From contig JAUSNJ010000130.1 of NCBI GenBank assembly GCA_030645355.1, forward strand, positions 1 through 64,000: 64,000 bases of DNA, given 5' to 3'. The position numbers and the translations under genes were made by a program. The DNA comes from Rhodoferax sp. Its GTDB lineage: Bacteria > Pseudomonadota > Gammaproteobacteria > Burkholderiales > Burkholderiaceae_C. The notes beneath the pieces are model-generated. The model made no database searches and was not told where the DNA came from. It saw nothing but the letters and a program-made list of their open reading frames with translations. The first letter of the stretch is position 1. Every line of letters starts with the position of its first letter. Shown one piece after another: positions 1 through 64,000 of this stretch.

Positions 1-7
1 ACACACC

Positions 8-1561
8 ATGTTGGACCAAGCCCTCAAGACCCAGTTGAAGAGCTACCTCGAGCGCCTGCAGCGGCCCATCGAGCTGGTGGCGTCCGTTGACGACAGCGCC
101 AAGTCGCAAGAGATGCTGGCCTTGCTGCACGACATCGCCTCGCTCAGCCCGAAGGTGGCCGTGCTGCAGCGCGACGATGGCGAGCGCGCACCGTCGTTCA
201 GCATCGGTGAGCCGGGCCAGCCGGCGCGCATCCGCTTTGCCGGCATCCCGCTGGGCCATGAATTCACCTCGCTGGTGCTGGCGCTGCTGCAGACCGGCGG
301 TCACCCGCCCAAGGTCGAGGCCGAGGTGATCGAGCAGGCGAAGGCGTTGACCGAGCCGGCGCACTTCGAGGTCTACATGTCGCTGAGCTGCCACAACTGC
401 CCTGACGTGGTGCAGGCGCTCAACCTGCTGGCCGTGCTGAACCCGAACATCACCGCGGTGACGATCGACGGCGCGCTGTTCCAGGACGAGGTGAACCAGC
501 GCCAGATCATGGCGGTGCCCACCGTCTTCATGAACGGCCAGGTCTTCGGCTCGGGCCGCATGGGCGTCGAAGAGATCCTCGCCAAGCTCGACACCGGTGC
601 CGCCGCGCGTGACGCGGCCAAACTGTCGGCCGCCGCGCCCTACGACATGCTGATCGTCGGTGGTGGCCCGGCCGGCGCAGCGGCCGCGGTGTACGCCGCG
701 CGCAAGGGCATCCGCACCGGCGTGCTGGCCGAGCGCTTCGGCGGCCAGACGCTGGACACGCTGGCGATCGAGAACTACATCTCGGTACTGGAGACCAACG
801 GCCCCAAGTTCGCCCAGGCGCTGGAGCAGCACGTGCGCCAGTACGACGTCGACATCATGAACGGCCAGCGCGCCACCGCGCTGATCCCGGCAGACCAGCC
901 CGGCGGCCTGGTGCAGGTGAAGCTGGAAAACGGCGCGGTGATGAAGGCCCGCAGCGTGATCCTGTCCACCGGCGCGCGCTGGCGCGAGGTGAACGTGCCC
1001 GGTGAACAGCAATACCGCAACAAGGGCGTGGCCTACTGCCCGCACTGCGACGGCCCGCTGTTCAAGGGCAAGCGCGTGGCGGTGATCGGCGGCGGCAACT
1101 CGGGCGTCGAGGCCGCGATCGACCTGGCCAACATCGTCGGCGAGGTCACGCTGCTGGAGTTCGGCGACGCGCTGCGCGCCGACGCGGTGCTGGTGGCCAA
1201 GCTCAAGAGCCTGCCCAACGTCAGCATCCATGTCAGCGCCCAGACCACCGAGATCACCGGCGACGGCGAGCGCGTCAACGGCCTGGACTACACCGACCGC
1301 GCCACCGGCGAGCAGCATCACCTGCCGCTGGAAGGCGTGTTCGTGCAGATCGGCCTGGTGCCCAACACCGAATGGCTCAAGGGCACGCTGGAGCTGAGCA
1401 AGTTTGGCGAGATCATCGTCAATGCCAAGGGCGAGACCAACCTGCCCGGCGTGTTTGCTGCGGGTGACTGCACCACGGTGCCGTTCAAGCAGATCGTCAT
1501 CGCGGCGGGGGACGGTGCCAAGGCGGCGCTGAGCGCGTTTGACCACCTGATCCGGCATTGA
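8..1561 (+). CDS. ahpF: Alkyl hydroperoxide reductase subunit F
   Basis: This is the flavoprotein that passes electrons from NAD(P)H to the peroxiredoxin AhpC, supporting cytoplasmic detoxification of H2O2 and organic peroxides. The 517-aa length is normal. The N-terminal tandem-thioredoxin-fold domain carries a CHNC redox pair at C128/C131. A Rossmann FAD motif ([11 protein letters not shown]) follows near residue 218, the thioredoxin-reductase-type CPHC pair is at C344/C347, and a second [10 protein letters not shown] nucleotide motif follows. The C-terminal [10 protein letters not shown] segment is typical of the family. Only seven bases precede the ATG, so no ribosome site can be judged; ahpC would be expected just upstream, outside the window. 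A 135-bp repeat begins at the last base of the stop codon. Confidence 0.97.
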
Positions 1562-1695
1562 GTTGCAAGAAAAATGTGGCTGTAGCCCTCGTATCTATTG
1601 GTCTAATAGCTACTATTTTGGTAGCAACTGCGGCTAAGCAGCGAGGGCTTGCCAGATCGATTGCAACGGGTACGATAGCCATGATTTCCCCTCTC
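1561..1695 (+). repeat. 135-bp direct repeat, copy A
   Basis: This block recurs at 2502-2636 at the same length with scattered mismatches. It contains one member of the dispersed hairpin family (TGTAGCCCTCGT at 1581-1592, then a GCTAC/GTAGC stem at 1609-1625) and continues with a shared tail (TTGCCAGATCGATT, ACGATAGCCAT) not found in the other family members. The two copies bracket the acetyltransferase gene at 1885-2439. The rest of the gene-free stretch to 1884 holds no recognisable gene or promoter. Confidence 0.85.
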
Positions 1696-1884
1696 AAGTG
1701 AGTTGATGAAAAGATTCGCATCTCCATCGTGGCACTTTGTTGCCGTAAACCGCAACCCTGACCGGGCGCGGCTCGCTTGGGGTTTGAGTCGCGGTGACGC
1801 CCAGCATCACAATCCACCGGACCTCCGACAATCGAGAATATCCCTATGAATCGCACTAGGCATCGCTAACCCTGTGGTCGCTGA

Positions 1885-2439
1885 ATGCAAGCCTTCGAAA
1901 ACCTCCCACTTCGGACCGACCGACTCGTTCTGCGCCCACTACGGGCCGGCGACGAAGACGCCTTGTACGCGATCTTCTCCGACGCAAAAGTCATGCGGTA
2001 TTGGAGCACGCCGGCCTGGACATCAATCGAGCCCGCTCGGGCGATGGTTGCCAGGGACTTGGCGCAAGTTTCGGGCGATCATCTCCGCCTGGGGATCGAG
2101 CTGGCCCAAGACGGACTCCTCGTCGGAACTTGCACCCTCTTCAGCATCAACTCGATTTGCCGTCGAGCAGAGGTCGGCTATGGGCTTGGCGCATCCGCCT
2201 GGGGACATGGCTACATGAACGAGGCGCTGCACGCCCTTCTCGACTACGGATTCCGCAACCTCAATCTGAATCGGATCGAGGCTGACATTGACCCTCGCAA
2301 TGTGGCTTCAGCAAAGTCACTGGAGCGCCTCGGGTTCACGAAGGAGGGCTACCTTCGCGAGCGGTGGATCGTGGGCGAAGAAGTCTCCGATACCGCGTTG
2401 TACGGTTTGCTTCAGCGCGATTGGGCGCAGTCACCTTGA
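1885..2439 (+). CDS. GNAT family N-acetyltransferase, RimJ/RimL type
   Basis: This is a 184-aa acetyl-CoA-dependent N-acetyltransferase of the RimJ/RimL/SpeG-like branch of the GNAT fold. It opens with TDRLVLRPLRAGDEDALYAIF (first strand and helix), has the acetyl-CoA loop region around GLGASAWGHGYMNEA, and ends with the characteristic NVASAKSLERLGFTKEGYLRERW segment. The acceptor cannot be told from sequence; N-terminal peptide amines or small-molecule amines are both usual for the family. No clear Shine-Dalgarno sequence precedes the ATG. The gene stands alone between two 135-bp direct repeats, which suggests it came in, or was duplicated around, as a cassette-like unit. Confidence 0.85.
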   Translation: MQAFENLPLRTDRLVLRPLRAGDEDALYAIFSDAKVMRYWSTPAWTSIEPARAMVARDLAQVSGDHLRLGIELAQDGLLVGTCTLFSINSICRRAEVGYGLGASAWGHGYMNEALHALLDYGFRNLNLNRIEADIDPRNVASAKSLERLGFTKEGYLRERWIVGEEVSDTALYGLLQRDWAQSP

Positions 2440-2501
2440 GCCATCCGCGCCCAGCGATGCCAACGAATAGGGTTAGATCGTGATCGCGAAGCGAGCCAAA
2501 G

Positions 2502-2636
2502 AGTTGCAAGCGAAATGTGGATGTAGCCCTCGTATTTATTGGGCTTATAGCTACTAGTTTGGTAGCAACTGCAGCTAGACGGCGCGGGTTTGCCAGATCG
2601 ATTCCAACGGTTACGATAGCCATTATTTTCTCTCTC
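2502..2636 (+). repeat. 135-bp direct repeat, copy B
   Basis: This is the second copy of the block at 1561-1695, in the same orientation. The hairpin arms here are GCTAC at 2550-2554 and GTAGC at 2562-2566. It sits inside a larger imperfect inverted repeat: GCCAACGAAT at 2459-2468 can pair with ATTCGTT-A-GGC at 2646-2656, with one bulged base. Confidence 0.85.
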
Positions 2637-2665
2637 CCCCCTTTCATTCGTTAGGCGCAGAATCA

Positions 2666-3190
2666 ATGCACGTTGCCATCCTCCAACCTTCAGACGCGCA
2701 GCAATACCGCGCGCTCATGCTGCAGGCTTACGAACTCGCTCCCGACGCTTTCACTTCCACAGCAGAGGAACGGTCAGCGGAGCCAGAGTCTTTCTGGGTC
2801 AAGCGCATCGGGGCCCCTTCTGCCCTGAGCGCAGCGTTCGGGGCTTTTGAGGGTCAGAAACTCGTGGGCACGGTGGCGCTGGAGTTTTCAGCAAAGCCCA
2901 AGACAAGACACAAGGCACACGTCATCGGCATGTACGTTGCGCCTGCGACGAGAGGAACTGGTGCAGGTCGCGCCCTGCTCGGAGCAGCGGTCGAATGGGC
3001 CAAAACCAAGGAGGGCGTCCGCATGCTCACCCTCACCGTCACGGAAGGCAATGAGCCAGCGGTCAATCTCTACAGCGCAGCTGGTTTCCAGGCCTTCGGC
3101 GTTGAGCCCATGGCCATCCTCACGCCAAGCGGCTTCAAGGCCAAGGTCCATATGTGGTTGCCACTCGTGCCCGCGGTCACTGCGGCCTAA
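2666..3190 (+). CDS. GNAT family N-acetyltransferase
   Basis: This is a 174-aa GNAT acetyltransferase unrelated in detail to the one at 1885. The core motif A is clear: HVIGMYVAPATRGTGAGRAL (strand 4 followed by the R/Q-x-x-G-x-G/A pyrophosphate loop), then a TLTVTEGNEPAVNLYSAAGF segment typical of motif B. The substrate is unknown. The ATG lies only ten bases after a GTTAGGC heptamer (2650-2656), and the stop codon is embedded in GCCTAAC (3185-3191). These are the consensus ends of an integron gene cassette, but a convincing complete attC was not found. No Shine-Dalgarno is visible, which is also usual for cassette genes. Confidence 0.85.
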   Translation: MHVAILQPSDAQQYRALMLQAYELAPDAFTSTAEERSAEPESFWVKRIGAPSALSAAFGAFEGQKLVGTVALEFSAKPKTRHKAHVIGMYVAPATRGTGAGRALLGAAVEWAKTKEGVRMLTLTVTEGNEPAVNLYSAAGFQAFGVEPMAILTPSGFKAKVHMWLPLVPAVTAA

Positions 3191-3217
3191 CCCCTCAGAT
3201 ACCAGCGGAACCTGACC

Positions 3218-3694
3218 ATGCGTCTGCCCTGGTTGTCCGGAATCCTTGCCCTCATTCTGTTGGGCGCACTCGCCTGGTATCTGGCGCCGCTCAATCCTGG
3301 CATTCTTGCGCTGCAGCTCGCGTTCACACCGCGGTCCTTTGGCGACATCATCCATCTCTGGTCGGCGCAAGACCTGGAGCGGTACCGCGCCCATCTGCCC
3401 ATGGACTTTGCTCTGATCCTTGCCTACTCGGTATTTGGCTACAGCCTTGCCCACCGAACCAGTGTGTTTTCTGGCCTTACGCGGTTCTGGTCTGCGTTTG
3501 CCCGGTGGTGTCTTCCCGTTGCCGGCGCGTTTGACGCGGTGGAGAACCTGCTGCATGCGTGGCTTACCGAGGTGCCGCGGTTTGGTGTGCCCCTGGTATA
3601 TGCGGTGTCCGCTTCGTGTTCGCTGACCAAGTGGCTGCTTCTGGCCGCCTTCGCGCTTCTCGTCGCCTATGCCGCGGCGCGCACCGAGACCTGA
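3218..3694 (+). CDS. Hypothetical multi-pass membrane protein
   Basis: A 158-aa protein I cannot assign to a family. It has a cleavable-looking or anchoring first segment (LPWLSGILALILLGALAWYL), a second hydrophobic segment near residues 65-85 (FALILAYSVFGYSLA), a third around residues 95-110, and a C-terminal one (WLLLAAFALLVAYAA), so three to four membrane spans are likely. It begins 28 bases after the acetyltransferase stop and could be co-transcribed with it. Its GTSSX-free sequence offers no catalytic motif. Confidence 0.6.
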   Translation: MRLPWLSGILALILLGALAWYLAPLNPGILALQLAFTPRSFGDIIHLWSAQDLERYRAHLPMDFALILAYSVFGYSLAHRTSVFSGLTRFWSAFARWCLPVAGAFDAVENLLHAWLTEVPRFGVPLVYAVSASCSLTKWLLLAAFALLVAYAAARTET

Positions 3695-3733
3695 GCCTGC
3701 TCTAGGTCTGCAGGGCAGGGGACAATACGGCCT

Positions 3734-4744
3734 GTGCTGCCCCAACCCTTGCCTCCCCTGACTTCTGTGCCTCCCCGTATTTACCTTGCCCCCATGGAGG
3801 GGCTGCTGGACTTTGTCCTGCGCGACATCCTGACCCGCGTTGGCGGGGTTGACCGCTGCGTGTCCGAGTTCATCCGGGTAACCCACACGCTGTTGCCCGA
3901 GCACGTGTTCCTGCGCGTCATTCCCGAACTGGCAAATGGCGGCTGCACGCCGTCGGGCGTGCCGGTGCGCGCGCAGTTGCTGGGTTCCGACCCGGTGTGC
4001 CTGGCCGAGAACGCGGCCCGCCTGGCCGGCATGGGGCCGCATGGTATCGATTTGAATTTTGGCTGCCCGGCCAAGGTGGTGAATCGCCATGGCGGCGGTG
4101 CTGCCCTGCTGGACGACCCGGAGTTGCTGACCCGCATTGTGTCGGCGGTGCGGCGTGCCGTGCCGGCCCATATGCCGGTGTCGGCCAAGATGCGCCTGGG
4201 CTTCAACGATGACAGCCGCGCCGTGGAGTGCGCGCAAGCCCTGGCCGATGGTGGTGCCGACGAGCTGGTGGTGCATGCCCGCACCAAGGCCGACGCCTAC
4301 CGCCCCCCGGCCTACTGGGAACGCGTCAACGACATCCGCCTGGGCGTGGCCATTCCCGTCGTCGCCAATGGCGAAATCTGGAGCGTGGAAGATGCCATGC
4401 TGTGCCGCCAGGCCTCGGGCTGCGCCAGCATCATGCTGGGCCGCGGCATGGTGGTGGACCCGGGGCTGGCACTGGCCGTGCGCCATGCCGATGCGCAGGC
4501 CGCAGCACACCCCGGCGTATCGTGGGATGAGATGAAACCTTTGGTGGGGGCCTTCTGGCTGCTGGTCTGTGCGCGGCTGGAGGTGCGCCAGCAGGCCGGG
4601 CGCCTCAAGCAGTGGCTCAACTTCATGCGTCGGCGCTATCCGCAGGCAGAAGAGGCTTACGTGGCACTGCGCACCCTGCACGACCCGGCGCTGGTCGGTC
4701 AGTGGCTGCTGGCCCATGGCGCACTGGCAGCCGATCGGTCATAG
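3734..4744 (+). CDS. dusC: tRNA-dihydrouridine(16) synthase
   Basis: This FMN-dependent enzyme reduces uridine to dihydrouridine in tRNA; the DusC branch acts at position 16. Diagnostic features are IYLAPMEGLLDFVLRDILT at the start of the TIM barrel, DLNFGCPAKVVNRHGGGAALL with the catalytic Cys, VSAKMRLGF, the HARTK segment and VVANGEIWS. The length of 336 aa is close to the usual 310-330. The start is GTG; the first in-frame ATG lies after the essential APMEG motif begins, so GTG is preferred. The stop codon overlaps the convergent kinase gene by six bases. Confidence 0.93.
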   Translation: MLPQPLPPLTSVPPRIYLAPMEGLLDFVLRDILTRVGGVDRCVSEFIRVTHTLLPEHVFLRVIPELANGGCTPSGVPVRAQLLGSDPVCLAENAARLAGMGPHGIDLNFGCPAKVVNRHGGGAALLDDPELLTRIVSAVRRAVPAHMPVSAKMRLGFNDDSRAVECAQALADGGADELVVHARTKADAYRPPAYWERVNDIRLGVAIPVVANGEIWSVEDAMLCRQASGCASIMLGRGMVVDPGLALAVRHADAQAAAHPGVSWDEMKPLVGAFWLLVCARLEVRQQAGRLKQWLNFMRRRYPQAEEAYVALRTLHDPALVGQWLLAHGALAADRS

Positions 4745-7093
4745 CGGCAGGGATACGGAAGCAGTGTGCGCATCCAGGGTCGGTGCGGTCAGGGGCAGGG
4801 TGATGGTAAAGGTGGTTCCCTGTCCTGGCGCGCTGTCCACCTGGATCTGGCCGCCCAAGGCGTCACGGACCAGGTTGTAGGCAATGTTCAGCCCCAATCC
4901 ACTGCCACCGCGCCCCAGCTTGGTGGTGAAGAAGGGGTCAAACACCCTTGCCAGGTTGTCTCGCGCAATACCGACTCCGTCGTCATGTACCGTGATCTTC
5001 ACGTGGTCAACGCCCTGCATCTCGGCCGCAATGCGTATGGTGCCATGCTCTCGCCCCTCAAAGCCGTGCAACAAGGCGTTGTTGACCATGTTGGTCAATA
5101 TTTGGCCCAGCGGGCCGGGGTAGCTTTCCAGGCTGATCTGGGCCGGAATGTGGGTCACCACCTGGTGGGAGGTTCGGCGAATGGTCGGCCCCATGGTCAA
5201 CAAAATGTCGTCCACCGTGTGTTCCAGGTTGAAGCGGCGGCGGTGCGCACTGGTCTGGTCGACCGCCACCTGCTTGAAGCTCGATACCAGGTCTGCCGCC
5301 CGGTGCAAGCTGCGCATCAGAATGTCGGTTCCCTCCCGCGCGCTCGATACGAAGGCGTCCAGTGCACTGCGCGTCAGGCCTTTGGCAACATCCTCGGCGA
5401 AGCCCTTGGTCTGGTTTTCCAGGGTACTGGCCACGGTAAGGCTGTTGCCAATCGGTGTGTTGAGCTCGTGGGCGACGCCCGCCACCAGTGCCCCGAGTGA
5501 CGCCAGCTTGTCAGCCTGGACCAGACTGGCCTGGGTTTGTTTAAGCTGGTCAATGGTGGTCACCAGCTCGGCGGTCCGTTCGGCCACGCGCTGCTCCAGG
5601 GTTTCGTTGAGGTGGCGCAGCAGTTCTTCCTGTTCTTTGCGCGCACTGATGTCTGCATGGGTGCAGACCATGCGCCGCGGCTTGCCCTGCGCATCACGGC
5701 TCACCACGGTTCCGCGGTCCAGCACCCATTTCCAGCTGCCGTCCTTGCACAGCGCGCGGTGCTCATTGGTGAAGACGTCGGTCTTTCCGGAAAAGCAGTC
5801 TTGCACGGCCGCTTTGACACGCGGCACGTCGTCCGGGTGCACGCGCTGCTCCCAGCCGGCCACGGTGTCGGGCACATCGTCTTTGGTGAATCCGTGCATG
5901 GCGCGCCAGCGCTGGGAATACAACACCACGCCCGACGCAATGTCCCAATCCCACACGCCGTATCCCGCGCCGTCCAGGGCAAATGCCAGGCGCTCCTCGC
6001 TGGCCTGGATGCGCTCCTGGGCGCTTTGGCGTTCCCGGTTCAGGCGCTTGACGTGGACCAGCCAGAGTACAGCGCCCAACAGCGCGGCCACTGCCAGGCC
6101 CAGGTACAGCCAGCGCAGGTCCGGGCGCGGGTCGGGGTCATAGAGGAAGCCCTTTAGCGACACGTTTTTGGGCAACATGCCCAGGTCCGAATACACCGCG
6201 CCTATGTGTTGCCAGCGCCCGGGGTTCATGTAACCCATTTCGACCAGGACCGGCTGCAGCAGCGCCGCCATCTGCCGGGCTTCGTACAGCAAATGGGCGC
6301 GTGTGTTGCGCTGGGAGTACTTGCTCAGAATCAGGTCGGTGATTTCCTCGGGGTGGGCCATCGCGTATTGCCAGCCACGCATGCTGGCCTCGCGAAAGGC
6401 TTTGACGCGCTGCGGATGGGTCGCAATCTCCTGCTCGCTGGTGAACAGGTTGTCGCCATAGAAATCAATTCCCACGGAACGCGGGGTATAGGCCTGGTAG
6501 GCGAACCCCGCCTGGTCCAGCATGTCGGTCTCGTTGGTGGCATAGGCCGAGAAGCCGTAGACCTTGCCGTCCATCAGATCGCGGGGATTGAAGCTGTGCT
6601 CCACCCGGATGATGTCGGATTCCTTGATGCCCTCTTGCTTCAGGTAGGCGATCAACTCCTCCGATTGGGCAGCCATCATGACGCGCTTTCCCTTGATGTC
6701 GTGGATGCCCTGGGTAGGCCCTGTTTGGGGTGCCAGCAGCACGTAGGGAGAGTGCTGAAACACAACCCCCAGCACCACGACCGGCTTGCCCGCGTTGCGC
6801 TCCAGCAGCAGGCTGCTGCTGCCGACACCAAACTGGCTCTTGCCGGACAAAACATTGTCCAGGGGTTCATTGCCGCTGTGGCCTTCGACGATTTGCACGT
6901 CCAGCCCTGCGTCACGGTAATAGCCTTTTTCGAGAGCGGTGTAGTAGCCGGCGAACTGGAACTGGTGCAGGTACTTCAGCTGCAGTTGGACGGATTCCAG
7001 CGCATGGGCTGTCTGTCCCAACCAGCCGAGCAGCGCCATGCACAGCGCCATGCGCAGGTTCCATCGCGTACACAACTGATACGGAAATCGCAT
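4739..7093 (-). CDS. NMT1/THI5-like substrate-binding domain fused to PAS sensor histidine kinase
   Basis: A 784-aa one-piece sensor. A signal peptide (ending near AHA) is followed by a periplasmic solute-binding domain of the NMT1/THI5/SsuA type (about residues 30-300: LQLKYLHQFQFAGYYTALEKG). Next come a membrane span (around 325-345), a PAS domain (375-490), a coiled coil, an H-box with GALVAGVAHELNTPIGNS, and an HATPase with GQILTNMVNNALLHGF, DDGVGI and GGSGLGLNIAYNLV. It probably senses a small ligand, perhaps a pyrimidine or thiamine-precursor-like compound, and autophosphorylates. No response regulator is adjacent. The ATG at 7093 follows an AGGGGGG stretch and begins the signal peptide; a TTG further upstream is less likely. 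Confidence 0.88.
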   Translation of the reverse strand: MRFPYQLCTRWNLRMALCMALLGWLGQTAHALESVQLQLKYLHQFQFAGYYTALEKGYYRDAGLDVQIVEGHSGNEPLDNVLSGKSQFGVGSSSLLLERNAGKPVVVLGVVFQHSPYVLLAPQTGPTQGIHDIKGKRVMMAAQSEELIAYLKQEGIKESDIIRVEHSFNPRDLMDGKVYGFSAYATNETDMLDQAGFAYQAYTPRSVGIDFYGDNLFTSEQEIATHPQRVKAFREASMRGWQYAMAHPEEITDLILSKYSQRNTRAHLLYEARQMAALLQPVLVEMGYMNPGRWQHIGAVYSDLGMLPKNVSLKGFLYDPDPRPDLRWLYLGLAVAALLGAVLWLVHVKRLNRERQSAQERIQASEERLAFALDGAGYGVWDWDIASGVVLYSQRWRAMHGFTKDDVPDTVAGWEQRVHPDDVPRVKAAVQDCFSGKTDVFTNEHRALCKDGSWKWVLDRGTVVSRDAQGKPRRMVCTHADISARKEQEELLRHLNETLEQRVAERTAELVTTIDQLKQTQASLVQADKLASLGALVAGVAHELNTPIGNSLTVASTLENQTKGFAEDVAKGLTRSALDAFVSSAREGTDILMRSLHRAADLVSSFKQVAVDQTSAHRRRFNLEHTVDDILLTMGPTIRRTSHQVVTHIPAQISLESYPGPLGQILTNMVNNALLHGFEGREHGTIRIAAEMQGVDHVKITVHDDGVGIARDNLARVFDPFFTTKLGRGGSGLGLNIAYNLVRDALGGQIQVDSAPGQGTTFTITLPLTAPTLDAHTASVSLPL

Positions 7094-7237
7094 CGCCAAA
7101 CCCCCCTTGTACAACAACAAACAGAGCGGAGTGAATGGCAGTATGCACGACTTTTTGGTAGTCAGGGAGATACCGGGCTTGTATCATTCTGTGGCGATGT
7201 CCCTCGCGATGCCCACGATTCGCCAAAAGGATAGAAC

Positions 7238-7645
7238 ATGAATCCAACGCTCACCGCGCTCACTGGTTTCGTTGCCTGGTCGCTGTTTCTATTGACGCTC
7301 ATGGAGGCCATTCGCTCCAAGCTCGTCCTCACCAAGGCCATCGCGGCAAACGGATTCAACCCGGAGAATTCGAACCTGTCTCCCTTCATGCAACGTCTTG
7401 CCCGGGCGCACGCAAACTGCATCGAGGGTTTGCCGATCTTCGGTGGTCTCATGGTGATTGCCGTAGTAGCCGGACGGTCAGCCATTACCGATCCTTTGGC
7501 CTACGCCTTTCTCGCTGCACGCATCCTGCAGTCGGTCATTCACCTCACTTCGCTTTCCGCACTCGCCGTTGCCCTTCGGTTTTCAGCGTTTGCGGTGCAA
7601 ATGGGAATCAGTTTGTACTGGTCCGCGCGCCTGCTTTTGGGCTAA
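7238..7645 (+). CDS. MAPEG family membrane protein
   Basis: A 135-aa integral membrane protein of the MAPEG family (membrane-associated proteins in eicosanoid and glutathione metabolism). It has four hydrophobic stretches, with RLARAHANCIEGLPIFGGLMV between the first and second; the family's conserved R-x-x-N-x-x-E pattern is visible as RAHANCIE. Bacterial members are small glutathione-dependent transferases or peroxidases, or of unknown activity. It stands alone, divergent from the kinase gene. A few glutathione-linked functions lie elsewhere in the window (gshA), but no operon link exists. Confidence 0.85.
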   Translation: MNPTLTALTGFVAWSLFLLTLMEAIRSKLVLTKAIAANGFNPENSNLSPFMQRLARAHANCIEGLPIFGGLMVIAVVAGRSAITDPLAYAFLAARILQSVIHLTSLSALAVALRFSAFAVQMGISLYWSARLLLG

Positions 7646-7703
7646 GTAGTGTCCGCGAGGTCCGAGCTTTTGCTTGGTACGCCAAACGCGAATCCTTGCC
7701 AGA

Positions 7704-9008
7704 ATGGGCTACGCCATGTGCGCCACTCTGGAGTCCGCCTTGATTGAACAAACCCTCACGCTGCCCTGCGGCCACACCGTTGCCAACCGCTTGTGCAAGG
7801 CGGCCATGACCGAGGGCCTGGCCGATGCGCACGACCAGCCCACGGACGCGCACCAGCGCCTGTACGCCACCTGGGCCCGTGGGGGCGCGGCCATCCTGCT
7901 GACCGGCAACATCATGGTCGACCGGCGCTATCTGGAGCGTGCCGGCAATGTGGTGGTGGAGAATGCGTCCGGGCTGGCGCAGCTGCGCGCCTGGGCGCAG
8001 GCCACGCACGACGGTGGCAGCCAGTTGTGGGCGCAGATCAGTCACCCCGGGCGCCAGTGCCCGCGCTTGGCCAACCTGACGCCGCTGGCGCCTTCGGCAG
8101 TGCAGTTGCAGGTTTTTGGCAATTTCGGCAAGCCGCGCGCCGCGACCGAGGCCGACATCCAGGACGTCATCCAGCGGTTTGCCAACACCGCCGCGCTGGT
8201 GCAGCAGGCCGGGCTGGATGGTGTGCAGATCCACGCCGCCCACGGCTACCTGCTGTCGCAGTTTCTGTCTGCGCGCACCAACCTGCGCCAGGATGGCTGG
8301 GGTGGCACGCTGGCCAACCGCGCCCGCCTGTTGCTGGAGGTCGTGCGCGCGGTGCGCGCGCGGGTGGGGCCGCGCTACCCCATTTCCGTCAAGCTCAACT
8401 CGTCCGATTTTGTCAAGGGCGGCTTTACGCTGGACGACAGCGTGCAGGTGGTCCAGTGGCTCAACGACGCGGGCATTGATCTGCTCGAAGTGTCCGGAGG
8501 CACCTACGAGCAACTGGAGTTTTTCAAGCCCCAGGCGGTGGCCGCCAAGCATGACAGCACGCGCGAGCGCGAAGCCATGTTTCTGGAATACGCCAAGTCC
8601 ATCAGGGCCGTGGCGCGCATGCCGATCATGGTGACCGGGGGCTTTCGCACGCTCGCCGGGATGGAAGCCGCTTTGACCGGCGGTCACACCGACATGGTCG
8701 GACTGGCGCGCCCCTTTTGCCTGGACCCCGACTTTCCGGCGCGCATGTTCCACGGCCAGCTCGACCGCCTGCCGGTGCCGGAAGACCAACTGGTATTGGG
8801 CACCGGCTACTGGGGCCCTAACAGCCCGTCCAACGGCATGCGTTCGTTGAACAACCTGTGCCAGGCCGGTTACTACTATGGCCAGATTGAGCGGCTCGGG
8901 GCGGGGCAGCTGCCGCAGCCCGGCGTGCGCCCGCTGCAGGCCCTGCTGGCGCATCTGGGCAAGGACACGTACCGGGCTTTGCGGCGCAAGCTGGTTGCCG
9001 GTGCCTGA
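7704..9008 (+). CDS. NADH:flavin oxidoreductase (old yellow enzyme family)
   Basis: A single-domain FMN-dependent ene-reductase-like TIM barrel of about 434 aa. Visible family motifs are CKAAMTEGLAD near the N terminus, WAQISHPGRQ (FMN/substrate region), DGVQIHAAHGYLLSQFLS (the usual H-A-A-H-G-Y-L signature), YPISVKLNSSDF, DLLEVSGGTYE and TGGFRT with DMVGLARPF binding the flavin phosphate. It lacks the C-terminal FeS/FAD/NAD part of 2,4-dienoyl-CoA reductase. No ribosome site clearly selects among the TTG at 7674 and the ATGs at 7704 and 7716; I chose 7704. A secreted hydrolase follows 16 bases downstream and may be co-transcribed. Confidence 0.88.
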   Translation: MGYAMCATLESALIEQTLTLPCGHTVANRLCKAAMTEGLADAHDQPTDAHQRLYATWARGGAAILLTGNIMVDRRYLERAGNVVVENASGLAQLRAWAQATHDGGSQLWAQISHPGRQCPRLANLTPLAPSAVQLQVFGNFGKPRAATEADIQDVIQRFANTAALVQQAGLDGVQIHAAHGYLLSQFLSARTNLRQDGWGGTLANRARLLLEVVRAVRARVGPRYPISVKLNSSDFVKGGFTLDDSVQVVQWLNDAGIDLLEVSGGTYEQLEFFKPQAVAAKHDSTREREAMFLEYAKSIRAVARMPIMVTGGFRTLAGMEAALTGGHTDMVGLARPFCLDPDFPARMFHGQLDRLPVPEDQLVLGTGYWGPNSPSNGMRSLNNLCQAGYYYGQIERLGAGQLPQPGVRPLQALLAHLGKDTYRALRRKLVAGA

Positions 9009-9024
9009 ATGGAGGGCCAACACC

Positions 9025-9837
9025 ATGAGACTGCAGGTCTTCGTCTTCTCTTTGTGTCTACTGCTCACCACTGGCCTGCACGCGCAGGACGCGTCGAGTC
9101 CACCCTTGGACCCGCCTGTGGGCCAGGTGCTGCGGGTGGCTACCCGCGAGGGGGTCAGCGTGCCGATCTACGCCTATTGGCAGGATGATGCGGTGGCTAC
9201 CGTGGTGCTGTATTCCGGTGGGGCCGGTGGCTATGGACGCATGGGCGACGATGGTTGGCCCGCGGGGGGCAACTTTTTGATCCGCACCGGCAAACACTGG
9301 GCCCGTCACCGGTTCAATGTAGTGATGGTGGGGCGGGCGTCGGACGGCATCGATCTGTCGCAGGGCTATGTGCGAACTGCTGACCTGCATGCCGCCGACA
9401 ACCTGGCCATCTTCCACGTGATCAAGCGCAGGAGCGAGCAGCCCATCTGGGTTATCGGCACCAGCATGGGCACCAATTCGGCAGCGGCCGTGGCGATCCA
9501 GGATAGCGAGGGTCTGGTCGCGGGTGTGGTGCTCACGTCGTCCATCCTGGCGTACAAAGTTCCAGGTGCTGTGCCCACGCAAAAGCTGGCGTCCATACGG
9601 GTACCCATGCTGGTCGTGCACCACGCGCAGGATGCCTGCTGGGCCTGTCCGCCGTCGGACGCCAGGCGGCTGGCAGACGCCCTGACCCATGCGCCTGTCA
9701 AGAAGCTCTTGCTGATCAGTGGCGGTTCTGGTGTCGGCGGTGACCCCTGTGAGCCCATGCACCACCACGGCTATGTGGGCATGCAGCAAGAGGTTGTTGA
9801 TGGGATTGCGGCCTGGATCATGCAGCCTGCGCCGTAG
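9025..9837 (+). CDS. Exported alpha/beta hydrolase-like protein
   Basis: A 270-aa protein with a clear signal peptide (MRLQVFVFSLCLLLTTGLHA then QD). The mature part resembles the alpha/beta-hydrolase fold: strand VATVVLYSGGAGGYGRMGDD (oxyanion-loop region), IWVIGTSMGTNSAAAVA as the G-x-S-x-G nucleophile elbow, MLVVHHAQDACWACPP carrying a candidate acid, and MHHHGYVG with the candidate catalytic His. Six or so cysteines could make disulfides in the periplasm. Substrate unknown. The ATG at 9025 is chosen because the signal peptide starts there; it lies shortly after the flavin-oxidoreductase stop. Confidence 0.8.
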   Translation: MRLQVFVFSLCLLLTTGLHAQDASSPPLDPPVGQVLRVATREGVSVPIYAYWQDDAVATVVLYSGGAGGYGRMGDDGWPAGGNFLIRTGKHWARHRFNVVMVGRASDGIDLSQGYVRTADLHAADNLAIFHVIKRRSEQPIWVIGTSMGTNSAAAVAIQDSEGLVAGVVLTSSILAYKVPGAVPTQKLASIRVPMLVVHHAQDACWACPPSDARRLADALTHAPVKKLLLISGGSGVGGDPCEPMHHHGYVGMQQEVVDGIAAWIMQPAP

Positions 9838-9921
9838 TGGAGCGGGCCACAGTAGTCGGTTGTCAAGTGCCACCGATGTGCTTATCCTTCGCTGAGTGAC
9901 TACAAGAAGAGGAGCATCACC

Positions 9922-11475
9922 ATGTTTGGCAATTCCTTGAAAATTGGCGTTCGTCTGGGGTTTGCATTTGGCGCCGTGCTGATCATCACTGGCCTGATCG
10001 CCGCCGTTGGCGTGTGGCGACTGGGCACACTGCGAGCGGCGGCGCATGAGCTGGCCACGGTAGAGCTGGAACGCAGCTCCTTGTCGCAGAAGTGGACGGC
10101 CGACATCAACCTCAATTGGGTGCGCACCACGGCCGCGCTCAACGCCACGGACCCTGCGTACATCCAGAAGCTGCAGAAGGAGATGGACGCAACCTCCAAG
10201 ACCATTGGTGAAACCCAGAGCCGCCTGACGCCCTTGATCCAGGACGACAAAGGTCGCGACCTGGTGGCCACCATCGGCAAGATGCGCGAGTTGTACCGCG
10301 GTCCCCGCGCGGAATTGATGAAGAAGAAGCTGGCGGGCGACGACGTGGCGTCGGCCGTCAACACCACGTTGCGGCCCCTGGCCGACAACTACCTCCAGGC
10401 GCTGGTGGCGCTGGAGCAGCACATGGACCAGCGCCTGGCGCGAAGCCAGGCCGAGACCGCAGCCATCGCCATTGCCAGCCAGACCATCCTGGGCGTGGGG
10501 GCCATGGTGTCGCTGGTTCTGGGAGTCGCATGTGCGTGGTTTGCCACCCGCTCCATTACCCGCCCCATCGGGCGAGCGGTGCTGTCTGCGCAGGCCATCA
10601 TGCAGGGAGATCTGGGCATCGCCATCGAGTCCGAGGGCACCGATGAAGCGGCGCAGCTCCTGCAAGCCCTGATCGCCATGCGGGACAACCTGGCGCGCAT
10701 CGTGGGCGAGGTGCGCGACAACGCCGACGGCGTCTCCACCTCCAGCGCCGAGATCGCCCATGGCAACCACGACCTGTCGACGCGCACCGAGAGCCAGGCC
10801 AGCGCCCTGCAGCAGACGGCCGCGTCAATGGAGGAGTTGAGTTCCACGGTGACCCAAAATGCCGAGAGTGCACGCCAGGCCAACCAGTTGGCCGTCAGTG
10901 CGTCGGCCATTGCCATCCGGGGCGGCAACGTGGTCGGTCAGGTGGTGGAAACCATGAAGGGCATCAACGACTCGTCGAACAAGATTTCGGACATCATCAG
11001 CGTCATCGACGGCATCGCCTTTCAGACCAATATCCTGGCCCTCAATGCCGCGGTGGAGGCCGCACGTGCCGGTGAACAGGGACGGGGGTTCGCCGTGGTG
11101 GCCAGCGAGGTGCGGGCGCTGGCGGGCCGATCGGCAGATGCGGCCAAAGAGATCAAGACCCTGATCCATGCCAGCGTCGAGCGGGTCGAGCACGGCACGG
11201 TGCTGGTTGACCAGGCCGGCGTCACCATGACCGAAGTGGTGGACTCCATCAAACGCGTGACGGACATCATGGGCGAGATCAGCATGGCCAGCCAAGAGCA
11301 AAGCACGGGTGTCTCGCAGGTGGGCGACGCGGTGCAGCAAATGGACCAGGTCACCCAGCAGAACGCCGCGCTGGTGGAGGAAATGGCAGCCGCCGCCAGC
11401 AGCCTGCGCACCCAGGCCAAGGCGCTGGTGGACGTGATGGCGTTTTTCAACCTGCAGCGGGCCTTGCCGGCCTGA
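9922..11475 (+). CDS. Methyl-accepting chemotaxis protein
   Basis: A 517-aa transmembrane chemoreceptor. TM1 spans about residues 12-34, a four-helix-bundle ligand domain follows to about 190, and TM2 spans 190-212. A HAMP domain ([18 protein letters not shown]) leads into the long signalling coiled coil whose tip carries [21 protein letters not shown] and [17 protein letters not shown]. It lacks a C-terminal NWETF-type pentapeptide, so it would rely on CheR/CheB without tethering. The ATG follows AAGAGGAGCATCACC. No other chemotaxis genes are in the window, so it is an orphan receptor. Its ligand cannot be predicted. Confidence 0.95.
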
Positions 11476-11542
11476 CGATCCCCATGACAGCCCTCGCGTC
11501 GCGCTTGGTGAAGCGTGCTAGGTAGTGGTGGTCGAGTTGCAG

Positions 11543-11589
11543 GATGCTACTATTTAGATAGCATCGTATGCATGTTTCACGAGGGCTAG
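11543..11589 (-). repeat. Dispersed hairpin repeat, copy C
   Basis: On the minus strand this reads TAGCCCTCGTGAAA and then a hairpin with perfect 7-bp arms GATGCTA/TAGCATC (11543-11565). It fills the gap between two convergent genes (chemoreceptor and NUDIX hydrolase) and could work as a transcription stop from either side. Confidence 0.8.
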
Positions 11590-11599
11590 AGCCCGATTC

Positions 11600-12466
11600 T
11601 TATGTGAACAATGCGTCGAAACCGTCCACGGGTTCAAAGCGTTTGTTGCGGTACAGAAGCCGGGTCTGCCCAGGCAGCGCCTGCTGGCGTACCGAGTGCG
11701 CCGGGTCTCCGGGGTAGCACAGCACGCGGGTGCCGCCTTCGTCAAACGATTCGGGCAGCACCAGAGGTGGCAACTGCGCCCGCGCAGCGTCCATGACACT
11801 GGCGACCGTGGGGTGGCGGGCCAGGTGCGCCAGGCTCATGATCTGGGGTGGCGCCAGCTGGATCTGGCCATTCCAGTACTGCTCCAGCGCGGTGCGCGGG
11901 GGTAGCCACACGCTCTCGGTGGCTTCGTGGTCGTCGTGCGTGGCCTCTTGTTCAGCCGGCACGGCGGCCACAAAGAAACGTGTGTCAAAGCGTTTGTTGG
12001 TGATGGATGGCATGCGCGGCGTAATCCAGCGGCTCCACGGCAGGACGTTGCGGGTTTGCAGGCGCACCTGCAGCTCGGCCAGCATCTGGTTAAACGGTTT
12101 GGCCTTGTCCTGCAGCAGGGCGGCGCGTGCGACTGCGATGTCGGGCGTGAACAGCACGCGGGACTCTTCAAAGGCCTCGCGCAGTGCCGCCACATACAGG
12201 CCGGTGGCGGTGCCCACATCGGTCTGGGGCTCGCCCAGAGCGGCGTGCAACTGCGCCGGGTCCTGGTCCAGATAGGCCTGCGGGTCGAGCCGGCAGTCGC
12301 TGTCGTCGAGCTTGCCTCCCGGAAACACATAGGCGCCGCCCAGCACGTCCGACAGGCCGTGGCGCTTGACCAGAAACACCTCCAGCCCGTGCGGGGCGTC
12401 GCGCAGCATGACGACGGTTGCGGCGTGGCGGGGCGGGGCGGTTGGAATTTCGGAGTTCAGTTCCAT
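11600..12466 (-). CDS. NUDIX hydrolase (NUDT19-like)
   Basis: A 288-aa NUDIX protein. The N-terminal PPRHAATVVMLRDAPHGLEVFLVKRH strand pattern, the GGAYVFPGGKLDDSD loop and the helix AALREAFEESRVLF carry the NUDIX signature (REAFEE provides the metal-binding glutamates). The spacing between the FPGGK loop and the REAFEE helix is long, as in the NUDT7/NUDT19 acyl-CoA diphosphatase group; that substrate is a family-based guess. It lies divergent from an SDR gene of the kind found in acyl-CoA metabolism, which fits loosely. No Shine-Dalgarno stands out before the ATG. Confidence 0.85.
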   Translation of the reverse strand: MELNSEIPTAPPRHAATVVMLRDAPHGLEVFLVKRHGLSDVLGGAYVFPGGKLDDSDCRLDPQAYLDQDPAQLHAALGEPQTDVGTATGLYVAALREAFEESRVLFTPDIAVARAALLQDKAKPFNQMLAELQVRLQTRNVLPWSRWITPRMPSITNKRFDTRFFVAAVPAEQEATHDDHEATESVWLPPRTALEQYWNGQIQLAPPQIMSLAHLARHPTVASVMDAARAQLPPLVLPESFDEGGTRVLCYPGDPAHSVRQQALPGQTRLLYRNKRFEPVDGFDALFT

Positions 12467-12597
12467 GGGGCGGTGTCTCGGTCTTGACGCAAGTCAGCGA
12501 AGGGCTGGGTTGAGTGAATTACAGTATCCAATGATTCGCAGCGCGGCTTTGCGGTGCTGTTTGTGTGCTGGTGGAATTCATTTGCAAGGGTATTTGT

Positions 12598-13506
12598 ATG
12601 AGCATAGATTTCAAGGGGCGTGTTGCCATTGTGACGGGTGCGGGTGGCGGTTTGGGTCGCCAACATGCCTTGGGGCTGGCGGCGCGTGGTGCGAAGGTGG
12701 TGGTCAACGATCTGGGCGGCGCCCGCGACGGCTCGGGGCACTCCCTGACGGCTGCGGAGTCCGTTGTCGCGGAAATCCGCGCGGCGGGTGGTGAGGCCAT
12801 CGCCAATGGCGCGTCGGTGACTGACTGGGAGGCGGTGCAGGCCATGGTGCAGCAGGCCATCGACACCTGGGGCCGCGTCGATATTCTGGTCAACAACGCC
12901 GGCATTCTGCGCGACAAGACCTTTGCCAAGATGGACCTGGCCGATTTCCGGCTGGTCATTGATGTGCACCTGATGGGCGCCGTGCATTGCACCAAGGCGG
13001 TCTGGCCGCACATGGTGGAGCAGAAATACGGTCGCATCCTGATGACCACATCCAGCACGGGCCTGTACGGCAATTTTGGCCAATCCAACTATGGTGCGGC
13101 CAAGCTGGCGCTGGTGGGCTTCATGCAGACACTGGCGCTGGAAGGCGCCAAGTACGACATCCGTGTCAATTCGCTGGCGCCCACGGCGGCCACCCGCATG
13201 ACCGAGGGCCTGATGCCCGAGGCCGTGCTGGCCGCGCTGCAACCGCAGGCGGTGGTGCCGGCCATGCTGGTGCTGGTGTCCGAGGACGCACCCACCCGCA
13301 CGATCCTGTGCGCGGGCGGTGGCAACGTGGAGGCGGCAAACATCACGATGACGCAGGGCGACTGGATCGGACTGGGCAGCGACGCGCCGGAACGGTTGGC
13401 CGCACAACTCGACCAGGTGCGCGACCGCACCAACGAAATGGTGCCGCCCAATGGCTCGGCCCAGGGTGCGCACGAAGTGGCCCACGCCACGGTCAAGCTG
13501 GCCTGA
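12598..13506 (+). CDS. SDR family oxidoreductase (MFE-2 dehydrogenase-like)
   Basis: A 302-aa NAD(P)-dependent short-chain dehydrogenase. It has the long cofactor motif GRVAIVTGAGGGLGRQHALGLAARG, the NDLGGARDGSGHS insertion typical of the 3-hydroxyacyl-CoA dehydrogenase part of peroxisomal multifunctional enzyme 2, VNNAG, and the catalytic Ser/Tyr/Lys set (TTSSTGLYGNFGQSNYGAAK). The extra C-terminal 40 residues after the Rossmann domain also fit this group. A role in beta-oxidation or a related acyl-CoA reduction is likely. The ATG at 12598 is preferred because the motif-containing N terminus begins there; an upstream ATG is out of place for the family. Confidence 0.87.
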   Translation: MSIDFKGRVAIVTGAGGGLGRQHALGLAARGAKVVVNDLGGARDGSGHSLTAAESVVAEIRAAGGEAIANGASVTDWEAVQAMVQQAIDTWGRVDILVNNAGILRDKTFAKMDLADFRLVIDVHLMGAVHCTKAVWPHMVEQKYGRILMTTSSTGLYGNFGQSNYGAAKLALVGFMQTLALEGAKYDIRVNSLAPTAATRMTEGLMPEAVLAALQPQAVVPAMLVLVSEDAPTRTILCAGGGNVEAANITMTQGDWIGLGSDAPERLAAQLDQVRDRTNEMVPPNGSAQGAHEVAHATVKLA

Positions 13507-13507
13507 G

Positions 13508-14716
13508 TCAGCTGGGTGGAAAGAGCGGAACCTGGGTCGGCACGCCGTCGGGCGCGTGCAACTCGGCGAGCGCCAGGCGTTCGGCCTGGTCGATCACCGT
13601 CACCGGGTCGGCGTGATCGGTGTTGATCGACAAGGCTCCGATGCCAAAGCTCGGAACAAAGGCGTGGTTGCTGCCGTCCCTGCCGGTGACGTGCAGGGGT
13701 TTGGCCATCAGGTAGTGCAGCCTCTGCAGGGTTTTTTCTACCAGTCGGGTCTTGCTGTCGGTGGAGATCACCACCACGAAGCACCGCGGATGGTAGAGCC
13801 CCAGCACATTGCGAAAACCCGCTGCGCGGCGCATCCGTGCCGACAGGGTTGCCAGGATCTGCTGGTCGACATGGTGACCCACCGTATCCGCCAGTTCGTA
13901 CAGGTTGCGCATGTGCAGGCAGATGACGGTGCACTCCTGGTTGCGCCGGCCACTGCGCCAAAAGGCATCGTCCACCTTGGAGATCAGCACCGAGCCCCTG
14001 GGCAGTCCGGTCGCCTGGTCGTCGCCCTGTGCCAAACCGGCCAGGCGCTGCAGGCGGCGATCAGCACGGTCACGGCGCAAGCCCAGATAGGTGCCCAGCA
14101 TGAAGAAGGCAATCGTACACATCGCCGTAAGTACCCAGCCGACGATTCCCAGGTCGTAGTGCAGAGCCCGCGCGTACAGCCCGGCCGCCATGCAGGCCAG
14201 CAAGCCGCTGGCCGCGAGAATGCCCCGCGCCAGCCGGTCGCCCAGTGCAACCGCGCGCAGCGAGGCGATGGCAGGAAGCAGCACCGAAAACCCGTTGATC
14301 GTGGCCGTTGCCAGCAGCAGGGTATGCCACTGTTCTGGCGGGGCCAGGAGGGTCAGCACCGCCATGACGCAGGCCGCCAGCATCAGCCCCAGTACGCCAC
14401 ACCGGATGGTGAGGCGCACGATACGGTCTTCGGCCGCGACACCCATCCACAGCCCCAGGTAGCTCAGAGCCAGCGCGCCGCTGAGCAAGCCCATGCTGTT
14501 TTGCAGAATGTGCACCGCATGCCGGGACAGGTCCGGAAACAGGGTTTGCGTGAGCCCGGTCAACAGCACGCAGGCCGCCCCAGTCAGGGCCACAAACACA
14601 AAGGCCCGCCAGGCCGCCAGACTGCGCCGGAGCAATGCGTCGGACAGGGCGAATGCCGCCAGCGTGGCCAAGCCACCCAGCATTGCAGACCACACTACCG
14701 TTTCTGTCGTGTCCAT
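13508..14716 (-). CDS. Membrane protein with degenerate GGDEF domain
   Basis: A 402-aa protein. Residues 1-215 contain about six to seven membrane spans (for example MLGGLATLAAFALSDALL and VLTAMCTIAFFMLGTYLGL). The C-terminal 180 residues follow the GGDEF domain layout but key residues are lost: where the family has the metal-binding DxDxFK motif it has CLHMRNLYE, and in place of GGDEF it reads LYHPRCFVVV. It is therefore unlikely to make cyclic di-GMP and may act as a ligand-binding or scaffold pseudo-enzyme. Its stop lies one base from the convergent SDR stop. Confidence 0.75.
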   Translation of the reverse strand: MDTTETVVWSAMLGGLATLAAFALSDALLRRSLAAWRAFVFVALTGAACVLLTGLTQTLFPDLSRHAVHILQNSMGLLSGALALSYLGLWMGVAAEDRIVRLTIRCGVLGLMLAACVMAVLTLLAPPEQWHTLLLATATINGFSVLLPAIASLRAVALGDRLARGILAASGLLACMAAGLYARALHYDLGIVGWVLTAMCTIAFFMLGTYLGLRRDRADRRLQRLAGLAQGDDQATGLPRGSVLISKVDDAFWRSGRRNQECTVICLHMRNLYELADTVGHHVDQQILATLSARMRRAAGFRNVLGLYHPRCFVVVISTDSKTRLVEKTLQRLHYLMAKPLHVTGRDGSNHAFVPSFGIGALSINTDHADPVTVIDQAERLALAELHAPDGVPTQVPLFPPS

Positions 14717-14796
14717 GCAGAATTATGGGTTAGCCAGCACCGATTGCCGCGGTGTGGTACCTTTGCGCCCCACAGAAAGTTGAAGGGTCATTTGGC

Positions 14797-16338
14797 ATGC
14801 ATATTAATTCGCTAGCATTCGATGCGCTGACTCCATCGCGCATCCAGGGTATTCGCCGTGGGGTGGAAAAAGAGAGTCTGCGCACGCTGGCGACTGGCCG
14901 GCTGGCGATCACACCGCATCCCAAAGGGCTGGGCTCGGCGTTGACGCATCCCCACATCACGACGGATTTCAGTGAATCCCAGGTGGAGTTGATCACCGGC
15001 GTGCATGCGGGCGCGCAGGCCTGCCTGGACGAACTGACCCAGATCCAGCAGATGACCATGCGCGAACTGGGCGATGAAATGCTGTGGGTGTCCAGCATGC
15101 CCTGTGGCTTGCCGCAGGATGATGAAATTCCGCTGGGCCAGTACGGCACGTCCAACGTCGGCCGCTCCAAGACGGTGTACCGCCGGGGCCTGGGCTACCG
15201 CTACGGTCGGCGCATGCAGACGATTTCGGGCATCCACTACAACTGGTCGCTGCCCGATGTGTCCAGCGAACAGTACTTTGGCCTGATTCGCAACTTCCGC
15301 CGCCATGCGTTCCTGCTGCTGTACCTGTTTGGTGCCTCGCCGGCCGTGTGTTCCACCTTTGTGGCGGGACGCCAGCACCAGCTGCAATCGCTCAATGCAC
15401 ACACCATGTACCTGCCCTATGCCACCTCGCTGCGCATGGGGCGCCTGGGCTATCAAAGCGATGCGCAAGCCTCGCTGGCGGTCAGCTACAACAGCCTGGA
15501 GGGCTATGGCAGTTCACTGCAGGGCGCCCTGACGACGGCCTATCCGGCCTATGAGGCCATTGGCGTGCGCGGCCCGGACGGCGAGTACCGCCAGTTGGCC
15601 ACCAGCCTGCTGCAAATCGAGAACGAGTTCTACGGCACCATTCGCCCCAAGCGCGTCATCTTCCCCGGTGAGCGACCGCTGCATGCGCTGCGCGAGCGCG
15701 GTGTGGAGTATGTGGAAGTGCGCCTCATGGACCTGGACCCGTTTGAGACCATGGGCATCAACAGCCAGACCATGCGCTTTCTGGATGTGTTCCTGTTGCA
15801 CTGCCTGCTCAGGGACAGCCCGCCGGATACACCGCAGGAAATTGCCGCGCTGGCGCACAACCAGCACCACGTTGCGGAGCGGGGGCGTGAGCCCGGGCTG
15901 CAACTCGAACGGGGTGCGGGCACGGTGTCACTGACGGACTGGGGACTGGAGCTGGTGGAGCAACTCGCACCGATCGCCCGTCAGCTCGATGCTGCCCATG
16001 CGTGCACCGACTACACGGCGGCCGTTACCGCAGCAGTGCAGGGACTGCACCACCCTGAAACCCTGCCATCGGCGCGTGTGTTGCGCGCCGTGACCGAGCA
16101 GTTTGATGGTTCGTTCGTGGCCTTTGCCAGGGCGCAGTCGCTGTTGACCAAACAGGCCATGCTGGACCTGCCGGTGCCGCCCGATCTGCAGGCCCGCTTT
16201 GAGCAGATGGCGGCCAACTCCTGGCAGGAGCAACGCCGGATTGAAGCGGCAGACAGCCTGCCGTTTGACCGCTACCTGCAGGAATACCTCTCACCCCGGC
16301 ACCTCGTTCCCGTCACAAAACACACGGCTAAGGTATGA
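14797..16338 (+). CDS. gshA: Glutamate-cysteine ligase
   Basis: This enzyme catalyses ATP-dependent formation of gamma-glutamylcysteine, the first step of glutathione synthesis. It belongs to the Escherichia coli type of about 515 aa; with this start it is 513 aa. Recognisable segments are IRRGVEKESLRTLATGRLA at the N terminus, TDFSESQVELITG, LWVSSMPCGLP, HYNWSLP, SLRMGRLGYQS, YGTIRPKRV and VEYVEVRLMDLDPF, which together form the glutamate and ATP/Mg sites. An upstream GTG-type extension to 14752 exists but the ATG at 14797 matches the normal N terminus. It is divergent from the degenerate GGDEF gene. Confidence 0.95.
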   Translation: MHINSLAFDALTPSRIQGIRRGVEKESLRTLATGRLAITPHPKGLGSALTHPHITTDFSESQVELITGVHAGAQACLDELTQIQQMTMRELGDEMLWVSSMPCGLPQDDEIPLGQYGTSNVGRSKTVYRRGLGYRYGRRMQTISGIHYNWSLPDVSSEQYFGLIRNFRRHAFLLLYLFGASPAVCSTFVAGRQHQLQSLNAHTMYLPYATSLRMGRLGYQSDAQASLAVSYNSLEGYGSSLQGALTTAYPAYEAIGVRGPDGEYRQLATSLLQIENEFYGTIRPKRVIFPGERPLHALRERGVEYVEVRLMDLDPFETMGINSQTMRFLDVFLLHCLLRDSPPDTPQEIAALAHNQHHVAERGREPGLQLERGAGTVSLTDWGLELVEQLAPIARQLDAAHACTDYTAAVTAAVQGLHHPETLPSARVLRAVTEQFDGSFVAFARAQSLLTKQAMLDLPVPPDLQARFEQMAANSWQEQRRIEAADSLPFDRYLQEYLSPRHLVPVTKHTAKV

Positions 16339-16342
16339 ACGT

Positions 16343-16356
16343 TTGATGCACATCAA
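16343..16356. promoter_or_regulatory. FNR/ANR-type binding site upstream of hsp20
   Basis: TTGATGCACATCAA matches the FNR/ANR consensus TTGAT-N4-ATCAA perfectly, with flanking T and A extending the palindrome. It lies 114 bp before the Hsp20 start codon and just after the gshA stop. A weak -10 candidate (TACATA) is at 16397-16402, which would place the site near -60. Oxygen-limited induction of the small heat-shock gene is the inference. Confidence 0.7.
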
Positions 16357-16469
16357 AGGGTCCGCGGTGCGCCCTTGAAGATGCCCATGGATGACCTACA
16401 TACAGCATAAGACGGCGCCAGGGTGGTGCCGTTGTCCACGCTGTGTGAAGGAGAGTAATCAAGAATGCA

Positions 16470-16889
16470 TTGATCAACCGTGGCAGTTTTCTGGATGATT
16501 TTTTCCGCGATGTTGCCCCCGGCTTTTACGTCAAACCCCTGCATGGCGACCCATTGCCGACAGCGGCCCAGATCAAGGTTGACGTCAAGGAAGACGACAG
16601 GGCCTATACGGTCCATGCGGAGATTCCGGGCGTGGCCAAGGAAGACATCCATGTGTCGCTGGACGGCAACCTGGTGACCCTGCGGGCCGAGGTCAAGCAA
16701 CAGGACTTGCAAACCAAGGAAGAGAAGGTGTTGCGCAGCGAGCGCTACTTTGGCGCCGTGTCGCGCAGTTTTCAGTTACCCATGGATATTGACCAGGCCG
16801 AATCCAAGGCCAAGTACGACAACGGAGTGTTGACGTTGAGCTTGCCGAAGAAAACCGGTGGCCGAGCACAACGCCTGGCAATCGATTGA
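16470..16889 (+). CDS. Hsp20/alpha-crystallin small heat-shock protein
   Basis: A 139-aa ATP-independent holdase chaperone. The alpha-crystallin domain runs from about residue 40 to the end (IKVDVKEDDRAYTVHAEIPG, then the conserved YDNGVLTLSLPKK near the C terminus). The start is odd. A good Shine-Dalgarno (AAGGAGAG, 16448-16455) is followed at ideal distance by in-frame AAG AAT GCA TTG ATC, where an ATG at 16461 would give the expected MNALINRGSF. The nearby ATG at 16465 is out of frame and hits TGA at once. Translation presumably begins at TTG 16470, with lengthened spacing. A perfect FNR-type site lies upstream. Confidence 0.85.
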   Translation: MINRGSFLDDFFRDVAPGFYVKPLHGDPLPTAAQIKVDVKEDDRAYTVHAEIPGVAKEDIHVSLDGNLVTLRAEVKQQDLQTKEEKVLRSERYFGAVSRSFQLPMDIDQAESKAKYDNGVLTLSLPKKTGGRAQRLAID

Positions 16890-16901
16890 GCCCGTCTGCC
16901 G

Positions 16902-18680
16902 TTACGGCGCCGCCTTCACCAGGGAAATATCGGCCACGCCGGTAATTCCCATCACTTCGAAGAACGCGGCTACCAGACGCGGGACGTGCACGAATTGCAC
17001 ACGGCCGGTTGTTGACTGGTGGGCGACAAGCCAGTTCAAAATACTGGCCGCCGCTGGAAAATCAACTCGGATCACCAGCGCCAGCGAGATGACCATTGGG
17101 TCGCCGGGGCGCAGTTGGGCAAGCAGATCCTGCAAGATCTGGTCCGCGTCACCCTGAATTTCGCCCCGCAACTCCAGCAGCTTCGTCGAAGGCTCGGGTG
17201 TAACGTCCAAGGGCGCGAAACCGCTGTCGGAACCCGGCTGCATCTGTGCTGTCGTTGAGCCTTCGCTTTCATGCACGAAGGTGCAATCGGCCTCCAGCCA
17301 GCTGGGGGGAGACACTTCGTAAACGACACAGTAGTCCAGGGCCACGTTTTCAAAATCTTCCTGGCGTCCCTGGATGCGCAGAGCTTCCAGCCGCAGGTGC
17401 CACCACAGGGGGTCCGTGTCCGGCTGATCGGAGGGAGTGGCGGCCTGCAGCACGTTGTTGAGCACCTCCGCACCGCTGAAATGCAGATCCAGTGGCAGGG
17501 TTGCCCACTCCGTAAACAGTTCCTTGAGTGCCTGTGCCGCCTCCGGGTGTATGGTGCGCAGCGCATCCCAGCGCACATGGCGTGCGGTGGCACTGCGCTG
17601 CGTGGTACGTACCATTTGCACGGCGGGCAAGGCCAGCTCCGTGGGGCATTCCCAGCCAGCGGCAGATGCCGAACCGGTTGCGACGGTCGTCACCACTGCG
17701 GACGCAGCGGCTGCGCGGCGCAGCCGGTCCGGGACCGAAAACCATTCAGGTGCAGACCGGCCAAAGCGCTGGGCATATTCAATGGCAACCTCCTCAAAGC
17801 TGGTCGCCTGGTCGGTCGCGCGGTAGAGGTCCAGCAAGGCGGTGGCGCAGGCGTCAGCAGCATCGGCGCTGGCGTCCGTGGCTTGCATGACTGCCAGCAA
17901 CGCGGCTTCGGCACCGGCCTCGTCTCCATCGGCAAACCGGATGGCGGCATCCTGCAAGGCCGGGTTGTCGATATCGTCGCCCAACTCCACCGAGGTCGCC
18001 CGACTATTCGAAAACTGACTGGGGAACTCGCTGTTGTGCACCGTATTGACCGGTGCTTTGGCGGGTTCCGCAGTGGTTGTCAGGACGGGAAACGCCATGA
18101 GGGGCGGCTGGGGTGCCGAGACTATTGGCACCAACGGTGCGGGTTGCGTCGCGGCGTAGGGATCGTCAGCCAGCTCTTTTGTAAAGTCCAGATCCATGTC
18201 GCCAGCGGCACTTTCGGCCTCGGGAAGAACGCGACTGGTGATGGGCAAGGTGGGCGGTTGTTTCGGCGCACTGGACGCGGCAACCGGTGCATTGGCAAGC
18301 CCCTGACGCCGCTTTTGCGCCCAAAACTCGACCATGTGGGCTTCGATGGCATCGATCTTCTTGACGGTGCGTGCCCGTTCCTGCGGCGTCTGGTCTTCCT
18401 GGTTGAAGCTGGAGCTGTTGCTGAAAAGCGATGGCCTGGGAACGGTCCCGCTCAGTCCGTGCTGGTTCTGCGCGCGGACCTTGCGCAGGTAGCTGAACTC
18501 GCGGCGGCGGATCATGTCGTCTTTGCGCCGGATCGCGATGCGCTCGTTCAGCGCCAGCTTTTCCATCTTGCTGTCCGGTGACTGGACGGATTCATCGTTG
18601 TCCGCAGGCGCCGCAGCCGGCGCGCGCAAGCGCTGCACGATTTTGCCGAAGAGTCCGGGGGGGTTGGTTTTTGTCGCCAC
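16902..18680 (-). CDS. Hypothetical protein with C-terminal STAS-like domain
   Basis: A 592-aa protein of unknown function. The N-terminal 110 residues are very basic and start MATKTNPPGLFGKIVQRLRAP, with a segment rich in Arg/Lys (NERIAIRRKDDMIRRREFSYL). Residues 120-230 are Pro/Ala-rich and look disordered. The middle part contains helical TPR-like or FimV-like segments (AIRFADGDEAGAEAALLAVM and LRLEALRIQGRQEDFENVAL). The last 90 residues (LLELRGEIQGDADQILQDL to the end) have the strand/helix pattern of a STAS domain. No enzyme motif is visible. It converges on hsp20 with 12 bases between stops. Confidence 0.65.
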   Translation of the reverse strand: MATKTNPPGLFGKIVQRLRAPAAAPADNDESVQSPDSKMEKLALNERIAIRRKDDMIRRREFSYLRKVRAQNQHGLSGTVPRPSLFSNSSSFNQEDQTPQERARTVKKIDAIEAHMVEFWAQKRRQGLANAPVAASSAPKQPPTLPITSRVLPEAESAAGDMDLDFTKELADDPYAATQPAPLVPIVSAPQPPLMAFPVLTTTAEPAKAPVNTVHNSEFPSQFSNSRATSVELGDDIDNPALQDAAIRFADGDEAGAEAALLAVMQATDASADAADACATALLDLYRATDQATSFEEVAIEYAQRFGRSAPEWFSVPDRLRRAAAASAVVTTVATGSASAAGWECPTELALPAVQMVRTTQRSATARHVRWDALRTIHPEAAQALKELFTEWATLPLDLHFSGAEVLNNVLQAATPSDQPDTDPLWWHLRLEALRIQGRQEDFENVALDYCVVYEVSPPSWLEADCTFVHESEGSTTAQMQPGSDSGFAPLDVTPEPSTKLLELRGEIQGDADQILQDLLAQLRPGDPMVISLALVIRVDFPAAASILNWLVAHQSTTGRVQFVHVPRLVAAFFEVMGITGVADISLVKAAP

Positions 18681-18705
18681 GCTTTAGTCTACCCGCGAAA
18701 AATGC

Positions 18706-18741
18706 AAAAGGGGCCGACCCCCTTGGCGGTCAGCCCCTTTT
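18706..18741 (-). terminator. Rho-independent terminator of the phasin gene
   Basis: A 13-bp near-perfect hairpin: AAAAGGGGC and GACC at 18706-18719 pair with GGTC and GCCCCTTTT at 18728-18741, with one mismatch and an 8-base loop. On the minus strand the stem is followed by TTTTGCATTTTT. It sits 34 bp after the phasin stop and before the start of the next minus-strand gene. Confidence 0.85.
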
Positions 18742-18775
18742 GTTCCCGTCACCCCACGGTGACGCAGATGGCAGA

Positions 18776-19309
18776 TCAGGCAGCTTTGCGGGCGCGCACA
18801 ACCTTCTTGGCAACGGCGCGCTTGGCTGTGGCAACCTTGGCCTTGACCGACTTGCCTGCGATTTTGCTGGCCAGCACGCCGGATTGGGCTTCGATCTTGG
18901 CGGCAACCTTGATCACAGCCTGGGCTGCTGGCACGGCGGCAGTTGCCAGTGCGCTCAAGGTGGTCACGCCGGTGGACTTCTCAAAACGGCCTGCGTTGGC
19001 AGCGACTTGCACCACGCTCTTTCCAGCCAGTTCCACGGCCTTGTTGACCACCAGGTCGGCGTTGGCCGACGTCATTTCCACGCTCTTCACGTAGTAGGAC
19101 GTGAGCTTCTTCTCGGCGGCAACGGCGTTGTGGCGTGCCTGGGCGCTCAGGCGGGTGCCAGCCTTGTTGACGGCGGACAGCCAGCTTTGGTCCATGAACA
19201 CGACAGCGCGCTCATTGCCGACGCGGTAGGCGTTGATCACATTCTTGGCGGTGTTGCCATAGGATGCGATCAGTTCGTTGGTAACGGTTGCGAGTTTTTG
19301 GTGGGCCAT
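18776..19309 (-). CDS. Phasin-family protein with basic C-terminal tail
   Basis: A 177-aa alanine- and helix-rich protein resembling polyhydroxyalkanoate granule-associated phasins (MAHQKLATVTNELIASYGNTAKNV; alternating amphipathic helices through residue 150). The last 30 residues are strongly basic (KSVKAKVATAKRAVAKKVVRARKAA), similar to histone-like AlgP/PhaF tails that bind DNA. It may therefore link storage granules to the nucleoid. The ATG at 19309 is selected by the AGGAG ribosome site nine bases upstream. A strong terminator follows, and a long inverted repeat lies in its upstream region, shared with ylqF. Confidence 0.72.
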   Translation of the reverse strand: MAHQKLATVTNELIASYGNTAKNVINAYRVGNERAVVFMDQSWLSAVNKAGTRLSAQARHNAVAAEKKLTSYYVKSVEMTSANADLVVNKAVELAGKSVVQVAANAGRFEKSTGVTTLSALATAAVPAAQAVIKVAAKIEAQSGVLASKIAGKSVKAKVATAKRAVAKKVVRARKAA

Positions 19310-19385
19310 GAGATTTCTCCTGAAGAAAATTGAAAAGAGCGGGAAAGCGTGTTTGCTGGAATGAATTCTCTCGGTTCGTCCTAGT

Positions 19386-19426
19386 GCAGGCACCTTAATT
19401 CGGGGTGTTTTCCTAGAGGTGCCTGC
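19386..19426. promoter_or_regulatory. Inverted repeat between divergent phasin and ylqF genes
   Basis: GCAGGCACCT (19386-19395) and AGGTGCCTGC (19417-19426) are perfect 10-bp arms, extended by CTAG on each side with one bulged base, and separated by 21 bases. It lies 77 bp upstream of the phasin start. It could be a pair of operator half-sites or an RNA hairpin. The GCAG/CTGC content resembles PhaR sites described in other bacteria, but that link is a guess. Confidence 0.5.
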
Positions 19427-19492
19427 CTAGCCACAGGGCCGGGTGCAATCTGTCCGACAATCCAGGGATTCAACAGCGAGGGTCTTTTCAGT

Positions 19493-20470
19493 ATGGCAAT
19501 CCAGTGGTTCCCGGGGCACATGCACCTGACGCGCAAGGCGATCGAAGAGCGCATCAAGGAGATCGATGTGGTCATCGAACTGCTGGATGCACGCCTGCCC
19601 GGCTCCAGTGCCAACCCCATGCTGGCCCAGCTCACCGCCGGTAAACCCGCGCTCAAGGTGCTGAACAAACAGGACCTGGCCGACCCCGAACGCACGGCCC
19701 AGTGGCTGGCGCACTTCAATGCCCTGCCGGGCACGCGCGCGCTGGGGCTGGACGCCAGCATGACGGCGCCGGCCAAGGTGCTGGTGAAGGCCTGCTTTGA
19801 GCTGGCGCCGAATCGCGGCACCATGGTCAAGCCCATGCGGGTGCTGATTTGCGGCATACCCAACGTGGGCAAGTCAACGCTCATCAACACCCTCAAGGGC
19901 AAACGTGCAACCCTCACTGGTGACGAAGCCGGTGTCACCAAGCTGGAGCAGCGCATCGTGCTGCAGGATGGCTTCTACCTGTTTGACACGCCCGGTGTGC
20001 TGTGGCCGCGCATCATCGTGGCCAAGAGCGGCTACAACCTGGCCGCCAGCGGCGCCATTGGCCGCAATGCCTTTGATGAGGAAGAGGTGGCGCTGGAGCT
20101 GCTGGACTACCTGCGCCAGCACTATGCATCCCTGGTGGAGGCGCGCTACAAGATCACCGGCGTGGCCGAGCAGTCCGACGAACAGATCCTGGAGGCGATT
20201 GGCCGCAAGCGTGGCGCGCTGCTGCCCGGCGGCAAGATCAATCTGCAAAAGGCGGCTGACCTGGTGATCCACGACTTCCGCTCTGCCGTCATGGGACGCA
20301 TGACGCTGGAAACGCCCGCCGAATTTGCCCAGTGGCTGGCCCATGGCCAGAAGCTCGATGCCGAACGCCAGGTCAAGAAAGACGCTATCGAGTTGGACCG
20401 GGCGATCCGCTTCAAGAAGGTGCCCCGGCCACCGCGCAAGGATGCATCCGGCGACGAGGCTGCTGATTGA
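19493..20470 (+). CDS. ylqF: Ribosome biogenesis GTPase YlqF
   Basis: A circularly permuted GTPase (YlqF/RbgA family, 325 aa) that helps mature the large ribosomal subunit. It starts IQWFPGHMHLTRKAIEE, the family's hallmark N terminus. The permuted order of GTPase motifs is visible: G4 as LNKQDLAD (near residue 60), G5-like, then G1 as GIPNVGKSTLINTL (near residue 120), G2/G3 as GVTKLEQ and LFDTPGVLWPR. The C-terminal helical domain fits the family. The stop lies close to a dispersed repeat whose hairpin is shared with the convergent gene's 3' end. Confidence 0.95.
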   Translation: MAIQWFPGHMHLTRKAIEERIKEIDVVIELLDARLPGSSANPMLAQLTAGKPALKVLNKQDLADPERTAQWLAHFNALPGTRALGLDASMTAPAKVLVKACFELAPNRGTMVKPMRVLICGIPNVGKSTLINTLKGKRATLTGDEAGVTKLEQRIVLQDGFYLFDTPGVLWPRIIVAKSGYNLAASGAIGRNAFDEEEVALELLDYLRQHYASLVEARYKITGVAEQSDEQILEAIGRKRGALLPGGKINLQKAADLVIHDFRSAVMGRMTLETPAEFAQWLAHGQKLDAERQVKKDAIELDRAIRFKKVPRPPRKDASGDEAAD

Positions 20471-20478
20471 ATGGGCCA

Positions 20479-20521
20479 CTAGCCCTCGTGAAATATGGTT
20501 ATTGCGCTATCAAATTGATAG
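20479..20521 (+). repeat. Dispersed hairpin repeat, copy D
   Basis: CTAGCCCTCGTGAAATATGG followed by a hairpin with 7-bp arms CTATCAA/TTGATAG around one base (20507-20521). It separates convergent genes. The hairpin supplies the last residues (KLSI) and the TGA stop of the large EAL-domain gene on the minus strand. Confidence 0.85.
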
Positions 20522-23500
20522 TTTCCCCAAATGCAGGGACTCCAGCGTTTCCCGGGGTAGTGGTTTGCTGAACAGGTAGCCTTGCATGTCGTCGCAGTTG
20601 AGCAAGCGCAACAGGCGCGCCTGTTCCTCGGTTTCGACGCCCTCGGCCACCACATTGAGCTGGAGCGCGTGTGCCAGGCCGATGATGGTGGACACCAAGG
20701 CCAGACCCTGCGGTCCGGCCGTCATGTCGATGACAAACGAGCGGTCAATCTTCAGTGTGTCCACGGGCAGCCTGGCCAGGTAACTCAGTGACGAGAAGCC
20801 GGTGCCGAAATCATCGATGGCGATGGTGACACCCATGGCACGGATTTCCTGCAGGCTGGCAATGCTGTGGTTGACGTCCTCCATGATCAGACTTTCCGTG
20901 ATTTCCAGTTCCAGGCTCGCCGCCGCCAGCGGGTCCGTGCCCAGGACTTTGCGCACCTCGTCGACGAAACCGAGGCGGCGCAATTGCAGCGGCGACACGT
21001 TGACTGCCACCCGCACCGGTGCCAGGCCGGCCTTGCGCCAATGCAGTCCGTCTTCCAGCGCCTTGCGCAAGGCCCAGCGTCCTACTTCGTAAATCAGTCC
21101 GGTTTCTTCCAGGATTGGAATGAATTGAGCCGGAGGTACCAGGCCGGACTCGGGATCATTCCAACGGATCAGGGCCTCGACGCCGGTCAATTTGCCACTC
21201 GTCAGATGGACCTTTGGCTGGTAATGCAGCACAAACTGGTCCAAATCCAGCGCGGTGCGCAAGCGGCTCTCCAGATTGAGCGTCTCGGCCACGCGGGTAT
21301 TCATCTCCGGGGCATAGAACATCACGGATTCGGCCGAGCCTTTGGCCCGTTTGAGTGCCGCCTCGGCATTGCGGAACAGCGTCTCCACGTCATCTCCGTC
21401 CGCAGGGTACAAGGAGATGCCTGCCTTCCCGGCAATGCGTAGATCGGAGCCGCGCAACGGAAACGATTTTGCGAAACAGTCGCGTAGAAGCTGTTCCACG
21501 CTGATCGCCACGCTACCTGCATCGCGCGGGTCGTGCAGGGCGACGCCGAAACAGTTGACGCCCACGCGCGCGACCGCGTCAAACGTGATGTCACCCAGCA
21601 AAATGCGCTGGGCCACCAGCTTCAACAACTCGTCGCCCGCGCGGCGGTCCAGGGTGTCATTGATGATGCGGAAGCGGTCGATATCGACCAGGGCCAGTGC
21701 CGTAGTGTTCTTGGTTCCGGTGCGCGCGCGCAACAATTGACTCACCCGCTCCAGAAACAGGGTCCGGTTGGGCAAACCGGTGGTTTCGTCGTAGTACGCA
21801 AGATAGTTGATGCGTTCTTCCTTGTTGAGGTGGTCCAGCGCAAACCCGATATCAACGGCTAGTTCCTCCAACAAGGCCATTTCTTGCGCATCAAAAAATT
21901 GCGCCTCGGCGGCGCACAGGGTCAGCACACCTAACGCGGAGTCCCCGACCAATAAGGGCAGGTACGCTACCGACAGAATTCCGCGTTCCATGCGGTCCTG
22001 GGCGAACATTGGCCTGGGTTCCACGCGAAGGTCATTGCACACGATGGCATTCTTCCCCTTGAACGCGCGCACGAGCAAGCTGTTGGCATTCATGGCATCG
22101 TCGCGCAGCGAGAAATTGTCTGTGATGCGTTTCAGCAAATCGATATCGGCACCGGCCGAGGCCATAGGCTCGATGGTCATGGAGTGCGGGTCCACCACGC
22201 CGATCCACGCTGACTTGAATTGGCCGTCGTTGACGGCTATATGGCAAGCTCCGGTGAACAGGTCTTCACGGTTGCGCACGTGCACGATCAGGTTGTTGAT
22301 GCCACTGAGAACGGCATAGACGCGGTTGAGCCGCCTGATTTTTCTCTCTGCTTCCTTGTAGTCTGTGATGTCTTCCCCGATGCTGGCCGTGCCCGTGACC
22401 TCCCCCGCAGCCGAATACAGCACGGTATTGCTCCAGCGAATGAGGCGGCGTTGCCCGGTGCGGGTCATGATCTCGTTTTCGAAATGCCCCGTCGACTTTC
22501 CCCTGGCGAGTAACTCCAGAAATCTTGCTTTGACGTCGACAAGCTCCGGTGCAATGAACAGCGCAAACCAGTCCTGTCCCAACAGCTCGTCACGTTGCCA
22601 GCCGGTGAGCCGCAGCAGATAGTCGTTGCAATAAGTGATGCGCCCATCGCGGTCCAACATCAGCGAGACCAGTTCCACGTTGCCCAGCATGTCGCTGAAC
22701 CTGCGCTCACTTTCGCGCAGCGCGTCCTGGGCCCGCTTCTGTTCGCTGACATCCTGAATGGTGTTGAACCAGTGCACGCCACCGTCCGTGGCCTGTCCGT
22801 CGTGGATCGGCTCCATCACCTGCCGGATGTTCAGCCAGGCACCATCACTGCGTCGCAACCGGTAGTCCAGCTCCATGCGCGTGTCACGGACCCCGGCTTC
22901 GATGGCGGTGCTGCGAAACAGGGCGCGATCCTCAGGATGCACGATGGTCAGCCATTCCCGTGTGCTGCGGATCATGTGGGCCGGGTCCACGCCGATCATG
23001 TCTGGCATGCTGGGCGGCCAGCGCTCGAACGTTCCGTCCGGTCCCGTGATCACGTGTGTGAGCTTCGCCAGCGCCTGCGCACGGTGCAGGCCTGCCTCGC
23101 TGGCACGCAACTCGTTGGTGGCGCGCTTGCGCTCCACCATTTCCATCTGCAAGGCCTCGGAGTGCTGCCTGACCTCGACGTACAGGCTGCCGTTTTCATA
23201 GACTCGCCCGACCTGCGCGGCAAGAATCGACAGGATTTTCTCGTCCTCCCGACTGAATTCGGACTCGCCCAACTTGTTCGCCAGCAAGATCCAGCCATAG
23301 GCATACGACAGGGACACCACCGGCGCGATCAATCCGCAATGCAGGGCCGGATAGCCCGGCGGCAGTCCGGACACCGTCGCGTCACCCTGCGCGCTGGTAA
23401 CTCGCAACGCGCGGCGCTCCGCGCGTGCCTGGCCGAGCGGACCACGGTCCAAAACCGGTCTTTCCAGTTGTGCGGCACGTGCAGCTTCAATGCCGCTGGT

Positions 23501-24136
23501 GGCAAAGACCAGCGCGCCATTGTTCTTGCCATTGGCGCAGACGACGGCGTATTGCGCACCGATCAGGTCACGCGCCCCCCGGCAGACCTTTTCCAGCAAC
23601 AGGGTTGGACTGTGCTCCGAAGCCAGTTGCAGATTGAGATCGGTCAGGGCCGCCATGCGCCGATTGGCGGCTTCCAGTTCCTGCACTTTTTCCGACAGGG
23701 TGTTGGTCATCAGGCGCAGGTGCTGGATGCCGAACATCCGTGCGTCCGGGGGCGCAGTTGCTTGCGCGACGTGCGCCAGGGCCTGGTTGATGGCGTCCAG
23801 TATGTCCTGCGGTTCGCAGGGTTTGACCAGCACACGTGACACGCCGCAGGCCCGGGCCAGATTGCGGGCTTCACGTTCGCGGTAATGCGCACTGTAGAAG
23901 ATGACCTCGGTGGCGGCCAGCGCAGAATTTTCGCGCAGCTGGCGCACAAATTCGTAGCCATCCATGGTGGGCATCAATACGTCTGAAATGACCAGGTCGG
24001 GGTGCTCCGCGCGCACCAGTGCCAATGCCTCGGCACCATCTGAGGCCTCCAGGGCCTGGTGCCCAAGGCTGTCAATCAGGGTTACGACCAGGAGTCGGTT
24101 GTCGGCTTGGTCGTCCACCACGAGTATCTTGGCCAT
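20510..24136 (-). CDS. REC-GAF-PAS-GAF-GGDEF-EAL cyclic di-GMP phosphodiesterase
   Basis: A 1208-aa multidomain regulator. A receiver domain (1-125, phospho-acceptor D52 in LVISDVLMPTMDG) is followed by a GAF domain (about 180-330), two PAS domains (350-600), another GAF (620-770), GGDEF (790-950) and EAL (960-1205). The GGDEF signature is degraded to RVGVNCFGVA, so cyclase activity is unlikely. The EAL domain keeps VEALIRW, LEITES, IDDFGTGFSSLSYL, LKIDRSF and VVAEGVET, so c-di-GMP hydrolysis is expected. It lies 12 bases downstream of a single receiver protein and in the same operon as a histidine kinase, its likely phosphodonor. The final residues come from an intergenic repeat. Confidence 0.92.
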   Translation of the reverse strand: MAKILVVDDQADNRLLVVTLIDSLGHQALEASDGAEALALVRAEHPDLVISDVLMPTMDGYEFVRQLRENSALAATEVIFYSAHYREREARNLARACGVSRVLVKPCEPQDILDAINQALAHVAQATAPPDARMFGIQHLRLMTNTLSEKVQELEAANRRMAALTDLNLQLASEHSPTLLLEKVCRGARDLIGAQYAVVCANGKNNGALVFATSGIEAARAAQLERPVLDRGPLGQARAERRALRVTSAQGDATVSGLPPGYPALHCGLIAPVVSLSYAYGWILLANKLGESEFSREDEKILSILAAQVGRVYENGSLYVEVRQHSEALQMEMVERKRATNELRASEAGLHRAQALAKLTHVITGPDGTFERWPPSMPDMIGVDPAHMIRSTREWLTIVHPEDRALFRSTAIEAGVRDTRMELDYRLRRSDGAWLNIRQVMEPIHDGQATDGGVHWFNTIQDVSEQKRAQDALRESERRFSDMLGNVELVSLMLDRDGRITYCNDYLLRLTGWQRDELLGQDWFALFIAPELVDVKARFLELLARGKSTGHFENEIMTRTGQRRLIRWSNTVLYSAAGEVTGTASIGEDITDYKEAERKIRRLNRVYAVLSGINNLIVHVRNREDLFTGACHIAVNDGQFKSAWIGVVDPHSMTIEPMASAGADIDLLKRITDNFSLRDDAMNANSLLVRAFKGKNAIVCNDLRVEPRPMFAQDRMERGILSVAYLPLLVGDSALGVLTLCAAEAQFFDAQEMALLEELAVDIGFALDHLNKEERINYLAYYDETTGLPNRTLFLERVSQLLRARTGTKNTTALALVDIDRFRIINDTLDRRAGDELLKLVAQRILLGDITFDAVARVGVNCFGVALHDPRDAGSVAISVEQLLRDCFAKSFPLRGSDLRIAGKAGISLYPADGDDVETLFRNAEAALKRAKGSAESVMFYAPEMNTRVAETLNLESRLRTALDLDQFVLHYQPKVHLTSGKLTGVEALIRWNDPESGLVPPAQFIPILEETGLIYEVGRWALRKALEDGLHWRKAGLAPVRVAVNVSPLQLRRLGFVDEVRKVLGTDPLAAASLELEITESLIMEDVNHSIASLQEIRAMGVTIAIDDFGTGFSSLSYLARLPVDTLKIDRSFVIDMTAGPQGLALVSTIIGLAHALQLNVVAEGVETEEQARLLRLLNCDDMQGYLFSKPLPRETLESLHLGKLSI

Positions 24137-24148
24137 GGCGCGATCCTG

Positions 24149-24547
24149 TCAGTGTCCCGGGCTATGCCGAGCTTGCAGCGGGTGCGGCAAAAAGGCTTCG
24201 ATCTGCGTGACAAAGGTCTCTGGTGTGATGGGCTTGGTAATGTGTTCATCGAAACCGGCGGACAGCGCGGTTTCCCGGTCACCCGCCATGGAAAAGGCGG
24301 TCACGGCAATCAGTGGAACCCGATGCCAGTCGGGGTGTTCTCGCAGCGCACGCGCCACCTCGTAGCCGTTCATCACCGGCATCTGCAAATCACAAATGAT
24401 AAGGTCAGGCTGTGCGTGCAGCGCCAAGTGAAGGCCGGTGCCGCCATCTTCAGCCTCTAGCGTGGCATAGCCCGCAGCCTCCAGCAGGTAGCACACCAAC
24501 GCGCGGCTGGCGCTGTCGTCCTCAATGATCAGGAGGCGTGTGGGCAT
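24149..24547 (-). CDS. Single-domain response regulator
   Basis: A 132-aa CheY-like receiver without output domain. The acidic pocket (IIEDD), phospho-acceptor D53 (LIICDLQMPVMNG), the switch Thr in AVTAFSM and the conserved Lys in HITKPITPE are all present. It starts three bases after the histidine kinase stop and precedes the REC-EAL protein by 12 bases. It may therefore act as a phosphate shuttle or sink between kinase and EAL effector. Confidence 0.93.
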   Translation of the reverse strand: MPTRLLIIEDDSASRALVCYLLEAAGYATLEAEDGGTGLHLALHAQPDLIICDLQMPVMNGYEVARALREHPDWHRVPLIAVTAFSMAGDRETALSAGFDEHITKPITPETFVTQIEAFLPHPLQARHSPGH

Positions 24548-24550
24548 AAC

Positions 24551-26395
24551 TTAATCCTCCCACAACTCCAGCGTGAATGTGCTGCCTGTACCGATAACAC
24601 TGTTGAAAGTGATTCTTCCCCCCAACTGCTCGGCGAGCTTGCGGCTCAGATGCAGGCCCAGTCCGCTGCCTTCGAGCTTGCGCCGGTCGGCTGCCTCTAT
24701 CCTGGAAAATGCCTCGAACAGGCGGGGCTGGTCCTGCTGCGCAATTCCCGGTCCGGTATCCTCAACACTGAAGGCCAGCATATTGCGACCCGCAACCACA
24801 AGCCGTTGCAGGCGTAATTGCACGCTCCCCTGTTCGGTGAATTTGATTGCGTTGCCGGTGAGGTTGATGATGATCTGGCTCAGAGCGCGGCGATCCGTGT
24901 GCAGCATTGCCGGCGGATCCGGCAAGACGACGACGAAGTTCAAATTCTTTTTCTCTGCATCTGGGCGCAGGGTGGACGCTACATCTTCCAGCACACTGTT
25001 GCAGTCAACACGCTCTGTTGTGAGATCGAGTTTGTTGGCTCCCAGCTTGGCCAGATCCAGCATGTCATTGATCAGCGACAACAGGTGTCTGGCGCCCTTC
25101 TGAACGATCAGCAATTGTTTGTCCTGTTCCGCATTGAGCGGACCGGGCAGTTTCATCAGCAGCGTGCCGGTGAAACCGAGGATGGCGTTCAGCGGCGTGC
25201 GCTGTTCGTGCGACATGCTGGCAAAGAACCGGTCTTTGGCCAGCGCGGCATTTTCCAGCTCGATGTTCTTGTCGCGCAAGGTCTGCTCGAAGCGCTTGCG
25301 CTCGGTGACGTCGCGGATGGCGCTGGAAACAAACAGGCCTTCCTCGGTCTCCAGCGGGCTCAGGCTGATCTCGACCGGAAATTCGCCGCCGTCCTTGCGC
25401 AGACCAAACAGCTCCAGCCCGGCACCCATGGAGCGCGCCCGGGGTTGTGAGAAAAATCCGGTTCGGTGTTCCGGGTGTTTTCCGCGGAAGCGCTCCGGCA
25501 CGAGGATTTCTATCTTTTGCCCCAGCAGTTCATCCCGACTCCAGCCGAACAGCTGTACGGCCTGGGAGTTGACCAGCACCATGCGGCCCTCGCGGTTGAC
25601 AATGACCATGGCGTCCGGCGCCGATTCCAGCAGGTCCTTGAACTTCTGATCGGCTTTCTTGCGATCCGAGATGTTGCGTATGGCACTCATCACCATGGTG
25701 CCTTCCTCGGTTTTGAGCGGGCTCAGGCTGATTTCCACCGGAAACTCGTCGCCATCCTTGCGCAGACCGTACAGCTCCAGGCCGGCACCCATGGTTCGGG
25801 TGCGCGGTTGCTCAAAGTAGCCGCCACGGTGCGCCAGGTGGGCGGTGCGAAAGCGGGTTGGCAGCAGTATCTCTACAGGCTGCCCCAGCAGTTCCGCGCG
25901 CTGGTGCCCAAACATTTTCTCCGCCTGCGAGTTGACCAGCACGATGCGTCCGGTGACGTTGACCATCACGATGGCGTCCGGTGTGGACTCCAGCAGATCG
26001 TGAAAGCGCGCTTCCACGAGCTTGGCGTCACGCAGCACCTTCAGGTGCGTGACATCTTTCTTGTTGGACAGAAAGTATTCCAGTTGACCGTCCGCATCCA
26101 ACACCGCCTTGGTGGACACGCTGACATGCACCAAGGTGCCATTCTTGCAACGGCGTACTGATTCATAGACCGTCAGCCCCCGCTGCAAGGCCTCGGCCTG
26201 GGTGCGCGCTTCTTCGTTGAAGCAGTCCTTGGGAACGATGAGTTCCAGCATGGGCTGCCCGACCGCCTCGGCTCGACTGAAGCCAAAAATCGCTTCTGCC
26301 GCGAGGTTCCAGTGGAGGATGGTCCCGTCTGGCGCAACGGCCATCAGTGCATCGGGGTTTTGTTCCCACAACCTTTCGGTCAAATCCGGAGTCAT
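24551..26395 (-). CDS. Soluble PAS-PAS-PAS sensor histidine kinase
   Basis: A 614-aa cytoplasmic kinase: PAS1 (about 5-120), PAS2 (125-245), PAS3 (250-370), HisKA (385-450) and HATPase (485-610). PAS2 and PAS3 are near-duplicates (both have LLES-PDA, LVNSQA, TMGAGLEL/SMGAGLEL and EFPVEISLSPL), pointing to internal duplication. The H-box reads SMSHEQRTPLNAIL, with Gln where Leu is usual. The N-box (NLTGNAIKF), DTGPGIA and GSGLGLHLSRKLAEQLGG are intact. No membrane span is seen. The ATG at 26395 is preferred to a longer frame because PAS1 begins directly after it. It heads a three-gene signalling operon; an FNR-like site lies about 150 bp upstream. Confidence 0.9.
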   Translation of the reverse strand: MTPDLTERLWEQNPDALMAVAPDGTILHWNLAAEAIFGFSRAEAVGQPMLELIVPKDCFNEEARTQAEALQRGLTVYESVRRCKNGTLVHVSVSTKAVLDADGQLEYFLSNKKDVTHLKVLRDAKLVEARFHDLLESTPDAIVMVNVTGRIVLVNSQAEKMFGHQRAELLGQPVEILLPTRFRTAHLAHRGGYFEQPRTRTMGAGLELYGLRKDGDEFPVEISLSPLKTEEGTMVMSAIRNISDRKKADQKFKDLLESAPDAMVIVNREGRMVLVNSQAVQLFGWSRDELLGQKIEILVPERFRGKHPEHRTGFFSQPRARSMGAGLELFGLRKDGGEFPVEISLSPLETEEGLFVSSAIRDVTERKRFEQTLRDKNIELENAALAKDRFFASMSHEQRTPLNAILGFTGTLLMKLPGPLNAEQDKQLLIVQKGARHLLSLINDMLDLAKLGANKLDLTTERVDCNSVLEDVASTLRPDAEKKNLNFVVVLPDPPAMLHTDRRALSQIIINLTGNAIKFTEQGSVQLRLQRLVVAGRNMLAFSVEDTGPGIAQQDQPRLFEAFSRIEAADRRKLEGSGLGLHLSRKLAEQLGGRITFNSVIGTGSTFTLELWED

Positions 26396-26547
26396 GCTTC
26401 CCTTGCTTCCCTTGTTTTCGTTGATCCAAGTCCGCAGCGTGGAGCCATGGAATTGTTCGATCAGAGTGTGTGCAGGCGCCACCCCTGAGCGTTGGCCTCT
26501 GTGCTTTTTTCGCGATTTGAGCACAAAGAAAGACCACAAAGTGAAAA

Positions 26548-26561
26548 TTGATGTAAGTCAA
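26548..26561. promoter_or_regulatory. FNR/CRP-like site upstream of the kinase operon
   Basis: TTGATGTAAGTCAA matches TTGAT-N4-ATCAA with one changed base in the second arm. It lies 152 bp upstream of the kinase start codon in a gene-free, relatively AT-rich stretch. It would be compatible with redox or oxygen control of the signalling operon. Confidence 0.45.
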
Positions 26562-26633
26562 TATTTCGCGCGAGGTATTGAACCGCTGGGGGACTGGTGA
26601 GGACAGGGGCGTGCCGCAAGGAGTTCAAGCAAA

Positions 26634-26688
26634 AATAGCCTGTAGCCCCCGGGAAATATGCGTTTAATGCTATTGAAGTGATAGCATT
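26634..26688 (+). repeat. Dispersed hairpin repeat, copy E
   Basis: CCTGTAGCCCCCGGGAAATA is followed by a hairpin with perfect 8-bp arms AATGCTAT (26666-26673) and ATAGCATT (26681-26688). Read on the minus strand, this hairpin encodes the last five residues (MLSLQ) and TAG stop of the AraC-type gene. Confidence 0.85.
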
Positions 26689-27677
26689 CTGTCGCTCCGT
26701 TTGATGCGCCGGTATTCTCCCGGCGCGTCTCCCGTCCAGCGTTTGAAAGCCCGGTTGAAGGCGCTGGCCTCGGCAAAGCCCAAGGATTGGGCAATGTCGG
26801 AAAAGGCCCGCTGCGTGTGGGCTACCGCCTGACATGCGTGCTCCTTGCGGGCGGCATCCAGCAGGCCGGTGTAGCTCAGCGCCTGATCCTGCAGGCGCCG
26901 GGCGAAGGTGCGCTCGGTCATGCCAAAGGCCTGCGCCGCCTGGGCGCGGTCGGGCAGTGCGTGGCCCGGTTGGGCGGCCAGCCAACCCCGCAGTTCGGTG
27001 GCCAGGTCGCCGGACTCTTCGGACAACGCCGCCAGCCGTGCGGCGGCGACCTGTTGGTGCACGGCCGCCAATTGCGCGTCGGCTTGGGGCAGGGGCTGGT
27101 CCAGCGCGGCGTTGTCGAGCAACAGGCCGCTGAAGGCCTGCTCGAAATCCACCGGGCACTGGAACACGGCCTGGTAGCCACTCAGGGGGCCCAGCGCACT
27201 ATGGCTGAACTGCGCCCGCAGCGGGTTCATGCCGCTGCCGGTGACCCAGCGGCTGAAACTCACCACGGCGGACAGCACGGCTTCCAATTGATGCGGGCTG
27301 AAGGCCAGCTCGCCCTGGCGCGGGTGGTAGACGATCCAGCTGGCCCGCTCGCCGGCGATCATCTGGAAACGTCCGCCGTCGCTGATCAGTCGCTGGAATT
27401 TTTGCACTACCGCAATGGACTCGCGCAGCGTGGGTGAGGACTGCAGGATGTAGCTCACCACGTTGAAGCTGGCCGGCCCCACCTGACTGCCGGCCTTGAG
27501 GCCAAAGCCGGCGTCCCGTGTCAGCGTGGCGGCAGCGCGCCACAGGCGGGTGATGTGGTCGATGGGCCAGCGCTGCGCCTGCAGGTCGGCAACGGGGATG
27601 CCAGCATGGGCCAACAGGGCCTCTGGAGTAAGACCCAAGCGCTGGGCCGCGCCCAACACGGTGCCGACCCAGCTCAT
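26670..27677 (-). CDS. AraC-family transcriptional regulator
   Basis: A 335-aa regulator of the OruR/ArgR-like type: an N-terminal ligand-binding 'arabinose-binding'-like domain (MSWVGTVLGAAQRLGLTPEALLAHAGIP and RLWRAAATLTRDAGFGLKAG) and a C-terminal double helix-turn-helix (AAQAFGMTERTFARRLQDQ and FSDIAQSLGFAEASAFNRAFKRWTG). It is divergent from a three-gene oxidoreductase/transporter/TPP-enzyme operon, its probable target. I place the start at 27677, since codons further upstream fall inside a duplicated 20-bp direct repeat that looks like the operator. The last five residues derive from an intergenic hairpin repeat. Confidence 0.88.
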   Translation of the reverse strand: MSWVGTVLGAAQRLGLTPEALLAHAGIPVADLQAQRWPIDHITRLWRAAATLTRDAGFGLKAGSQVGPASFNVVSYILQSSPTLRESIAVVQKFQRLISDGGRFQMIAGERASWIVYHPRQGELAFSPHQLEAVLSAVVSFSRWVTGSGMNPLRAQFSHSALGPLSGYQAVFQCPVDFEQAFSGLLLDNAALDQPLPQADAQLAAVHQQVAAARLAALSEESGDLATELRGWLAAQPGHALPDRAQAAQAFGMTERTFARRLQDQALSYTGLLDAARKEHACQAVAHTQRAFSDIAQSLGFAEASAFNRAFKRWTGDAPGEYRRIKRSDRMLSLQ

Positions 27678-27685
27678 GGAAACGG

Positions 27686-27726
27686 TGGCCTCTAAAGTCA
27701 AGTGTTTGGCCTCTAAAGTCAAGTGT
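27686..27726. promoter_or_regulatory. Twin direct-repeat operator, 21-bp spacing
   Basis: TGGCCTCTAAAGTCAAGTGT occurs exactly twice, at 27686-27705 and 27707-27726, one base apart and so 21 bp start to start, two helical turns. Adjacent direct-repeat half-sites with this spacing are the classic binding arrangement of AraC-family activators. It lies between the divergent AraC-type gene and the operon starting at 27806. Confidence 0.75.
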
Positions 27727-27805
27727 GCCGGCATCATATCCCGCTATCGTTGCACCCCACAAGGTCCGCATTCCATGATGGGCCACATGCACGAGGAGAC
27801 AAATC

Positions 27806-29416
27806 TTGGCAGAAACTGTGCAATCGGATGTGCTGGTGATTGGTGGTGGCCTGGCCGGCCTGGTCACGGCACTGGAATGCCTGAAGGCAGGGCAGCGCGT
27901 GACACTGGTGGACCGCGACACGCGCGAGCGCCTGGGCGGCCTGGCCCTGTGGGCCTTTGGCGGCATGGCACTGGTGGACACGCCGCTGCAGCGTCGCATG
28001 AAGCTCAAAGACTCCCCCGAGATTGCGCTACGCGACTGGATGCGCTTTGGCGAGTTGGGCGAACACGACGTGCTGCCCCTGCAATGGGCGCGCTACTACG
28101 TGCAGCACTCCCGCGCCGAGGTCTACGACTGGCTGATCGCCAACGGCCTGAAGTTCATGCCGGCGGTCAACTGGGTGGAGCGCGGCATGCAGGGCGATGG
28201 CAACACACTGCCGCGCTACCACGTGGTCTGGGGCACCTCGCGCCAGTTAACCCGGCGCATGATCGAGTTGATGCTGGCCGCGGACGCGGGCGGGCGCCTG
28301 ACCCTGCTCAGCGGCCACCGGGTGACGGCGCTGGACAGTACCGCTGGCGCAGTCAGCGGCGCCGTGGCGATGAGTGAGGCCAATGGCTCGGAAGTGCGTG
28401 TGAGCGCGCCGGCCGTGGTGCTGGCCATGGGCGGCATCAATGGCAGCCACGAAGAGACCCGCGCCAACTGGGTGGCCGGTCGCCCACTGCCGGCCACCAT
28501 GCTCAATGGCGCCCACCCCTTTGCCGACGGCAAGCTGCACCATCTGGTCGCTGGCCTGGGCGGGAATATCACACACGCCGGCGAGATGTGGAACTACGCC
28601 GCCGGTTTTCCGCATCCGTTTCCGCACTTCGAGGGGCATGGCTTGTCGACCATCCCCTGCAAGTCGGCGCTGTGGCTGAATCACAAGGGCGAGCGCATTG
28701 GACCGCAACCCCTGGTCACCGGCTTTGACACCCACGAGCTGTGCCAGCGCGTGGCCGCGCAGGAGAAGCCCTACACGTGGCACCTGCTGAACTGGCGCAT
28801 TGCGGCCAAGGAATTCGCCATTTCCGGCTCCGAGCACAACCAGCGCATCCGCGACATGCAGTTCCCGCTGTTCCTCAAGGAAACCCTGCTCGGCAATCAC
28901 CGCCTGGTCAAACAGATGGCTTCGGAAAGCAAACACTTTCTGGTGGACGACACATTGGCCGGGCTAGCCGCCAAGATGAACGCGCTGGCCGGCACCCAGG
29001 ACGTGAAACCCGAGGTGCTGCAAGCCACGGCCGATGCCTTTGATGCCAACTTTTCCCGCGGTGACTCCGTCGTCAACGACGACCAGATTCGCCGCATCGA
29101 ACACGCCCGCCATTGGGGACCGGACAAGCTGCGCACCTGCAAACCGGCGCCATTGCAGAAACCGGGTGCCGGGCCGTATATCGCCATTCAGATGCAGTTG
29201 ATTACCCGCAAGAGTCTGGGTGGTTTGCAGACCGATCTGCAGAGCCGCGTGTTCAGTGCCGCTGGCCAGCCTATGTCGGGCCTGTATTGCGTGGGCGAGG
29301 CCGCTGGCTTTGGCGGCGGCGGCGCCAGTGGCAAGCGCTCGCTGGAAGGCACCTTTCTGCCTGGCTGCATTCTGACGGCGCGCGCTGCGGCACGTTCCAT
29401 CGTCAGCGGTCGTTAA
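27806..29416 (+). CDS. FAD-dependent dehydrogenase (fumarate reductase/KstD-like flavoprotein)
   Basis: A 536-aa FAD enzyme. The N terminus has SDVLVIGGGLAGLVTALECLKAG with the acidic end of strand 2 (TLVDRD), and the C terminus has YCVGEAAGFGGGGASGKRSLEGTFLPGC, the second FAD-contacting segment of the fumarate reductase/3-ketosteroid dehydrogenase group. The HxxR-type active-site details could not be fixed, so the substrate is open. The start is TTG at 27806, selected by GAGGAG seven bases upstream. It is first in an operon with a BASS transporter and a TPP enzyme, suggesting uptake and oxidation of an organic or steroid-like acid. Confidence 0.85.
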   Translation: MAETVQSDVLVIGGGLAGLVTALECLKAGQRVTLVDRDTRERLGGLALWAFGGMALVDTPLQRRMKLKDSPEIALRDWMRFGELGEHDVLPLQWARYYVQHSRAEVYDWLIANGLKFMPAVNWVERGMQGDGNTLPRYHVVWGTSRQLTRRMIELMLAADAGGRLTLLSGHRVTALDSTAGAVSGAVAMSEANGSEVRVSAPAVVLAMGGINGSHEETRANWVAGRPLPATMLNGAHPFADGKLHHLVAGLGGNITHAGEMWNYAAGFPHPFPHFEGHGLSTIPCKSALWLNHKGERIGPQPLVTGFDTHELCQRVAAQEKPYTWHLLNWRIAAKEFAISGSEHNQRIRDMQFPLFLKETLLGNHRLVKQMASESKHFLVDDTLAGLAAKMNALAGTQDVKPEVLQATADAFDANFSRGDSVVNDDQIRRIEHARHWGPDKLRTCKPAPLQKPGAGPYIAIQMQLITRKSLGGLQTDLQSRVFSAAGQPMSGLYCVGEAAGFGGGGASGKRSLEGTFLPGCILTARAAARSIVSGR

Positions 29417-29429
29417 AGGAAGAGGCACC

Positions 29430-30299
29430 ATGCAAGGAGACATCGTTTCTGGCGTTCTGTTGCCGCTGATCCTGGCTTTCATCATGTTTTCGCTCGGGCT
29501 GGGACTCACAACAACCGACTTTCGCCGCATTCTGCAGCAGCCACGCGCCTTGCTGGTGGGCGTGGTCTGCCACTTTGTTCTGCTGCCGCTGGTGTGCTAC
29601 CTGATGCTGCAAACCATGGGCGTAACGGGTGTTTTTGCGGTGGGCTTCATGATTCTCGCGGCCTGCCCCACGGGTACTACATCCAACCTGCTGACCTACC
29701 TTGCGCGCGGTGATGTGGCGCTGGCGTTGAGCTTCACCGCCGTGGCCAGCGTGGCCACCATCTTCACGCTGCCGCTGATCGTCACCTGGGCGTTGGGTCA
29801 TTTTCTGGGTGCAGCGCGCGCCGTGGATGTGCCCGTGGGTCTGATGATGGGCCAGGTCGCCTTTGTACTGGGTCTGCCGGTGAGCCTGGGTATGGCGGCG
29901 CGCCACCGCTGGAGCCAATGGGCATTGCGTTTTGAGCCCCGCGCGACTCGGGTGGCCACCGTGCTATTTGCACTCATCGTGGTGCTGGCAGTCGTCAAGA
30001 ACTGGCCCCTGCTGCGCGACAACTTCACATCGCTGGCACCCTTTGCCGTGGTGCTCAACGTGACCATGCTGTGCATCGGTTTTGGTGTGGCCTGGGCGGC
30101 GCGCCTGTCGTACCGTCAGTCGGTGACGCTGGGCATAGAAACGGCGGTCCAGAATGCGGCGCTGGCGCTGGTGATTGCCAGCACCGTCCTCAAGCAGGAC
30201 GCCATGGCGATCCCCGGTGCCCTGTACGGCGTGTTGATGTACGCCGGAGGCCTGGTGTTTGCGCTGGCGATGCGGCGATTCACCCGCTCCACCCCATAA
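29430..30299 (+). CDS. Bile acid:sodium symporter (BASS) family transporter
   Basis: A 289-aa membrane protein with eight to ten hydrophobic segments. Family features include ILAFIMFSLGLGLTTTDFRRIL near the N terminus, ILAACPTGTTSNLLTYLARGDVALALS (the crossover region that binds substrate and sodium) and GIETAVQNAALALVIAST. BASS proteins move organic anions such as bile acids, pantoate or keto acids with sodium. The gene starts 13 bases after the flavoprotein and 21 bases before the TPP enzyme, so it probably imports the operon's substrate. A Shine-Dalgarno (AGGAAGAGG) precedes the ATG. Confidence 0.9.
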   Translation: MQGDIVSGVLLPLILAFIMFSLGLGLTTTDFRRILQQPRALLVGVVCHFVLLPLVCYLMLQTMGVTGVFAVGFMILAACPTGTTSNLLTYLARGDVALALSFTAVASVATIFTLPLIVTWALGHFLGAARAVDVPVGLMMGQVAFVLGLPVSLGMAARHRWSQWALRFEPRATRVATVLFALIVVLAVVKNWPLLRDNFTSLAPFAVVLNVTMLCIGFGVAWAARLSYRQSVTLGIETAVQNAALALVIASTVLKQDAMAIPGALYGVLMYAGGLVFALAMRRFTRSTP

Positions 30300-30320
30300 A
30301 GTTAAGAAAAGGAGACTCCT

Positions 30321-31976
30321 ATGTCCAATGGCGCCAATGCCCTGATCCGCACCCTGGTCGATGCCGGCATCACCACCTGCTTCACCAACCCCGGCACCTC
30401 CGAGATGCACTTTGTGGCCGCGCTCGATACCGTGCCAGAAATGCGCGCGGTGTTGGCGCTGTTTGAAGGCGTGGCCACCGGCGCGGCCGACGGCTACGCC
30501 CGCATGGCCGATAAGCCGGCCGCTACGCTGCTGCACCTGGGCTGTGGCCTGGGCAATGGCCTGGCCAATTTGCACAACGCGCGCAAGGGCCGGGTGCCGA
30601 TTCTTAACATCGTCGGCGACCATGCCACGTACCACACGCAGTACGACGCACAGTTGCAATCGGACATTGAAACCGTGGCGCGCAATGTGTCGCCCTGGGT
30701 GCGCACTTCCCAAAGCACGCAGGACCTGTGCAAGGACGCTGCCGAGGCAATAGGCGTATGTCAGGGCCCACCGGGTCAGGTGGCCACGCTGATCCTGCCG
30801 GCCGATGTGTCCTGGGGCGAGGGCGGCGTGCCCGCCGCGCCACCTACGATCCAAAAACCTGATGCCGCGGACGACGCCACCGTGGCGGCGATTGCCCAGG
30901 CGCTGCAGGGCGAAGGCAAGAAGGCCATCCTGCTCGGTGGTCGCGCATTGCGCGCGCCCACGTTGATAGCGGTGGCACGTATCGCCGCGAAGACCGGCGC
31001 CAAGCTGTTTGCCGAAGTGTTCCCCACCCGCATCGAGCGCGGCGCAGGCCTGCCGCCGGTGGAGCGCATTGCCTATCTGGCTGAGTTGGCTTCCGTGCAA
31101 TTGACCGGTCTGCACCATCTGATCCTGGTGGATGCCAAGGCGCCGGTCTCGTTCTTCGCCTACCCCGGCAAGAAGAGCTATTTGGTGCCCGATGGCTGCC
31201 AGTTGCACACGCTGGCGTCGTTCACGCAGGATGTCTCCAGCAGCCTGGACAAGTTGTCCACCGCAGTCGGCGCCGGGCAAACGGCACCGGTGCTGCAGGC
31301 CGCCAAGCGCCCGGGTCTGCCGCGCGGCAAGTTCACCGCCGACAAGGTCTGCAAGGCCATCGGCCAGTTGATGCCGGAGAACGCCATCATCGTGGATGAG
31401 GCGCAGACCTCCGGCATCATGTTGGCGATGTACACCGCTGGTGCGCCGCGCCACGATGTGGTCACGCTCACCGGCGGCGCCATTGGCCAGGGCCTGCCCA
31501 ACGCCGTGGGCGCGGCCATTGCGTGCCCGGATCGCAAGGTGATTGCGCTGGCTGGTGACGGTTCGGCCATGTACACCATCCAGGCCCTGTGGACGATGGC
31601 GCGCGAGAAGCTTGATGTCATTGCCATCATCTTCAACAACCGCTCCTATGCCATCCTCAATGTGGAGTTGCAGCGTGTGGGGGCAGTGGGTGCCAGCGAA
31701 AAGGCCAAGGCGCAACTGGACTTGCGCACCCCGCCGATTGACTTTGTCCACCTGGGGCAGAGCATGGGCGTGGCATCGAAGCGTGCAACTACCACGGAAG
31801 AATTCCTGGCCGCCTTCGAGCATGCACTGCGCACGCCCGGCCCGCACCTGATCGAGGCCATCGTGCCGCCGACGCTGGCCGGGCTGAAGCTGCGAGTGCT
31901 GCCGCACCTGCTGCAGTCACTGGCGAACCTGCCACAGCCGATTGCGCGAGCGCTCAAGCGCAAGATTGCGCCCTGA
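30321..31976 (+). CDS. Thiamine-pyrophosphate enzyme, acetolactate synthase large-subunit-like
   Basis: A 551-aa TPP-dependent enzyme of the acetolactate synthase/benzoylformate decarboxylase superfamily. The Pyr domain has FTNPGTSEMHFVAAL and the catalytic glutamate in LALFEGVATGAADGYARM. The PP domain has TLTGGAIGQGLPNAVGAAIA and the TPP motif GDGSAMYTIQALWT ending in NN (IIFNNRSYAIL). There is no ilvN neighbour, so branched-chain amino-acid synthesis is unlikely; a decarboxylase or lyase for a 2-keto acid made by the preceding flavoprotein is a reasonable inference. A strong ribosome site (AAAAGGAGAC) precedes the ATG. Confidence 0.88.
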   Translation: MSNGANALIRTLVDAGITTCFTNPGTSEMHFVAALDTVPEMRAVLALFEGVATGAADGYARMADKPAATLLHLGCGLGNGLANLHNARKGRVPILNIVGDHATYHTQYDAQLQSDIETVARNVSPWVRTSQSTQDLCKDAAEAIGVCQGPPGQVATLILPADVSWGEGGVPAAPPTIQKPDAADDATVAAIAQALQGEGKKAILLGGRALRAPTLIAVARIAAKTGAKLFAEVFPTRIERGAGLPPVERIAYLAELASVQLTGLHHLILVDAKAPVSFFAYPGKKSYLVPDGCQLHTLASFTQDVSSSLDKLSTAVGAGQTAPVLQAAKRPGLPRGKFTADKVCKAIGQLMPENAIIVDEAQTSGIMLAMYTAGAPRHDVVTLTGGAIGQGLPNAVGAAIACPDRKVIALAGDGSAMYTIQALWTMAREKLDVIAIIFNNRSYAILNVELQRVGAVGASEKAKAQLDLRTPPIDFVHLGQSMGVASKRATTTEEFLAAFEHALRTPGPHLIEAIVPPTLAGLKLRVLPHLLQSLANLPQPIARALKRKIAP

Positions 31977-32019
31977 GTGAAGATTTCGGCGCGTGCCATA
32001 CGCGACAATTGAGGGGCCT

Positions 32020-32952
32020 ATGAAAACCATTCTTCCCCTGCAATTGCTGTTTGCACCCGATAAAAATGACCCGCAGCCACTGATCCTTTACCACGGGCAC
32101 AACTGCCCTGATGGCTTCGCAGCGGCGTTGGCGGCCTGGCTTTTTTATGAAGGCCAGGCGGAGTTTCTCGGGCTGGACCATGGAGATGTTCGTAGCGTTA
32201 CCGACTTGCCCGACGTGAAGGGGCGAGCGGTCTACATCCTCGATTTTTCGTTTTCCGCGGAGATCCTGCGGGATATCGATGTGCTGGCTGCCAAACTGGT
32301 CATGCTGGACCACCACAAAAGCGCGGCAGAGCATCTGACCGGTTTTGCCTGCCGTTGCGGTGTCGTGCACTTTGACATGAACAAGTCGGGTTCGCGGCTT
32401 GCCTGGGAGTTCTTTCAGCGCGACAGGCCGTTGCCCGATCTGGTGCGTTTTATTGAAGACCGCGACATCTGGATCTGGCAATACCCTGAGAGCGCGGGTT
32501 TCCTGGCGGCGCTGGACATGGAGCCCTTTGATTTTGCACATTGGGCCGCCATGGCGGCTTTCGATGCCGGGCAGTTGCAGGCTTTCATGGCGCGGGGGCA
32601 AGCCATGGACGAAAAGTTCAATAAACTGGCGGCCGACATCGCCGAGGGCGCCCAACCCCTGGTGTTCAATGGCCAGCATGGACTGATGGTGAACGCACCC
32701 AGCGTGTTCCACAGTGTGGTGGGCGACATGTTGTCCAGGAAAACCGGAACCTTCGCGCTGATGTGGTGCGCGGGCAAAGGTGGCACGGTGAAAGCCGGCT
32801 TGCGCTCCCAGCGCAATTTTGACTGCATCGCGCTGGCCCGCAGCATGGGCGGCGGCGGCCATGCCCAAGCCTGCGGTTTCAAGATGGGGGTAAATCAGCT
32901 GACAGATTTACTTGGCGGCGTTCTGGATGCGCCCGCCAGACCTGCTGACTGA
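32020..32952 (+). CDS. DHH-family phosphoesterase
   Basis: A 310-aa protein with DHH/DHHA1 architecture. The N-terminal metal site shows as YHGHNCPDGFAAALAAW and VYILDFSF, the hallmark as MLDHHKSA, and the C-terminal substrate-binding motif as SMGGGGHAQACGFKM. Such enzymes hydrolyse phosphodiester or phosphoanhydride bonds in nanoRNA, cyclic dinucleotides or 3',5'-pAp; which one cannot be decided here. The ATG at 32020 is closest to the conserved start; an upstream alternative at 31993 lacks support. It stands 43 bases after the TPP-enzyme stop but probably has a separate role. Confidence 0.87.
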   Translation: MKTILPLQLLFAPDKNDPQPLILYHGHNCPDGFAAALAAWLFYEGQAEFLGLDHGDVRSVTDLPDVKGRAVYILDFSFSAEILRDIDVLAAKLVMLDHHKSAAEHLTGFACRCGVVHFDMNKSGSRLAWEFFQRDRPLPDLVRFIEDRDIWIWQYPESAGFLAALDMEPFDFAHWAAMAAFDAGQLQAFMARGQAMDEKFNKLAADIAEGAQPLVFNGQHGLMVNAPSVFHSVVGDMLSRKTGTFALMWCAGKGGTVKAGLRSQRNFDCIALARSMGGGGHAQACGFKMGVNQLTDLLGGVLDAPARPAD

Positions 32953-32981
32953 CAGGTGCCCCGCATCGGGGCCTGATTCGC

Positions 32982-33122
32982 CTATTTGTTCTTGTCCTTG
33001 CCGCGTGGAATCACTGCAGTCATTGGCGCCATGGGGCGATCGGACGTGGAGTTCTTGGGTTCGGAAGTGTCTTTCTTGGGCTTCTTTGCCATCTTCTCTT
33101 TGCGCTGGTCACCTTTAGCCAT
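32982..33122 (-). CDS. Small basic conserved protein (46 aa)
   Basis: A 46-aa, Lys-rich protein beginning MAKGDQRKEKMAKKPKKD and ending PRGKDKNK. The family, with a 'MAKGxxRxxKExKKPKK' start, is common in Burkholderiales and has no known function. It is supported by a strong GGAGG ribosome site seven bases before the ATG and by the family-like sequence. A 6-bp GC hairpin (32958-32972, GCCCCG/CGGGGC) lies just after the stop and could end transcription from this side or from the DHH gene. Confidence 0.8.
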   Translation of the reverse strand: MAKGDQRKEKMAKKPKKDTSEPKNSTSDRPMAPMTAVIPRGKDKNK

Positions 33123-33184
33123 ATGTCCTCCATAGTCAACCCCGACATGGGGTTCGATGGTGCGATATTACGGCAGAATGGCGC

Positions 33185-34177
33185 ATGGCAAAAAAACTGA
33201 CCCCCAGCATCCAGTGGCAAGAACACGTCGCCCCGGATGAGGCCGAGCGCTTTGCATCCTATGGCAAGCAGTTTGCTGCCATACAGGCCCGCAAGTCCAA
33301 GAAATACGGCAATGGCCGCGCCTTGCACCGCAAGCAAATCACGGCTGCCAAAGGCTCACTGGAAGTGCTGACGGATCTGCCGGACTTTGCGCGTCACGGG
33401 CTGTTTGCCAAGCCTGGCACCTTTGAGACCTGGGTGCGCCTGTCAAACGGTGGAATGGACCGCGCGCCGGACCGCATGCCCGACATTCGGGGCTTTGCCT
33501 TGCACGTGCTGGGGGTCAAGGGTGACTCGGCACTGGGCAACGGCCCGGCCGTCAGTCAGGACTTTGCGCTGATCAATCAGGAGGTTTTTGGCTTTACCAG
33601 CAGCGCGGAATTCGTCGAGTTTGTGGTGGCTGCATCCAAAGGCATGGGCAGCCTTTTCAGGCATTTGGTCAAACGGTATGGCGTTGTGCGTGGCCCGTTG
33701 CGCCTCGTAGCCATGGTCAAGACAATGGGCAAACCCTTTGGTGGTTTTGCCACGGAGCCGGTCTATAGCGCTGCCCCCATCGCTTGTGGCCCGTATGCGG
33801 TACGGGTGCGCCTGCTCCCGGCTGCAGGCAATGGACCCGCAACGCCCGGCGCCAAGCGGGATTGGGGTGCTGACTTCAACGCGAAATTGCGCGAAAAGAG
33901 TCTGCAGTGGGACCTGCAGTTGCAGCCCTTTGTGGATGAAGATCGCACGCCGATTGAAGACGCGTCGGTCAACTGGCCCACCCCCTACACCACGGTGGCC
34001 CGTCTGACGCTGCCGCGGCAGGATGGGGATTCGGCCAAGGGACAGGCATTTGCCAAACAGGCGGAAGCGGCCATCTTTGACCCTTGGCAGGCACTGGCTG
34101 ACCACAGGCCTTTGGGCGACGTGATGCGCGCGCGCAAGGTCGTGTATTTCGAGAGCCAGAAGGCTCGGGGCGCCTAA
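33185..34177 (+). CDS. Catalase-related haem-fold protein
   Basis: A 330-aa member of the catalase-like superfamily, shorter than true catalases (about 480 aa). The distal-side region is recognisable (GRALHRKQITAAKGSLEVL in place of VHARGAGAxGxFEV), followed by FETWVRLSNGGMDRAPDRMPDIRGFALHVLG and SQDFALINQEVF. The canonical RxxxYxDT haem-ligand motif is not evident. It may be a peroxygenase, allene-oxide-synthase-like protein or unknown haem protein rather than an efficient catalase. It is followed by uspA after an FNR-like site, so a stress role is plausible. Confidence 0.78.
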   Translation: MAKKLTPSIQWQEHVAPDEAERFASYGKQFAAIQARKSKKYGNGRALHRKQITAAKGSLEVLTDLPDFARHGLFAKPGTFETWVRLSNGGMDRAPDRMPDIRGFALHVLGVKGDSALGNGPAVSQDFALINQEVFGFTSSAEFVEFVVAASKGMGSLFRHLVKRYGVVRGPLRLVAMVKTMGKPFGGFATEPVYSAAPIACGPYAVRVRLLPAAGNGPATPGAKRDWGADFNAKLREKSLQWDLQLQPFVDEDRTPIEDASVNWPTPYTTVARLTLPRQDGDSAKGQAFAKQAEAAIFDPWQALADHRPLGDVMRARKVVYFESQKARGA

Positions 34178-34188
34178 TCGCAGTCAAA

Positions 34189-34202
34189 TTGACATGCGTC
34201 AA
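34189..34202. promoter_or_regulatory. FNR/CRP-like palindrome upstream of uspA
   Basis: TTGACATGCGTCAA is a perfect TTGAC-N4-GTCAA palindrome, one transition per arm away from the FNR consensus. It lies 61 bp before the UspA start codon. Oxygen-responsive control would match the behaviour of many bacterial usp genes. Confidence 0.5.
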
Positions 34203-34262
34203 GGAGCATGGGGTGCAGTCGGTGCAGCATGCAGTGGTAGACATTTTTTTAGAGGCATACAC

Positions 34263-34703
34263 ATGTTCAAACATATTCTTCTCGCCACAGACGGTTCCCC
34301 CGCTTCGGAGCACGCGGCCCAGTTGGCCGTGGGTTTGGCCCGTACCCATGGCGCCCGATTGACGGCGGTTTACGTCGTGGACCCCTATCCTTATATTGGT
34401 GTGGGTGAAATCAATCCCATGGGCTATCAGGCCTATATGTCGGCCGCCCAGCAGCAGGCTGCCCAGGCCCATGCGCAAGTCGAAGAGCTGTGCAAACAAG
34501 GCGGCACACCGGTGGTGCTGCAGGCGCGCCTGGTCGAAGACGTGGGCGCGGCCAGTGGCATCGTGCAGACCGCCGAAACCGAAGGCGCCGACCTGGTAGT
34601 GCTGGGGTCCCACGGGCGCACTGGTATTGCACGCCTGATGCTGGGCAGTGTGTCGACCAAGGTAGTTGCCGAGTCCAAAGTTCCTGTCCTGGTCTCGCGC
34701 TAG
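34263..34703 (+). CDS. uspA: Universal stress protein
   Basis: A 146-aa UspA-fold protein. It starts MFKHILLATDGSPASEHAAQL, and the ATP-binding signature G-x2-G-x9-GS is present in VLGSHGRTGIARLMLGSVSTKV, so it belongs to the nucleotide-binding subgroup. A partner protein or exact function cannot be read from sequence. The ATG at 34263 begins the family N terminus; a longer frame is excluded because it would run through the FNR-like site. It is transcribed independently of the catalase-like gene if that site is used. Confidence 0.92.
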   Translation: MFKHILLATDGSPASEHAAQLAVGLARTHGARLTAVYVVDPYPYIGVGEINPMGYQAYMSAAQQQAAQAHAQVEELCKQGGTPVVLQARLVEDVGAASGIVQTAETEGADLVVLGSHGRTGIARLMLGSVSTKVVAESKVPVLVSR

Positions 34704-34768
34704 CTTGAAATCACGGGCTTGGCTCCCAGTTATGGCGTCTGACAACCGCTTGGACTGGAGCACAACCC

Positions 34769-35596
34769 GTGGTCTTTCTTCTGTTTTGTGGCCTGGCCCT
34801 GCTCCTGGTCGTGGGCCTGCTGGGCCACCCCTATTGGCTGGCCTACCGGCGTAGCCGGGTCGTGGAGACGGCTTTTCCGGCGTCCTGGCGCAAGATCCTG
34901 CAGCATCGGGTGCCCTTGGTACGCAGGCTGCCGGCGCAACTGCAGTTGCAGCTCAAAAAGCATATGCAGGTTTTCATTGCCGAAAAATCCTTTTTGGGAT
35001 GTGGCGGTCTGCAGATCACCGAGGAAATGCGGGTGGTGATTGCCGCGCAGGCCTGTCTGCTGATACTGAACCGCGCGACGGACTATTTCGCCAACGTGAA
35101 CCAGGTTCTGGTGTATCCAGGAGCGTTTGTGGTGAACCGCACCACAGTGGACGGCGCAGGCGTGCAGCAGGAAAACCGCCAGGCGCTGTCAGGCGAGTCG
35201 TGGTCACAGGGACAGGTCATTCTGTCGTGGCAAGACACCCTGGAAGGTGCTGCCATTGCGGACGACGGCCGCAATGTGGTCATCCACGAGTTTGCCCACC
35301 AGCTGGACCAGGAAAATGGCGCCGCCCGGGGCGCACCACCACCGACTTTGGGCGACACCCGGCACGATGCGAAGCGCTGGTCGCAGGTGTTCCATGCCGC
35401 CTATGCGCGGCTGCAGTCAGAAGCGCGCCATGGGGTGGACGGCCTGCTCAACCACTACGGTGCGCAGGACCCGGCAGAATTCTTTGCTGTGGTGTCCGAA
35501 GTGTTTTTTGAACAACCCCAGGCGCTGGCAGCGGAGTATCCGTCGCTGTACCAGGAGCTGAGCGGCTACTACAAGGTCGACCCTGCCGGATGGTAG
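34769..35596 (+). CDS. mtfA: MtfA-type zinc peptidase (M90)
   Basis: A 275-aa protein related to E. coli MtfA, an aminopeptidase that also binds and inactivates the glucose repressor Mlc. An N-terminal hydrophobic segment (FLLFCGLALLLVVGLLGHPYW) could anchor it to the membrane. Zinc-binding residues are visible in IHEFAHQLDQENG (H173, E174, H177), with downstream glutamates in DPAEFFAVVSEVFFE. The start is GTG at 34769. No Mlc or PTS gene is nearby, so the regulatory role known in E. coli may not apply. The TAG stop forms half of a palindrome shared with the convergent gene. Confidence 0.88.
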   Translation: MVFLLFCGLALLLVVGLLGHPYWLAYRRSRVVETAFPASWRKILQHRVPLVRRLPAQLQLQLKKHMQVFIAEKSFLGCGGLQITEEMRVVIAAQACLLILNRATDYFANVNQVLVYPGAFVVNRTTVDGAGVQQENRQALSGESWSQGQVILSWQDTLEGAAIADDGRNVVIHEFAHQLDQENGAARGAPPPTLGDTRHDAKRWSQVFHAAYARLQSEARHGVDGLLNHYGAQDPAEFFAVVSEVFFEQPQALAAEYPSLYQELSGYYKVDPAGW

Positions 35597-35607
35597 GCTG
35601 CAGCCTA
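35594..35607. terminator. 14-bp palindrome carrying two convergent stop codons
   Basis: TAGGCTGCAGCCTA is a perfect palindrome. Its first three bases are the stop of mtfA and its last three are, on the other strand, the stop of the DUF1330 gene. It could fold into a short hairpin, but no T-tract follows on either side, so its function as terminator is uncertain. Confidence 0.4.
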
Positions 35608-35895
35608 TACGCCTTCGAGCATGATCATGGTTCTGCGTGCCGATTGCCGGCTGATGGGCAGGATGGCCTGGTATTCGGCAGAGTCGTAAAAGCGGTTGGC
35701 ACTGTCGGCATCCGGAAAACGGACCAGCACCATGCGGGTGGGCGACCACAGGTCGGTTTCCCGGAGCGTCAATTGGCCCCCGCGGGCCAGGTATTCACCG
35801 CCATAGTGTTCCACCAGGGGCTTGGCCTTGAGCTTGTATTCTTCATACAGCTCCGGTTTGTCCAGCAGGGTATCGACGATCAGGTAGGTTGCCAT
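35605..35895 (-). CDS. DUF1330 family protein
   Basis: A 96-aa protein of the DUF1330 family (ferredoxin-like, dimeric alpha-beta barrel fold). Typical segments are YLIVDTLLDKPELYEEYKLKAKPLVEHYGGEYLARGG and LVRFPDADSANRFYDSAEYQAI. No enzymatic activity is known for the family. The ATG is preceded by GGAGACCCC. It lies 37 bases downstream of the panE-like gene on the same strand and could be co-transcribed with it. Confidence 0.9.
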   Translation of the reverse strand: MATYLIVDTLLDKPELYEEYKLKAKPLVEHYGGEYLARGGQLTLRETDLWSPTRMVLVRFPDADSANRFYDSAEYQAILPISRQSARRTMIMLEGV

Positions 35896-35932
35896 GGGGT
35901 CTCCGGTAGCAGACTAAAGGGTGCAGTCTAGA

Positions 35933-36910
35933 TCAGTACAGACCGCGCACCCGGGCTTGCAGCCGGCTCAGTCCCAGCAAGGCATCGGTAAAGGGGGTAG
36001 CGACCCCGGTTAGGGTGCCCAGCTCTTTCACCACGGTAACCAGTGCATCCAGCTCCACCGCCTTGCCCGCTTCCATGTCCTGCAACATCGAGGTCTTGAA
36101 GGCACCGAGCTTGCGTGTCACCTGGTGTCGGTCCTCGGGCTGTTGGTCAATGGGTATGCCGATGCGAGCGCCGATCTCCTTGGCCTCCAGCATCACACTG
36201 GATACAAAATTGCGGACCAGTTCGTCGCCTAGGATCAGGTCGGTAGTCGCGCCGGTCAGGGCGCTGATCGGATTGACCGTCATGTTGCCCCACAGTTTGT
36301 ACCAGACATCTTTTTGAATCTGCGGCGACACCGTGGTGGCGAACCCGGCGCGCACCAGCAGATCGGCCAGCGCCCGCACCCGTTCAGTCGCCTGTCCGGA
36401 CGGCTCCCCGATGATGAGGCCGTTGCCAAAATGGTGGCGTATGACACCTGGCGCATCGACCGAACAGCTGGCGTGCACCACACAGCCCACCACGTTGGCG
36501 GCAGGAATGGCCCTGGCAATTTCGCCGCTGGCGTCGACGGCCTGAAGTTGCGTGCCGGCCAACGCAGTGCCGAAGCCCTGGAAAAACCACCAGGGTACGC
36601 CGTTCATGGCCGTCAATACGAGCGTGTGGGGCCCGATGAGGGCACTGATCTGATTCGCTACGTCGCGCATCGCAGGTGCCTTGACCGCGACAACCACCAG
36701 ATCCTGCACACCCAGTTCGGTTGCGCTGGCGCTGGCCCGAACCGTGTGCCGTGCGTCACCCAGACGCAGACCCTGCTGTTGCAGGGCGGCCAGCGTGGCC
36801 CCGCGGGCCAGCACACTGACCTGGCAGCCGGCTTGGGCCAGTCCCGCACCGATCCAGCCGCCAATGGCGCCGCAGCCCACCACGCAGACTTTGGATAAGG
36901 CTTTGCTCAT
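35933..36910 (-). CDS. panE: 2-dehydropantoate 2-reductase (ApbA/PanE family)
   Basis: A 325-aa NADPH-dependent ketopantoate reductase family protein, catalysing the step to pantoate in CoA synthesis. The Rossmann motif VCVVGCGAIGGWIGAGLAQAG starts at residue 8. VKAPAMRDVANQI and TAMNGVPWWFFQGF mark the middle, and the catalytic-type Lys is in VWYKLWGNMTVNPISALTGAT. Many paralogues with other 2-keto acid substrates exist, so the precise substrate is not certain. The upstream interval is long and carries DnaA-box-like sequences. Confidence 0.85.
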   Translation of the reverse strand: MSKALSKVCVVGCGAIGGWIGAGLAQAGCQVSVLARGATLAALQQQGLRLGDARHTVRASASATELGVQDLVVVAVKAPAMRDVANQISALIGPHTLVLTAMNGVPWWFFQGFGTALAGTQLQAVDASGEIARAIPAANVVGCVVHASCSVDAPGVIRHHFGNGLIIGEPSGQATERVRALADLLVRAGFATTVSPQIQKDVWYKLWGNMTVNPISALTGATTDLILGDELVRNFVSSVMLEAKEIGARIGIPIDQQPEDRHQVTRKLGAFKTSMLQDMEAGKAVELDALVTVVKELGTLTGVATPFTDALLGLSRLQARVRGLY

Positions 36911-37402
36911 GTACTTTCCTGTTGGTTGATGTTCATCATGGCCGTGTCGTGTGCAGATTCCTGAGTGTTTGCATTGTGGCAGTGTCGCTGGAACTGGTCA
37001 TTTCAAAGGCATCCCGGCGAAGCCCAGTATTGGCGCGGCCTGTGCAGCTTGTGAACATAGTTATCCACAACTTGGCCCACAGAAAGTGGGGGCAAGTAGG
37101 GGGCAGTCCATGCTGCATCGCAATGTTGTGCCTCCTGTTAATTTTTGCTATCGCGGTGGTTTCCACCATTGGCAAAAGTGGCCATCTTCATTTCGGGTAA
37201 ACCCTGAATTTCCTGCGTTTCCTGTCGTTGTGGACAAGAAAGACCGTATTTACGTGGCGCCGCGAGCGTGCAATGTTATCCACAGTGGATGACTTGGTCA
37301 GCAACCAGTAAGAATCCGGGCTTTCCGGATGTGCGAGGTGTGGTTCTCCACAATTGGAGGAAAAGACGGACGAACCTAGACTGCGGCACCCAACCATTCC
37401 AC
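36911..37402. other. Gene-free interval with four DnaA-box-like sequences
   Basis: No supported gene lies here. TTATCCACA, the perfect DnaA box, occurs at 37061-37069 and 37276-37284. One-mismatch versions are at 37229-37237 (minus strand, TTGTCCACA) and 37344-37352 (TTCTCCACA). Four sites in about 290 bp are more than expected in this GC-rich DNA. There is no dnaA, parAB, repA or gidA nearby, so it is not an obvious chromosome origin. It borders a dctA gene remnant. Confidence 0.5.
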
Positions 37403-37720
37403 TGGAACACAACCCCCATCATCTTCTGCACCGTCGTGGTGGGCATTGCCGGCATGGAGGACATGAAAAAGGTCGGCAAGACCGGCGGCCTGGCCCTGCT
37501 TTACTTTGAAGTGGTTAGCACCCTGGCGCTGATCGTCGGTCTGGTCATCGACAACCTGGTGGGCAATGGCGTGGCCACGATTGTGGTCGCCAAGTGGACG
37601 GGCGAGCTGAACACCGAGCGCCTGCAGGCCGGTCTGAACAACGAGACCTGGATGGATGCCGATGCGCCCGAAATCCTGCTGGACCAGCAGGTTGCTCACA
37701 TGGCGGTGACCAAGGGCTAA
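37403..37720 (+). pseudogene. dctA: dctA remnant, 5'-truncated with large internal deletion
   Basis: The readable frame matches two separate parts of the C4-dicarboxylate/proton symporter DctA. The first, [20 protein letters not shown] through LALIVGLV, corresponds to about residues 50-95. It is joined directly to [20 protein letters not shown] and the C terminus, which belongs near residue 385 onward. Roughly 290 residues between are missing, as are the first 50 and any start codon with a ribosome site. The junction falls near 37545. A functional transporter is impossible; this is a relic. Neighbours are unrelated. Confidence 0.85.
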
Positions 37721-37744
37721 ACCGACTATGCCGGTGCCCGGTCG

Positions 37745-39616
37745 CTATTGCACCGTGGCCGGGTAGTGCTGCCCCACCCAGCGTTCAAACTGCTGGCACA
37801 TGGCCTGGTCTGATTCGCGGTTATCGGCGATCAGCTCGGCTCCGTGCACGATGCGGATGGTGGCATCCAGATCGGGCGCCGGGGCCGGCGGGTAGTTGCG
37901 GGCAGCGGCAGCGGCCATCGTGGCCTGTGCCTCGGCCCATGCCTCGTCGACGGTCTGGTTGCAGCTGTCGGCCAGGTATTTCGCGTTGAACGGCTCACCG
38001 GTCAGGCTCAGCAAGGTGTCGTTGTGGCTGATGCTATTGCCCCGTGCCCAGTAATGCTGGGACAGCGCGGGCCCGATGGCCGGGTTGTCCGTCAGGTACC
38101 CGTAGGTCCGCTCAAAGTAGGCGCGCGTCTGGTACACCGCCATATTGGCCAGCAAATACCCGTGGTAGGACGCTGAGGACTCCTGGTTCAGAAGGTGGGG
38201 AATCGCCAGCAGCGGACGCGGACCGACGGCCACGCCCAGAATACGCTGCTCGGTCGCGCGCGCCAGCGCCAGCACTGTGTCGGCGGTGAGCTGCTCGTCA
38301 CTGAGGCGATACAGCGCGCGTTCAAAGTAGGGCACCACCAGAGTGCTGCGTTCGCCATAGGCGGCGAACGGTTGCGTGGTCTGGATGCGGGCGTGGATCA
38401 GCGCATCGGGGATGGGCTCACCCTGGGCGTTGTGAGCATAGCGCTTGAGCCAGTCGGCATCGTCAAGCAGGCTGTCGCAGAACATGGACTGGGTTTCGGC
38501 ATACGCCATTGAGGTGGGAGCGAACTCCTGCGAGAAGCAGGGCGCGTTCTGCGTCACGTTGGCGAAGTGGGCCGCATGGCCACCTTCGTGGAACAGGGTG
38601 TTGATGGCCCGCGCGCCGCTGCCAATCTGGTCCGGCTTGGCACCGGCCGTGAAATTGATCTGGCCGGCCACCCATTCGTTTTTGGCGTTGAAAAACGGCG
38701 GGATGGGCCCGTGGCAGAAGCCGTTCTGGTACTTGCCCTTGCGCTCCAGCAAATCCAGTTGCATGGTGGCACCGCGGTAGGCGATGCCCAGATGGCGAAA
38801 ACTCTGCAGCCAGCGCTCCAGCCCTTTTGCAAACGACAGGTAGGGGTCCAGCTGGCGCGTCACATCGCCGCTGACGAAGAAGCGCAGGTTCCAGGGCTGG
38901 GTGGCATTCGCACCATGAACTCGCGCCAGGTCGCTGAGTGCGCGCGTGTTGGCCGCGCGGGTGCGCACCTCAAAGTCGTCCAGGATGGTGAACAGCTGGT
39001 CGGATGACATCTGCTCGTTCTTCTGTACCTTGTAGTCAAAGTAATTGGGAAAGCCCTGGGCGCGGGCAAAGGCATTGCGTTTCTTGACGATATCGAGCCA
39101 GCCGTTGGCCAGCACCCAGCGCTCCAGCTCCATCAGCGCGTCGTGCGAACTCTTGCGTGCCGCTTCGTCGCGGTTGGTACCCATATTGGTGGCCAGCATG
39201 CTCAGCGTGGCGTCTTCCAACTGGCCCGCCTCGTTGGTGTGGCGCAGCACCAGATCGCGCCGCTTGGCAAACAGGTCGGCCTCCAGCTGGATCAGCTCGG
39301 CCATCAATTGGCGCGCGGCATCGTTGTCGACGATATTCGCCTCGAACAGCGCCAGCCAGCCCTTCAGGCCGTGGCGCAGGGACGCGGTCGCGGCGTCATC
39401 GGTGTTTGCATCGCCCAGACTGGCCAAGGCTTGGCGCACTGATGCCAGGCGTGCCGGGTCGGAGATGAAGTTTTTGTAGGCCTCTTCCGCGCGGGCAAAG
39501 CCCGCGTCGTCGTCCGAGACGGCCATATAGGTGTCCCAGAACAGGTCTTCTTTGGTCTTGTGAACGGCGAGGTAGTCGGTGTTGAGGGTATCAAACAAAG
39601 CGCGGGCATCTGGCAT
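37745..39616 (-). CDS. M3-family zinc oligopeptidase
   Basis: A 623-aa metallopeptidase of the thimet oligopeptidase/PepF superfamily, cleaving short peptides in the cytoplasm. The zinc site is NTLFHEGGHAAHFANV (H343, E344, H347), with the downstream glutamate ligand region in SMAYAETQSMFCDSLL. Other segments such as KVQKNEQMSSDQLF and KYQNGFCHGPIPPF fit the helical fold. The ATG at 39616 is chosen because it is preceded by AAAGGAGACC; longer frames would add an unrelated N terminus. It is downstream of the antiporter gene in the same orientation, 86 bases apart. Confidence 0.88.
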   Translation of the reverse strand: MPDARALFDTLNTDYLAVHKTKEDLFWDTYMAVSDDDAGFARAEEAYKNFISDPARLASVRQALASLGDANTDDAATASLRHGLKGWLALFEANIVDNDAARQLMAELIQLEADLFAKRRDLVLRHTNEAGQLEDATLSMLATNMGTNRDEAARKSSHDALMELERWVLANGWLDIVKKRNAFARAQGFPNYFDYKVQKNEQMSSDQLFTILDDFEVRTRAANTRALSDLARVHGANATQPWNLRFFVSGDVTRQLDPYLSFAKGLERWLQSFRHLGIAYRGATMQLDLLERKGKYQNGFCHGPIPPFFNAKNEWVAGQINFTAGAKPDQIGSGARAINTLFHEGGHAAHFANVTQNAPCFSQEFAPTSMAYAETQSMFCDSLLDDADWLKRYAHNAQGEPIPDALIHARIQTTQPFAAYGERSTLVVPYFERALYRLSDEQLTADTVLALARATEQRILGVAVGPRPLLAIPHLLNQESSASYHGYLLANMAVYQTRAYFERTYGYLTDNPAIGPALSQHYWARGNSISHNDTLLSLTGEPFNAKYLADSCNQTVDEAWAEAQATMAAAAARNYPPAPAPDLDATIRIVHGAELIADNRESDQAMCQQFERWVGQHYPATVQ

Positions 39617-39702
39617 GTTGGGGGTCTCCTTTGTGGGGGTGGCCGATTCTCGCAGCATGGCAATACCCGTTGCGTGCGCTGGGGTGTGGCGGCGCAGGTG
39701 GC

Positions 39703-40962
39703 TCAGGGCGGCAGTTTGCCGCGCCGCCAAAACAGGCCGAGTAGCGGCTTGACGCTGACGCCGTGCAGGATGATGGACAGGGTCACCACGATCAGCGTGA
39801 GCTGAATCAGTTGCAAAGCCAGTGGCTCCGCAAGACCATGCTGTATGGCGTACATCAGGTAGTACAGCGAGCCCACGCCGCGCACCCCAAACCAGGCCGC
39901 CAGGCCGCGAATCCGCCAGGGCGTGCCACTACCCAGCAAGGCCAACATCACACTGGCTGGACGGGCCACCAAAAAAAGGAAGAGAGCCAGGCCGACCGCC
40001 GACCAGGACCAGGAGTCCATGAACAGGGAGCCGCCAATCAGAATGATCAACAACACCTCGGAGAGCCGCTCCAGGTGTTCCTTGAAGATCAGAGATCCTT
40101 CGCTGACCGTGGGCAGCGGCTCGGTGTCTCCCTGCGGCAGGGCTTTTTTGGCCAGTTTCATCTCCGTCTGCCGCAAAGCCACCGCCGCGAAGAACACGGC
40201 CAGAAACCCCCAGGCATCCACCATGACGCACAGGCCGTACACCACGCCGATCAGGCCCAGGCCGAGAAAGTCATCCAGTAACTGATGCTGGTAGGGCTGT
40301 CGGCGCAGTATCCAGCCCAAACGGGCCAGTGCCACACCGGCCGCAATACCAATAGCCACCGCACTTGCCGTGGCCCACAACACATCGACCAGCACCCAGC
40401 GCAGACCCGACTCCCCCATGTCATGCAGCCCCAGCAGCCCCAGCCCCAGCATCACAAACGGGAAGGCGCTGCCATCGTTCATGCCGGCCTCGCAGGTCAG
40501 CGTGAAGCGCAAATGATCCCTGTCACCGGGGTGGCGGATCTGCACGTCGGTGGCCAGCACCGGGTCCGTGGGGGCCACGATGGCGCCCAGCAGGATGCCG
40601 GCGCCCAGTGGTAGCCCCAGCACATAGACGCAGAACGCGGCCACCAGAGCCACGGTCAGCACCATGGACACGGTGGCCAGCATCAGTGGTGCCTGCCAGC
40701 GCGAAAACGTAAACGGCGCCGGCATCTTGACACCAGCCGAGAACAGCGAGATCAACACCGCCACCTCGGTCAGCGCCTGCAGTAGCGCAGACTCCTTGAG
40801 GGGGTTGAAGTGGAACAGGTTGAGCGCCGTGGGACCCACCAGTACACCCACTGCCAAGTAGATGATGGCGGACGTTACCGGCGAGCGCTGCAGCAGGGTT
40901 GCGGTCAGGCCGCGCACCAGCAGCAGCGCGCCGATCAGCAGAAACCACTGCGGGCTAGTCAT
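39703..40962 (-). CDS. Cation:proton antiporter (CPA1/NhaP-like)
   Basis: A 419-aa membrane protein with about 11-12 spans. It has the CPA features LLGAIVAPTDPVLATDVQ (broken helix with ATDP) and CEAGMNDGSAFPFVMLGL, where the ND-type dyad region (NDG) supplies the ion-binding acid. It ends in a short hydrophilic tail without regulatory TrkA domains. Exchange of Na+ or K+ for H+ across the inner membrane is the likely activity. The ATG is adjacent to the conserved first span (WFLLIGALLLVRGL). Confidence 0.88.
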   Translation of the reverse strand: MTSPQWFLLIGALLLVRGLTATLLQRSPVTSAIIYLAVGVLVGPTALNLFHFNPLKESALLQALTEVAVLISLFSAGVKMPAPFTFSRWQAPLMLATVSMVLTVALVAAFCVYVLGLPLGAGILLGAIVAPTDPVLATDVQIRHPGDRDHLRFTLTCEAGMNDGSAFPFVMLGLGLLGLHDMGESGLRWVLVDVLWATASAVAIGIAAGVALARLGWILRRQPYQHQLLDDFLGLGLIGVVYGLCVMVDAWGFLAVFFAAVALRQTEMKLAKKALPQGDTEPLPTVSEGSLIFKEHLERLSEVLLIILIGGSLFMDSWSWSAVGLALFLFLVARPASVMLALLGSGTPWRIRGLAAWFGVRGVGSLYYLMYAIQHGLAEPLALQLIQLTLIVVTLSIILHGVSVKPLLGLFWRRGKLPP

Positions 40963-41016
40963 GAAAGGGGTGTTTGTGCATACAACCCAGTGTAGTGTTT
41001 ACCCTAGCACGGGCAC

Positions 41017-41763
41017 TCAGGCCGCAGTTCGTGCAGCCGCCCGCTTGGAGCGGGCCCGGATGTTCAGCGCCTCAACCCCCAGGGAGAACAGCATCGCCAC
41101 GTAGACATAGGCTTTGGGAACGTGCACACCAAAGGCCTCGGCGATCAGCAGGGTGCCCACCATGGTCAAGAAGGCCAGCGCCAGCACCTTGATGGAGGGA
41201 TGGCGATCGACAAACTCACCAATCGGCTTGGCCGCAAACAGCATGACGCCCACCGACGCAATCACGGCGGCCACCATGACACCGATCTTGTCCACCATGC
41301 CCACGGCGGTGATCACCGAGTCCAGCGAAAACACGATGTCCACCACACCGATTTGCACAATGGTCCCCCAAAACATCGTGGCACCGGCCTTCACGGAGTC
41401 GACCCCGGCGCTGACCTCCTTGGGTTCGTGCGCTTCCACTTCCAGAAAGATTTCGTGCGAGGCCTTGTACAGCAGGAACAGGCCACCGCCGAGCAGAATC
41501 AGGTCCCGCCCGCTGATGGCCTGCGCCCACACCGTCACCAGCGGGCTGGTCAGTGTCATCACCCACGCCAGGCTGAACAGCAGCGCGATGCGCGAGACCA
41601 TGGCAAAGCCCAGCCCCAGGCGACGGGCCAGGTCGCGCTGCTCGGGCGGCAGGCGTCCCACCAGGATGCTGATGAAGATGATGTTGTCGATGCCCAGGAC
41701 AATCTCCAGGGCCGCCAGCATGAAGAAGGCGATCCAGATGTTGGGGTCAGTCAGAAATTCCAT
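41017..41763 (-). CDS. TerC-family integral membrane protein
   Basis: A 248-aa TerC/Alx-like protein with seven spans. Family signatures are ALEIVLGIDNIIFISILVGRLP near the N terminus and VDIVFSLDSVITAVGMVDKI in the middle; the paired acidic residues in each (E..D and D) are the proposed metal-binding sites. TerC proteins are linked to tellurite resistance and manganese efflux. I looked for a manganese riboswitch ahead of it and saw none. The ATG at 41763 directly starts the first conserved span. It is divergent from a TetR gene. Confidence 0.9.
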   Translation of the reverse strand: MEFLTDPNIWIAFFMLAALEIVLGIDNIIFISILVGRLPPEQRDLARRLGLGFAMVSRIALLFSLAWVMTLTSPLVTVWAQAISGRDLILLGGGLFLLYKASHEIFLEVEAHEPKEVSAGVDSVKAGATMFWGTIVQIGVVDIVFSLDSVITAVGMVDKIGVMVAAVIASVGVMLFAAKPIGEFVDRHPSIKVLALAFLTMVGTLLIAEAFGVHVPKAYVYVAMLFSLGVEALNIRARSKRAAARTAA

Positions 41764-41906
41764 AGCAAAACCATCGCGTGTAAAAGTGGGCGAGTCTAGT
41801 TCCGCAGCTGCGTTTGGACGGTTCAACCGGTTTGTGAGTCCTTGGCAGTTTTAGGGACATGCACTGCAGCAAGCCCGTGCTATAAAACTTTCTTTGGTTT
41901 GATTGG

Positions 41907-41924
41907 CTACCTTCCATTAGGTAG
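41907..41924. promoter_or_regulatory. TetR-type operator 1 (CTACCT-N6-AGGTAG)
   Basis: CTACCT and AGGTAG are perfect 6-bp inverted arms separated by TCCATT, ending 14 bases before the TetR start codon. The same pattern recurs before the downstream SDR gene, so this is most likely the regulator's own binding site. Confidence 0.75.
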
Positions 41925-41938
41925 GTTATACTCTGTTC

Positions 41939-42505
41939 ATGGACACCAAAGAACACATCCTTTCCAGCGCCCAGCGCCTGGTGCAGCAACGCGGCTTTAA
42001 CGGCTTCAGCTATGCCGATGTGGCCGATGAGGTTGGCATACGCAAAGCCAGCCTGCACCACCACTTTGCCAGCAAGGCCGACCTGGGTGTGGCCCTGGTT
42101 GAGGCCTACACAGCGCAGTTCGATCAGGCTCTGGCCGACATAGACCGGGCCGCTACCACGGCCCCGGAGAAGTTGAAGGCTTATGTGGCAATCTACCGTG
42201 CCACGCTGAACAGCGACCGCATCTGCATGTGCGGCATGTTGGCCACCGAGACAATGACGCTCGACGCCGCCATGCTGCCCAGGCTCAAGCGTTTTTTTGT
42301 TCGCAATACGGAGTGGCTGGCGCAGTTGCTGGCTGAAGGCCGGTCGCAGGGTGTGTTTGCGTTTGACGGTGCGGCGGCAGACCATGCCCGGGCTGTCCTG
42401 TCGATGCTGCAAGGTGCCTCGTTGGTGTGCCGCTCCAGTGGTGACATGGATGCGTTTGACCGCACCACGGCGATTTTGGTGAATGGTTTTATGAGGAAGG
42501 GCTGA
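41939..42505 (+). CDS. TetR/AcrR family transcriptional regulator
   Basis: A 188-aa repressor. The N-terminal helix-turn-helix is clear (TKEHILSSAQRLVQQRGFNGFSYADVADEVGIRKASLHHHFASKADL). The C-terminal ligand domain is similar to the YcdC/AcrR_C-type part with CMCGMLATETMTLDAAMLP, whose cysteines (in ICMCG) are near-neighbours and could sense electrophiles, as in NemR-like regulators; that is speculative. Its promoter and that of the SDR gene 50 bases downstream carry the same 18-bp operator, indicating autoregulation and control of the SDR. Confidence 0.92.
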   Translation: MDTKEHILSSAQRLVQQRGFNGFSYADVADEVGIRKASLHHHFASKADLGVALVEAYTAQFDQALADIDRAATTAPEKLKAYVAIYRATLNSDRICMCGMLATETMTLDAAMLPRLKRFFVRNTEWLAQLLAEGRSQGVFAFDGAAADHARAVLSMLQGASLVCRSSGDMDAFDRTTAILVNGFMRKG

Positions 42506-42526
42506 CCTTTTTTTTGGCCCGTAAAG

Positions 42527-42544
42527 CTACCTACTGGTAGGTAT
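42527..42544. promoter_or_regulatory. TetR-type operator 2 (CTACCT-N6-AGGTAT)
   Basis: CTACCT-ACTGGT-AGGTAT has the same arms and spacing as the site at 41907-41924. Internally it also forms a 7-bp palindrome, TACCTAC/GTAGGTA (42528-42543). It ends 11 bases before the SDR start codon, an ideal location to block initiation. Confidence 0.75.
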
Positions 42545-42555
42545 AGAAGTGTTGT

Positions 42556-43323
42556 ATGAATCAGGATTTTTCTGGCAAGAGCGCATTGGTGATTGGTGGC
42601 TCCAGCGGCATAGGCCGCGCCGTGGCCCACCGCCTGGCCGATGGCGGTGCCCAGGTGGTGGCGGTCGGGCGCAACGCGCAGAAATTGGCACGCAGTGCCG
42701 CGGAGCGCGAGGTGTCCATCAGCACCCTGCAGGCTGACATCACCACGCCCGATGGCTTGCTAGTCTTGACCGATGCAGTGCAGACCCGCGGCCAGCCCTT
42801 TGACCTGCTGGTCAATGCCGCCGGTGTGTTCTCACCCAAGGCATTTCTGGACCACAACGAGGCAGATTACGACAGCTACCTGGCCATCAGCAAGGCGCTG
42901 TTCTTTGCAACCCAGGCGGTGGCGCGGCGCATGGTGTCTGCCCAGCGCGGTGCGATTGTGAACATTGGCTCCATGTGGGCGCAGCAGGCCATTCTGGCTA
43001 CCCCGTCCTCGGCCTATTCCATGGCGAAGGCCGGCATCCATGCGCTGACCCAGCATCTGGCGCTGGAGCTGGGTGTGCACCGCATCCGCGTCAATGCCGT
43101 GGCTCCCGCCATTGTGGACACACCGGTGTATGACAGTTTTGTGCCCCGGGAACAGCATGACGCGGTGCTGTCCAGCTTCAATGCCTTCCACCCGCTGGGG
43201 CGCATTGGCCAGCCCGATGACGTGGCGGCTGTGGTGGCGTTTTTGCTATCCGAGCAGGCGAGCTGGGTCACCGGCGCTGTGTGGAATGTGGACGGCGGCG
43301 TGATGGCGGGGCGCAATAGCTAA
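42556..43323 (+). CDS. SDR family NAD(P)-dependent oxidoreductase
   Basis: A 255-aa classical short-chain dehydrogenase. The cofactor motif is [22 protein letters not shown], followed by LVNAAGV, and the catalytic residues lie in [12 protein letters not shown] and [14 protein letters not shown] (Ser, Tyr, Lys). The C-terminal segment [21 protein letters not shown] is standard. An Arg close behind the glycine motif (VGRN) suggests NADP. Substrate unknown. It is the apparent target of the TetR regulator just upstream, suggesting an inducible detoxification or alcohol/aldehyde reaction. Confidence 0.92.
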
Positions 43324-43333
43324 GCTTGCTGCG

Positions 43334-44242
43334 TCACGGTGGTTGTGTCGCGGCGATTGCCAACACGGTGTCGTCTGCGCCCGGCATGCAGCCGGGCGCA
43401 ATAGGCTCCCAACCCCGGTGCACCACGATGTGCTGCGGGGTGTAGCACAGCTCAATGCGGGTGGCCTGCGGCAACCGCTGGCGCACAAAGGCTTCAATGG
43501 ATGCCGGCATACTGACCTGAAATTGCGCGCTGGCCAGGTTTTGTGGCGGATGGTCGTCACTGTGCAGCCAAGGCAACAGACCGGCCAGCCAAGCCAACGG
43601 TCCCCAGCCCAGGTTGAAGCTGCTGGGCTGATAACTGTGCTCAAGCAGCCACTTCTGAGACTGACCACGCGCATCGTCACTTGGCAGGATTGAACCCCAG
43701 GCACTGGCCATCAACTCGGCCAGCCACTGGTTGCAGTTCTGGTAGCGCTGGCCAAAGGCGTAGGCGTTGGCGCTGTAGGTGGCGCCCAACAACTGCACGG
43801 CCTGGCTTTCATCCAGCGCGGCGCGTTCCAGCGGGACGGCGGCTTCCGCAGGCAACAGCACGATGGAGATATATCCCTCCGCCGGATCGTTGGTGCCCAG
43901 CACGAAGCCCGACATGCCCTGGTCAAAAATGCGGGGGCGCTGTTCGTCACAGGCATAGTACTACTGGCGCACCGACCACGGCGTATTGGGGCTGGCCCTG
44001 AGACTGACCCCGGCATGGGAATAGCGGTGGTCAAAACGCTGCAACGCCAGGCCCGAGCGGGCCACCAGCGCCAGCGTCTGGCCCGAGCGCTCAAGTTCGT
44101 TTTTGACCACGGCGGCCACCTGGATCAGTCGGTCTTGCACGACCGCGCCGGGCTCAACCTGGCCTTGGCAATAGTTCAGCGATCCGGCCCACGCGCAGTG
44201 GACCCCCACAGCGCATGCCAAGCCGATCAGGCCGCTGCGCAC
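43334..44242 (-). pseudogene. DUF2145 protein gene interrupted by an amber codon
   Basis: The frame is continuous from GTG 44242 to TGA 43334 except for one in-frame TAG at 43961-43963. Before it the protein has a signal peptide (GLIGLACAVGVHCAWAG) and reads NTPWSVRQ; after it the frame continues YYACDEQRPRIFDQG, with no frameshift. DUF2145 proteins run straight through here, with an aromatic or hydrophobic residue at this spot, so TGG to TAG is the simplest explanation. A shortened part could restart at ATG 43915 but would lack its export signal. It is paired with the Ser-rich exported protein upstream by five bases. Confidence 0.8.
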
Positions 44243-44247
44243 GATGG

Positions 44248-44715
44248 TTACACCCCGATCGGGCGGCTCTCCAGTTCGCGGAACCAGTCATCGTCCAGAA
44301 TCAGGAAGAACGGGACGGTGCCGGTTGTGGCGTCGACAGTCGCCAGTGCCAGACCATAGGGGCGGTGCTCGGCGGAAACGCGATGGCCTGTGGCCAACTG
44401 GACGCGATCAGTTGCCGCGCGCGGCAGCAACAACAGGACTTCGGCGTTGCCGCCAACTGCTTGCATCCTGAGTCGCACCATGTCGGTCTGCTCGGCAAGC
44501 TCGGTCATCTCTACGATGGTGTACTGGCCCTGTGCCACACGGTCTTTGGTGGAAGAACTATTGCTCGATTTCTCGCTCGACGCCGATGAACTGCCAATCG
44601 ATGTGGACGACGCGCTGGATGCTGATGAGGTGCTGTCTGCCCATGCGGGCAAGGCGGTCAGTGACAGGGCCAGTGCGGCTGCGGGGATGAAACGTGCTGT
44701 GAATGAATGCTGCAT
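44248..44715 (-). CDS. Exported serine-rich hypothetical protein
   Basis: A 155-aa protein with a typical signal peptide (MQHSFTARFIPAAALALSLTALPAWA) and a low-complexity Ser-rich linker of about 35 residues (STSSASSASSTSIGSSSASS). The following domain, around QYTIVEMTELAEQTDMVRLRM to FFLILDDDWFRELESRPIGV, has no recognised family. The linker implies an extended periplasmic or surface position. The start is uncertain: an ATG at 44730 would add five residues, and neither start has a good ribosome site. It is the first gene of a pair with the interrupted DUF2145 gene. Confidence 0.65.
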   Translation of the reverse strand: MQHSFTARFIPAAALALSLTALPAWADSTSSASSASSTSIGSSSASSEKSSNSSSTKDRVAQGQYTIVEMTELAEQTDMVRLRMQAVGGNAEVLLLLPRAATDRVQLATGHRVSAEHRPYGLALATVDATTGTVPFFLILDDDWFRELESRPIGV

Positions 44716-44766
44716 GGGGAGGGCGTCCATAAACGGTTGATCGGTTGGTGGTTGATGATACACGGT

Positions 44767-44827
44767 AAAAAATGCCTGTAGCCCTCGTGGAATATGAAGA
44801 TGTTGCTATATATTATGTAGCAACATC
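44767..44827 (+). repeat. Dispersed hairpin repeat, copy F
   Basis: CCTGTAGCCCTCGTGGAATA is followed by the longest hairpin of the family: arms GATGTTGCTA (44799-44808) and TAGCAACATC (44818-44827), perfect over 10 bp. The TGA stop of the M23 peptidase gene overlaps the last arm. Confidence 0.85.
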
Positions 44828-45719
44828 AAGCCGTTACAAACAGCGCCGGGTCCACCATCTTGCGGTTCAGCACCACACCCCAGTGCAGATGCGGTCCCGT
44901 CGCGCGGCCGGTGGCGCCTACCGAGGCGATGCGATCGCCGGTCTTCACCACGTCACCCACCTGCACATGGATGGCGCTGAGGTGGCCGACCATGGTCAGC
45001 AAACCACCGCCATGGTCCAGAAAGACCGTGTTGCCACCAAAGAAATAGTCGCCGGTGTCGATGACGCGCCCGGGCAGCGGTGCCAGCACCGGGGTGCCGG
45101 CGGCGGCGGCGATGTCCATGCCGCTGTGCGGGCTGCGTGATTGCCCGTTGAACACGCGGCGCAGGCCAAAGGAGCTGGAGCGCCGACCCGGCACGGGGGC
45201 TGCCATGTGCAACTGGGCGGCCTGGGGCAGCGGCTCGGTGAAGCTGGCCATCACGGTTGCCATGTGGGCGCGTTCGCGCTCGAAGCGGGCTTCGTCGGCG
45301 GCCGACAAATCCACCTTGCTCGGCGCCACCTTCAGCTTTTGCACCGGATAGAGCTTGGGCGCCACGGTGAAGTTCATCTGGCGTTGGCCCCCGCCTTCCA
45401 GCTGCACCGCAATGCTGGCCGGGCCGGGCGGGGTGGACAAGGAGATGCCGACCAGTGCCGTCCACTGGCTGGGGTTGCCAAGCACCAGCAGCGGCACGTC
45501 GCCGAGCTGCGCCGTGGGGCGTTTGGCCGCGGGGCCCAGGTCCAGCCGGGCAATGCCGCCGGGGACCTGTGACGGGCGCGGCCACACGTCCGGGAGGGCG
45601 TTGGTCTTGGTGGCGGCAGACAGGTGCAGGGGGTGCACCGCCAACAGGGCGCAGCTACTGAGCAGTGCTGTTCGGCGCGTCAGGGGAGTGTGGAGAGAAA
45701 GTGGGGTAAGAGAGGGCAC
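44826..45719 (-). CDS. Exported M23-family peptidase
   Basis: A 297-aa periplasmic LytM/M23 zinc peptidase-like protein, probably cutting or regulating the cutting of peptidoglycan cross-links. A signal peptide precedes residue 37 (TALLSSCALLAVHPLHLSAA). Residues 55-150 form an N-terminal beta domain that often caps the active site. The catalytic domain has SSFGLRRVFNGQSRSPHSGMDIAAAAGTPV (H-x3-D metal motif) and ATGPHLHWGV (H-x-H). All zinc ligands look intact, so activity is expected. Its stop codon lies within an intergenic hairpin repeat. Confidence 0.9.
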   Translation of the reverse strand: MPSLTPLSLHTPLTRRTALLSSCALLAVHPLHLSAATKTNALPDVWPRPSQVPGGIARLDLGPAAKRPTAQLGDVPLLVLGNPSQWTALVGISLSTPPGPASIAVQLEGGGQRQMNFTVAPKLYPVQKLKVAPSKVDLSAADEARFERERAHMATVMASFTEPLPQAAQLHMAAPVPGRRSSSFGLRRVFNGQSRSPHSGMDIAAAAGTPVLAPLPGRVIDTGDYFFGGNTVFLDHGGGLLTMVGHLSAIHVQVGDVVKTGDRIASVGATGRATGPHLHWGVVLNRKMVDPALFVTA

Positions 45720-45730
45720 TGAGTATCAAG

Positions 45731-46948
45731 TTATTTTGCTGTCGGCAGCTTGTTTCCAAGCTGTTTCGGCGCGTTTGTCGGGGCGGCAATGGTGGGTCTT
45801 ACCTTGGCAAGGTAGTGTGGAGTGTATTTCTGCGCCAGGTAGTCAGCGAAAAGTTGATCCTCCAGATGGAAGCTGCCCCCGTGCTCTGGTTTGGCCAAAA
45901 TCTGGGCTTTTCGCAGTCGGTCCACGGCTGAGCGGACCTTGGGTTGGGTCGAGGCCAGTCCGGGCTCTTTTGCCAGCGCGTCCGTCGTTGCCTTGGCCAT
46001 GGGCGCAATGCCATGGGCGACGAGCACGGCAACGGCTTGCTCCAGCGGCAGGAGCCGGTCGAACATGCCTTGCCAGGCCGCAACGTTTCGTTCATCGGCC
46101 AGGTACAACGTGAGCCCCTGGTTGACGTCGGTAATGCCGTCCGCCGACATGGCCTTCACCAGGTCTTTCATCAGCGCCGGTTTCCAGCCTACGTGGGCAA
46201 ACATGCGCTCCAGCGCGGCCAGGTCCAGGCGTTTGTTCGGGTGAACCTTGCGATAGTGCGCGGCCAGCAGCTCCAGGTATTCCGAGCCCAGGTTGGGGAA
46301 CGTCTGGAGCTGTGCAAACTGGTACATCGGGGCACCAGCGACGGCCATCATGGCCCCCAACTCTTCTTGGGACGAGCCGGTGAACAGCGAGAAAACCAGC
46401 TTCTTGTGCTTTTGCAGCACCGCGCGCAGGGTGCCAATCACGTCATCTGCCTGCGGGGCATGGGCCAAAGACTGGACCTCGTCCAGCATGAGCACAATTT
46501 GTTTTCCGGATGCGCTTGCCAGTCGGGTGATGAGCGAATCCAATCGCAAGCGCGGGTCATCCGGCAGTGGGCGGCGCACGGGGGCATCGCCAAAATCCAG
46601 GCTGTTGCCGAGGATTGCCACTTTCTTGACGGGCGTCTTGGCCGCTTTTCCGGCCGCAGTGGTGGGGACCGTGACATCGTCCAATGCCTCTTCCAGCGCG
46701 TGGTTGATGGCAGCGAGCGGATCTTTGCGGCTCAGCCAGAGGTCAGCATAGACCGGCAGCATCCCGGCTTTTGCGGCCGCTGGCGCAAGATCCCCATCCA
46801 GAAAATGGGTCTTGCCAACCCGGCGTGGTGCGAACAGTGCGATGGGCCTGCCGGGTTGCGCCTTCAGCGCTGCGAGGTAAGCATCTGCCAGAGCGCCTCG
46901 GTGGATGGTGATGCTGTCGAAGGTCGTCATCCGGGCATTGTCATCCAT
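45731..46948 (-). CDS. AAA ATPase (ORC/Cdc6-like P-loop protein)
   Basis: A 405-aa protein with Walker A (LFAPRRVGKTHFL) near residue 40, Walker B (IVLMLDEVQSLAHAP) near 155, and a sensor-like segment LVFSLFTGSSQEEL. The C-terminal 130 residues look like a winged helix (VRSAVDRLRKAQILAKPEHGGSFHLEDQLFADYLAQ). This arrangement matches the broad archaeal-type ATPase/ORC-Cdc6-like group; function unknown. I prefer the ATG at 46948 because the in-frame codons further up overlap a perfect palindrome that looks regulatory. It lies 53 bases downstream of the large minus-strand locus but seems to have its own control. Confidence 0.78.
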   Translation of the reverse strand: MDDNARMTTFDSITIHRGALADAYLAALKAQPGRPIALFAPRRVGKTHFLDGDLAPAAAKAGMLPVYADLWLSRKDPLAAINHALEEALDDVTVPTTAAGKAAKTPVKKVAILGNSLDFGDAPVRRPLPDDPRLRLDSLITRLASASGKQIVLMLDEVQSLAHAPQADDVIGTLRAVLQKHKKLVFSLFTGSSQEELGAMMAVAGAPMYQFAQLQTFPNLGSEYLELLAAHYRKVHPNKRLDLAALERMFAHVGWKPALMKDLVKAMSADGITDVNQGLTLYLADERNVAAWQGMFDRLLPLEQAVAVLVAHGIAPMAKATTDALAKEPGLASTQPKVRSAVDRLRKAQILAKPEHGGSFHLEDQLFADYLAQKYTPHYLAKVRPTIAAPTNAPKQLGNKLPTAK

Positions 46949-46959
46949 TGTGTTATTTG

Positions 46960-46971
46960 CGTCAATTGACG
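46960..46971. promoter_or_regulatory. 12-bp palindrome before the AAA ATPase gene
   Basis: CGTCAATTGACG is a perfect palindrome 11 bases ahead of the ATPase ATG, in an AT-rich pocket (TGTTATTTGCGTCAATTGAC). It is a candidate operator. It lies downstream of the stop of the 47002 gene. Confidence 0.4.
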
Positions 46972-47001
46972 AATTTTGCGCAATGGACCGCATTGCGACC
47001 C

Positions 47002-48096
47002 TCAGGACGGCAAAAAGTCCACCGGCCAGGTCACCACCATCTGCTCCACATCCTTGGCCGAAAAGTCAAACATCCGCACGCGTGCCAGCAGCTTGGCTTC
47101 CAGCTCCGGCGTCTTCAGTTCGCTGGAGACAATGCGGCACTCGATGACGTTGCCGGCGGGCGCAATTTTCAGTTCCAGCACCACCTTGCCCTGCAGGCCG
47201 GGCTCATCGCGCAGCGCCCGGTTGTAGATGGCGTAGATGGCGCCCTTGTTGCGCTCAAAGACCAGCTTGATTTCTTCGATGGAGCGCGAGGCCTTGCCGC
47301 TGCCGCTGCGGGCCAGCTTGCCGCCGGGCCCTGCACTGCCCGCGCTGCCAAACCCACTGCCGCTGCCGTCGCCCTTGCCGCGTGCGCCACCGCCACCGGG
47401 GCCGCCGCCACCACCACCGCCGACCGCGCCTTCGACCAGCGTCGTGGCGCGTCCGGCCAGACCGCCGCCGCCGGCGTTGTTGCTGTAGCTGGCGGTGTTG
47501 ATGCCGCCGCTGCCACTGCTGGCGTTGGAGGTGATCAGTGCCCGGGTCGGGATGCCGGCGTCCTTGCCCGCACCCACCCCCACACCGACGCCGGTGCCCA
47601 CACCGGGTCCCTGCTTCACCGGGGCCAGTTGCACCGCCAGCGGCGCACCATGCAGTTCGGCCAGGTCCTTGGACATGGCCAACAGCCCGACACCGGCAGC
47701 CTTGCGCCGCGCGGCATCCAGTTCGCCCGCAGCCTTGTTGGGCACGGGCACGCGGGCTTCTGGCACCGGCACCTCCTTGTTGCGGGCGACCTTGCGCGCG
47801 GGCTCCGGCAACCGCGCCGTGGCGGGCAGCGGTTCGGGTTTGCTGGCCACGGGCAGCTTGGGTACGACAGGCGGTGGCTTGGTGTTTTCCAGGATCAATG
47901 TGGCCAGGCGGGGCGGCAGGTCCTGCGCCTTGGAGCGGTCAGGCTGGATGACGGGCATCAGCAGCACGATCAGGCACAGCAGCGTGCTGATGATGAGCAC
48001 CGCCCGGCGCACGCGGGCGAAGCGCACATCGTCTTCGAGTGAGCCGGCCCAGGGCAGCACCGGGGCACGAAAGGAAACCGTCATCGCGGCATTCAT
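47002..48096 (-). CDS. AgmX/PglI-type TonB-like protein
   Basis: A 364-aa inner-membrane protein with one N-terminal span (RRAVLIISTLLCLIVLLMPV), a Pro/Lys-rich periplasmic stretch, a long Gly-rich low-complexity region (residues about 205-290), and a C-terminal TonB-fold-like AgmX/PglI domain (KGAIYAIYNRALRDEPGLQG and ELKIAPAGNVIECRI). It is the expected energy-transducing partner of the ExbB and ExbD proteins encoded upstream. In Myxococcus the AgmX/GltJ protein has this end domain and links the motor to the envelope. The ATG at 48096 follows GGAGGTTATCC. It is the last gene of the locus. Confidence 0.82.
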   Translation of the reverse strand: MNAAMTVSFRAPVLPWAGSLEDDVRFARVRRAVLIISTLLCLIVLLMPVIQPDRSKAQDLPPRLATLILENTKPPPVVPKLPVASKPEPLPATARLPEPARKVARNKEVPVPEARVPVPNKAAGELDAARRKAAGVGLLAMSKDLAELHGAPLAVQLAPVKQGPGVGTGVGVGVGAGKDAGIPTRALITSNASSGSGGINTASYSNNAGGGGLAGRATTLVEGAVGGGGGGGPGGGGARGKGDGSGSGFGSAGSAGPGGKLARSGSGKASRSIEEIKLVFERNKGAIYAIYNRALRDEPGLQGKVVLELKIAPAGNVIECRIVSSELKTPELEAKLLARVRMFDFSAKDVEQMVVTWPVDFLPS

Positions 48097-48157
48097 TGGA
48101 TAACCTCCGTGCTGCGCACTGCGGTGCGAGCTTGCTTGGGGCGGCCCGGCGCGGCGC

Positions 48158-48655
48158 TCATGATTCCAACCTCTGGCGCACCGCAAAGGACACATCACTG
48201 AAGTTGGCACGGGCACTGGTGACCATGATCTTGCGCAGCAGCCGGTAGGGTATTTCCTTGTCGCCCATGATGGTGATGCGCTTGCTCAGTGCCTCGTTCT
48301 CGGTGCGGATGACCTGGCGGCTGGACTGCAGCAGGTCGAGCTCGGCCTTCAGCGGCTCGACCAGGTCCGACTCCTGCGCCAGCACGTCACTGACCGACGC
48401 CACCTTGCGCCCATCGACCAGAATCTCGGAGCCGCTGACGATCACCACCACCGTGTCGCGCGGTGTGGTCTCGGCGACCGATTCGGGCAGCAGCACGGCC
48501 TTGGGGCTGGGCAGGGTTTCGATGCCACCGGAGTTGCTGAGCAAAAAGAAGATCAGGATGGTGAACACGTCGATCAGCGAGACCAGGTTCATGTCGACCA
48601 TGTTCTGGTGTCGGCTGCGCCGTTCGGCACGTTTTTGCAGGGGAGTGAGTTTCAT
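48158..48655 (-). CDS. ExbD/TolR biopolymer transporter, Asp-containing
   Basis: A 165-aa ExbD/TolR family protein with one membrane span (MNLVSLIDVFTILIFFLLSN). D29 in SLIDVF matches the essential proton-pathway aspartate. The periplasmic domain follows (VVIVSGSEILVDGRKVASV and VTIMGDKEIPYRLLRKIMVTS-like). Together with the ExbB protein it should convert proton flow into movement. Its start overlaps the stop of the other ExbD gene by four bases (ATGA), giving translational coupling. Confidence 0.9.
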   Translation of the reverse strand: MKLTPLQKRAERRSRHQNMVDMNLVSLIDVFTILIFFLLSNSGGIETLPSPKAVLLPESVAETTPRDTVVVIVSGSEILVDGRKVASVSDVLAQESDLVEPLKAELDLLQSSRQVIRTENEALSKRITIMGDKEIPYRLLRKIMVTSARANFSDVSFAVRQRLES

Positions 48656-49146
48656 GGCGTGCGGGTCGGCGCGTCACCGATGGAAATATTGGGGAACAGC
48701 TCGGAGCGCACCACCTTGTCGCCCTGCGCCATGTGACCGGCGCGCACGGCGTCCATCACTTGCACCAGCGTGTCGTATGAGGTGTTGGGCTCGGCCAGCA
48801 CGGTGGCGTCCAGCTTGTCGGGGAAGCGGGTCTTGAGCTGCTGCACCAGCCGGCCCAGGGCGCGCACATCGGGCCCGGTGGGCGTGGCCGCAATGCGCTC
48901 GATCAGCCCGCCGGTGCGGTCGCCCACTTCCAGCGCTTCGGCGCGCACCACCACTTCCAGTTGCAGGTTGTCGGCCGTGACGTGCTCCAGCGCACCGGTG
49001 TTTTGCGCCGGCAGCGTCAGGTCAATCACCGAGAGGCGGGTGAAGACGGCGGTGGACAGCAGGAACGGCACCAGCACCACGATCAGGTTGATGAAGGCGG
49101 TGATCTCCAGATGCGCCGCAGTTTTGCGAAGGCGTCGGGGTTTCAT
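48652..49146 (-). CDS. ExbD/TolR-like protein lacking the proton-relay Asp
   Basis: A 164-aa protein of the ExbD/TolR family by length, N-terminal topology and operon position. In the membrane span (EITAFINLIVVLVPFLLSTA) the place of the invariant Asp is taken by Asn (N20), so it cannot carry the protonation cycle itself. It probably pairs with the Asp-containing protein encoded directly after it as an asymmetric stator. The periplasmic part contains LVQQLKTRFPDKLDATVLAEPNTSYDTLVQVMDAV, a normal ExbD pattern. Confidence 0.85.
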   Translation of the reverse strand: MKPRRLRKTAAHLEITAFINLIVVLVPFLLSTAVFTRLSVIDLTLPAQNTGALEHVTADNLQLEVVVRAEALEVGDRTGGLIERIAATPTGPDVRALGRLVQQLKTRFPDKLDATVLAEPNTSYDTLVQVMDAVRAGHMAQGDKVVRSELFPNISIGDAPTRTP

Positions 49147-49153
49147 GCTGGGC

Positions 49154-49822
49154 TCAGTGCGCCTTGGCGCCGCCTGCAGCCGACTGTTCGGCCGTGATGC
49201 GCTGCACCAGGTTCAGAAAGCTCATCTTGGCGGCCTCCAGACCGTCGACGATCTCGCTGGTCTGGGCCTGCAAGAAGGCATGGATCAGTAGAAAGGGAAT
49301 GGCCACCATCAGCGCAAACGCGGTGTTGTTCATGGCGATGGAAATACTGGCCGACAGCAGCTCGGCCTTTTCGGCCGGGTTGACCTGGGCCACCGCGGTA
49401 AAGCCCTTGATCAGGCCGATGATGGTGCCCAGCAGGCCCACCAGCGTGATGACGTTGGCAAAGGTGGCGATGTAGTGGGTGCGCTTTTCCAGGCGGGGCA
49501 CGATCTCCATCATGCCTTCTTCCATCGCGGCGTCGTAGTCTTCGCGGCGCCCGGGGCTGAGCATGCGGGTCAGGCCGTAGTTGACGATTTTCCCGACGGC
49601 CGAATCCGACGTGGCGGTCAAGGTTCGCACTTCCTTGAACATGCCCTGTTGCAGCAGCGGCAGGGTCTGCGCCCAGACCGATCGGTTCTGGCTGCGTGCC
49701 TTGTTCAGGAAAATGAAGCGCTCGATGGCGATGGCCAGGCCCAAGGCCATGATGAGCACGCTGGGGTAGATGAAAAGTCCGCAGTCCTGAAAGAACTTGA
49801 TGGCTGTGTCGAATGCATTCAT
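49154..49822 (-). CDS. MotA/TolQ/ExbB proton channel family protein
   Basis: A 222-aa inner-membrane protein with three spans: residues about 12-35 (FIYPSVLIMALGLAIAIERFIF), 105-130 (ANVITLVGLLGTIIGLIKGF) and 150-175 (SISIAMNNTAFALMVAIPFLLI). The conserved TolQ/ExbB channel signature (LLGTIIG...F) is intact. It should form the pentameric part of a proton-driven motor with the two ExbD proteins encoded just downstream. Start ATG 49822 follows a GGAG site; an upstream extension in the frame would be non-homologous. Confidence 0.92.
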   Translation of the reverse strand: MNAFDTAIKFFQDCGLFIYPSVLIMALGLAIAIERFIFLNKARSQNRSVWAQTLPLLQQGMFKEVRTLTATSDSAVGKIVNYGLTRMLSPGRREDYDAAMEEGMMEIVPRLEKRTHYIATFANVITLVGLLGTIIGLIKGFTAVAQVNPAEKAELLSASISIAMNNTAFALMVAIPFLLIHAFLQAQTSEIVDGLEAAKMSFLNLVQRITAEQSAAGGAKAH

Positions 49823-49865
49823 GGTGGCTTGCTCCGGTGAAAAATAGGTGGGGTGGCTTGAAACG

Positions 49866-50210
49866 TTACTTGGCGGGTGGCGTCGCGGCGGGCGGTTGCG
49901 CGACAGCTGTGGTTGCGGTTGCGTTGGCACGGGCTAGCCCGTCGTAGCGCACCTCACGGCGCACCACATCGCGGTCCAGTGGAGCCAGCGCCTCGTCCAG
50001 CACGCTGACCAGCGGACGGCCGGACAGGTCGCCGGGCAGGGGTTTCTTCCACGGGACGATGTACAGCACCTTGGGCAATTCGCGGTTGCCGGTGATGCGG
50101 GTGCGGTCAATGTCGGCGCGGTCCTGCGCAAACAGGGGCGTGTTGGCGCCCACGACCATGATGAGGGACACGGCGACGGCACTGGCAATCCGCTGGTTCA
50201 CATGGCTCAT
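49866..50210 (-). CDS. Small exported hypothetical protein
   Basis: A 114-aa protein with a signal peptide (NQRIASAVAVSLIMVVGANTPLFAQ) and a short mature part (ITGNRELPKVLYIVPWKKPLPGD, DEALAPLDRDVVRREVRYDG) ending in an Ala/Pro-rich tail. No family is recognised. The ATG overlaps the previous stop by four bases and follows GGAGAAAACACC. Its position between the TPR lipoprotein and the ExbB gene suggests a periplasmic component of the same complex. Confidence 0.72.
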   Translation of the reverse strand: MSHVNQRIASAVAVSLIMVVGANTPLFAQDRADIDRTRITGNRELPKVLYIVPWKKPLPGDLSGRPLVSVLDEALAPLDRDVVRREVRYDGLARANATATTAVAQPPAATPPAK

Positions 50211-53002
50211 GGTGTTTTCTCCGGTTGTTGCTCTGCCTTTTTGTATAAACCTGGGCGCAGTTGCCGCAGGGCATCTGCGCTGCGCTGTATCCACGGGTCC
50301 TGGGGGGCGCTGGCGGCGCGCTGCACATTCAGGGTGTGCACGTCGGCCGCCTTCTCTTCGAACGGAAAGGCCTGTTCCTCCAGCAGCACGTCGTACTGCT
50401 CGCGCTCCAGCTTGCTCAGCTTCTTGGGGCGCTGAGAGGTTAGGAGTGCCTTGCCAAAGTCGCTGTAGACCAGGGCAATGCGGTAGCTGGCCTCGGTCGT
50501 GATATCGGCCACGCCGTAGTCGGTGGCCACGGTGTAGGCCTTCAGGGCGTCTTCCATCCTGGCTTTCTTCAGCTTGAGCTGCTTTTGCAGCGGCTCGGTC
50601 AGGGCCACCTTGCGGTAGATCTCGGCCACCGGTTCTGCCAGCGCCAGTGCGGCCGTGGCGCCCAGGTAGCGGGTGCGGTCGGTACGGGCGCTGCCGCCCG
50701 CCTGGTCCGCCTGGAAGATGTCTTTCATCAGCGCCAGGCTGCGGGTGAGGTTGTGGTCTTCCTGGGCGATGCGCGCCAGACGCCAGCGTGCCTCCATGGC
50801 GGCCTCCAGCGGCTGCGGGTTTTGTGCCAGGTAGCGCTCGTAGGCTTTGGTGGCCTGGGGGCGTGCGTTGGCTTTTTCGTGCAGTTCGGCTGCTTGCCAC
50901 AGGGCGGTGCGGGCAATGGCCGGGTCCTTGTGCGTTGCGGCCATGCGCTCGAATTCCGTTGCCGCACTGGCCCATTGACCCTTCTCCACATAGACCACGG
51001 CCAGCTTGCCGCCGACCTCGGCTTGCAGCGGGCTTGCGGAAAAGCGCTTGCGGAAATCTTCCAGCGTGCGGGCGGCTGCATCCCAGTCCTTTAGCGCGAT
51101 CAGTGCGGCGGCGGCGTCGTACTGCGCGGCGGCCTGTACCGGCGATTGGGGCGTCGCCGTGCTGGCCACACGCTCGAAATGCGTGACGGCATCGCGTGTC
51201 TGCCCCGCTGCAATGGCCTGCTCGCCCTGCTTGTAGATGGCGGCGGCCTGGCGCTCCACCAGGGCATCACGCCCGGCGGCCTTGTCCGGCGTGAGCTGGA
51301 GCACCTGGCCATAGGCCTTTTCAGCGCTGTCAAACGCACCGGCTTCAAACCGGGTGTGGGCCAGCACGGTCCAGGCCACGCGGCGCTGTGCATCAGGCGC
51401 GGGCGGTTGCAGGTCCAGCACCTGCTGTGCAACGGTAGCCGCCTGTTGCGGGTCTTTCAATGTGTACAGGGTTTGCGCGGCATCGGCCAGCACCGGTGCG
51501 GCGCGCGCATCGCTGCCAAAGGTCTGCACAAAGCGCAGCGCACTGGCCACGCCGGCCTGTTGCAGGGCGGGCAGTTCCGCACCGCTGGATTTCTTTTGCT
51601 GCTGTGCATAGGCCAGCAGCGCGGCATAGCCCGCGTCTGCGCTGGCGGCGTGCACGGGATAGTCATAGGCGGTCTTCTCGTACTCGGTGATTGCCGCTGC
51701 AAACTGTGCATCCTCAAACAGCAGCTCGGCCAGCAGAAAGTTGTTCTGCGCGGCTTGCGCATCGCTTGGGAAGGCGGCCAGGTAGTCGCGGTACCAGCGC
51801 ACGGCTTGCTGGTAGTCGGCGCTGGCCTTGCTCTTTTGTGCGCTGGCGTGGTAGTGGCGGGCCAGCTCGGCCATATGGGTCTGGACCAGGGGCTGCGCCT
51901 TTTGCCAGCCCTCGGGGTTGCTCTGGCGAAACGCGCTGGTGCTGCCGTAGCGGGCCACGTACTCTGTCTTGGCCTCCAGCGCCAGCGTGGCAAAGCCATT
52001 GCGCTCGTAGACCGCAACCACGCGCGACTGAAACAGTGGCGCCTGCGCATCCAGCGGGCGGGTGCGCGCGAACAGTGCAAAGGTGTCGGCGGCATCCTTG
52101 ACGCGCTCTTGCTTGAGGTACAACTCGCCCAATTGTTCGTAGACGCGGAATGCGTAGGCCTGGCGTTCGGGTGACGCGATGTAGGGTGCAATGGATTCCG
52201 CACCCTTGAGGTTGGTCAGGCTCAGGCTGGTGACGCGAAACGTATCCTCGACCAACTCGCGGTCGGCCCGGCTCAGTCCGTCCAGCGTTTCCAGCGCGCC
52301 GTCATCGGTACGACCGCCGAGCTTCAGATCCAGAACGCTGAAGAACGATTGCACAGCTTCATCGAGTTTGCCCTGTTTGAACTGTGACCAGCCCTGCATG
52401 TACAGCGCACGGTCGTGGTAGCGGCTGGCGGTGCCCTTTTGCAGCACCGTGGCATAGGCCTTCTCGGCGGATGCGTAGTTGCGCGCGGTAAACAGCAGTT
52501 CACCGCGGCGGAACTGGGCCTCTTCCTGGAGTGCGGTTGCCGGGTAGTCCTTGACCAGGCGGTCCAGCGTCTTGAGTGCCGCTTCCAGATCGCCTCCCTG
52601 CTCCTGCGCCCGGGCCAGCTGGTACAGCACGCGGTCATTGCCAGGGCTGTTGGGGAAGGTCTTGAGCACGTCCTGGTAGCGTGCGGCGGCGGCACGGTAG
52701 TCGGGCGCGCCCGTGGCCTGCGCGTCTTCGCTGCGGATGTCGGCGCTGTCCATCTCCAGGTCGCCGATGCGGCGCATCGCCTCTTCGCGCTGCGGCGCGC
52801 GGGGAGCGACCGCCAGAAAACTGTTGTAGGCGGCAATGGCCTGAACGGGCTGGATGGGCGTGCCCGGGTCCTTGACGACGTTCACCGTGCGGCCCGCCAG
52901 GGTTTTGAGCGTGGGCTCGTTGTCCGGTGTGCCACGCTGCTTGCCGGCACAGGCGGCCAGCAGGCACACCATGAGCAAGCTGATATTAAGGTTTGGTCGC
53001 AC
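50207..53002 (-). CDS. TPR-repeat outer-membrane or periplasmic lipoprotein
   Basis: A 931-aa lipoprotein: after a GTG start and short signal, the lipobox LLAAC places the lipidated cysteine at C18. Nearly the entire mature protein is tetratricopeptide-like (for example AYNSFLAVAPRAPQREEAMRRIGDLEM, LYQLARAQEQGGDLEAALKTLDRLVKDYPATA and FEAGAFDSAEKAYGQVLQLTP). The residue after Cys is Ala, not Asp, so outer-membrane sorting is likely. It resembles GltE-like TPR lipoproteins of the Myxococcus gliding machine in type. The GTG at 53002 is chosen by GGAGG six bases upstream and because the lipobox begins there. It overlaps the preceding gene by 17 bases. Confidence 0.83.
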   Translation of the reverse strand: MRPNLNISLLMVCLLAACAGKQRGTPDNEPTLKTLAGRTVNVVKDPGTPIQPVQAIAAYNSFLAVAPRAPQREEAMRRIGDLEMDSADIRSEDAQATGAPDYRAAAARYQDVLKTFPNSPGNDRVLYQLARAQEQGGDLEAALKTLDRLVKDYPATALQEEAQFRRGELLFTARNYASAEKAYATVLQKGTASRYHDRALYMQGWSQFKQGKLDEAVQSFFSVLDLKLGGRTDDGALETLDGLSRADRELVEDTFRVTSLSLTNLKGAESIAPYIASPERQAYAFRVYEQLGELYLKQERVKDAADTFALFARTRPLDAQAPLFQSRVVAVYERNGFATLALEAKTEYVARYGSTSAFRQSNPEGWQKAQPLVQTHMAELARHYHASAQKSKASADYQQAVRWYRDYLAAFPSDAQAAQNNFLLAELLFEDAQFAAAITEYEKTAYDYPVHAASADAGYAALLAYAQQQKKSSGAELPALQQAGVASALRFVQTFGSDARAAPVLADAAQTLYTLKDPQQAATVAQQVLDLQPPAPDAQRRVAWTVLAHTRFEAGAFDSAEKAYGQVLQLTPDKAAGRDALVERQAAAIYKQGEQAIAAGQTRDAVTHFERVASTATPQSPVQAAAQYDAAAALIALKDWDAAARTLEDFRKRFSASPLQAEVGGKLAVVYVEKGQWASAATEFERMAATHKDPAIARTALWQAAELHEKANARPQATKAYERYLAQNPQPLEAAMEARWRLARIAQEDHNLTRSLALMKDIFQADQAGGSARTDRTRYLGATAALALAEPVAEIYRKVALTEPLQKQLKLKKARMEDALKAYTVATDYGVADITTEASYRIALVYSDFGKALLTSQRPKKLSKLEREQYDVLLEEQAFPFEEKAADVHTLNVQRAASAPQDPWIQRSADALRQLRPGLYKKAEQQPEKTP

Positions 53003-54914
53003 GGCCGGCCTCCGGTGCAGGGGTAGTGCGCTCCGCGGCCCGGTCGATATTGCGGTCGGTACTGCGGTCATAGAGCTGCGCCAACGCAAAGCGTGCCTGG
53101 GTGGAGTACATGCCCAGACGTTCCTGTTGGCGCGCCAGTGCGGCGACGGCAATGCCTTGCACCGCCTGGCGTTGTTCCTTGCTGAGTGCGGCCACACGGG
53201 GCAGCATGGCATCGATCACCGGACTCATGGCTGCAATGCGCTGGGCAAAGGCGTCAAAGCGCACCGGCTCGCCGCGTTGGGCCTGGGCCAGTGCCGCGTC
53301 CAGGCGCTGCGCGGTGGCGAGTTCGTCCAGCACCGTCTGCAGTTGCTTCTTGGCCTGCCAGACCCGCCCCGGGTAGTCCTGGGCCAACTGCCAGGTGAGT
53401 GCCCCGGCGGCCAGGCGTGCCCGATTGCGCGCGGTTGTGGATTCGGCGGTGTCGGGTGCGCCTTTCAGTGCCGTCTGCACCTGGTTCACGCGGCCCAGCA
53501 AGGCGAGCTGTTTGGCATCGGCAAAGGCCACGCCGTCGGCGGCGGTCTCACCGGCCGCGACCAGCGCACTGGCCGACGCATGGCGTTGCTGCAGCGGGCC
53601 GATGGCAATTTCGCTGGCGCGCTGGCGGACCTGCGGCAGCCGTTCGGCAAAGGCCTTGCGGCGGTTGGCCAGCATGTCGTCAAACACGCTGAGCTTGTCG
53701 CGCCATTCCTGCAGATTGCGGGTGAGGAACAGCAGGTCGCGGTAGTTCTTCAAGGCCTCCTGGAATTCATGCTGTGCCAGCACCGTGGCCAGGTGGCTGG
53801 GGTGGGGCATGTCGGGCAGTTCACGCACGCCCCAGAACCAGCCCATCTCGTCGCCCGGGTTGCGCTCCACCAGGGCATTGATCAGGGTACCAGTCTGGAT
53901 CGCCGCAATCGATTCATCCAGGGCCGTGGACTCGCGGGTGAAGGTGGTGATGGCCTTCTCGTAGCCCTGGGCAGCTTGCCCGTAGGCGCCGAGTTCGGCA
54001 TACGCGTAAGGCACGGCGATATGGGCCTCCAGTACGGCCGAGTCGGAAACGTCGCGCTGCATGAGTTCCATCCAGGGCACCAGCGCCTGTGCGGATTCCT
54101 TGCGTGCGGACGCGGCCCAGCCCAGGCCCAACAGGGCCTTGTTAGCCTGCGGACTCTTGAGGCGCACGCGCTCCAGGTAGGTGCCGGCTTGCAGCTGGCG
54201 GTTGTCTGCCAGGGCGGCAAAGCCCAAGGCCACGTTGGCGCGGTCGCGCAGGCCTCGGTATTCCTCGTCCTCGGCCGTCGCACGGCCCAATTCGTCCAGC
54301 ACCGCTGTGCCGCGATCGGTTTCACCGGCCTTGATCAGTGCAATGCCCAGGTTGTAGCGGGCGTAGCGTGCACTGGGGGCCTTGTTGTCCACGGCGGCCA
54401 GTGTGGTGGCCGCGGCCGCATAGTCACCGCGTGCCATCTGCACATGGGCTTGCAACAAGACGCGATCCTCTTGCAGTGCGGGGGGCAGGGCATTGCCAAT
54501 GCGTGCCAAGGCGTCCTGCGCCTCGGCGAGGTAGCCGCGCTGGTAGCGGATTTTGGCCAGGAAATACCAGGCGCGGTCGCGGGTGGCTGGCGTGGCGCCC
54601 ATGTCAATCAGGCGCGTAAACAGGTCACCGGCCTGGCGGTGCAAACCGTAGGACAGCAGAATGCCGCCGCGCAACACCTCTGCCTCTTCGGCGTGGTGCG
54701 AGACCCGGCCAAAGTGCTGTGATGCCATCAACTGGGTCAGTGAACTGAAGTACTGCTCCTGGAAGTACTGGTACAGGGTGTCGCCGTAGTACGGGTCTTT
54801 CACTTCACCCGACGGCTCGGCCCGCAGGCCGGTAGCGCACGTCAGGGTCAGCGCGGTACCCAGGGCCAGCAGCCAGGGACGCGGGACCAGACGGGGGGGC
54901 AATGGCAGGCGCAT
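52986..54914 (-). CDS. TPR-repeat periplasmic protein
   Basis: A 642-aa exported protein with a signal peptide (PWLLALGTALTLTCATGLRA). The first 300 mature residues are TPR-like (LQEDRVLLQAHVQMARGDYAAAATTLAAVDNKAPSARYARYNLGIALI and following); the later half is rich in helices and coiled coil. It corresponds in type and position to GltD-like TPR proteins. A GTG at 54941 overlapping the previous stop as GTGA is an alternative start; ATG 54914 gives a better signal peptide. No enzyme motif is evident, so a scaffold role is most likely. Confidence 0.8.
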   Translation of the reverse strand: MRLPLPPRLVPRPWLLALGTALTLTCATGLRAEPSGEVKDPYYGDTLYQYFQEQYFSSLTQLMASQHFGRVSHHAEEAEVLRGGILLSYGLHRQAGDLFTRLIDMGATPATRDRAWYFLAKIRYQRGYLAEAQDALARIGNALPPALQEDRVLLQAHVQMARGDYAAAATTLAAVDNKAPSARYARYNLGIALIKAGETDRGTAVLDELGRATAEDEEYRGLRDRANVALGFAALADNRQLQAGTYLERVRLKSPQANKALLGLGWAASARKESAQALVPWMELMQRDVSDSAVLEAHIAVPYAYAELGAYGQAAQGYEKAITTFTRESTALDESIAAIQTGTLINALVERNPGDEMGWFWGVRELPDMPHPSHLATVLAQHEFQEALKNYRDLLFLTRNLQEWRDKLSVFDDMLANRRKAFAERLPQVRQRASEIAIGPLQQRHASASALVAAGETAADGVAFADAKQLALLGRVNQVQTALKGAPDTAESTTARNRARLAAGALTWQLAQDYPGRVWQAKKQLQTVLDELATAQRLDAALAQAQRGEPVRFDAFAQRIAAMSPVIDAMLPRVAALSKEQRQAVQGIAVAALARQQERLGMYSTQARFALAQLYDRSTDRNIDRAAERTTPAPEAGRATKP

Positions 54915-54937
54915 CGGCGTTACTTCTACGGTCACTG

Positions 54938-55498
54938 TCACTGCCAGAGCTTGATGTCGAATTCGGGCTGTAGCTTGGCCGAGGAGTCCCGGATGCGCAG
55001 CTCGGCGTACTTGGCCTGGGTGTCCTTGTCGAAGCGGATGGTTGCACCCCGTTTGTAGTCGCGCACATGGGGTCCGCGGCCGGTGAAGAAGGCCACCAGT
55101 TCATGGGTGCCGGCGCGCAGGTTGCCAATGTAGAGCCGCTGCACGCCACCGCGGTGCAGGGCCTGCACTTCCAGCGGGGTGTACAGGTAGTTGGCTACCA
55201 GCTTGTCGTCAATCTTGACCTGCACGGACTCCAGTTCAAACATCTTGCCCACGTCCATGGACACAAACAGCGCGACCTGGGTGTTGGCGGGAAACAGCAG
55301 TTCTTCCTCCAGCACCAGTAAGTCACGGTTGAGGGCGATGACATCGCTCTTGAGGTCCTGGATGCGGGTGTCCAGAACGGCCGATTCGGAGGGAGCAGCC
55401 GGTGCGGTCGTTGTGGCCGGTGCATCGGCAGACCAGGCGGCGCCCAGCGTGCACACACATATCAGGCTGATGGTCAGTTGGCGCAGGAGGTGGATCAT
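54938..55498 (-). CDS. Exported hypothetical protein, AraC-motor locus
   Basis: A 186-aa protein with a signal peptide (LLRQLTISLICVCTLGAAWSADA). A coiled-coil-like region follows (VLDTRIQDLKSDVIALNRDLLVLEEELLF), then a beta-rich domain (QVALFVSMDVGKMFELESVQVKIDDKLVANYLY and LYIGNLRAGTHELVAFFTGRG) resembling a carbohydrate-binding or PEGA-like sandwich. Family not recognised with certainty. It heads the second block of the 17-kb locus. The ATG at 55498 is preferred over longer frames since it starts the signal peptide. The word 'motor' in the label refers only to its ExbB/ExbD neighbours. Confidence 0.7.
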   Translation of the reverse strand: MIHLLRQLTISLICVCTLGAAWSADAPATTTAPAAPSESAVLDTRIQDLKSDVIALNRDLLVLEEELLFPANTQVALFVSMDVGKMFELESVQVKIDDKLVANYLYTPLEVQALHRGGVQRLYIGNLRAGTHELVAFFTGRGPHVRDYKRGATIRFDKDTQAKYAELRIRDSSAKLQPEFDIKLWQ

Positions 55499-55925
55499 TC
55501 GAGATTTTCCATTGGGAAGTTGATCGTCTTGCCGACGGTTCAGGGTAGGCATTGCATTCATTTCTTGCGGTACGGGTTTTGGCGGGGCCGGTGGTCTGGC
55601 GGGGTCGGTGAGCCGGGTATCCCTTCTCTGGCCCACGCTCGCGGGCGTAGGCAGTAGGCACGCATGGGCAGCTGCGTTAACGCGTAGGTTGGCAGGCATG
55701 CTCTGTGGCAACCGCGAATCGGGCCGACGAACGGACACCCGACCCACCGACCTTGCGGTGCGTGGTGGCGAGCGCTACAAAATACATAGCAGCATATGTC
55801 TATTTCACGGGGGCTAGAAGCCCGTTTTGCTCGTCGTCTCTCCCCAACACCTCGCCCCCAAGGCGCCTGCCATGTCGCCCGCCGCGCGCAGTCGTTTCGT
55901 GCGCCAAAAAGATGGGTGGCTTGCA
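55499..55925. other. Gene-free spacer between the two blocks of the 47-64 kb locus
   Basis: No supported gene. A hairpin-family repeat occupies 55774-55816. The rest probably holds the promoter and leader of the block beginning at 55498, but no clear -35/-10 pair was identified. Confidence 0.6.
55774..55816 (-). repeat. Dispersed hairpin repeat, copy G
   Basis: Read on the minus strand: CTAGCCCCCGTGAAATAGAC, then a short imperfect hairpin GCTAT...GTAGC (arms at 55774-55778 and 55786-55790). It is the most degraded copy of the family, placed in the spacer that divides the large locus. Confidence 0.7.
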
Positions 55926-57050
55926 TCAGAAAGTGGCTGTCAGGTAGACCTGCAGCACGTTGGCGTTGTAGGCATAGGGCGCACCGGTGCGGATGTCGGT
56001 GAAGTCGCTGAACTTGAAGCGGGTGTACTCATACGCGGCGTTGAGCTTGAGCCCCGAGGTGCCTGCAATCCGTCCAAGCTTGTACGCCACCTTGGCGCCG
56101 AGTCCTATGCTGTCGAAGCTGCTCAGCTGCCGGTTGCGCGAAAGGTAGGTGGTCTCCGTGGTCGCGTTGTCGCTGTAGAACAGGGCTTTGTCCTGCCGGT
56201 AGAAGCGCAGCGACGTATCGGCCAGCCATTGCTCCCCAAAGTAGCGGCTGTAGCCCACTTCGGCCGTATGGGCCTTGATGTCCCAGGTGTCCCAGAAGTA
56301 GCGGTAGTCCACGTGGACGGCGTCACGCGTGCCCAGGTCGCCGATCAGGCGGAATTTGACCGCCCGGGCCGAGCGGGTGCGCGGCGTGCGCTCCGGCACC
56401 ACGGCGCCGAACACCCGCGCAACACGGTAGGGGCTGCCCAGGAATCCGTCGTCGGCCAGGGCCTCGGCATTGGCGCTCATGACCCAGCGCGGCGACAGGA
56501 CCTGTGTAAGCCCCAGCCGGTACTGCCAGTGGGCGGCCTCGTCGGCAAATTCGGGCGCGCCTTGCTTGCTGATCCGGTCATTGCTGCGGGTGAAGCCCAG
56601 GCTCACCGAGGTCATGCCGCCAAAGGTGTCCTGGGTGATGTCGAAGCCCACGCCGTTGGCCGTGTAGTCGCCTTCCTTGCTGGAGGTCGTCGTCAGCGAC
56701 AGTTTGGCGTCGCGGTAGACGTACTCGGCGCCCAGGCCGTATTCCGTGCGCTGCTCGCTGTAGGGGCTGGCGGTGGTGACCACGTCAATCGATGCGTTGC
56801 TGACCGCGTCGACGTAGTAGCTGGCCGACAGCGAAACCTTGTCGGCCAGTTGTTTGCGCACCAGCAGCGCCGGCCCGCTGGCACTGACGCCGCCGCCGTT
56901 GTAGGAGTGGAACAGGGCTTCGCCTGAGTCTTCCGGCAGGTCCACCGCGCGTGCGCCGCTGGCTGCCAGCACGCCACCCAGCAGTGCGGCCAGGTGGCGC
57001 AGCAGGCCCCACCGCGCACGCGCGTGGGTTGTGTTGTCAGTTGCAGCCAC
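55926..57050 (-). CDS. DUF3570 outer-membrane beta-barrel protein
   Basis: A 374-aa exported protein of the DUF3570 family. After a signal peptide ending near GARA, the mature chain starts DLPEDSGEALFHSYNGGGVSASGPALLVRKQLADKVSLSASYYVDAVSNASIDVVTTASPY-like beta strands, and alternates polar and aromatic residues through to a terminal Phe (VLQVYLTATF), the outer-membrane sorting signal. DUF3570 genes repeatedly occur next to DUF4266 and apbE. The GTG at 57050 overlaps the DUF4266 stop and follows AAGGGGG. Function unknown; a channel for the small DUF4266 protein or its cofactor is conceivable. Confidence 0.82.
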   Translation of the reverse strand: MAATDNTTHARARWGLLRHLAALLGGVLAASGARAVDLPEDSGEALFHSYNGGGVSASGPALLVRKQLADKVSLSASYYVDAVSNASIDVVTTASPYSEQRTEYGLGAEYVYRDAKLSLTTTSSKEGDYTANGVGFDITQDTFGGMTSVSLGFTRSNDRISKQGAPEFADEAAHWQYRLGLTQVLSPRWVMSANAEALADDGFLGSPYRVARVFGAVVPERTPRTRSARAVKFRLIGDLGTRDAVHVDYRYFWDTWDIKAHTAEVGYSRYFGEQWLADTSLRFYRQDKALFYSDNATTETTYLSRNRQLSSFDSIGLGAKVAYKLGRIAGTSGLKLNAAYEYTRFKFSDFTDIRTGAPYAYNANVLQVYLTATF

Positions 57051-57267
57051 AGCCACCCCCTTGCACGCCGGTGGCGCCGCGTGCGCCTTCGCGCACATTG
57101 CGCACGTGTTCAAAATGTTTCTCGGAAAGCGACTCGCGTGAGAATTGCATGATGGGGTCTGCCAGGCGTTCGCGCTCATAGGGCTTGACCCAGGGCTGCA
57201 GGGCACAACCAGTCTGCAAAATTGTGCCAAGCAGGACGGCGGTGGTCAGAAGCGTGCGGTCCGTCAT
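57037..57267 (-). CDS. DUF4266 small lipoprotein with Gly/Cys tail
   Basis: A 76-aa protein. An N-terminal hydrophobic signal ends in LLGTILQTGC, an imperfect lipobox with Cys at 21. The family segment KPYERERLADPIMQFSRESLSEKHFEHVRNVREG is clear. The C terminus is GARGATGVQGGGCGCN; the GGGCGCN end is characteristic of DUF4266 and could bind a metal or cofactor. The GAT triplet partly resembles ApbE flavinylation sequences, which is suggestive only. It overlaps the TlpA gene stop (ATGA) and the next gene's start. Confidence 0.85.
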   Translation of the reverse strand: MTDRTLLTTAVLLGTILQTGCALQPWVKPYERERLADPIMQFSRESLSEKHFEHVRNVREGARGATGVQGGGCGCN

Positions 57268-57797
57268 TTCAGAAGCCCCCGGATCTCTTTGTCGTAAATG
57301 TCTTCATATCCTGCGAGGTAGCCGGGGTGGATGTGGCGCACCCGACCGTCCCGGTCGATGAGAACCGTGGTGGGCATGGTGCCCAGGTCATACAGGCGGC
57401 TGACCGCCTTGTCGGTGTCCAGCAGCACGGGAAATTTGAGACCCAGCTTGGCGGCCACATCGGTCGCACGGTGCGTGTCGTCGTCGATGTTGACCCCCAG
57501 CAGCACAAAGCCTGCCGAGCGGTATTTGTCGTATAGCTTGTTCAACTGCGGCATTTCCTGGCGGCAGGGCCCGCACCAGGTGGCCCAGAAGTTGATCAGC
57601 ACCACCTGGCCGCGCTGTTCCTGCAGGCGCAGATTGGTGCCGGCAGCGGTGCGTAGCGTGAAGTCGGGCGCGGGGGCGCTGGGAGCGACCGCGGCCAGGG
57701 CGGGGCCGGCCACCGCACTGAGCAGGCTGAGCACCGCCAGCCGCCGGGTGTGGCGGGGCTGGGAGCGTGAGGGGAAGGGCAGGTCCATGGGCATCAA
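57264..57797 (-). CDS. TlpA-like periplasmic thioredoxin
   Basis: A 177-aa exported thioredoxin-fold protein with the redox motif WATWCGPC (C75, C78) and the family's cis-Pro segment (GTMPTTVLID). The N terminus has a signal with adjacent arginines (HTRRLAVLSLLSAVAGPALA). Such proteins act as thiol reductants or oxidants, often for cytochrome c or copper-site maturation. In this locus possible targets are the noncanonical haem-binding cysteines of the neighbouring lipoproteins or the CGC end of DUF4266. It overlaps the DUF4266 gene by four bases. Confidence 0.9.
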   Translation of the reverse strand: MMPMDLPFPSRSQPRHTRRLAVLSLLSAVAGPALAAVAPSAPAPDFTLRTAAGTNLRLQEQRGQVVLINFWATWCGPCRQEMPQLNKLYDKYRSAGFVLLGVNIDDDTHRATDVAAKLGLKFPVLLDTDKAVSRLYDLGTMPTTVLIDRDGRVRHIHPGYLAGYEDIYDKEIRGLLK

Positions 57798-57809
57798 CGG
57801 GTCCGAATC

Positions 57810-58454
57810 TCAAAAGGCAGCCGTAAGGCCAATCGTGAACTCCAGGTTCTGCGTGGTCTGGTTTTTGCCCAGCAGATCGAGGGAAAAGATGTGGTCGCGG
57901 GCATCGATCTGCACCGAGAAGGTGTCGTTGAAATAGACCCGCAGTCCCGAGCCGAAGTTGAACGTGGAGCGGCGTTGCTGGTTGAACGAGGTGCTGCCGA
58001 CCCCACCAATCACGTACAGCGAAAACGGCCAGGCGCGTGTAGTGCCAAAGAACACCTCGCCGGGCAGCACGTTGTAGCCCACCGACAGGTTGTAGTAGCT
58101 CAGGTTCTCCAGCTCGGTGGCAAAGATCCCGCCCGGGAGAATCTGCCGGTAGTTGGTGTCACTGACCTGGGTTTGTGCCACCACTGCCTCGGCGAAGAAA
58201 TCTTCGGTGATGTGGTAGCCCAAGCGCAAGCCACCGACTGCGCTGGAGCCAAAATTTTGCGTGGAGTAGGTGCCGACAAAGGCGCCCAGCTCAAAGTCGT
58301 TCGACGGAAAGCGTGGCAGGCGCACGTCCCGCCGGGTGACGCCGGGCACGATGACCTGTTCGGTGGGCGGTGCCGGGTCGGCGGCGTTGGCACAGATGCC
58401 ACTTGCCGCAGTGACAAGGGCCAGAAGAAACTTGCGGACAGGTAGTGGGCGCAT
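57810..58454 (-). CDS. Outer-membrane beta-barrel domain protein
   Basis: A 214-aa protein with a signal peptide (KFLLALVTAASGICANA) and an eight-stranded barrel pattern, including ELGAFVGTYSTQNFGSSAVGGLRLGYHITEDFFAEAVVAQT and the terminal strand ending LEFTIGLTAAF. This type, first noted in myxobacteria, resembles the GltA/GltB group. It lies 12 bases downstream of the TlpA start region's other side, between TlpA and the SH3-barrel protein, and is probably part of the outer-membrane portion of the assembly. Confidence 0.83.
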   Translation of the reverse strand: MRPLPVRKFLLALVTAASGICANAADPAPPTEQVIVPGVTRRDVRLPRFPSNDFELGAFVGTYSTQNFGSSAVGGLRLGYHITEDFFAEAVVAQTQVSDTNYRQILPGGIFATELENLSYYNLSVGYNVLPGEVFFGTTRAWPFSLYVIGGVGSTSFNQQRRSTFNFGSGLRVYFNDTFSVQIDARDHIFSLDLLGKNQTTQNLEFTIGLTAAF

Positions 58455-58464
58455 GGGAAAGTCC

Positions 58465-59253
58465 TCAGAAGAAAAAGGAGAGTCCGGCCGTTACGGCCCG
58501 GTATTCGAGCGAGCGGGTGTCGGAGACAAATGCTGTGTAGAACGTGTAGTCACCGCGCAGCACAAAGCGCTCGGTCAGGTAGTAGCGCACACCGACGCTG
58601 GCGTTGGCCAGCTGTGCGTCCGTCGGGCTGGCACCGACCAGGCTGGGGTTGGGGATGTTCTTGAACTTGCCCAGCCCCACGCCAAAGAACGGCGAGATGC
58701 GCTGGTCGGACCAGGGCTCGGACAGCACGTTGACGTGCCAGAAGTCGGTGCCGGAGAAAACCCCCTGCACCTGGCCCAGCGTGCCCTCCACATGCAGCGT
58801 CTCCGACAGGCGGTAGCTGCTCCAGAGCTTGAGCATGGGTTCCGACTTGAACTGGCCCCAGGCTGCACCCAGCTGCACGCGCCGGCTCAGATAGTCGTCC
58901 AGCAGCATGTCGCGAAAGGTCTTGGTGTCGCCTGCGGTGGTGAGTGTGGATTCCAGCTGTTTGCGCTGCACCCAGCCGACCTGACCGCCAACGGCTCGGA
59001 CCTTGAACCAGTCGGTATGGCGCAGCTCAATGCTGATCCACTGCTCACGCGGAGCCACGAAAAAGATTGGAAAGCCCCGACCAGGGCCGGTATGCAGCTC
59101 GATATAGGGATCGGTGATCTGCACGCGCTCCGCACGCTCGTTGGGTTCGGCAGGATCGGCCGCCCGGGCCAGTGGCGTGCCCAGCACGGACAGCGCCACG
59201 ACAACGGTGGCGAAAACGCTGCGTGCGTGGCGCACTTTCATTGGGTGTTGCAT
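58465..59253 (-). CDS. SH3-domain plus outer-membrane beta-barrel protein
   Basis: A 262-aa exported protein. After a signal peptide (ATVVVALSVLGTPLARA) there is a bacterial SH3-like domain (about residues 40-105: QITDPYIELHTGPGRGFPIFF, QWISIELRHTDWFKVRA and GQVGWVQRKQL), then a small barrel similar in type to the neighbouring 214-aa protein (LHVEGTLGQVQGVFSGTDFWHVNVLSEPW, ending AVTAGLSFFF). The SH3 part could contact peptidoglycan, and the barrel would sit in the outer membrane. The gene overlaps the haem-motif lipoprotein gene by 16 bases. Confidence 0.85.
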   Translation of the reverse strand: MQHPMKVRHARSVFATVVVALSVLGTPLARAADPAEPNERAERVQITDPYIELHTGPGRGFPIFFVAPREQWISIELRHTDWFKVRAVGGQVGWVQRKQLESTLTTAGDTKTFRDMLLDDYLSRRVQLGAAWGQFKSEPMLKLWSSYRLSETLHVEGTLGQVQGVFSGTDFWHVNVLSEPWSDQRISPFFGVGLGKFKNIPNPSLVGASPTDAQLANASVGVRYYLTERFVLRGDYTFYTAFVSDTRSLEYRAVTAGLSFFF

Positions 59254-59858
59254 GTGCCGCTCTTGGGGTCTGGTGGGGTGAACATGCTGTAGCTGGCCGT
59301 GCTCAGTTCATCGTGGCCAACGGGTACCGGACGGCTGATCCAGTACTTGATGAGGCGTGCGTTGGGATCGTCTTCGCTCAAAAAGATCAGACCACCGCCA
59401 TGCAGGACACCGCGCAACAGCGGCTTGGACATCAGGCGGCTCTGGGCGGTCGAGCCGATCACCACCGCAGCCTGGGCGGAGTAGAAGTTTTTGTACATGT
59501 CGCTGGCGCGCACCACGGCCGGTGTGTTGGCCGGATCACTCAGGTCCAGCGGTTGCGCCGCCGGGAATACGCGCAGTGCCCCGCCGGTGCCAGCGTGGGT
59601 GTCGTGGCATCCGGACCCGGCACAGGTGTTGGTGGAGGTGGTACCGCCGATTTGAACCGGCAGTTGGGCCAGAAAGATCGGGTTGATGCACTTCTGGAAA
59701 TAGGCAAAGGAAAGGTACTGGCCCCCCACCACTTCGGGGTTGCGGATGGTGGCCGGGTTGCCCAGCACGTCCGAGCCGCCACCGCAGCCGGCCAGCGTCA
59801 GGGTAGCGGCCACGGTGAGCGTGGTGGCCAGGGATTGTGTGATGCGTTGCGGGGTCAT
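59238..59858 (-). CDS. Lipoprotein with CX4CH haem-like motif
   Basis: A 206-aa lipoprotein (lipobox TLAGC, Cys at 25). A CAGSGCH motif (C79, C84, H85) is a possible c-type haem attachment site with four residues between cysteines instead of two. It lies in a segment otherwise like the C-terminal part of HzsA-type proteins (YFQKCINPIFLAQL and VRASDMYKNFYSAQ). It directly follows the HzsA-like gene (eight bases) and may be its haem-binding partner. No enzyme class can be assigned. Confidence 0.78.
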   Translation of the reverse strand: MTPQRITQSLATTLTVAATLTLAGCGGGSDVLGNPATIRNPEVVGGQYLSFAYFQKCINPIFLAQLPVQIGGTTSTNTCAGSGCHDTHAGTGGALRVFPAAQPLDLSDPANTPAVVRASDMYKNFYSAQAAVVIGSTAQSRLMSKPLLRGVLHGGGLIFLSEDDPNARLIKYWISRPVPVGHDELSTASYSMFTPPDPKSGTCNTQ

Positions 59859-59865
59859 GAGGGGG

Positions 59866-62832
59866 TCAGCAGCCGGTGGCAATCCATTGCGAGATTGCGT
59901 TGTAGTTCGCGCTGCCCACCGGCAGAACGGCCGGGTGGGGCGCGGTCGATGGCCGTTTCAGCAGTGCATTGGCGGGTGGGTTGCAGGTGTTGGAAACCAT
60001 GGACAACGTGGCGTTGTAGTCACCATCGGCGTCGCCGGTCAGCACGAAGTGGTTGTTGAGAAACGAGGTGCCCGACGGGGTGGCTGCGGCACTGCTGCCG
60101 ACCGGCTGGTGGCAACCCGCGGAGCAGGTGGTGCGCAGGATGGGGAAGACTTGGGCTTCGAAGCTGGCCTGGCTCAGGCCCTTGACCTGGCGCACCGCGC
60201 TGTTGGCGTCAAACGGGTCGTTGTAGTACTTGCTGCCCAGGTCTATCCACTCGGCAATCAATCGCTTTTCCGCACGGGTCAGCAGCTTGGCGTGGTCCGG
60301 CGCCGTGGCGGGTGGGTTGGGATGTGCGGTGCGCGAGCCGGTGTCAGCCATCAGGTTTTGCCCGGACAGAATCTCCACGAGCCGGCTCTTGCGGGCCAGG
60401 CCCAAGGCTTCGCCTTCGCTGGCGGCGGTGTCCACCAAGGGCGCGCCGCGCTCGACGACGAGGACACCTGCCTGGGTGCGGGTGCGTGGCTGGCCGGTGA
60501 CCGGGTCGATGATGGGGTCGCCAATCATCAGCTCGTCGTAGGACGTGATGCGTCCGGAGCCACCCACCGTGCCGCTGAGGTCCAGCTTTGCGGGATCAAA
60601 GTGGCACGTGGTGCAGGTGTTGGCGCCGCGGTTGCGGCTCCACAGGGGCTGGATGTGGTCGGGGTAGTTGACGATGCCGTTCACGGGTGCCGCGGTGGCA
60701 AGATCGTCGGCGGCAATGGGGTTGCCGGTGTAGCGCGTGGTCAGTGCAGCGCGGCCGGTCACACCCGGCTTGCTGGTGTCGGCCCAGATGTCCGAGAACA
60801 CCATGTCCGTGGACAGCTTCAGCGCGCTGGGGTCCAGGCGGGTGCGGGTACTGGCCATGGTTTCGCCGGACTGGTGGGCGCTGGCCATGGTGGGTAGCCA
60901 GGACGCTGGAACCGTGTTGACGACGGCGCCCGAGTTGATGGCGCCGCCGCGGCGTGGGCTGTGGCAACCGTCGCAGGTGCGGCGTTCGCCGGGGCGCACC
61001 TGGATCCAGTTGGTGTGGGTCTGGAATCCGCGCCCCTGGGAATCCACAACGGTCAGGCCGATGGGCGTGTCTGCGGGCACTTGCAGTTTGAAGGAGCCGT
61101 CGGGCTCAATCGGCGCATAGCCCAGAATCTGTTGCATCTCGAAGTTGGTTTCGCCGATGGCACTGCGCGTGCCGGTCATGCCCTGGGGTGGCGCAATGGC
61201 GCGAAAGGCCCGGATGAAGCGTGCCGGGGCGCAACCATAGGCCGGGTCAGCCGGGTTTTTCATGCGCACCAGGTCGGCAATCAGGGCGCGGGTGTCCTGG
61301 GGGTCGATTGGTGCAATCTTGGGAATGGCGGTGGTGCAGCCTGTCGGCAAATCGGCGGCCGTCAACACGGCGTCGCCCATGCGGCCCAGGCCATCGGTGT
61401 CGTAGACACTGCGCACTTCCAGCAGGCCCAGGTTTTGCGCGGCCAGATCGGGGTCCAGCGGCGTGGGCGGTGTCGCGTTGGGCTCCGCACGCGCCTGCAG
61501 GGCCACGGGGTGGGTGTACATGAATCCGGCCGGTGGTGCCGCCACGATCAGCAGGGTCTGCTTGGCGGGGTCGAACATGTAGATGGCGTAGGTCGGGCGC
61601 ACATTGTTCTGAATCTCGTCGGCCTGTACGTCGGCCCTGGCGCGGTTGTCGTCCGCGACGCGGGCCAGTTCTTCGGCGGTCAGCGTGGCGCACGAGACCA
61701 CGACCCCCTTGCGCGTCACTTCACAGGGCGTGTAGCCAATCAGCACGCGGTCGGTGCCGTCCCACAGCGGGTAGGGCGTGGTGATGCGGCCAAAGGGCGA
61801 TGCCCCGCCACCAATGTTCAGCTCCTGCAGGGTCATCTGCTGCTGGCCGCCCTTGGCCGGTGCTGAGGCGCTGGCGGGTGTGTCCTGCTCGGAGTAGTTG
61901 GCGGCATCGATCATGACCAGGCCGCCGCCTTCATGCGTGCGCGACAGCGGCATCAGGTCCGACGTCAAAAACCCCTTGTACTTGCCCTTGGGGTCCATGT
62001 CCCGGGGGTGTAGAAAGCTGTTGCCGGGGCTGTGTGCGCCATACAGCACAAACAGGTCGGTGCCATCGGGCTTGGCGCGGAAGATCTTGAAGTGGTTGCG
62101 TCCGCCCACGTGGTCCCAGCGCGAGAACATGATGTCGCCGTTGGGTCGGATCACCGGGCTGCGGTCATGGCTCTGGTTGACCGAGATCTGGGTGATGGCC
62201 TGGCCGTTGGCGTCCATGGTGTGCAGGTTGAAAACCCGCTCCCGTTCGTACTCGTCCAGTGCGAAGTAGGTGTGGCCCAGCGCCTGGTTGATGCTGGACT
62301 TGGTCTGGCGGTTGGACGTGAAAACAAAGCCGCGCCCGGCTGGCAGGTAGGTCGGGTCCACGTCGTCGGATTCGGTGGAGCTGGTCAGGCGGCGCAGGCT
62401 GCCACCGGCCAGGCCGCCGGCCGTCATGTCGTATTCCCAGATGTTCCAGCGCCCGGTGCAGGCGCGCTGCCCATTGATGGTGCCAGTGTTGGTGGCAGGG
62501 CAGCGCAAAGAAAAAATGATCTTCTTGCCGTCATACGACACATCGGGGTTGGAGGCATCGCCAACACCTTGGGTGATCTGTGCCGTGATGTTGTGCTCTT
62601 TGGCGCTGACTGATGACTTTTCGCGCACCATCAGGTCACCACCCGGCGCGGTGGGTGCCGCGTTGGTGGGGTTGGCGTTGATGGCGTTGGAGCGCATGGC
62701 GTAGGCAATCGGTGCATCACCGGCCACCGTGACGGTTTTGCTATCGTCCGTGCTGCCATTGCCGCAGGCGGCGAGGAAGCTTGTGAGCAGGGCAGCCGTC
62801 GCCCCTGCGCTGATGAACAGTCGCTGTGTCAT
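59866..62832 (-). CDS. HzsA-related PD40/c-haem lipoprotein
   Basis: A 988-aa lipoprotein (lipobox FLAAC, Cys at 23). Residues about 85-300 form PD40/TolB-like beta-propeller repeats (NPDVSYDGKKIIFSLRC and DRSPVIRPNGDIMFSRWD). A middle domain follows, of the type found in hydrazine synthase alpha. Three cysteine-His motifs follow: CDGCH (H624), CTTCH (H744) and CSAGCH (C903, C907, H908). The first two are standard CXXCH haem sites; the last has three residues between cysteines. The organism is not an anammox bacterium as far as can be seen, so hydrazine synthesis is not implied. The enzyme may be a secreted haem-dependent oxidoreductase. Confidence 0.85.
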   Translation of the reverse strand: MTQRLFISAGATAALLTSFLAACGNGSTDDSKTVTVAGDAPIAYAMRSNAINANPTNAAPTAPGGDLMVREKSSVSAKEHNITAQITQGVGDASNPDVSYDGKKIIFSLRCPATNTGTINGQRACTGRWNIWEYDMTAGGLAGGSLRRLTSSTESDDVDPTYLPAGRGFVFTSNRQTKSSINQALGHTYFALDEYERERVFNLHTMDANGQAITQISVNQSHDRSPVIRPNGDIMFSRWDHVGGRNHFKIFRAKPDGTDLFVLYGAHSPGNSFLHPRDMDPKGKYKGFLTSDLMPLSRTHEGGGLVMIDAANYSEQDTPASASAPAKGGQQQMTLQELNIGGGASPFGRITTPYPLWDGTDRVLIGYTPCEVTRKGVVVSCATLTAEELARVADDNRARADVQADEIQNNVRPTYAIYMFDPAKQTLLIVAAPPAGFMYTHPVALQARAEPNATPPTPLDPDLAAQNLGLLEVRSVYDTDGLGRMGDAVLTAADLPTGCTTAIPKIAPIDPQDTRALIADLVRMKNPADPAYGCAPARFIRAFRAIAPPQGMTGTRSAIGETNFEMQQILGYAPIEPDGSFKLQVPADTPIGLTVVDSQGRGFQTHTNWIQVRPGERRTCDGCHSPRRGGAINSGAVVNTVPASWLPTMASAHQSGETMASTRTRLDPSALKLSTDMVFSDIWADTSKPGVTGRAALTTRYTGNPIAADDLATAAPVNGIVNYPDHIQPLWSRNRGANTCTTCHFDPAKLDLSGTVGGSGRITSYDELMIGDPIIDPVTGQPRTRTQAGVLVVERGAPLVDTAASEGEALGLARKSRLVEILSGQNLMADTGSRTAHPNPPATAPDHAKLLTRAEKRLIAEWIDLGSKYYNDPFDANSAVRQVKGLSQASFEAQVFPILRTTCSAGCHQPVGSSAAATPSGTSFLNNHFVLTGDADGDYNATLSMVSNTCNPPANALLKRPSTAPHPAVLPVGSANYNAISQWIATGC

Positions 62833-62847
62833 GGTGGTGTCTCCTGG

Positions 62848-63849
62848 TTACTGTCGTGTTTGCAGGCCGGGTGCCAGCAAGCCGGTGGAGTAGTGCAGAA
62901 GGCCGTGCGCATCGACGACGACCGCGTCGAGTCCGGGTTGCGACTCGATGAACTGCATGCCCTTTTCGACTCCCAGGACAAACACGCATTTGGAAAACGC
63001 TTCGGTGGTGAGACCGTCCTCGCCCAGAATAGTGACGCTTTGCACGCAGCTCGGTGACAGGCCGGTGGCCGGGTCTATCAAGTGGTGGAAGCGCACACCG
63101 GCCTCAACGAAGCAGCGCTCGTAGTCGCCCGAGGTTGAGATGGAGGTGTCTTCCAGCGGCAATACCGCAACGACCTCTCCGGGGCGGCGCGGATCACGGA
63201 TACCAATGGTCCAGGGCCGGCCGCGGCGGTCGCCCATGACGCAGCTGTCCCCACCGGCGCTGACGTTGGCGTGCCGTATGCCCCGCTGGCGCAACAACGC
63301 GGCCGCGTTGTCAATCGCATAGCCTTTGGCAAAGCCACCCAGGTCTATGCACATGCCCGGGCGCTCGAACTGTACGGTCTGGTTGTGCCGGTCCAGAATC
63401 ACGTGGCGGTATCCGATGGCCTGCTGCGCCTGGGCTAGCGCCTGCGGGTCGGGACGTGTGTGCAGGCGGTAGTCGAACAGACGGCCCACTGCTGCGTAGG
63501 TGATGTCGAAGGCGCCGTCCGAGAGCTGCGAAAAGTGCGCCGCGCGGGTTAGCAGCTGGAACATCTCGGTGCTGATATGCACGGCTTGCGTGGCGGCATC
63601 GCGGTTGATGCGCGACAGTTCGGAGTCCGGCCTGTGGGGGCTCATGGCGTGGTCGATACGGTGCATCTCCTGCATGACGGCCTCCATCGCGGCGTCGCCC
63701 GCCACGCGGTCTTCAGCCCACAGCTCCACGTGGATGGCCGTGCCCATGATGGCCTCTTCCCGCCGCAGCCAGCCGCTCTGGGGTGTGTGCTGCGGGGAGC
63801 CGCCCGCGACGAATTTGCGTGTGGCGATATCGCGTGAGGTACCGAACAT
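62848..63849 (-). CDS. apbE: FAD:protein FMN transferase
   Basis: A 333-aa ApbE-family enzyme, which attaches FMN from FAD to Thr/Ser of extracytoplasmic target proteins. Family segments are MGTAIHVELWAED, ISTEMFQLLTRAAHFSQLSDGAFDITYAAV, IDLGGFAKGYAIDNA, NVSAGGDSCVMG, and HHLIDPATGLSP with TTEAFSKCVFVLG (metal and FAD sites). The sequence has no signal peptide or lipobox, unlike most ApbE proteins, so the modification may occur before export or the protein may be cytoplasmic. The ATG at 63849 follows AGGAG. It heads the 17-kb locus. Confidence 0.9.
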   Translation of the reverse strand: MFGTSRDIATRKFVAGGSPQHTPQSGWLRREEAIMGTAIHVELWAEDRVAGDAAMEAVMQEMHRIDHAMSPHRPDSELSRINRDAATQAVHISTEMFQLLTRAAHFSQLSDGAFDITYAAVGRLFDYRLHTRPDPQALAQAQQAIGYRHVILDRHNQTVQFERPGMCIDLGGFAKGYAIDNAAALLRQRGIRHANVSAGGDSCVMGDRRGRPWTIGIRDPRRPGEVVAVLPLEDTSISTSGDYERCFVEAGVRFHHLIDPATGLSPSCVQSVTILGEDGLTTEAFSKCVFVLGVEKGMQFIESQPGLDAVVVDAHGLLHYSTGLLAPGLQTRQ

Positions 63850-63913
63850 GGTGGGGGGCTCCTGAGGTTCGCGCCGATTCTTCCATCCAAGCACGCCCAA
63901 AGTGTTCGTTTGC

Positions 63914-63929
63914 ATGTGACACATGTAAC
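63914..63929. promoter_or_regulatory. Direct-repeat site upstream of apbE
   Basis: ATGTGAC (63914-63920) and ATGTAAC (63923-63929) are near-identical direct repeats with 9-bp spacing, the kind of arrangement bound by winged-helix response regulators. It lies 65 bp before the apbE start. A divergent gene may begin at the ATG at 63993, cut off by the window end. Confidence 0.4.
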
Positions 63930-64000
63930 AAGCTGAAAGCCCGGCGCTATGATGCAATCCATCTTTCCCTTTGCTCCGAGGCTGTCAAAACCATGCGAAA

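Follow-up and report, generated by a model that had tools for sequence, protein, structure and literature searches.

In Myxococcus xanthus, one Agl motor serves both a gliding and a spore-coat module (Agl-Glt and Agl-Nfs; PMC3858216), and in Gamma- and Betaproteobacteria the Glt core complex is clustered in one region with an extra gene (PMC3169522). Clusters combining ApbE, DUF3570, a CXC-bearing DUF4266 protein and a TlpA-like protein have also been described, with [S/T]GA[S/T] as the ApbE acceptor site (PMC8238504). As far as the available text of the two papers goes, the non-gliding Glt core complex of Gammaproteobacteria was assigned no function in the 2011 paper (PLoS Genet; PMC3169522), nor was electron transfer by DUF3570 in that of 2021 (eLife; PMC8238504). 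Each half of the locus presented here is already described separately in one of these papers; in the open-access PMC literature, which was covered in part, we found no paper joining the motor core to the redox block, and a single paper in which DUF3570 occurs.

The window, i.e., the whole stretch of 64,000 nucleotides of Rhodoferax sp. DNA that was analysed, contains 16 same-strand genes (47002-63957, minus strand) which form an envelope locus of about 17 kb. Family profiles and the sequence itself recovered on this strand all the parts that the sequence-only reading had named, namely ApbE, haem lipoproteins, outer-membrane barrels, TlpA, DUF4266, DUF3570, ExbB/ExbD, AgmX and TPR proteins. The genes are the following:

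62848..63957, minus strand: apbE, FAD:protein FMN transferase family (PF02424, 273 bits; start codon unsure)
59866..62832, minus strand: HZS-alpha-like (HzsA-like) probable lipoprotein with beta-propeller, haem middle domain and second haem (HZS_alpha PF18582, 68 bits)
59238..59882, minus strand: small probable lipoprotein with a CX4CH haem-like motif (from sequence)
58465..59253, minus strand: SH3-like domain plus outer-membrane beta-barrel (Pfam/NCBIfam matches weak, under cut-off; family conserved)
57810..58454, minus strand: outer-membrane beta-barrel of the TIGR04565 (OMP_myx_plus) type (140.5 bits, cut-off 60)
57264..57797, minus strand: TlpA/ResA-type exported thioredoxin, WCGPC (profile matches and sequence)
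57037..57267, minus strand: DUF4266 small probable lipoprotein with C-terminal CXC (PF14086, 79.4 bits)
55926..57089, minus strand: DUF3570 of divergent type, predicted outer-membrane barrel (PF12094, 131 bits; exact start unsettled, reading frame to 57230)
54938..55747, minus strand: conserved periplasmic 25-kDa protein of the Glt-type core (alignment; likely start about 55498; no Pfam family match)
52986..54941, minus strand: core TPR protein (profile matches)
50207..53212, minus strand: large TPR protein with tol_pal_ybgF-type repeats (profile matches; real start probably downstream)
49866..50210, minus strand: small conserved protein between the large TPR protein and ExbB (conserved in relatives' loci; no family profile above cut-off)
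49154..49822, minus strand: ExbB/AglR-type proton-channel protein (MotA_ExbB PF01618, 84 bits; start by conservation, reading frame to 49930)
48652..49146, minus strand: ExbD1 (PF02472)
48158..48655, minus strand: ExbD2 (PF02472)
47002..48096, minus strand: GltG/AgmX-type protein with TonB-like C-terminal domain (AgmX/PglI tail NF033768, 61 bits, cut-off 40; start estimated, reading frame to 48216)

Most neighbouring reading frames share a few bases at their ends or are no more than about 15 bases apart, with some start codons unsettled. The exception is a gap of about 0.43 kb from the DUF3570 stop (55926) to where the following gene probably starts (about 55498, estimated from alignment). Outer-membrane barrels number three rather than the two previously counted, because DUF3570 is itself a predicted barrel. 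The downstream AAA gene (45731-46993) was considered as a further part and is not counted, because among the fetched loci it is present in G022 only.

Comparison with other genomes shows a Glt/Agl-type core (ExbB, two unlike ExbD proteins, GltG/AgmX, two TPR proteins and two further conserved proteins) combined with a fixed redox block, which consists of the HZS-alpha-like dihaem lipoprotein, two outer-membrane barrels, TlpA, DUF4266, the DUF3570 barrel and often apbE. An ExbB-type protein, two ExbD-type proteins, a TonB-like protein of the GltG/GltJ type and TPR proteins are common to the locus and the Glt core; the haem/thiol/DUF3570 block and the barrels set the locus apart, none of them being mentioned for the Glt core in the available text of the papers (PMC3169522, PMC3858216). 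ExbB and two ExbD-type proteins stand in a single cluster, as in the Glt/Agl core complex. ExbD2 possesses the transmembrane proton-path aspartate (Asp29; Asp in 68/68 rows). In ExbD1 an asparagine replaces the usual transmembrane aspartate (68/69 rows); lacking the proton-path residue, ExbD1 may differ from the ExbD-type proteins of the known Agl motor. As to the GltG/AgmX family, 15/15 members are matched by the GltG model and 13/15 by the GltJ model; the window protein reaches 30.5 bits with the former, far under the equivalog cut-off of 650, and its AgmX/PglI tail is above cut-off. Among 16 members of the core TPR family (TPR651) there was one weak match to the GltC model and one to the GltE model, and the large TPR family gave a weak GltE match in 1 of 13 members.

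The HzsA-like protein aligns with hydrazine synthase alpha (PDB 5c2v) over the propeller, the haem-binding middle domain and the C-terminal region (5c2v_A; E 4.4e-20 by profile, E 1.9e-29 by fold), and is predicted to hold the features that define HZS-alpha, i.e., propeller, haem middle domain and second haem. The two CxxCH motifs shared with the hydrazine synthase subunit are invariant in 18/18 rows of the family, and the window protein carries a third haem-like motif, CX3CH, in a C-terminal extension. The two proteins differ in that identity over the fold match is 16% and the locus protein is a probable lipoprotein; family profiles recognised no beta or gamma subunit among the 16 genes, and the locus would not be expected to make hydrazine. 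In the family of the small haem lipoprotein, CX3CH or CX4CH is found in 33/37 members.

Next after HZS-alpha in the fold matches of the HzsA-like protein come TolB propellers, and the tol_pal_ybgF repeats of the TPR protein are above cut-off. The ExbB/ExbD-class motor, TonB-like transducer, YbgF-type TPRs and TolB-like propeller are all reminiscent of Tol-Pal and Ton systems, from which the locus differs by its added redox proteins. These likenesses would suit a Tol-Pal-like force system for envelope upkeep, in which the propeller is TolB-like and haem binding senses the redox state. We consider this improbable, since propellers match one another broadly, family profiles recognised no Pal/OmpA-type peptidoglycan-binding lipoprotein among the 16 genes, and a structural role leaves the retained haem motifs and CXC unexplained.

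ApbE, DUF3570, DUF4266 and a thioredoxin-like gene stand together in the window, as in the published clusters. Compared with the latter, as far as the available text describes them (PMC8238504), the locus has a divergent DUF3570 with altered acceptor sites, no DsbD among its 16 genes and, in addition, the HZS-alpha-like cytochrome, two more barrels and the Glt-type motor. An ordinary ApbE/DUF3570 cluster is a description that we rejected for this locus; it fits a second copy in the same genome (contig C148). WCxxC is kept in 111/111 block TlpA proteins and CXC in 110/110 block DUF4266 members, 72 of which show a lipobox-like motif. The window DUF3570 is predicted to fold as a 16-strand outer-membrane barrel (pLDDT 90.2, pTM 0.85), and its two S-x-A-S-like sites read SNAS and TTAS, neither of which conforms to [S/T]GA[S/T]. 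Block DUF3570 proteins in general retain the acceptor Ser/Thr at the two ApbE-type sites and have mostly lost the Gly (present in 19/113 rows at site 1 and 6/113 at site 2, or 10 with inserted-residue rows); in type-A DUF3570, [ST]G[AS][ST] is kept at site 1 in 23/23 rows. The window ApbE displays neither a hydrophobic N-terminal stretch nor a visible signal peptide (N-termini were readable in 36/39 block copies). Because the acceptor Gly is mostly replaced and apbE is present in only 37/112 block loci, counted on stretches of limited length, flavin transfer to the DUF3570 of the block appears doubtful. Among the best 80 of 567 DUF3570 relatives, apbE occurs in 18/43 loci with 9 kb on both sides.

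A barrel next to a motor whose GltG protein bears a TonB-like C-terminal domain could also serve energised uptake: a Ton-like motor would drive a metal complex or comparable ligand inwards through the barrels, to be reduced by the haem, thiol and flavin parts in the periplasm or on the cell surface. The published survey, in its available text, reports a VIT1 iron transporter in 25 clusters of the DUF3570 type and links flavinylation with the uptake of iron (PMC8238504, eLife 2021). The fold of DUF3570 does not decide the matter, because its barrel model matches barrels in general, siderophore receptors included. Among PDB sequences, no match was obtained for the profiles of DUF3570 and GltG, nor for the one TAT and one monohaem protein searched. 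Uptake is nevertheless unlikely, as family profiles recognised neither a TonB-dependent receptor plug nor an inner-membrane transporter among the 16 genes. The Allochromatium vinosum cluster Alvin_2248-2252, which resembled the core, was set aside; it begins with an annotated outer-membrane receptor and was for this reason read as Ton-type, judging by its description in the available text (PMC11267869).

The arrangement is more than chance: it recurs in G022 and, interrupted by a contig break, in G003. In all, most of the set is syntenic in two genomes of the genus and in 18 outside it, the latter mostly at 30-60% identity (down to 23% for a TPR protein). Five of these 18 have all 16 genes, six lack the small haem lipoprotein only and seven lack more; they had been picked for AgmX and DUF3570 on one contig, and the seven most incomplete are so partly from stretch or contig ends. 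Searched viral contigs yielded no relative of the locus. The best 80 of 567 DUF3570 relatives on genome contigs were kept, so the following rates describe the window protein's close relatives: among the 59 loci with at least 6 kb upstream, the SH3-OMP, the TIGR04565-type OMP, TlpA and DUF4266 were found in 59/59 and HzsA in 58/59. In 28 of the 58 named loci for which 9 kb downstream were covered, no ExbB lies in that interval. Eight fetched blocks have both TPR genes and no ExbB, and all eight genomes carry AgmX/GltG elsewhere. The position of apbE varies: it may precede HzsA, separate DUF3570 from the core or, where the block lies on the opposite strand, flank the core.

Divergent monohaem, LamG and TAT genes stand near 60, 55 and 43 of 112 block loci, respectively, and PorW/SprE (T9SS) matches occur in 12/13 members of the large TPR family, although TPR models cross-match. 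Both observations would agree with a T9SS-like or Glt-like secretion engine which takes haem lipoproteins to the cell surface, as well as the LamG dihaem, monohaem and TAT proteins of other genomes, the redox parts only aiding maturation. Neither a secretion signal nor a channel was recognised, and TlpA, DUF4266, DUF3570 and ApbE are not simply maturation factors, because the set also stands at loci in which the profiles detected neither an HzsA-like nor a small haem gene (L174-L193); a role of TlpA in cytochrome maturation is disfavoured for TlpA-DUF4266-DUF3570 on the same ground. We regard secretion as unlikely.

Co-occurrence was examined in 369 genomes sampled from the class. The HzsA-like profile was found in 52, of which 49 also have the AgmX/GltG tail, compared with 85/369 overall (Fisher 5e-34); by genus, AgmX/GltG is present in 39/42 HzsA genera (hand count from tables; p 3e-26). 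Both p-values overstate independence because the sampled genomes are related. The three exceptions are G134 (complete, with a short HzsA-like protein and no DUF3570), G167 (95% complete) and G287 (86%). Where HzsA lies beside DUF3570, 45/46 genomes have AgmX/GltG at some location, in contrast to 26/49 genomes with DUF3570 only elsewhere (odds ratios 318 and 5; 128 DUF3570 places entered, 12 lower rows, all in genomes already counted, being left out). Within this sample, the redox block occurs almost only in core-bearing genomes. The dependence is one-sided, because the Glt-type core is often found without the block. Nine genes beside such cores belong to no family or encode GatB, an amidase, SpoT, a Sel1-repeat protein and kinases of the PRK and PfkB types. 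The 20 AgmX-anchored places, mostly picked for no DUF3570 on the same contig, illustrate the block-less core and give no frequency.

The sequence-only reading had joined the two halves, to be taken as mere neighbours if mostly apart in other genomes. Their association stands, given the 49/52 genomes above and the presence of apbE in either half; physical linkage is partial, the halves lying within 30 kb on one contig in 24 of 49 genomes with HzsA-like and AgmX/GltG and apart in the other 25, some of which may reflect contig breaks. This separation, together with the cores that lack the block, is what two independent modules co-travelling by shared inheritance or transfer would produce. Against them are the 45/46 genomes, the passage of apbE across the border between the halves and an association that survives several rearrangements, which make independence highly improbable. 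On the ExbB tree, loci with block and core adjacent fall into clusters (7 changes vs 17.4 shuffled; L250 carries the block-less label solely through the end of its contig at DUF3570, and L130, L132 and L049 were relabelled by hand as block-bearing). Shared ancestry alone is not the favoured explanation, given the dependence counts above.

Because the set recurs across distantly related bacteria, its 16 genes probably form a single, so far undescribed machine and are not just adjacent. That this is a trans-envelope machine joining a Glt/Agl-type proton motor core to an outer-membrane redox complex has, in our judgement, about an even chance. By analogy with the Agl motor of Myxococcus and its gliding and spore-coat modules, the core may be a general proton-driven motor, and the redox complex would be its outer-membrane end, a third output module besides gliding and spore coat. 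Electrons would pass between the outer-membrane haem lipoprotein and thiols in the periplasm (TlpA, DUF4266), either by way of the DUF3570 barrel or alongside it; a flavin would be involved if ApbE still modifies DUF3570. Motor force might place, open or move the redox complex; a coupling of such force to a redox protein's export, assembly or operation had been hypothesised in the sequence-only reading.

The dependence of a conserved block on the core offers one testable answer to both the Glt-core and the DUF3570 questions. Carriers include cultured genera (Marinobacter, Rhizobacter) as well as symbionts of tube worms and clams; Rhizobacter sp. OV335 (L196) has all 16 genes, and in the stretch of Marinobacter sp. 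BGYM27 (L272) neither apbE nor the small haem lipoprotein was seen. Should force and electron transfer indeed meet at the outer membrane, a new use for a motor of the ExbBD type would have come to light.

Positions 47002–63957 of the window carry, as judged from the window sequence and family profiles, the 16-gene set that the sequence-only reading had described on a single strand.

Genes of the locus in order, all on the minus strand
1: apbE (62848–63957)
2: HzsA-like, a probable lipoprotein resembling hydrazine synthase alpha
3: haem lipoprotein
4: SH3-OMP
5: TIGR04565-type OMP
6: TlpA
7: DUF4266
8: DUF3570
9: conserved 25-kDa protein
10: TPR protein
11: TPR protein
12: small protein
13: exbB
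14, 15: two exbD genes (48158–49146)
16: gltG/agmX

Neighbouring genes mostly overlap or nearly touch. The single clear gap (about 0.43 kb, 55498–55926, no called gene) separates DUF3570 from the 25-kDa protein, at the border between the redox block and the motor core, and a simple scan of 55500–56000 detected no sigma-70-like promoter on either strand; the locus may therefore form one or two transcription units. Its source contig measures 167 kb, in an assembly of 4.45 Mb (197 contigs, 88% complete). Next downstream on the same strand lies an AAA-domain gene (45731–46993), common to the relative G022 only among the fetched loci.

Among the host genome and 100 relatives, the AgmX/PglI tail exceeded the cut-off only in the host (G000), G022 and G003, which also gave the strongest HZS_alpha matches. 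G022 retains the set in order at 82–97% identity (15 genes measured, the small protein recognised by profile), and G003 has the same genes, its contig breaking within the large TPR gene. Among the matches listed, the closest named relatives of the window DUF3570 were two Rhizobacter records and a Burkholderiales MAG (54–56% identity), and the hosts included Marinobacter, Thioalkalivibrio, Ca. Thiodiazotropha, symbionts of Lamellibrachia and Escarpia, Rhizobacter and many MAGs.

Named loci were anchored on the divergent DUF3570 typical of the block, taking the best 80 of 567 relatives. SH3-OMP, TIGR04565-type OMP, TlpA and DUF4266 were present in all 59 of these loci with at least 6 kb upstream, and HzsA in 58; where at least 9 kb was available downstream (58 loci), ExbB occurred in 30 stretches and GltG in 26. 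In 18 genomes of the class, picked for AgmX and DUF3570 on one contig, identity to the window proteins was mostly 30–60% (range 23%–68%); five had all 16 genes, and six lacked only the small haem lipoprotein. On the ExbB tree, loci with adjacent halves group together (7 changes versus a shuffled mean of 17.4; 0/500 shuffles as low), and the core also occurs without the block (L140–L149). Eight loci (L154, L156, L157, L159, L160, L161, L166 and L169) hold the block, the 25-kDa protein and both TPR genes; ExbB/ExbD/GltG are missing from the stretch fetched, and AgmX/GltG lies elsewhere in 8/8 genomes. An extra TPR gene of about 210–260 aa, for which the window has no room, follows the large TPR gene and precedes the small protein at L234:7873–8562 and in some 41 more loci.

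Dependence of block on core was evaluated in a sample of 369 genomes from the class (cut-offs: AgmX/GltG tail E 1e-9, DUF3570 E 1e-6, HzsA-like E 1e-40). The tail was found in 85 genomes, DUF3570 in 95 and both in 71 (Fisher p 1.4e-40, kinship ignored); 25 pairs shared a contig at a spacing of 9 to 22 kb, each with a DUF3570 from the lower-scoring, divergent part of the list. The claim that the two halves are linked holds at the level of the genome, with AgmX/GltG in 49 of the 52 HzsA-like genomes (kinship ignored), and less so for proximity: the two were within 30 kb in 24/49 genomes and not in 25/49, contig ends perhaps explaining some. The three exceptions are G134 (100% complete), whose HzsA-like protein is short and which has no DUF3570, G167 (95%) and G287 (86%). 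When HzsA adjoins DUF3570, AgmX/GltG is present in 45 of 46 genomes, as against 26/49 in a contrast group with DUF3570 only elsewhere. Relatedness still contributes to these figures; the count per genus (AgmX/GltG in 39 of 42 HzsA-like genera, the 39 counted by hand) and the gene order retained at low identity argue against inertia alone.

The HzsA-like protein has two CxxCH motifs in 18/18 aligned rows; of 94 long block members, 92 have two or more. Its profile matches hydrazine synthase alpha in the PDB (5c2v, E 4.4e-20), and its predicted model (mean pLDDT 76) matches the same fold over 957 columns (E 1.9e-29), followed by TolB propellers. The window's group has additionally a third haem-like motif in this protein and the small haem lipoprotein. 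The latter occurs in 37 of 112 block loci, and is nearly exclusive of a divergent set (monohaem 413-aa protein, 60 loci; LamG dihaem lipoprotein, 55; TAT-exported protein of about 540 aa, 43) located upstream of HzsA (L129, L131, L155, L226, L237, L256 and others): the set is nearby in 4/37 of these loci versus 56/75 of the remainder. Given these two groups, the block may swap its haem proteins and keep its other parts. The structure predicted for DUF3570 is a barrel with 16 long strands (pLDDT 90), matching outer-membrane barrels in general; in the model, its two S-x-A-S-like sites map to, or next to, a single loop that follows strand three, by our reading on the longer-loop side.

FMN is reported on DUF3570 at two [S/T]GA[S/T] motifs, in ApbE-DUF3570-thioredoxin-DUF4266 clusters with or without DsbD (PMC8238504), the main text of which makes no mention of ExbB. 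The host has such an ordinary TlpA-DUF4266-DUF3570-ApbE cluster on another contig (C148, locus L051); its DUF3570 has SGAT as first acceptor site. Block DUF3570 proteins keep the acceptor Ser/Thr at both sites in 111/113 rows and the upstream Asp likewise in 111/113; Gly persists in 19/113 at site 1 and 6/113 at site 2 (10 counting four inserted-residue rows), and the window has SNAS and TTAS. A strongly hydrophobic N-terminal stretch is found in 30 of 36 readable block ApbEs, and 15 readable ApbEs of ordinary clusters have none as strong; the window ApbE has no visible signal peptide. Since Gly is mostly lost and this signal is missing, we do not regard the locus as proven to be a flavinylation system. 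Over the limited lengths fetched, apbE accompanies 37/112 block loci. Three placements of the gene occur: upstream of HzsA, in the interval from DUF3570 to the core, and at the core edge, in which case HzsA is some 6 kb and DUF3570 some 11 kb away on the other strand.

As for the motor, the proton-path transmembrane Asp is present in 68/68 ExbD2 rows, whereas ExbD1 has Asn at the same place in 68/69, which suggests that the pair is asymmetric; the D28N change in AglQ of Myxococcus eliminates proton conductance (PMC3858216). The GltG model matched 15/15 members of the GltG-type family, and the TPR proteins of the core gave no clear match to GltC, GltD or GltE. A Glt core cluster with an extra gene, of unknown function there, is reported from Gamma- and Betaproteobacteria (PMC3169522), and in Myxococcus one Agl motor is shared by the gliding Glt and sporulation Nfs complexes (PMC3858216).

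The 16 genes very probably constitute one system, a judgement that draws on the block's dependence on the core rather than on apbE. As to what it does, uptake, secretion and envelope upkeep are live rivals. The best of these several readings, to which we give an even chance, is that proton force acts on an outer-membrane redox complex. For this reading the analysis showed which genes are present, how they are predicted to fold, their haem and thiol motifs and their co-occurrence; the motor would transmit force to a redox complex at the cell surface, through which electrons would pass and in which flavin may take part.
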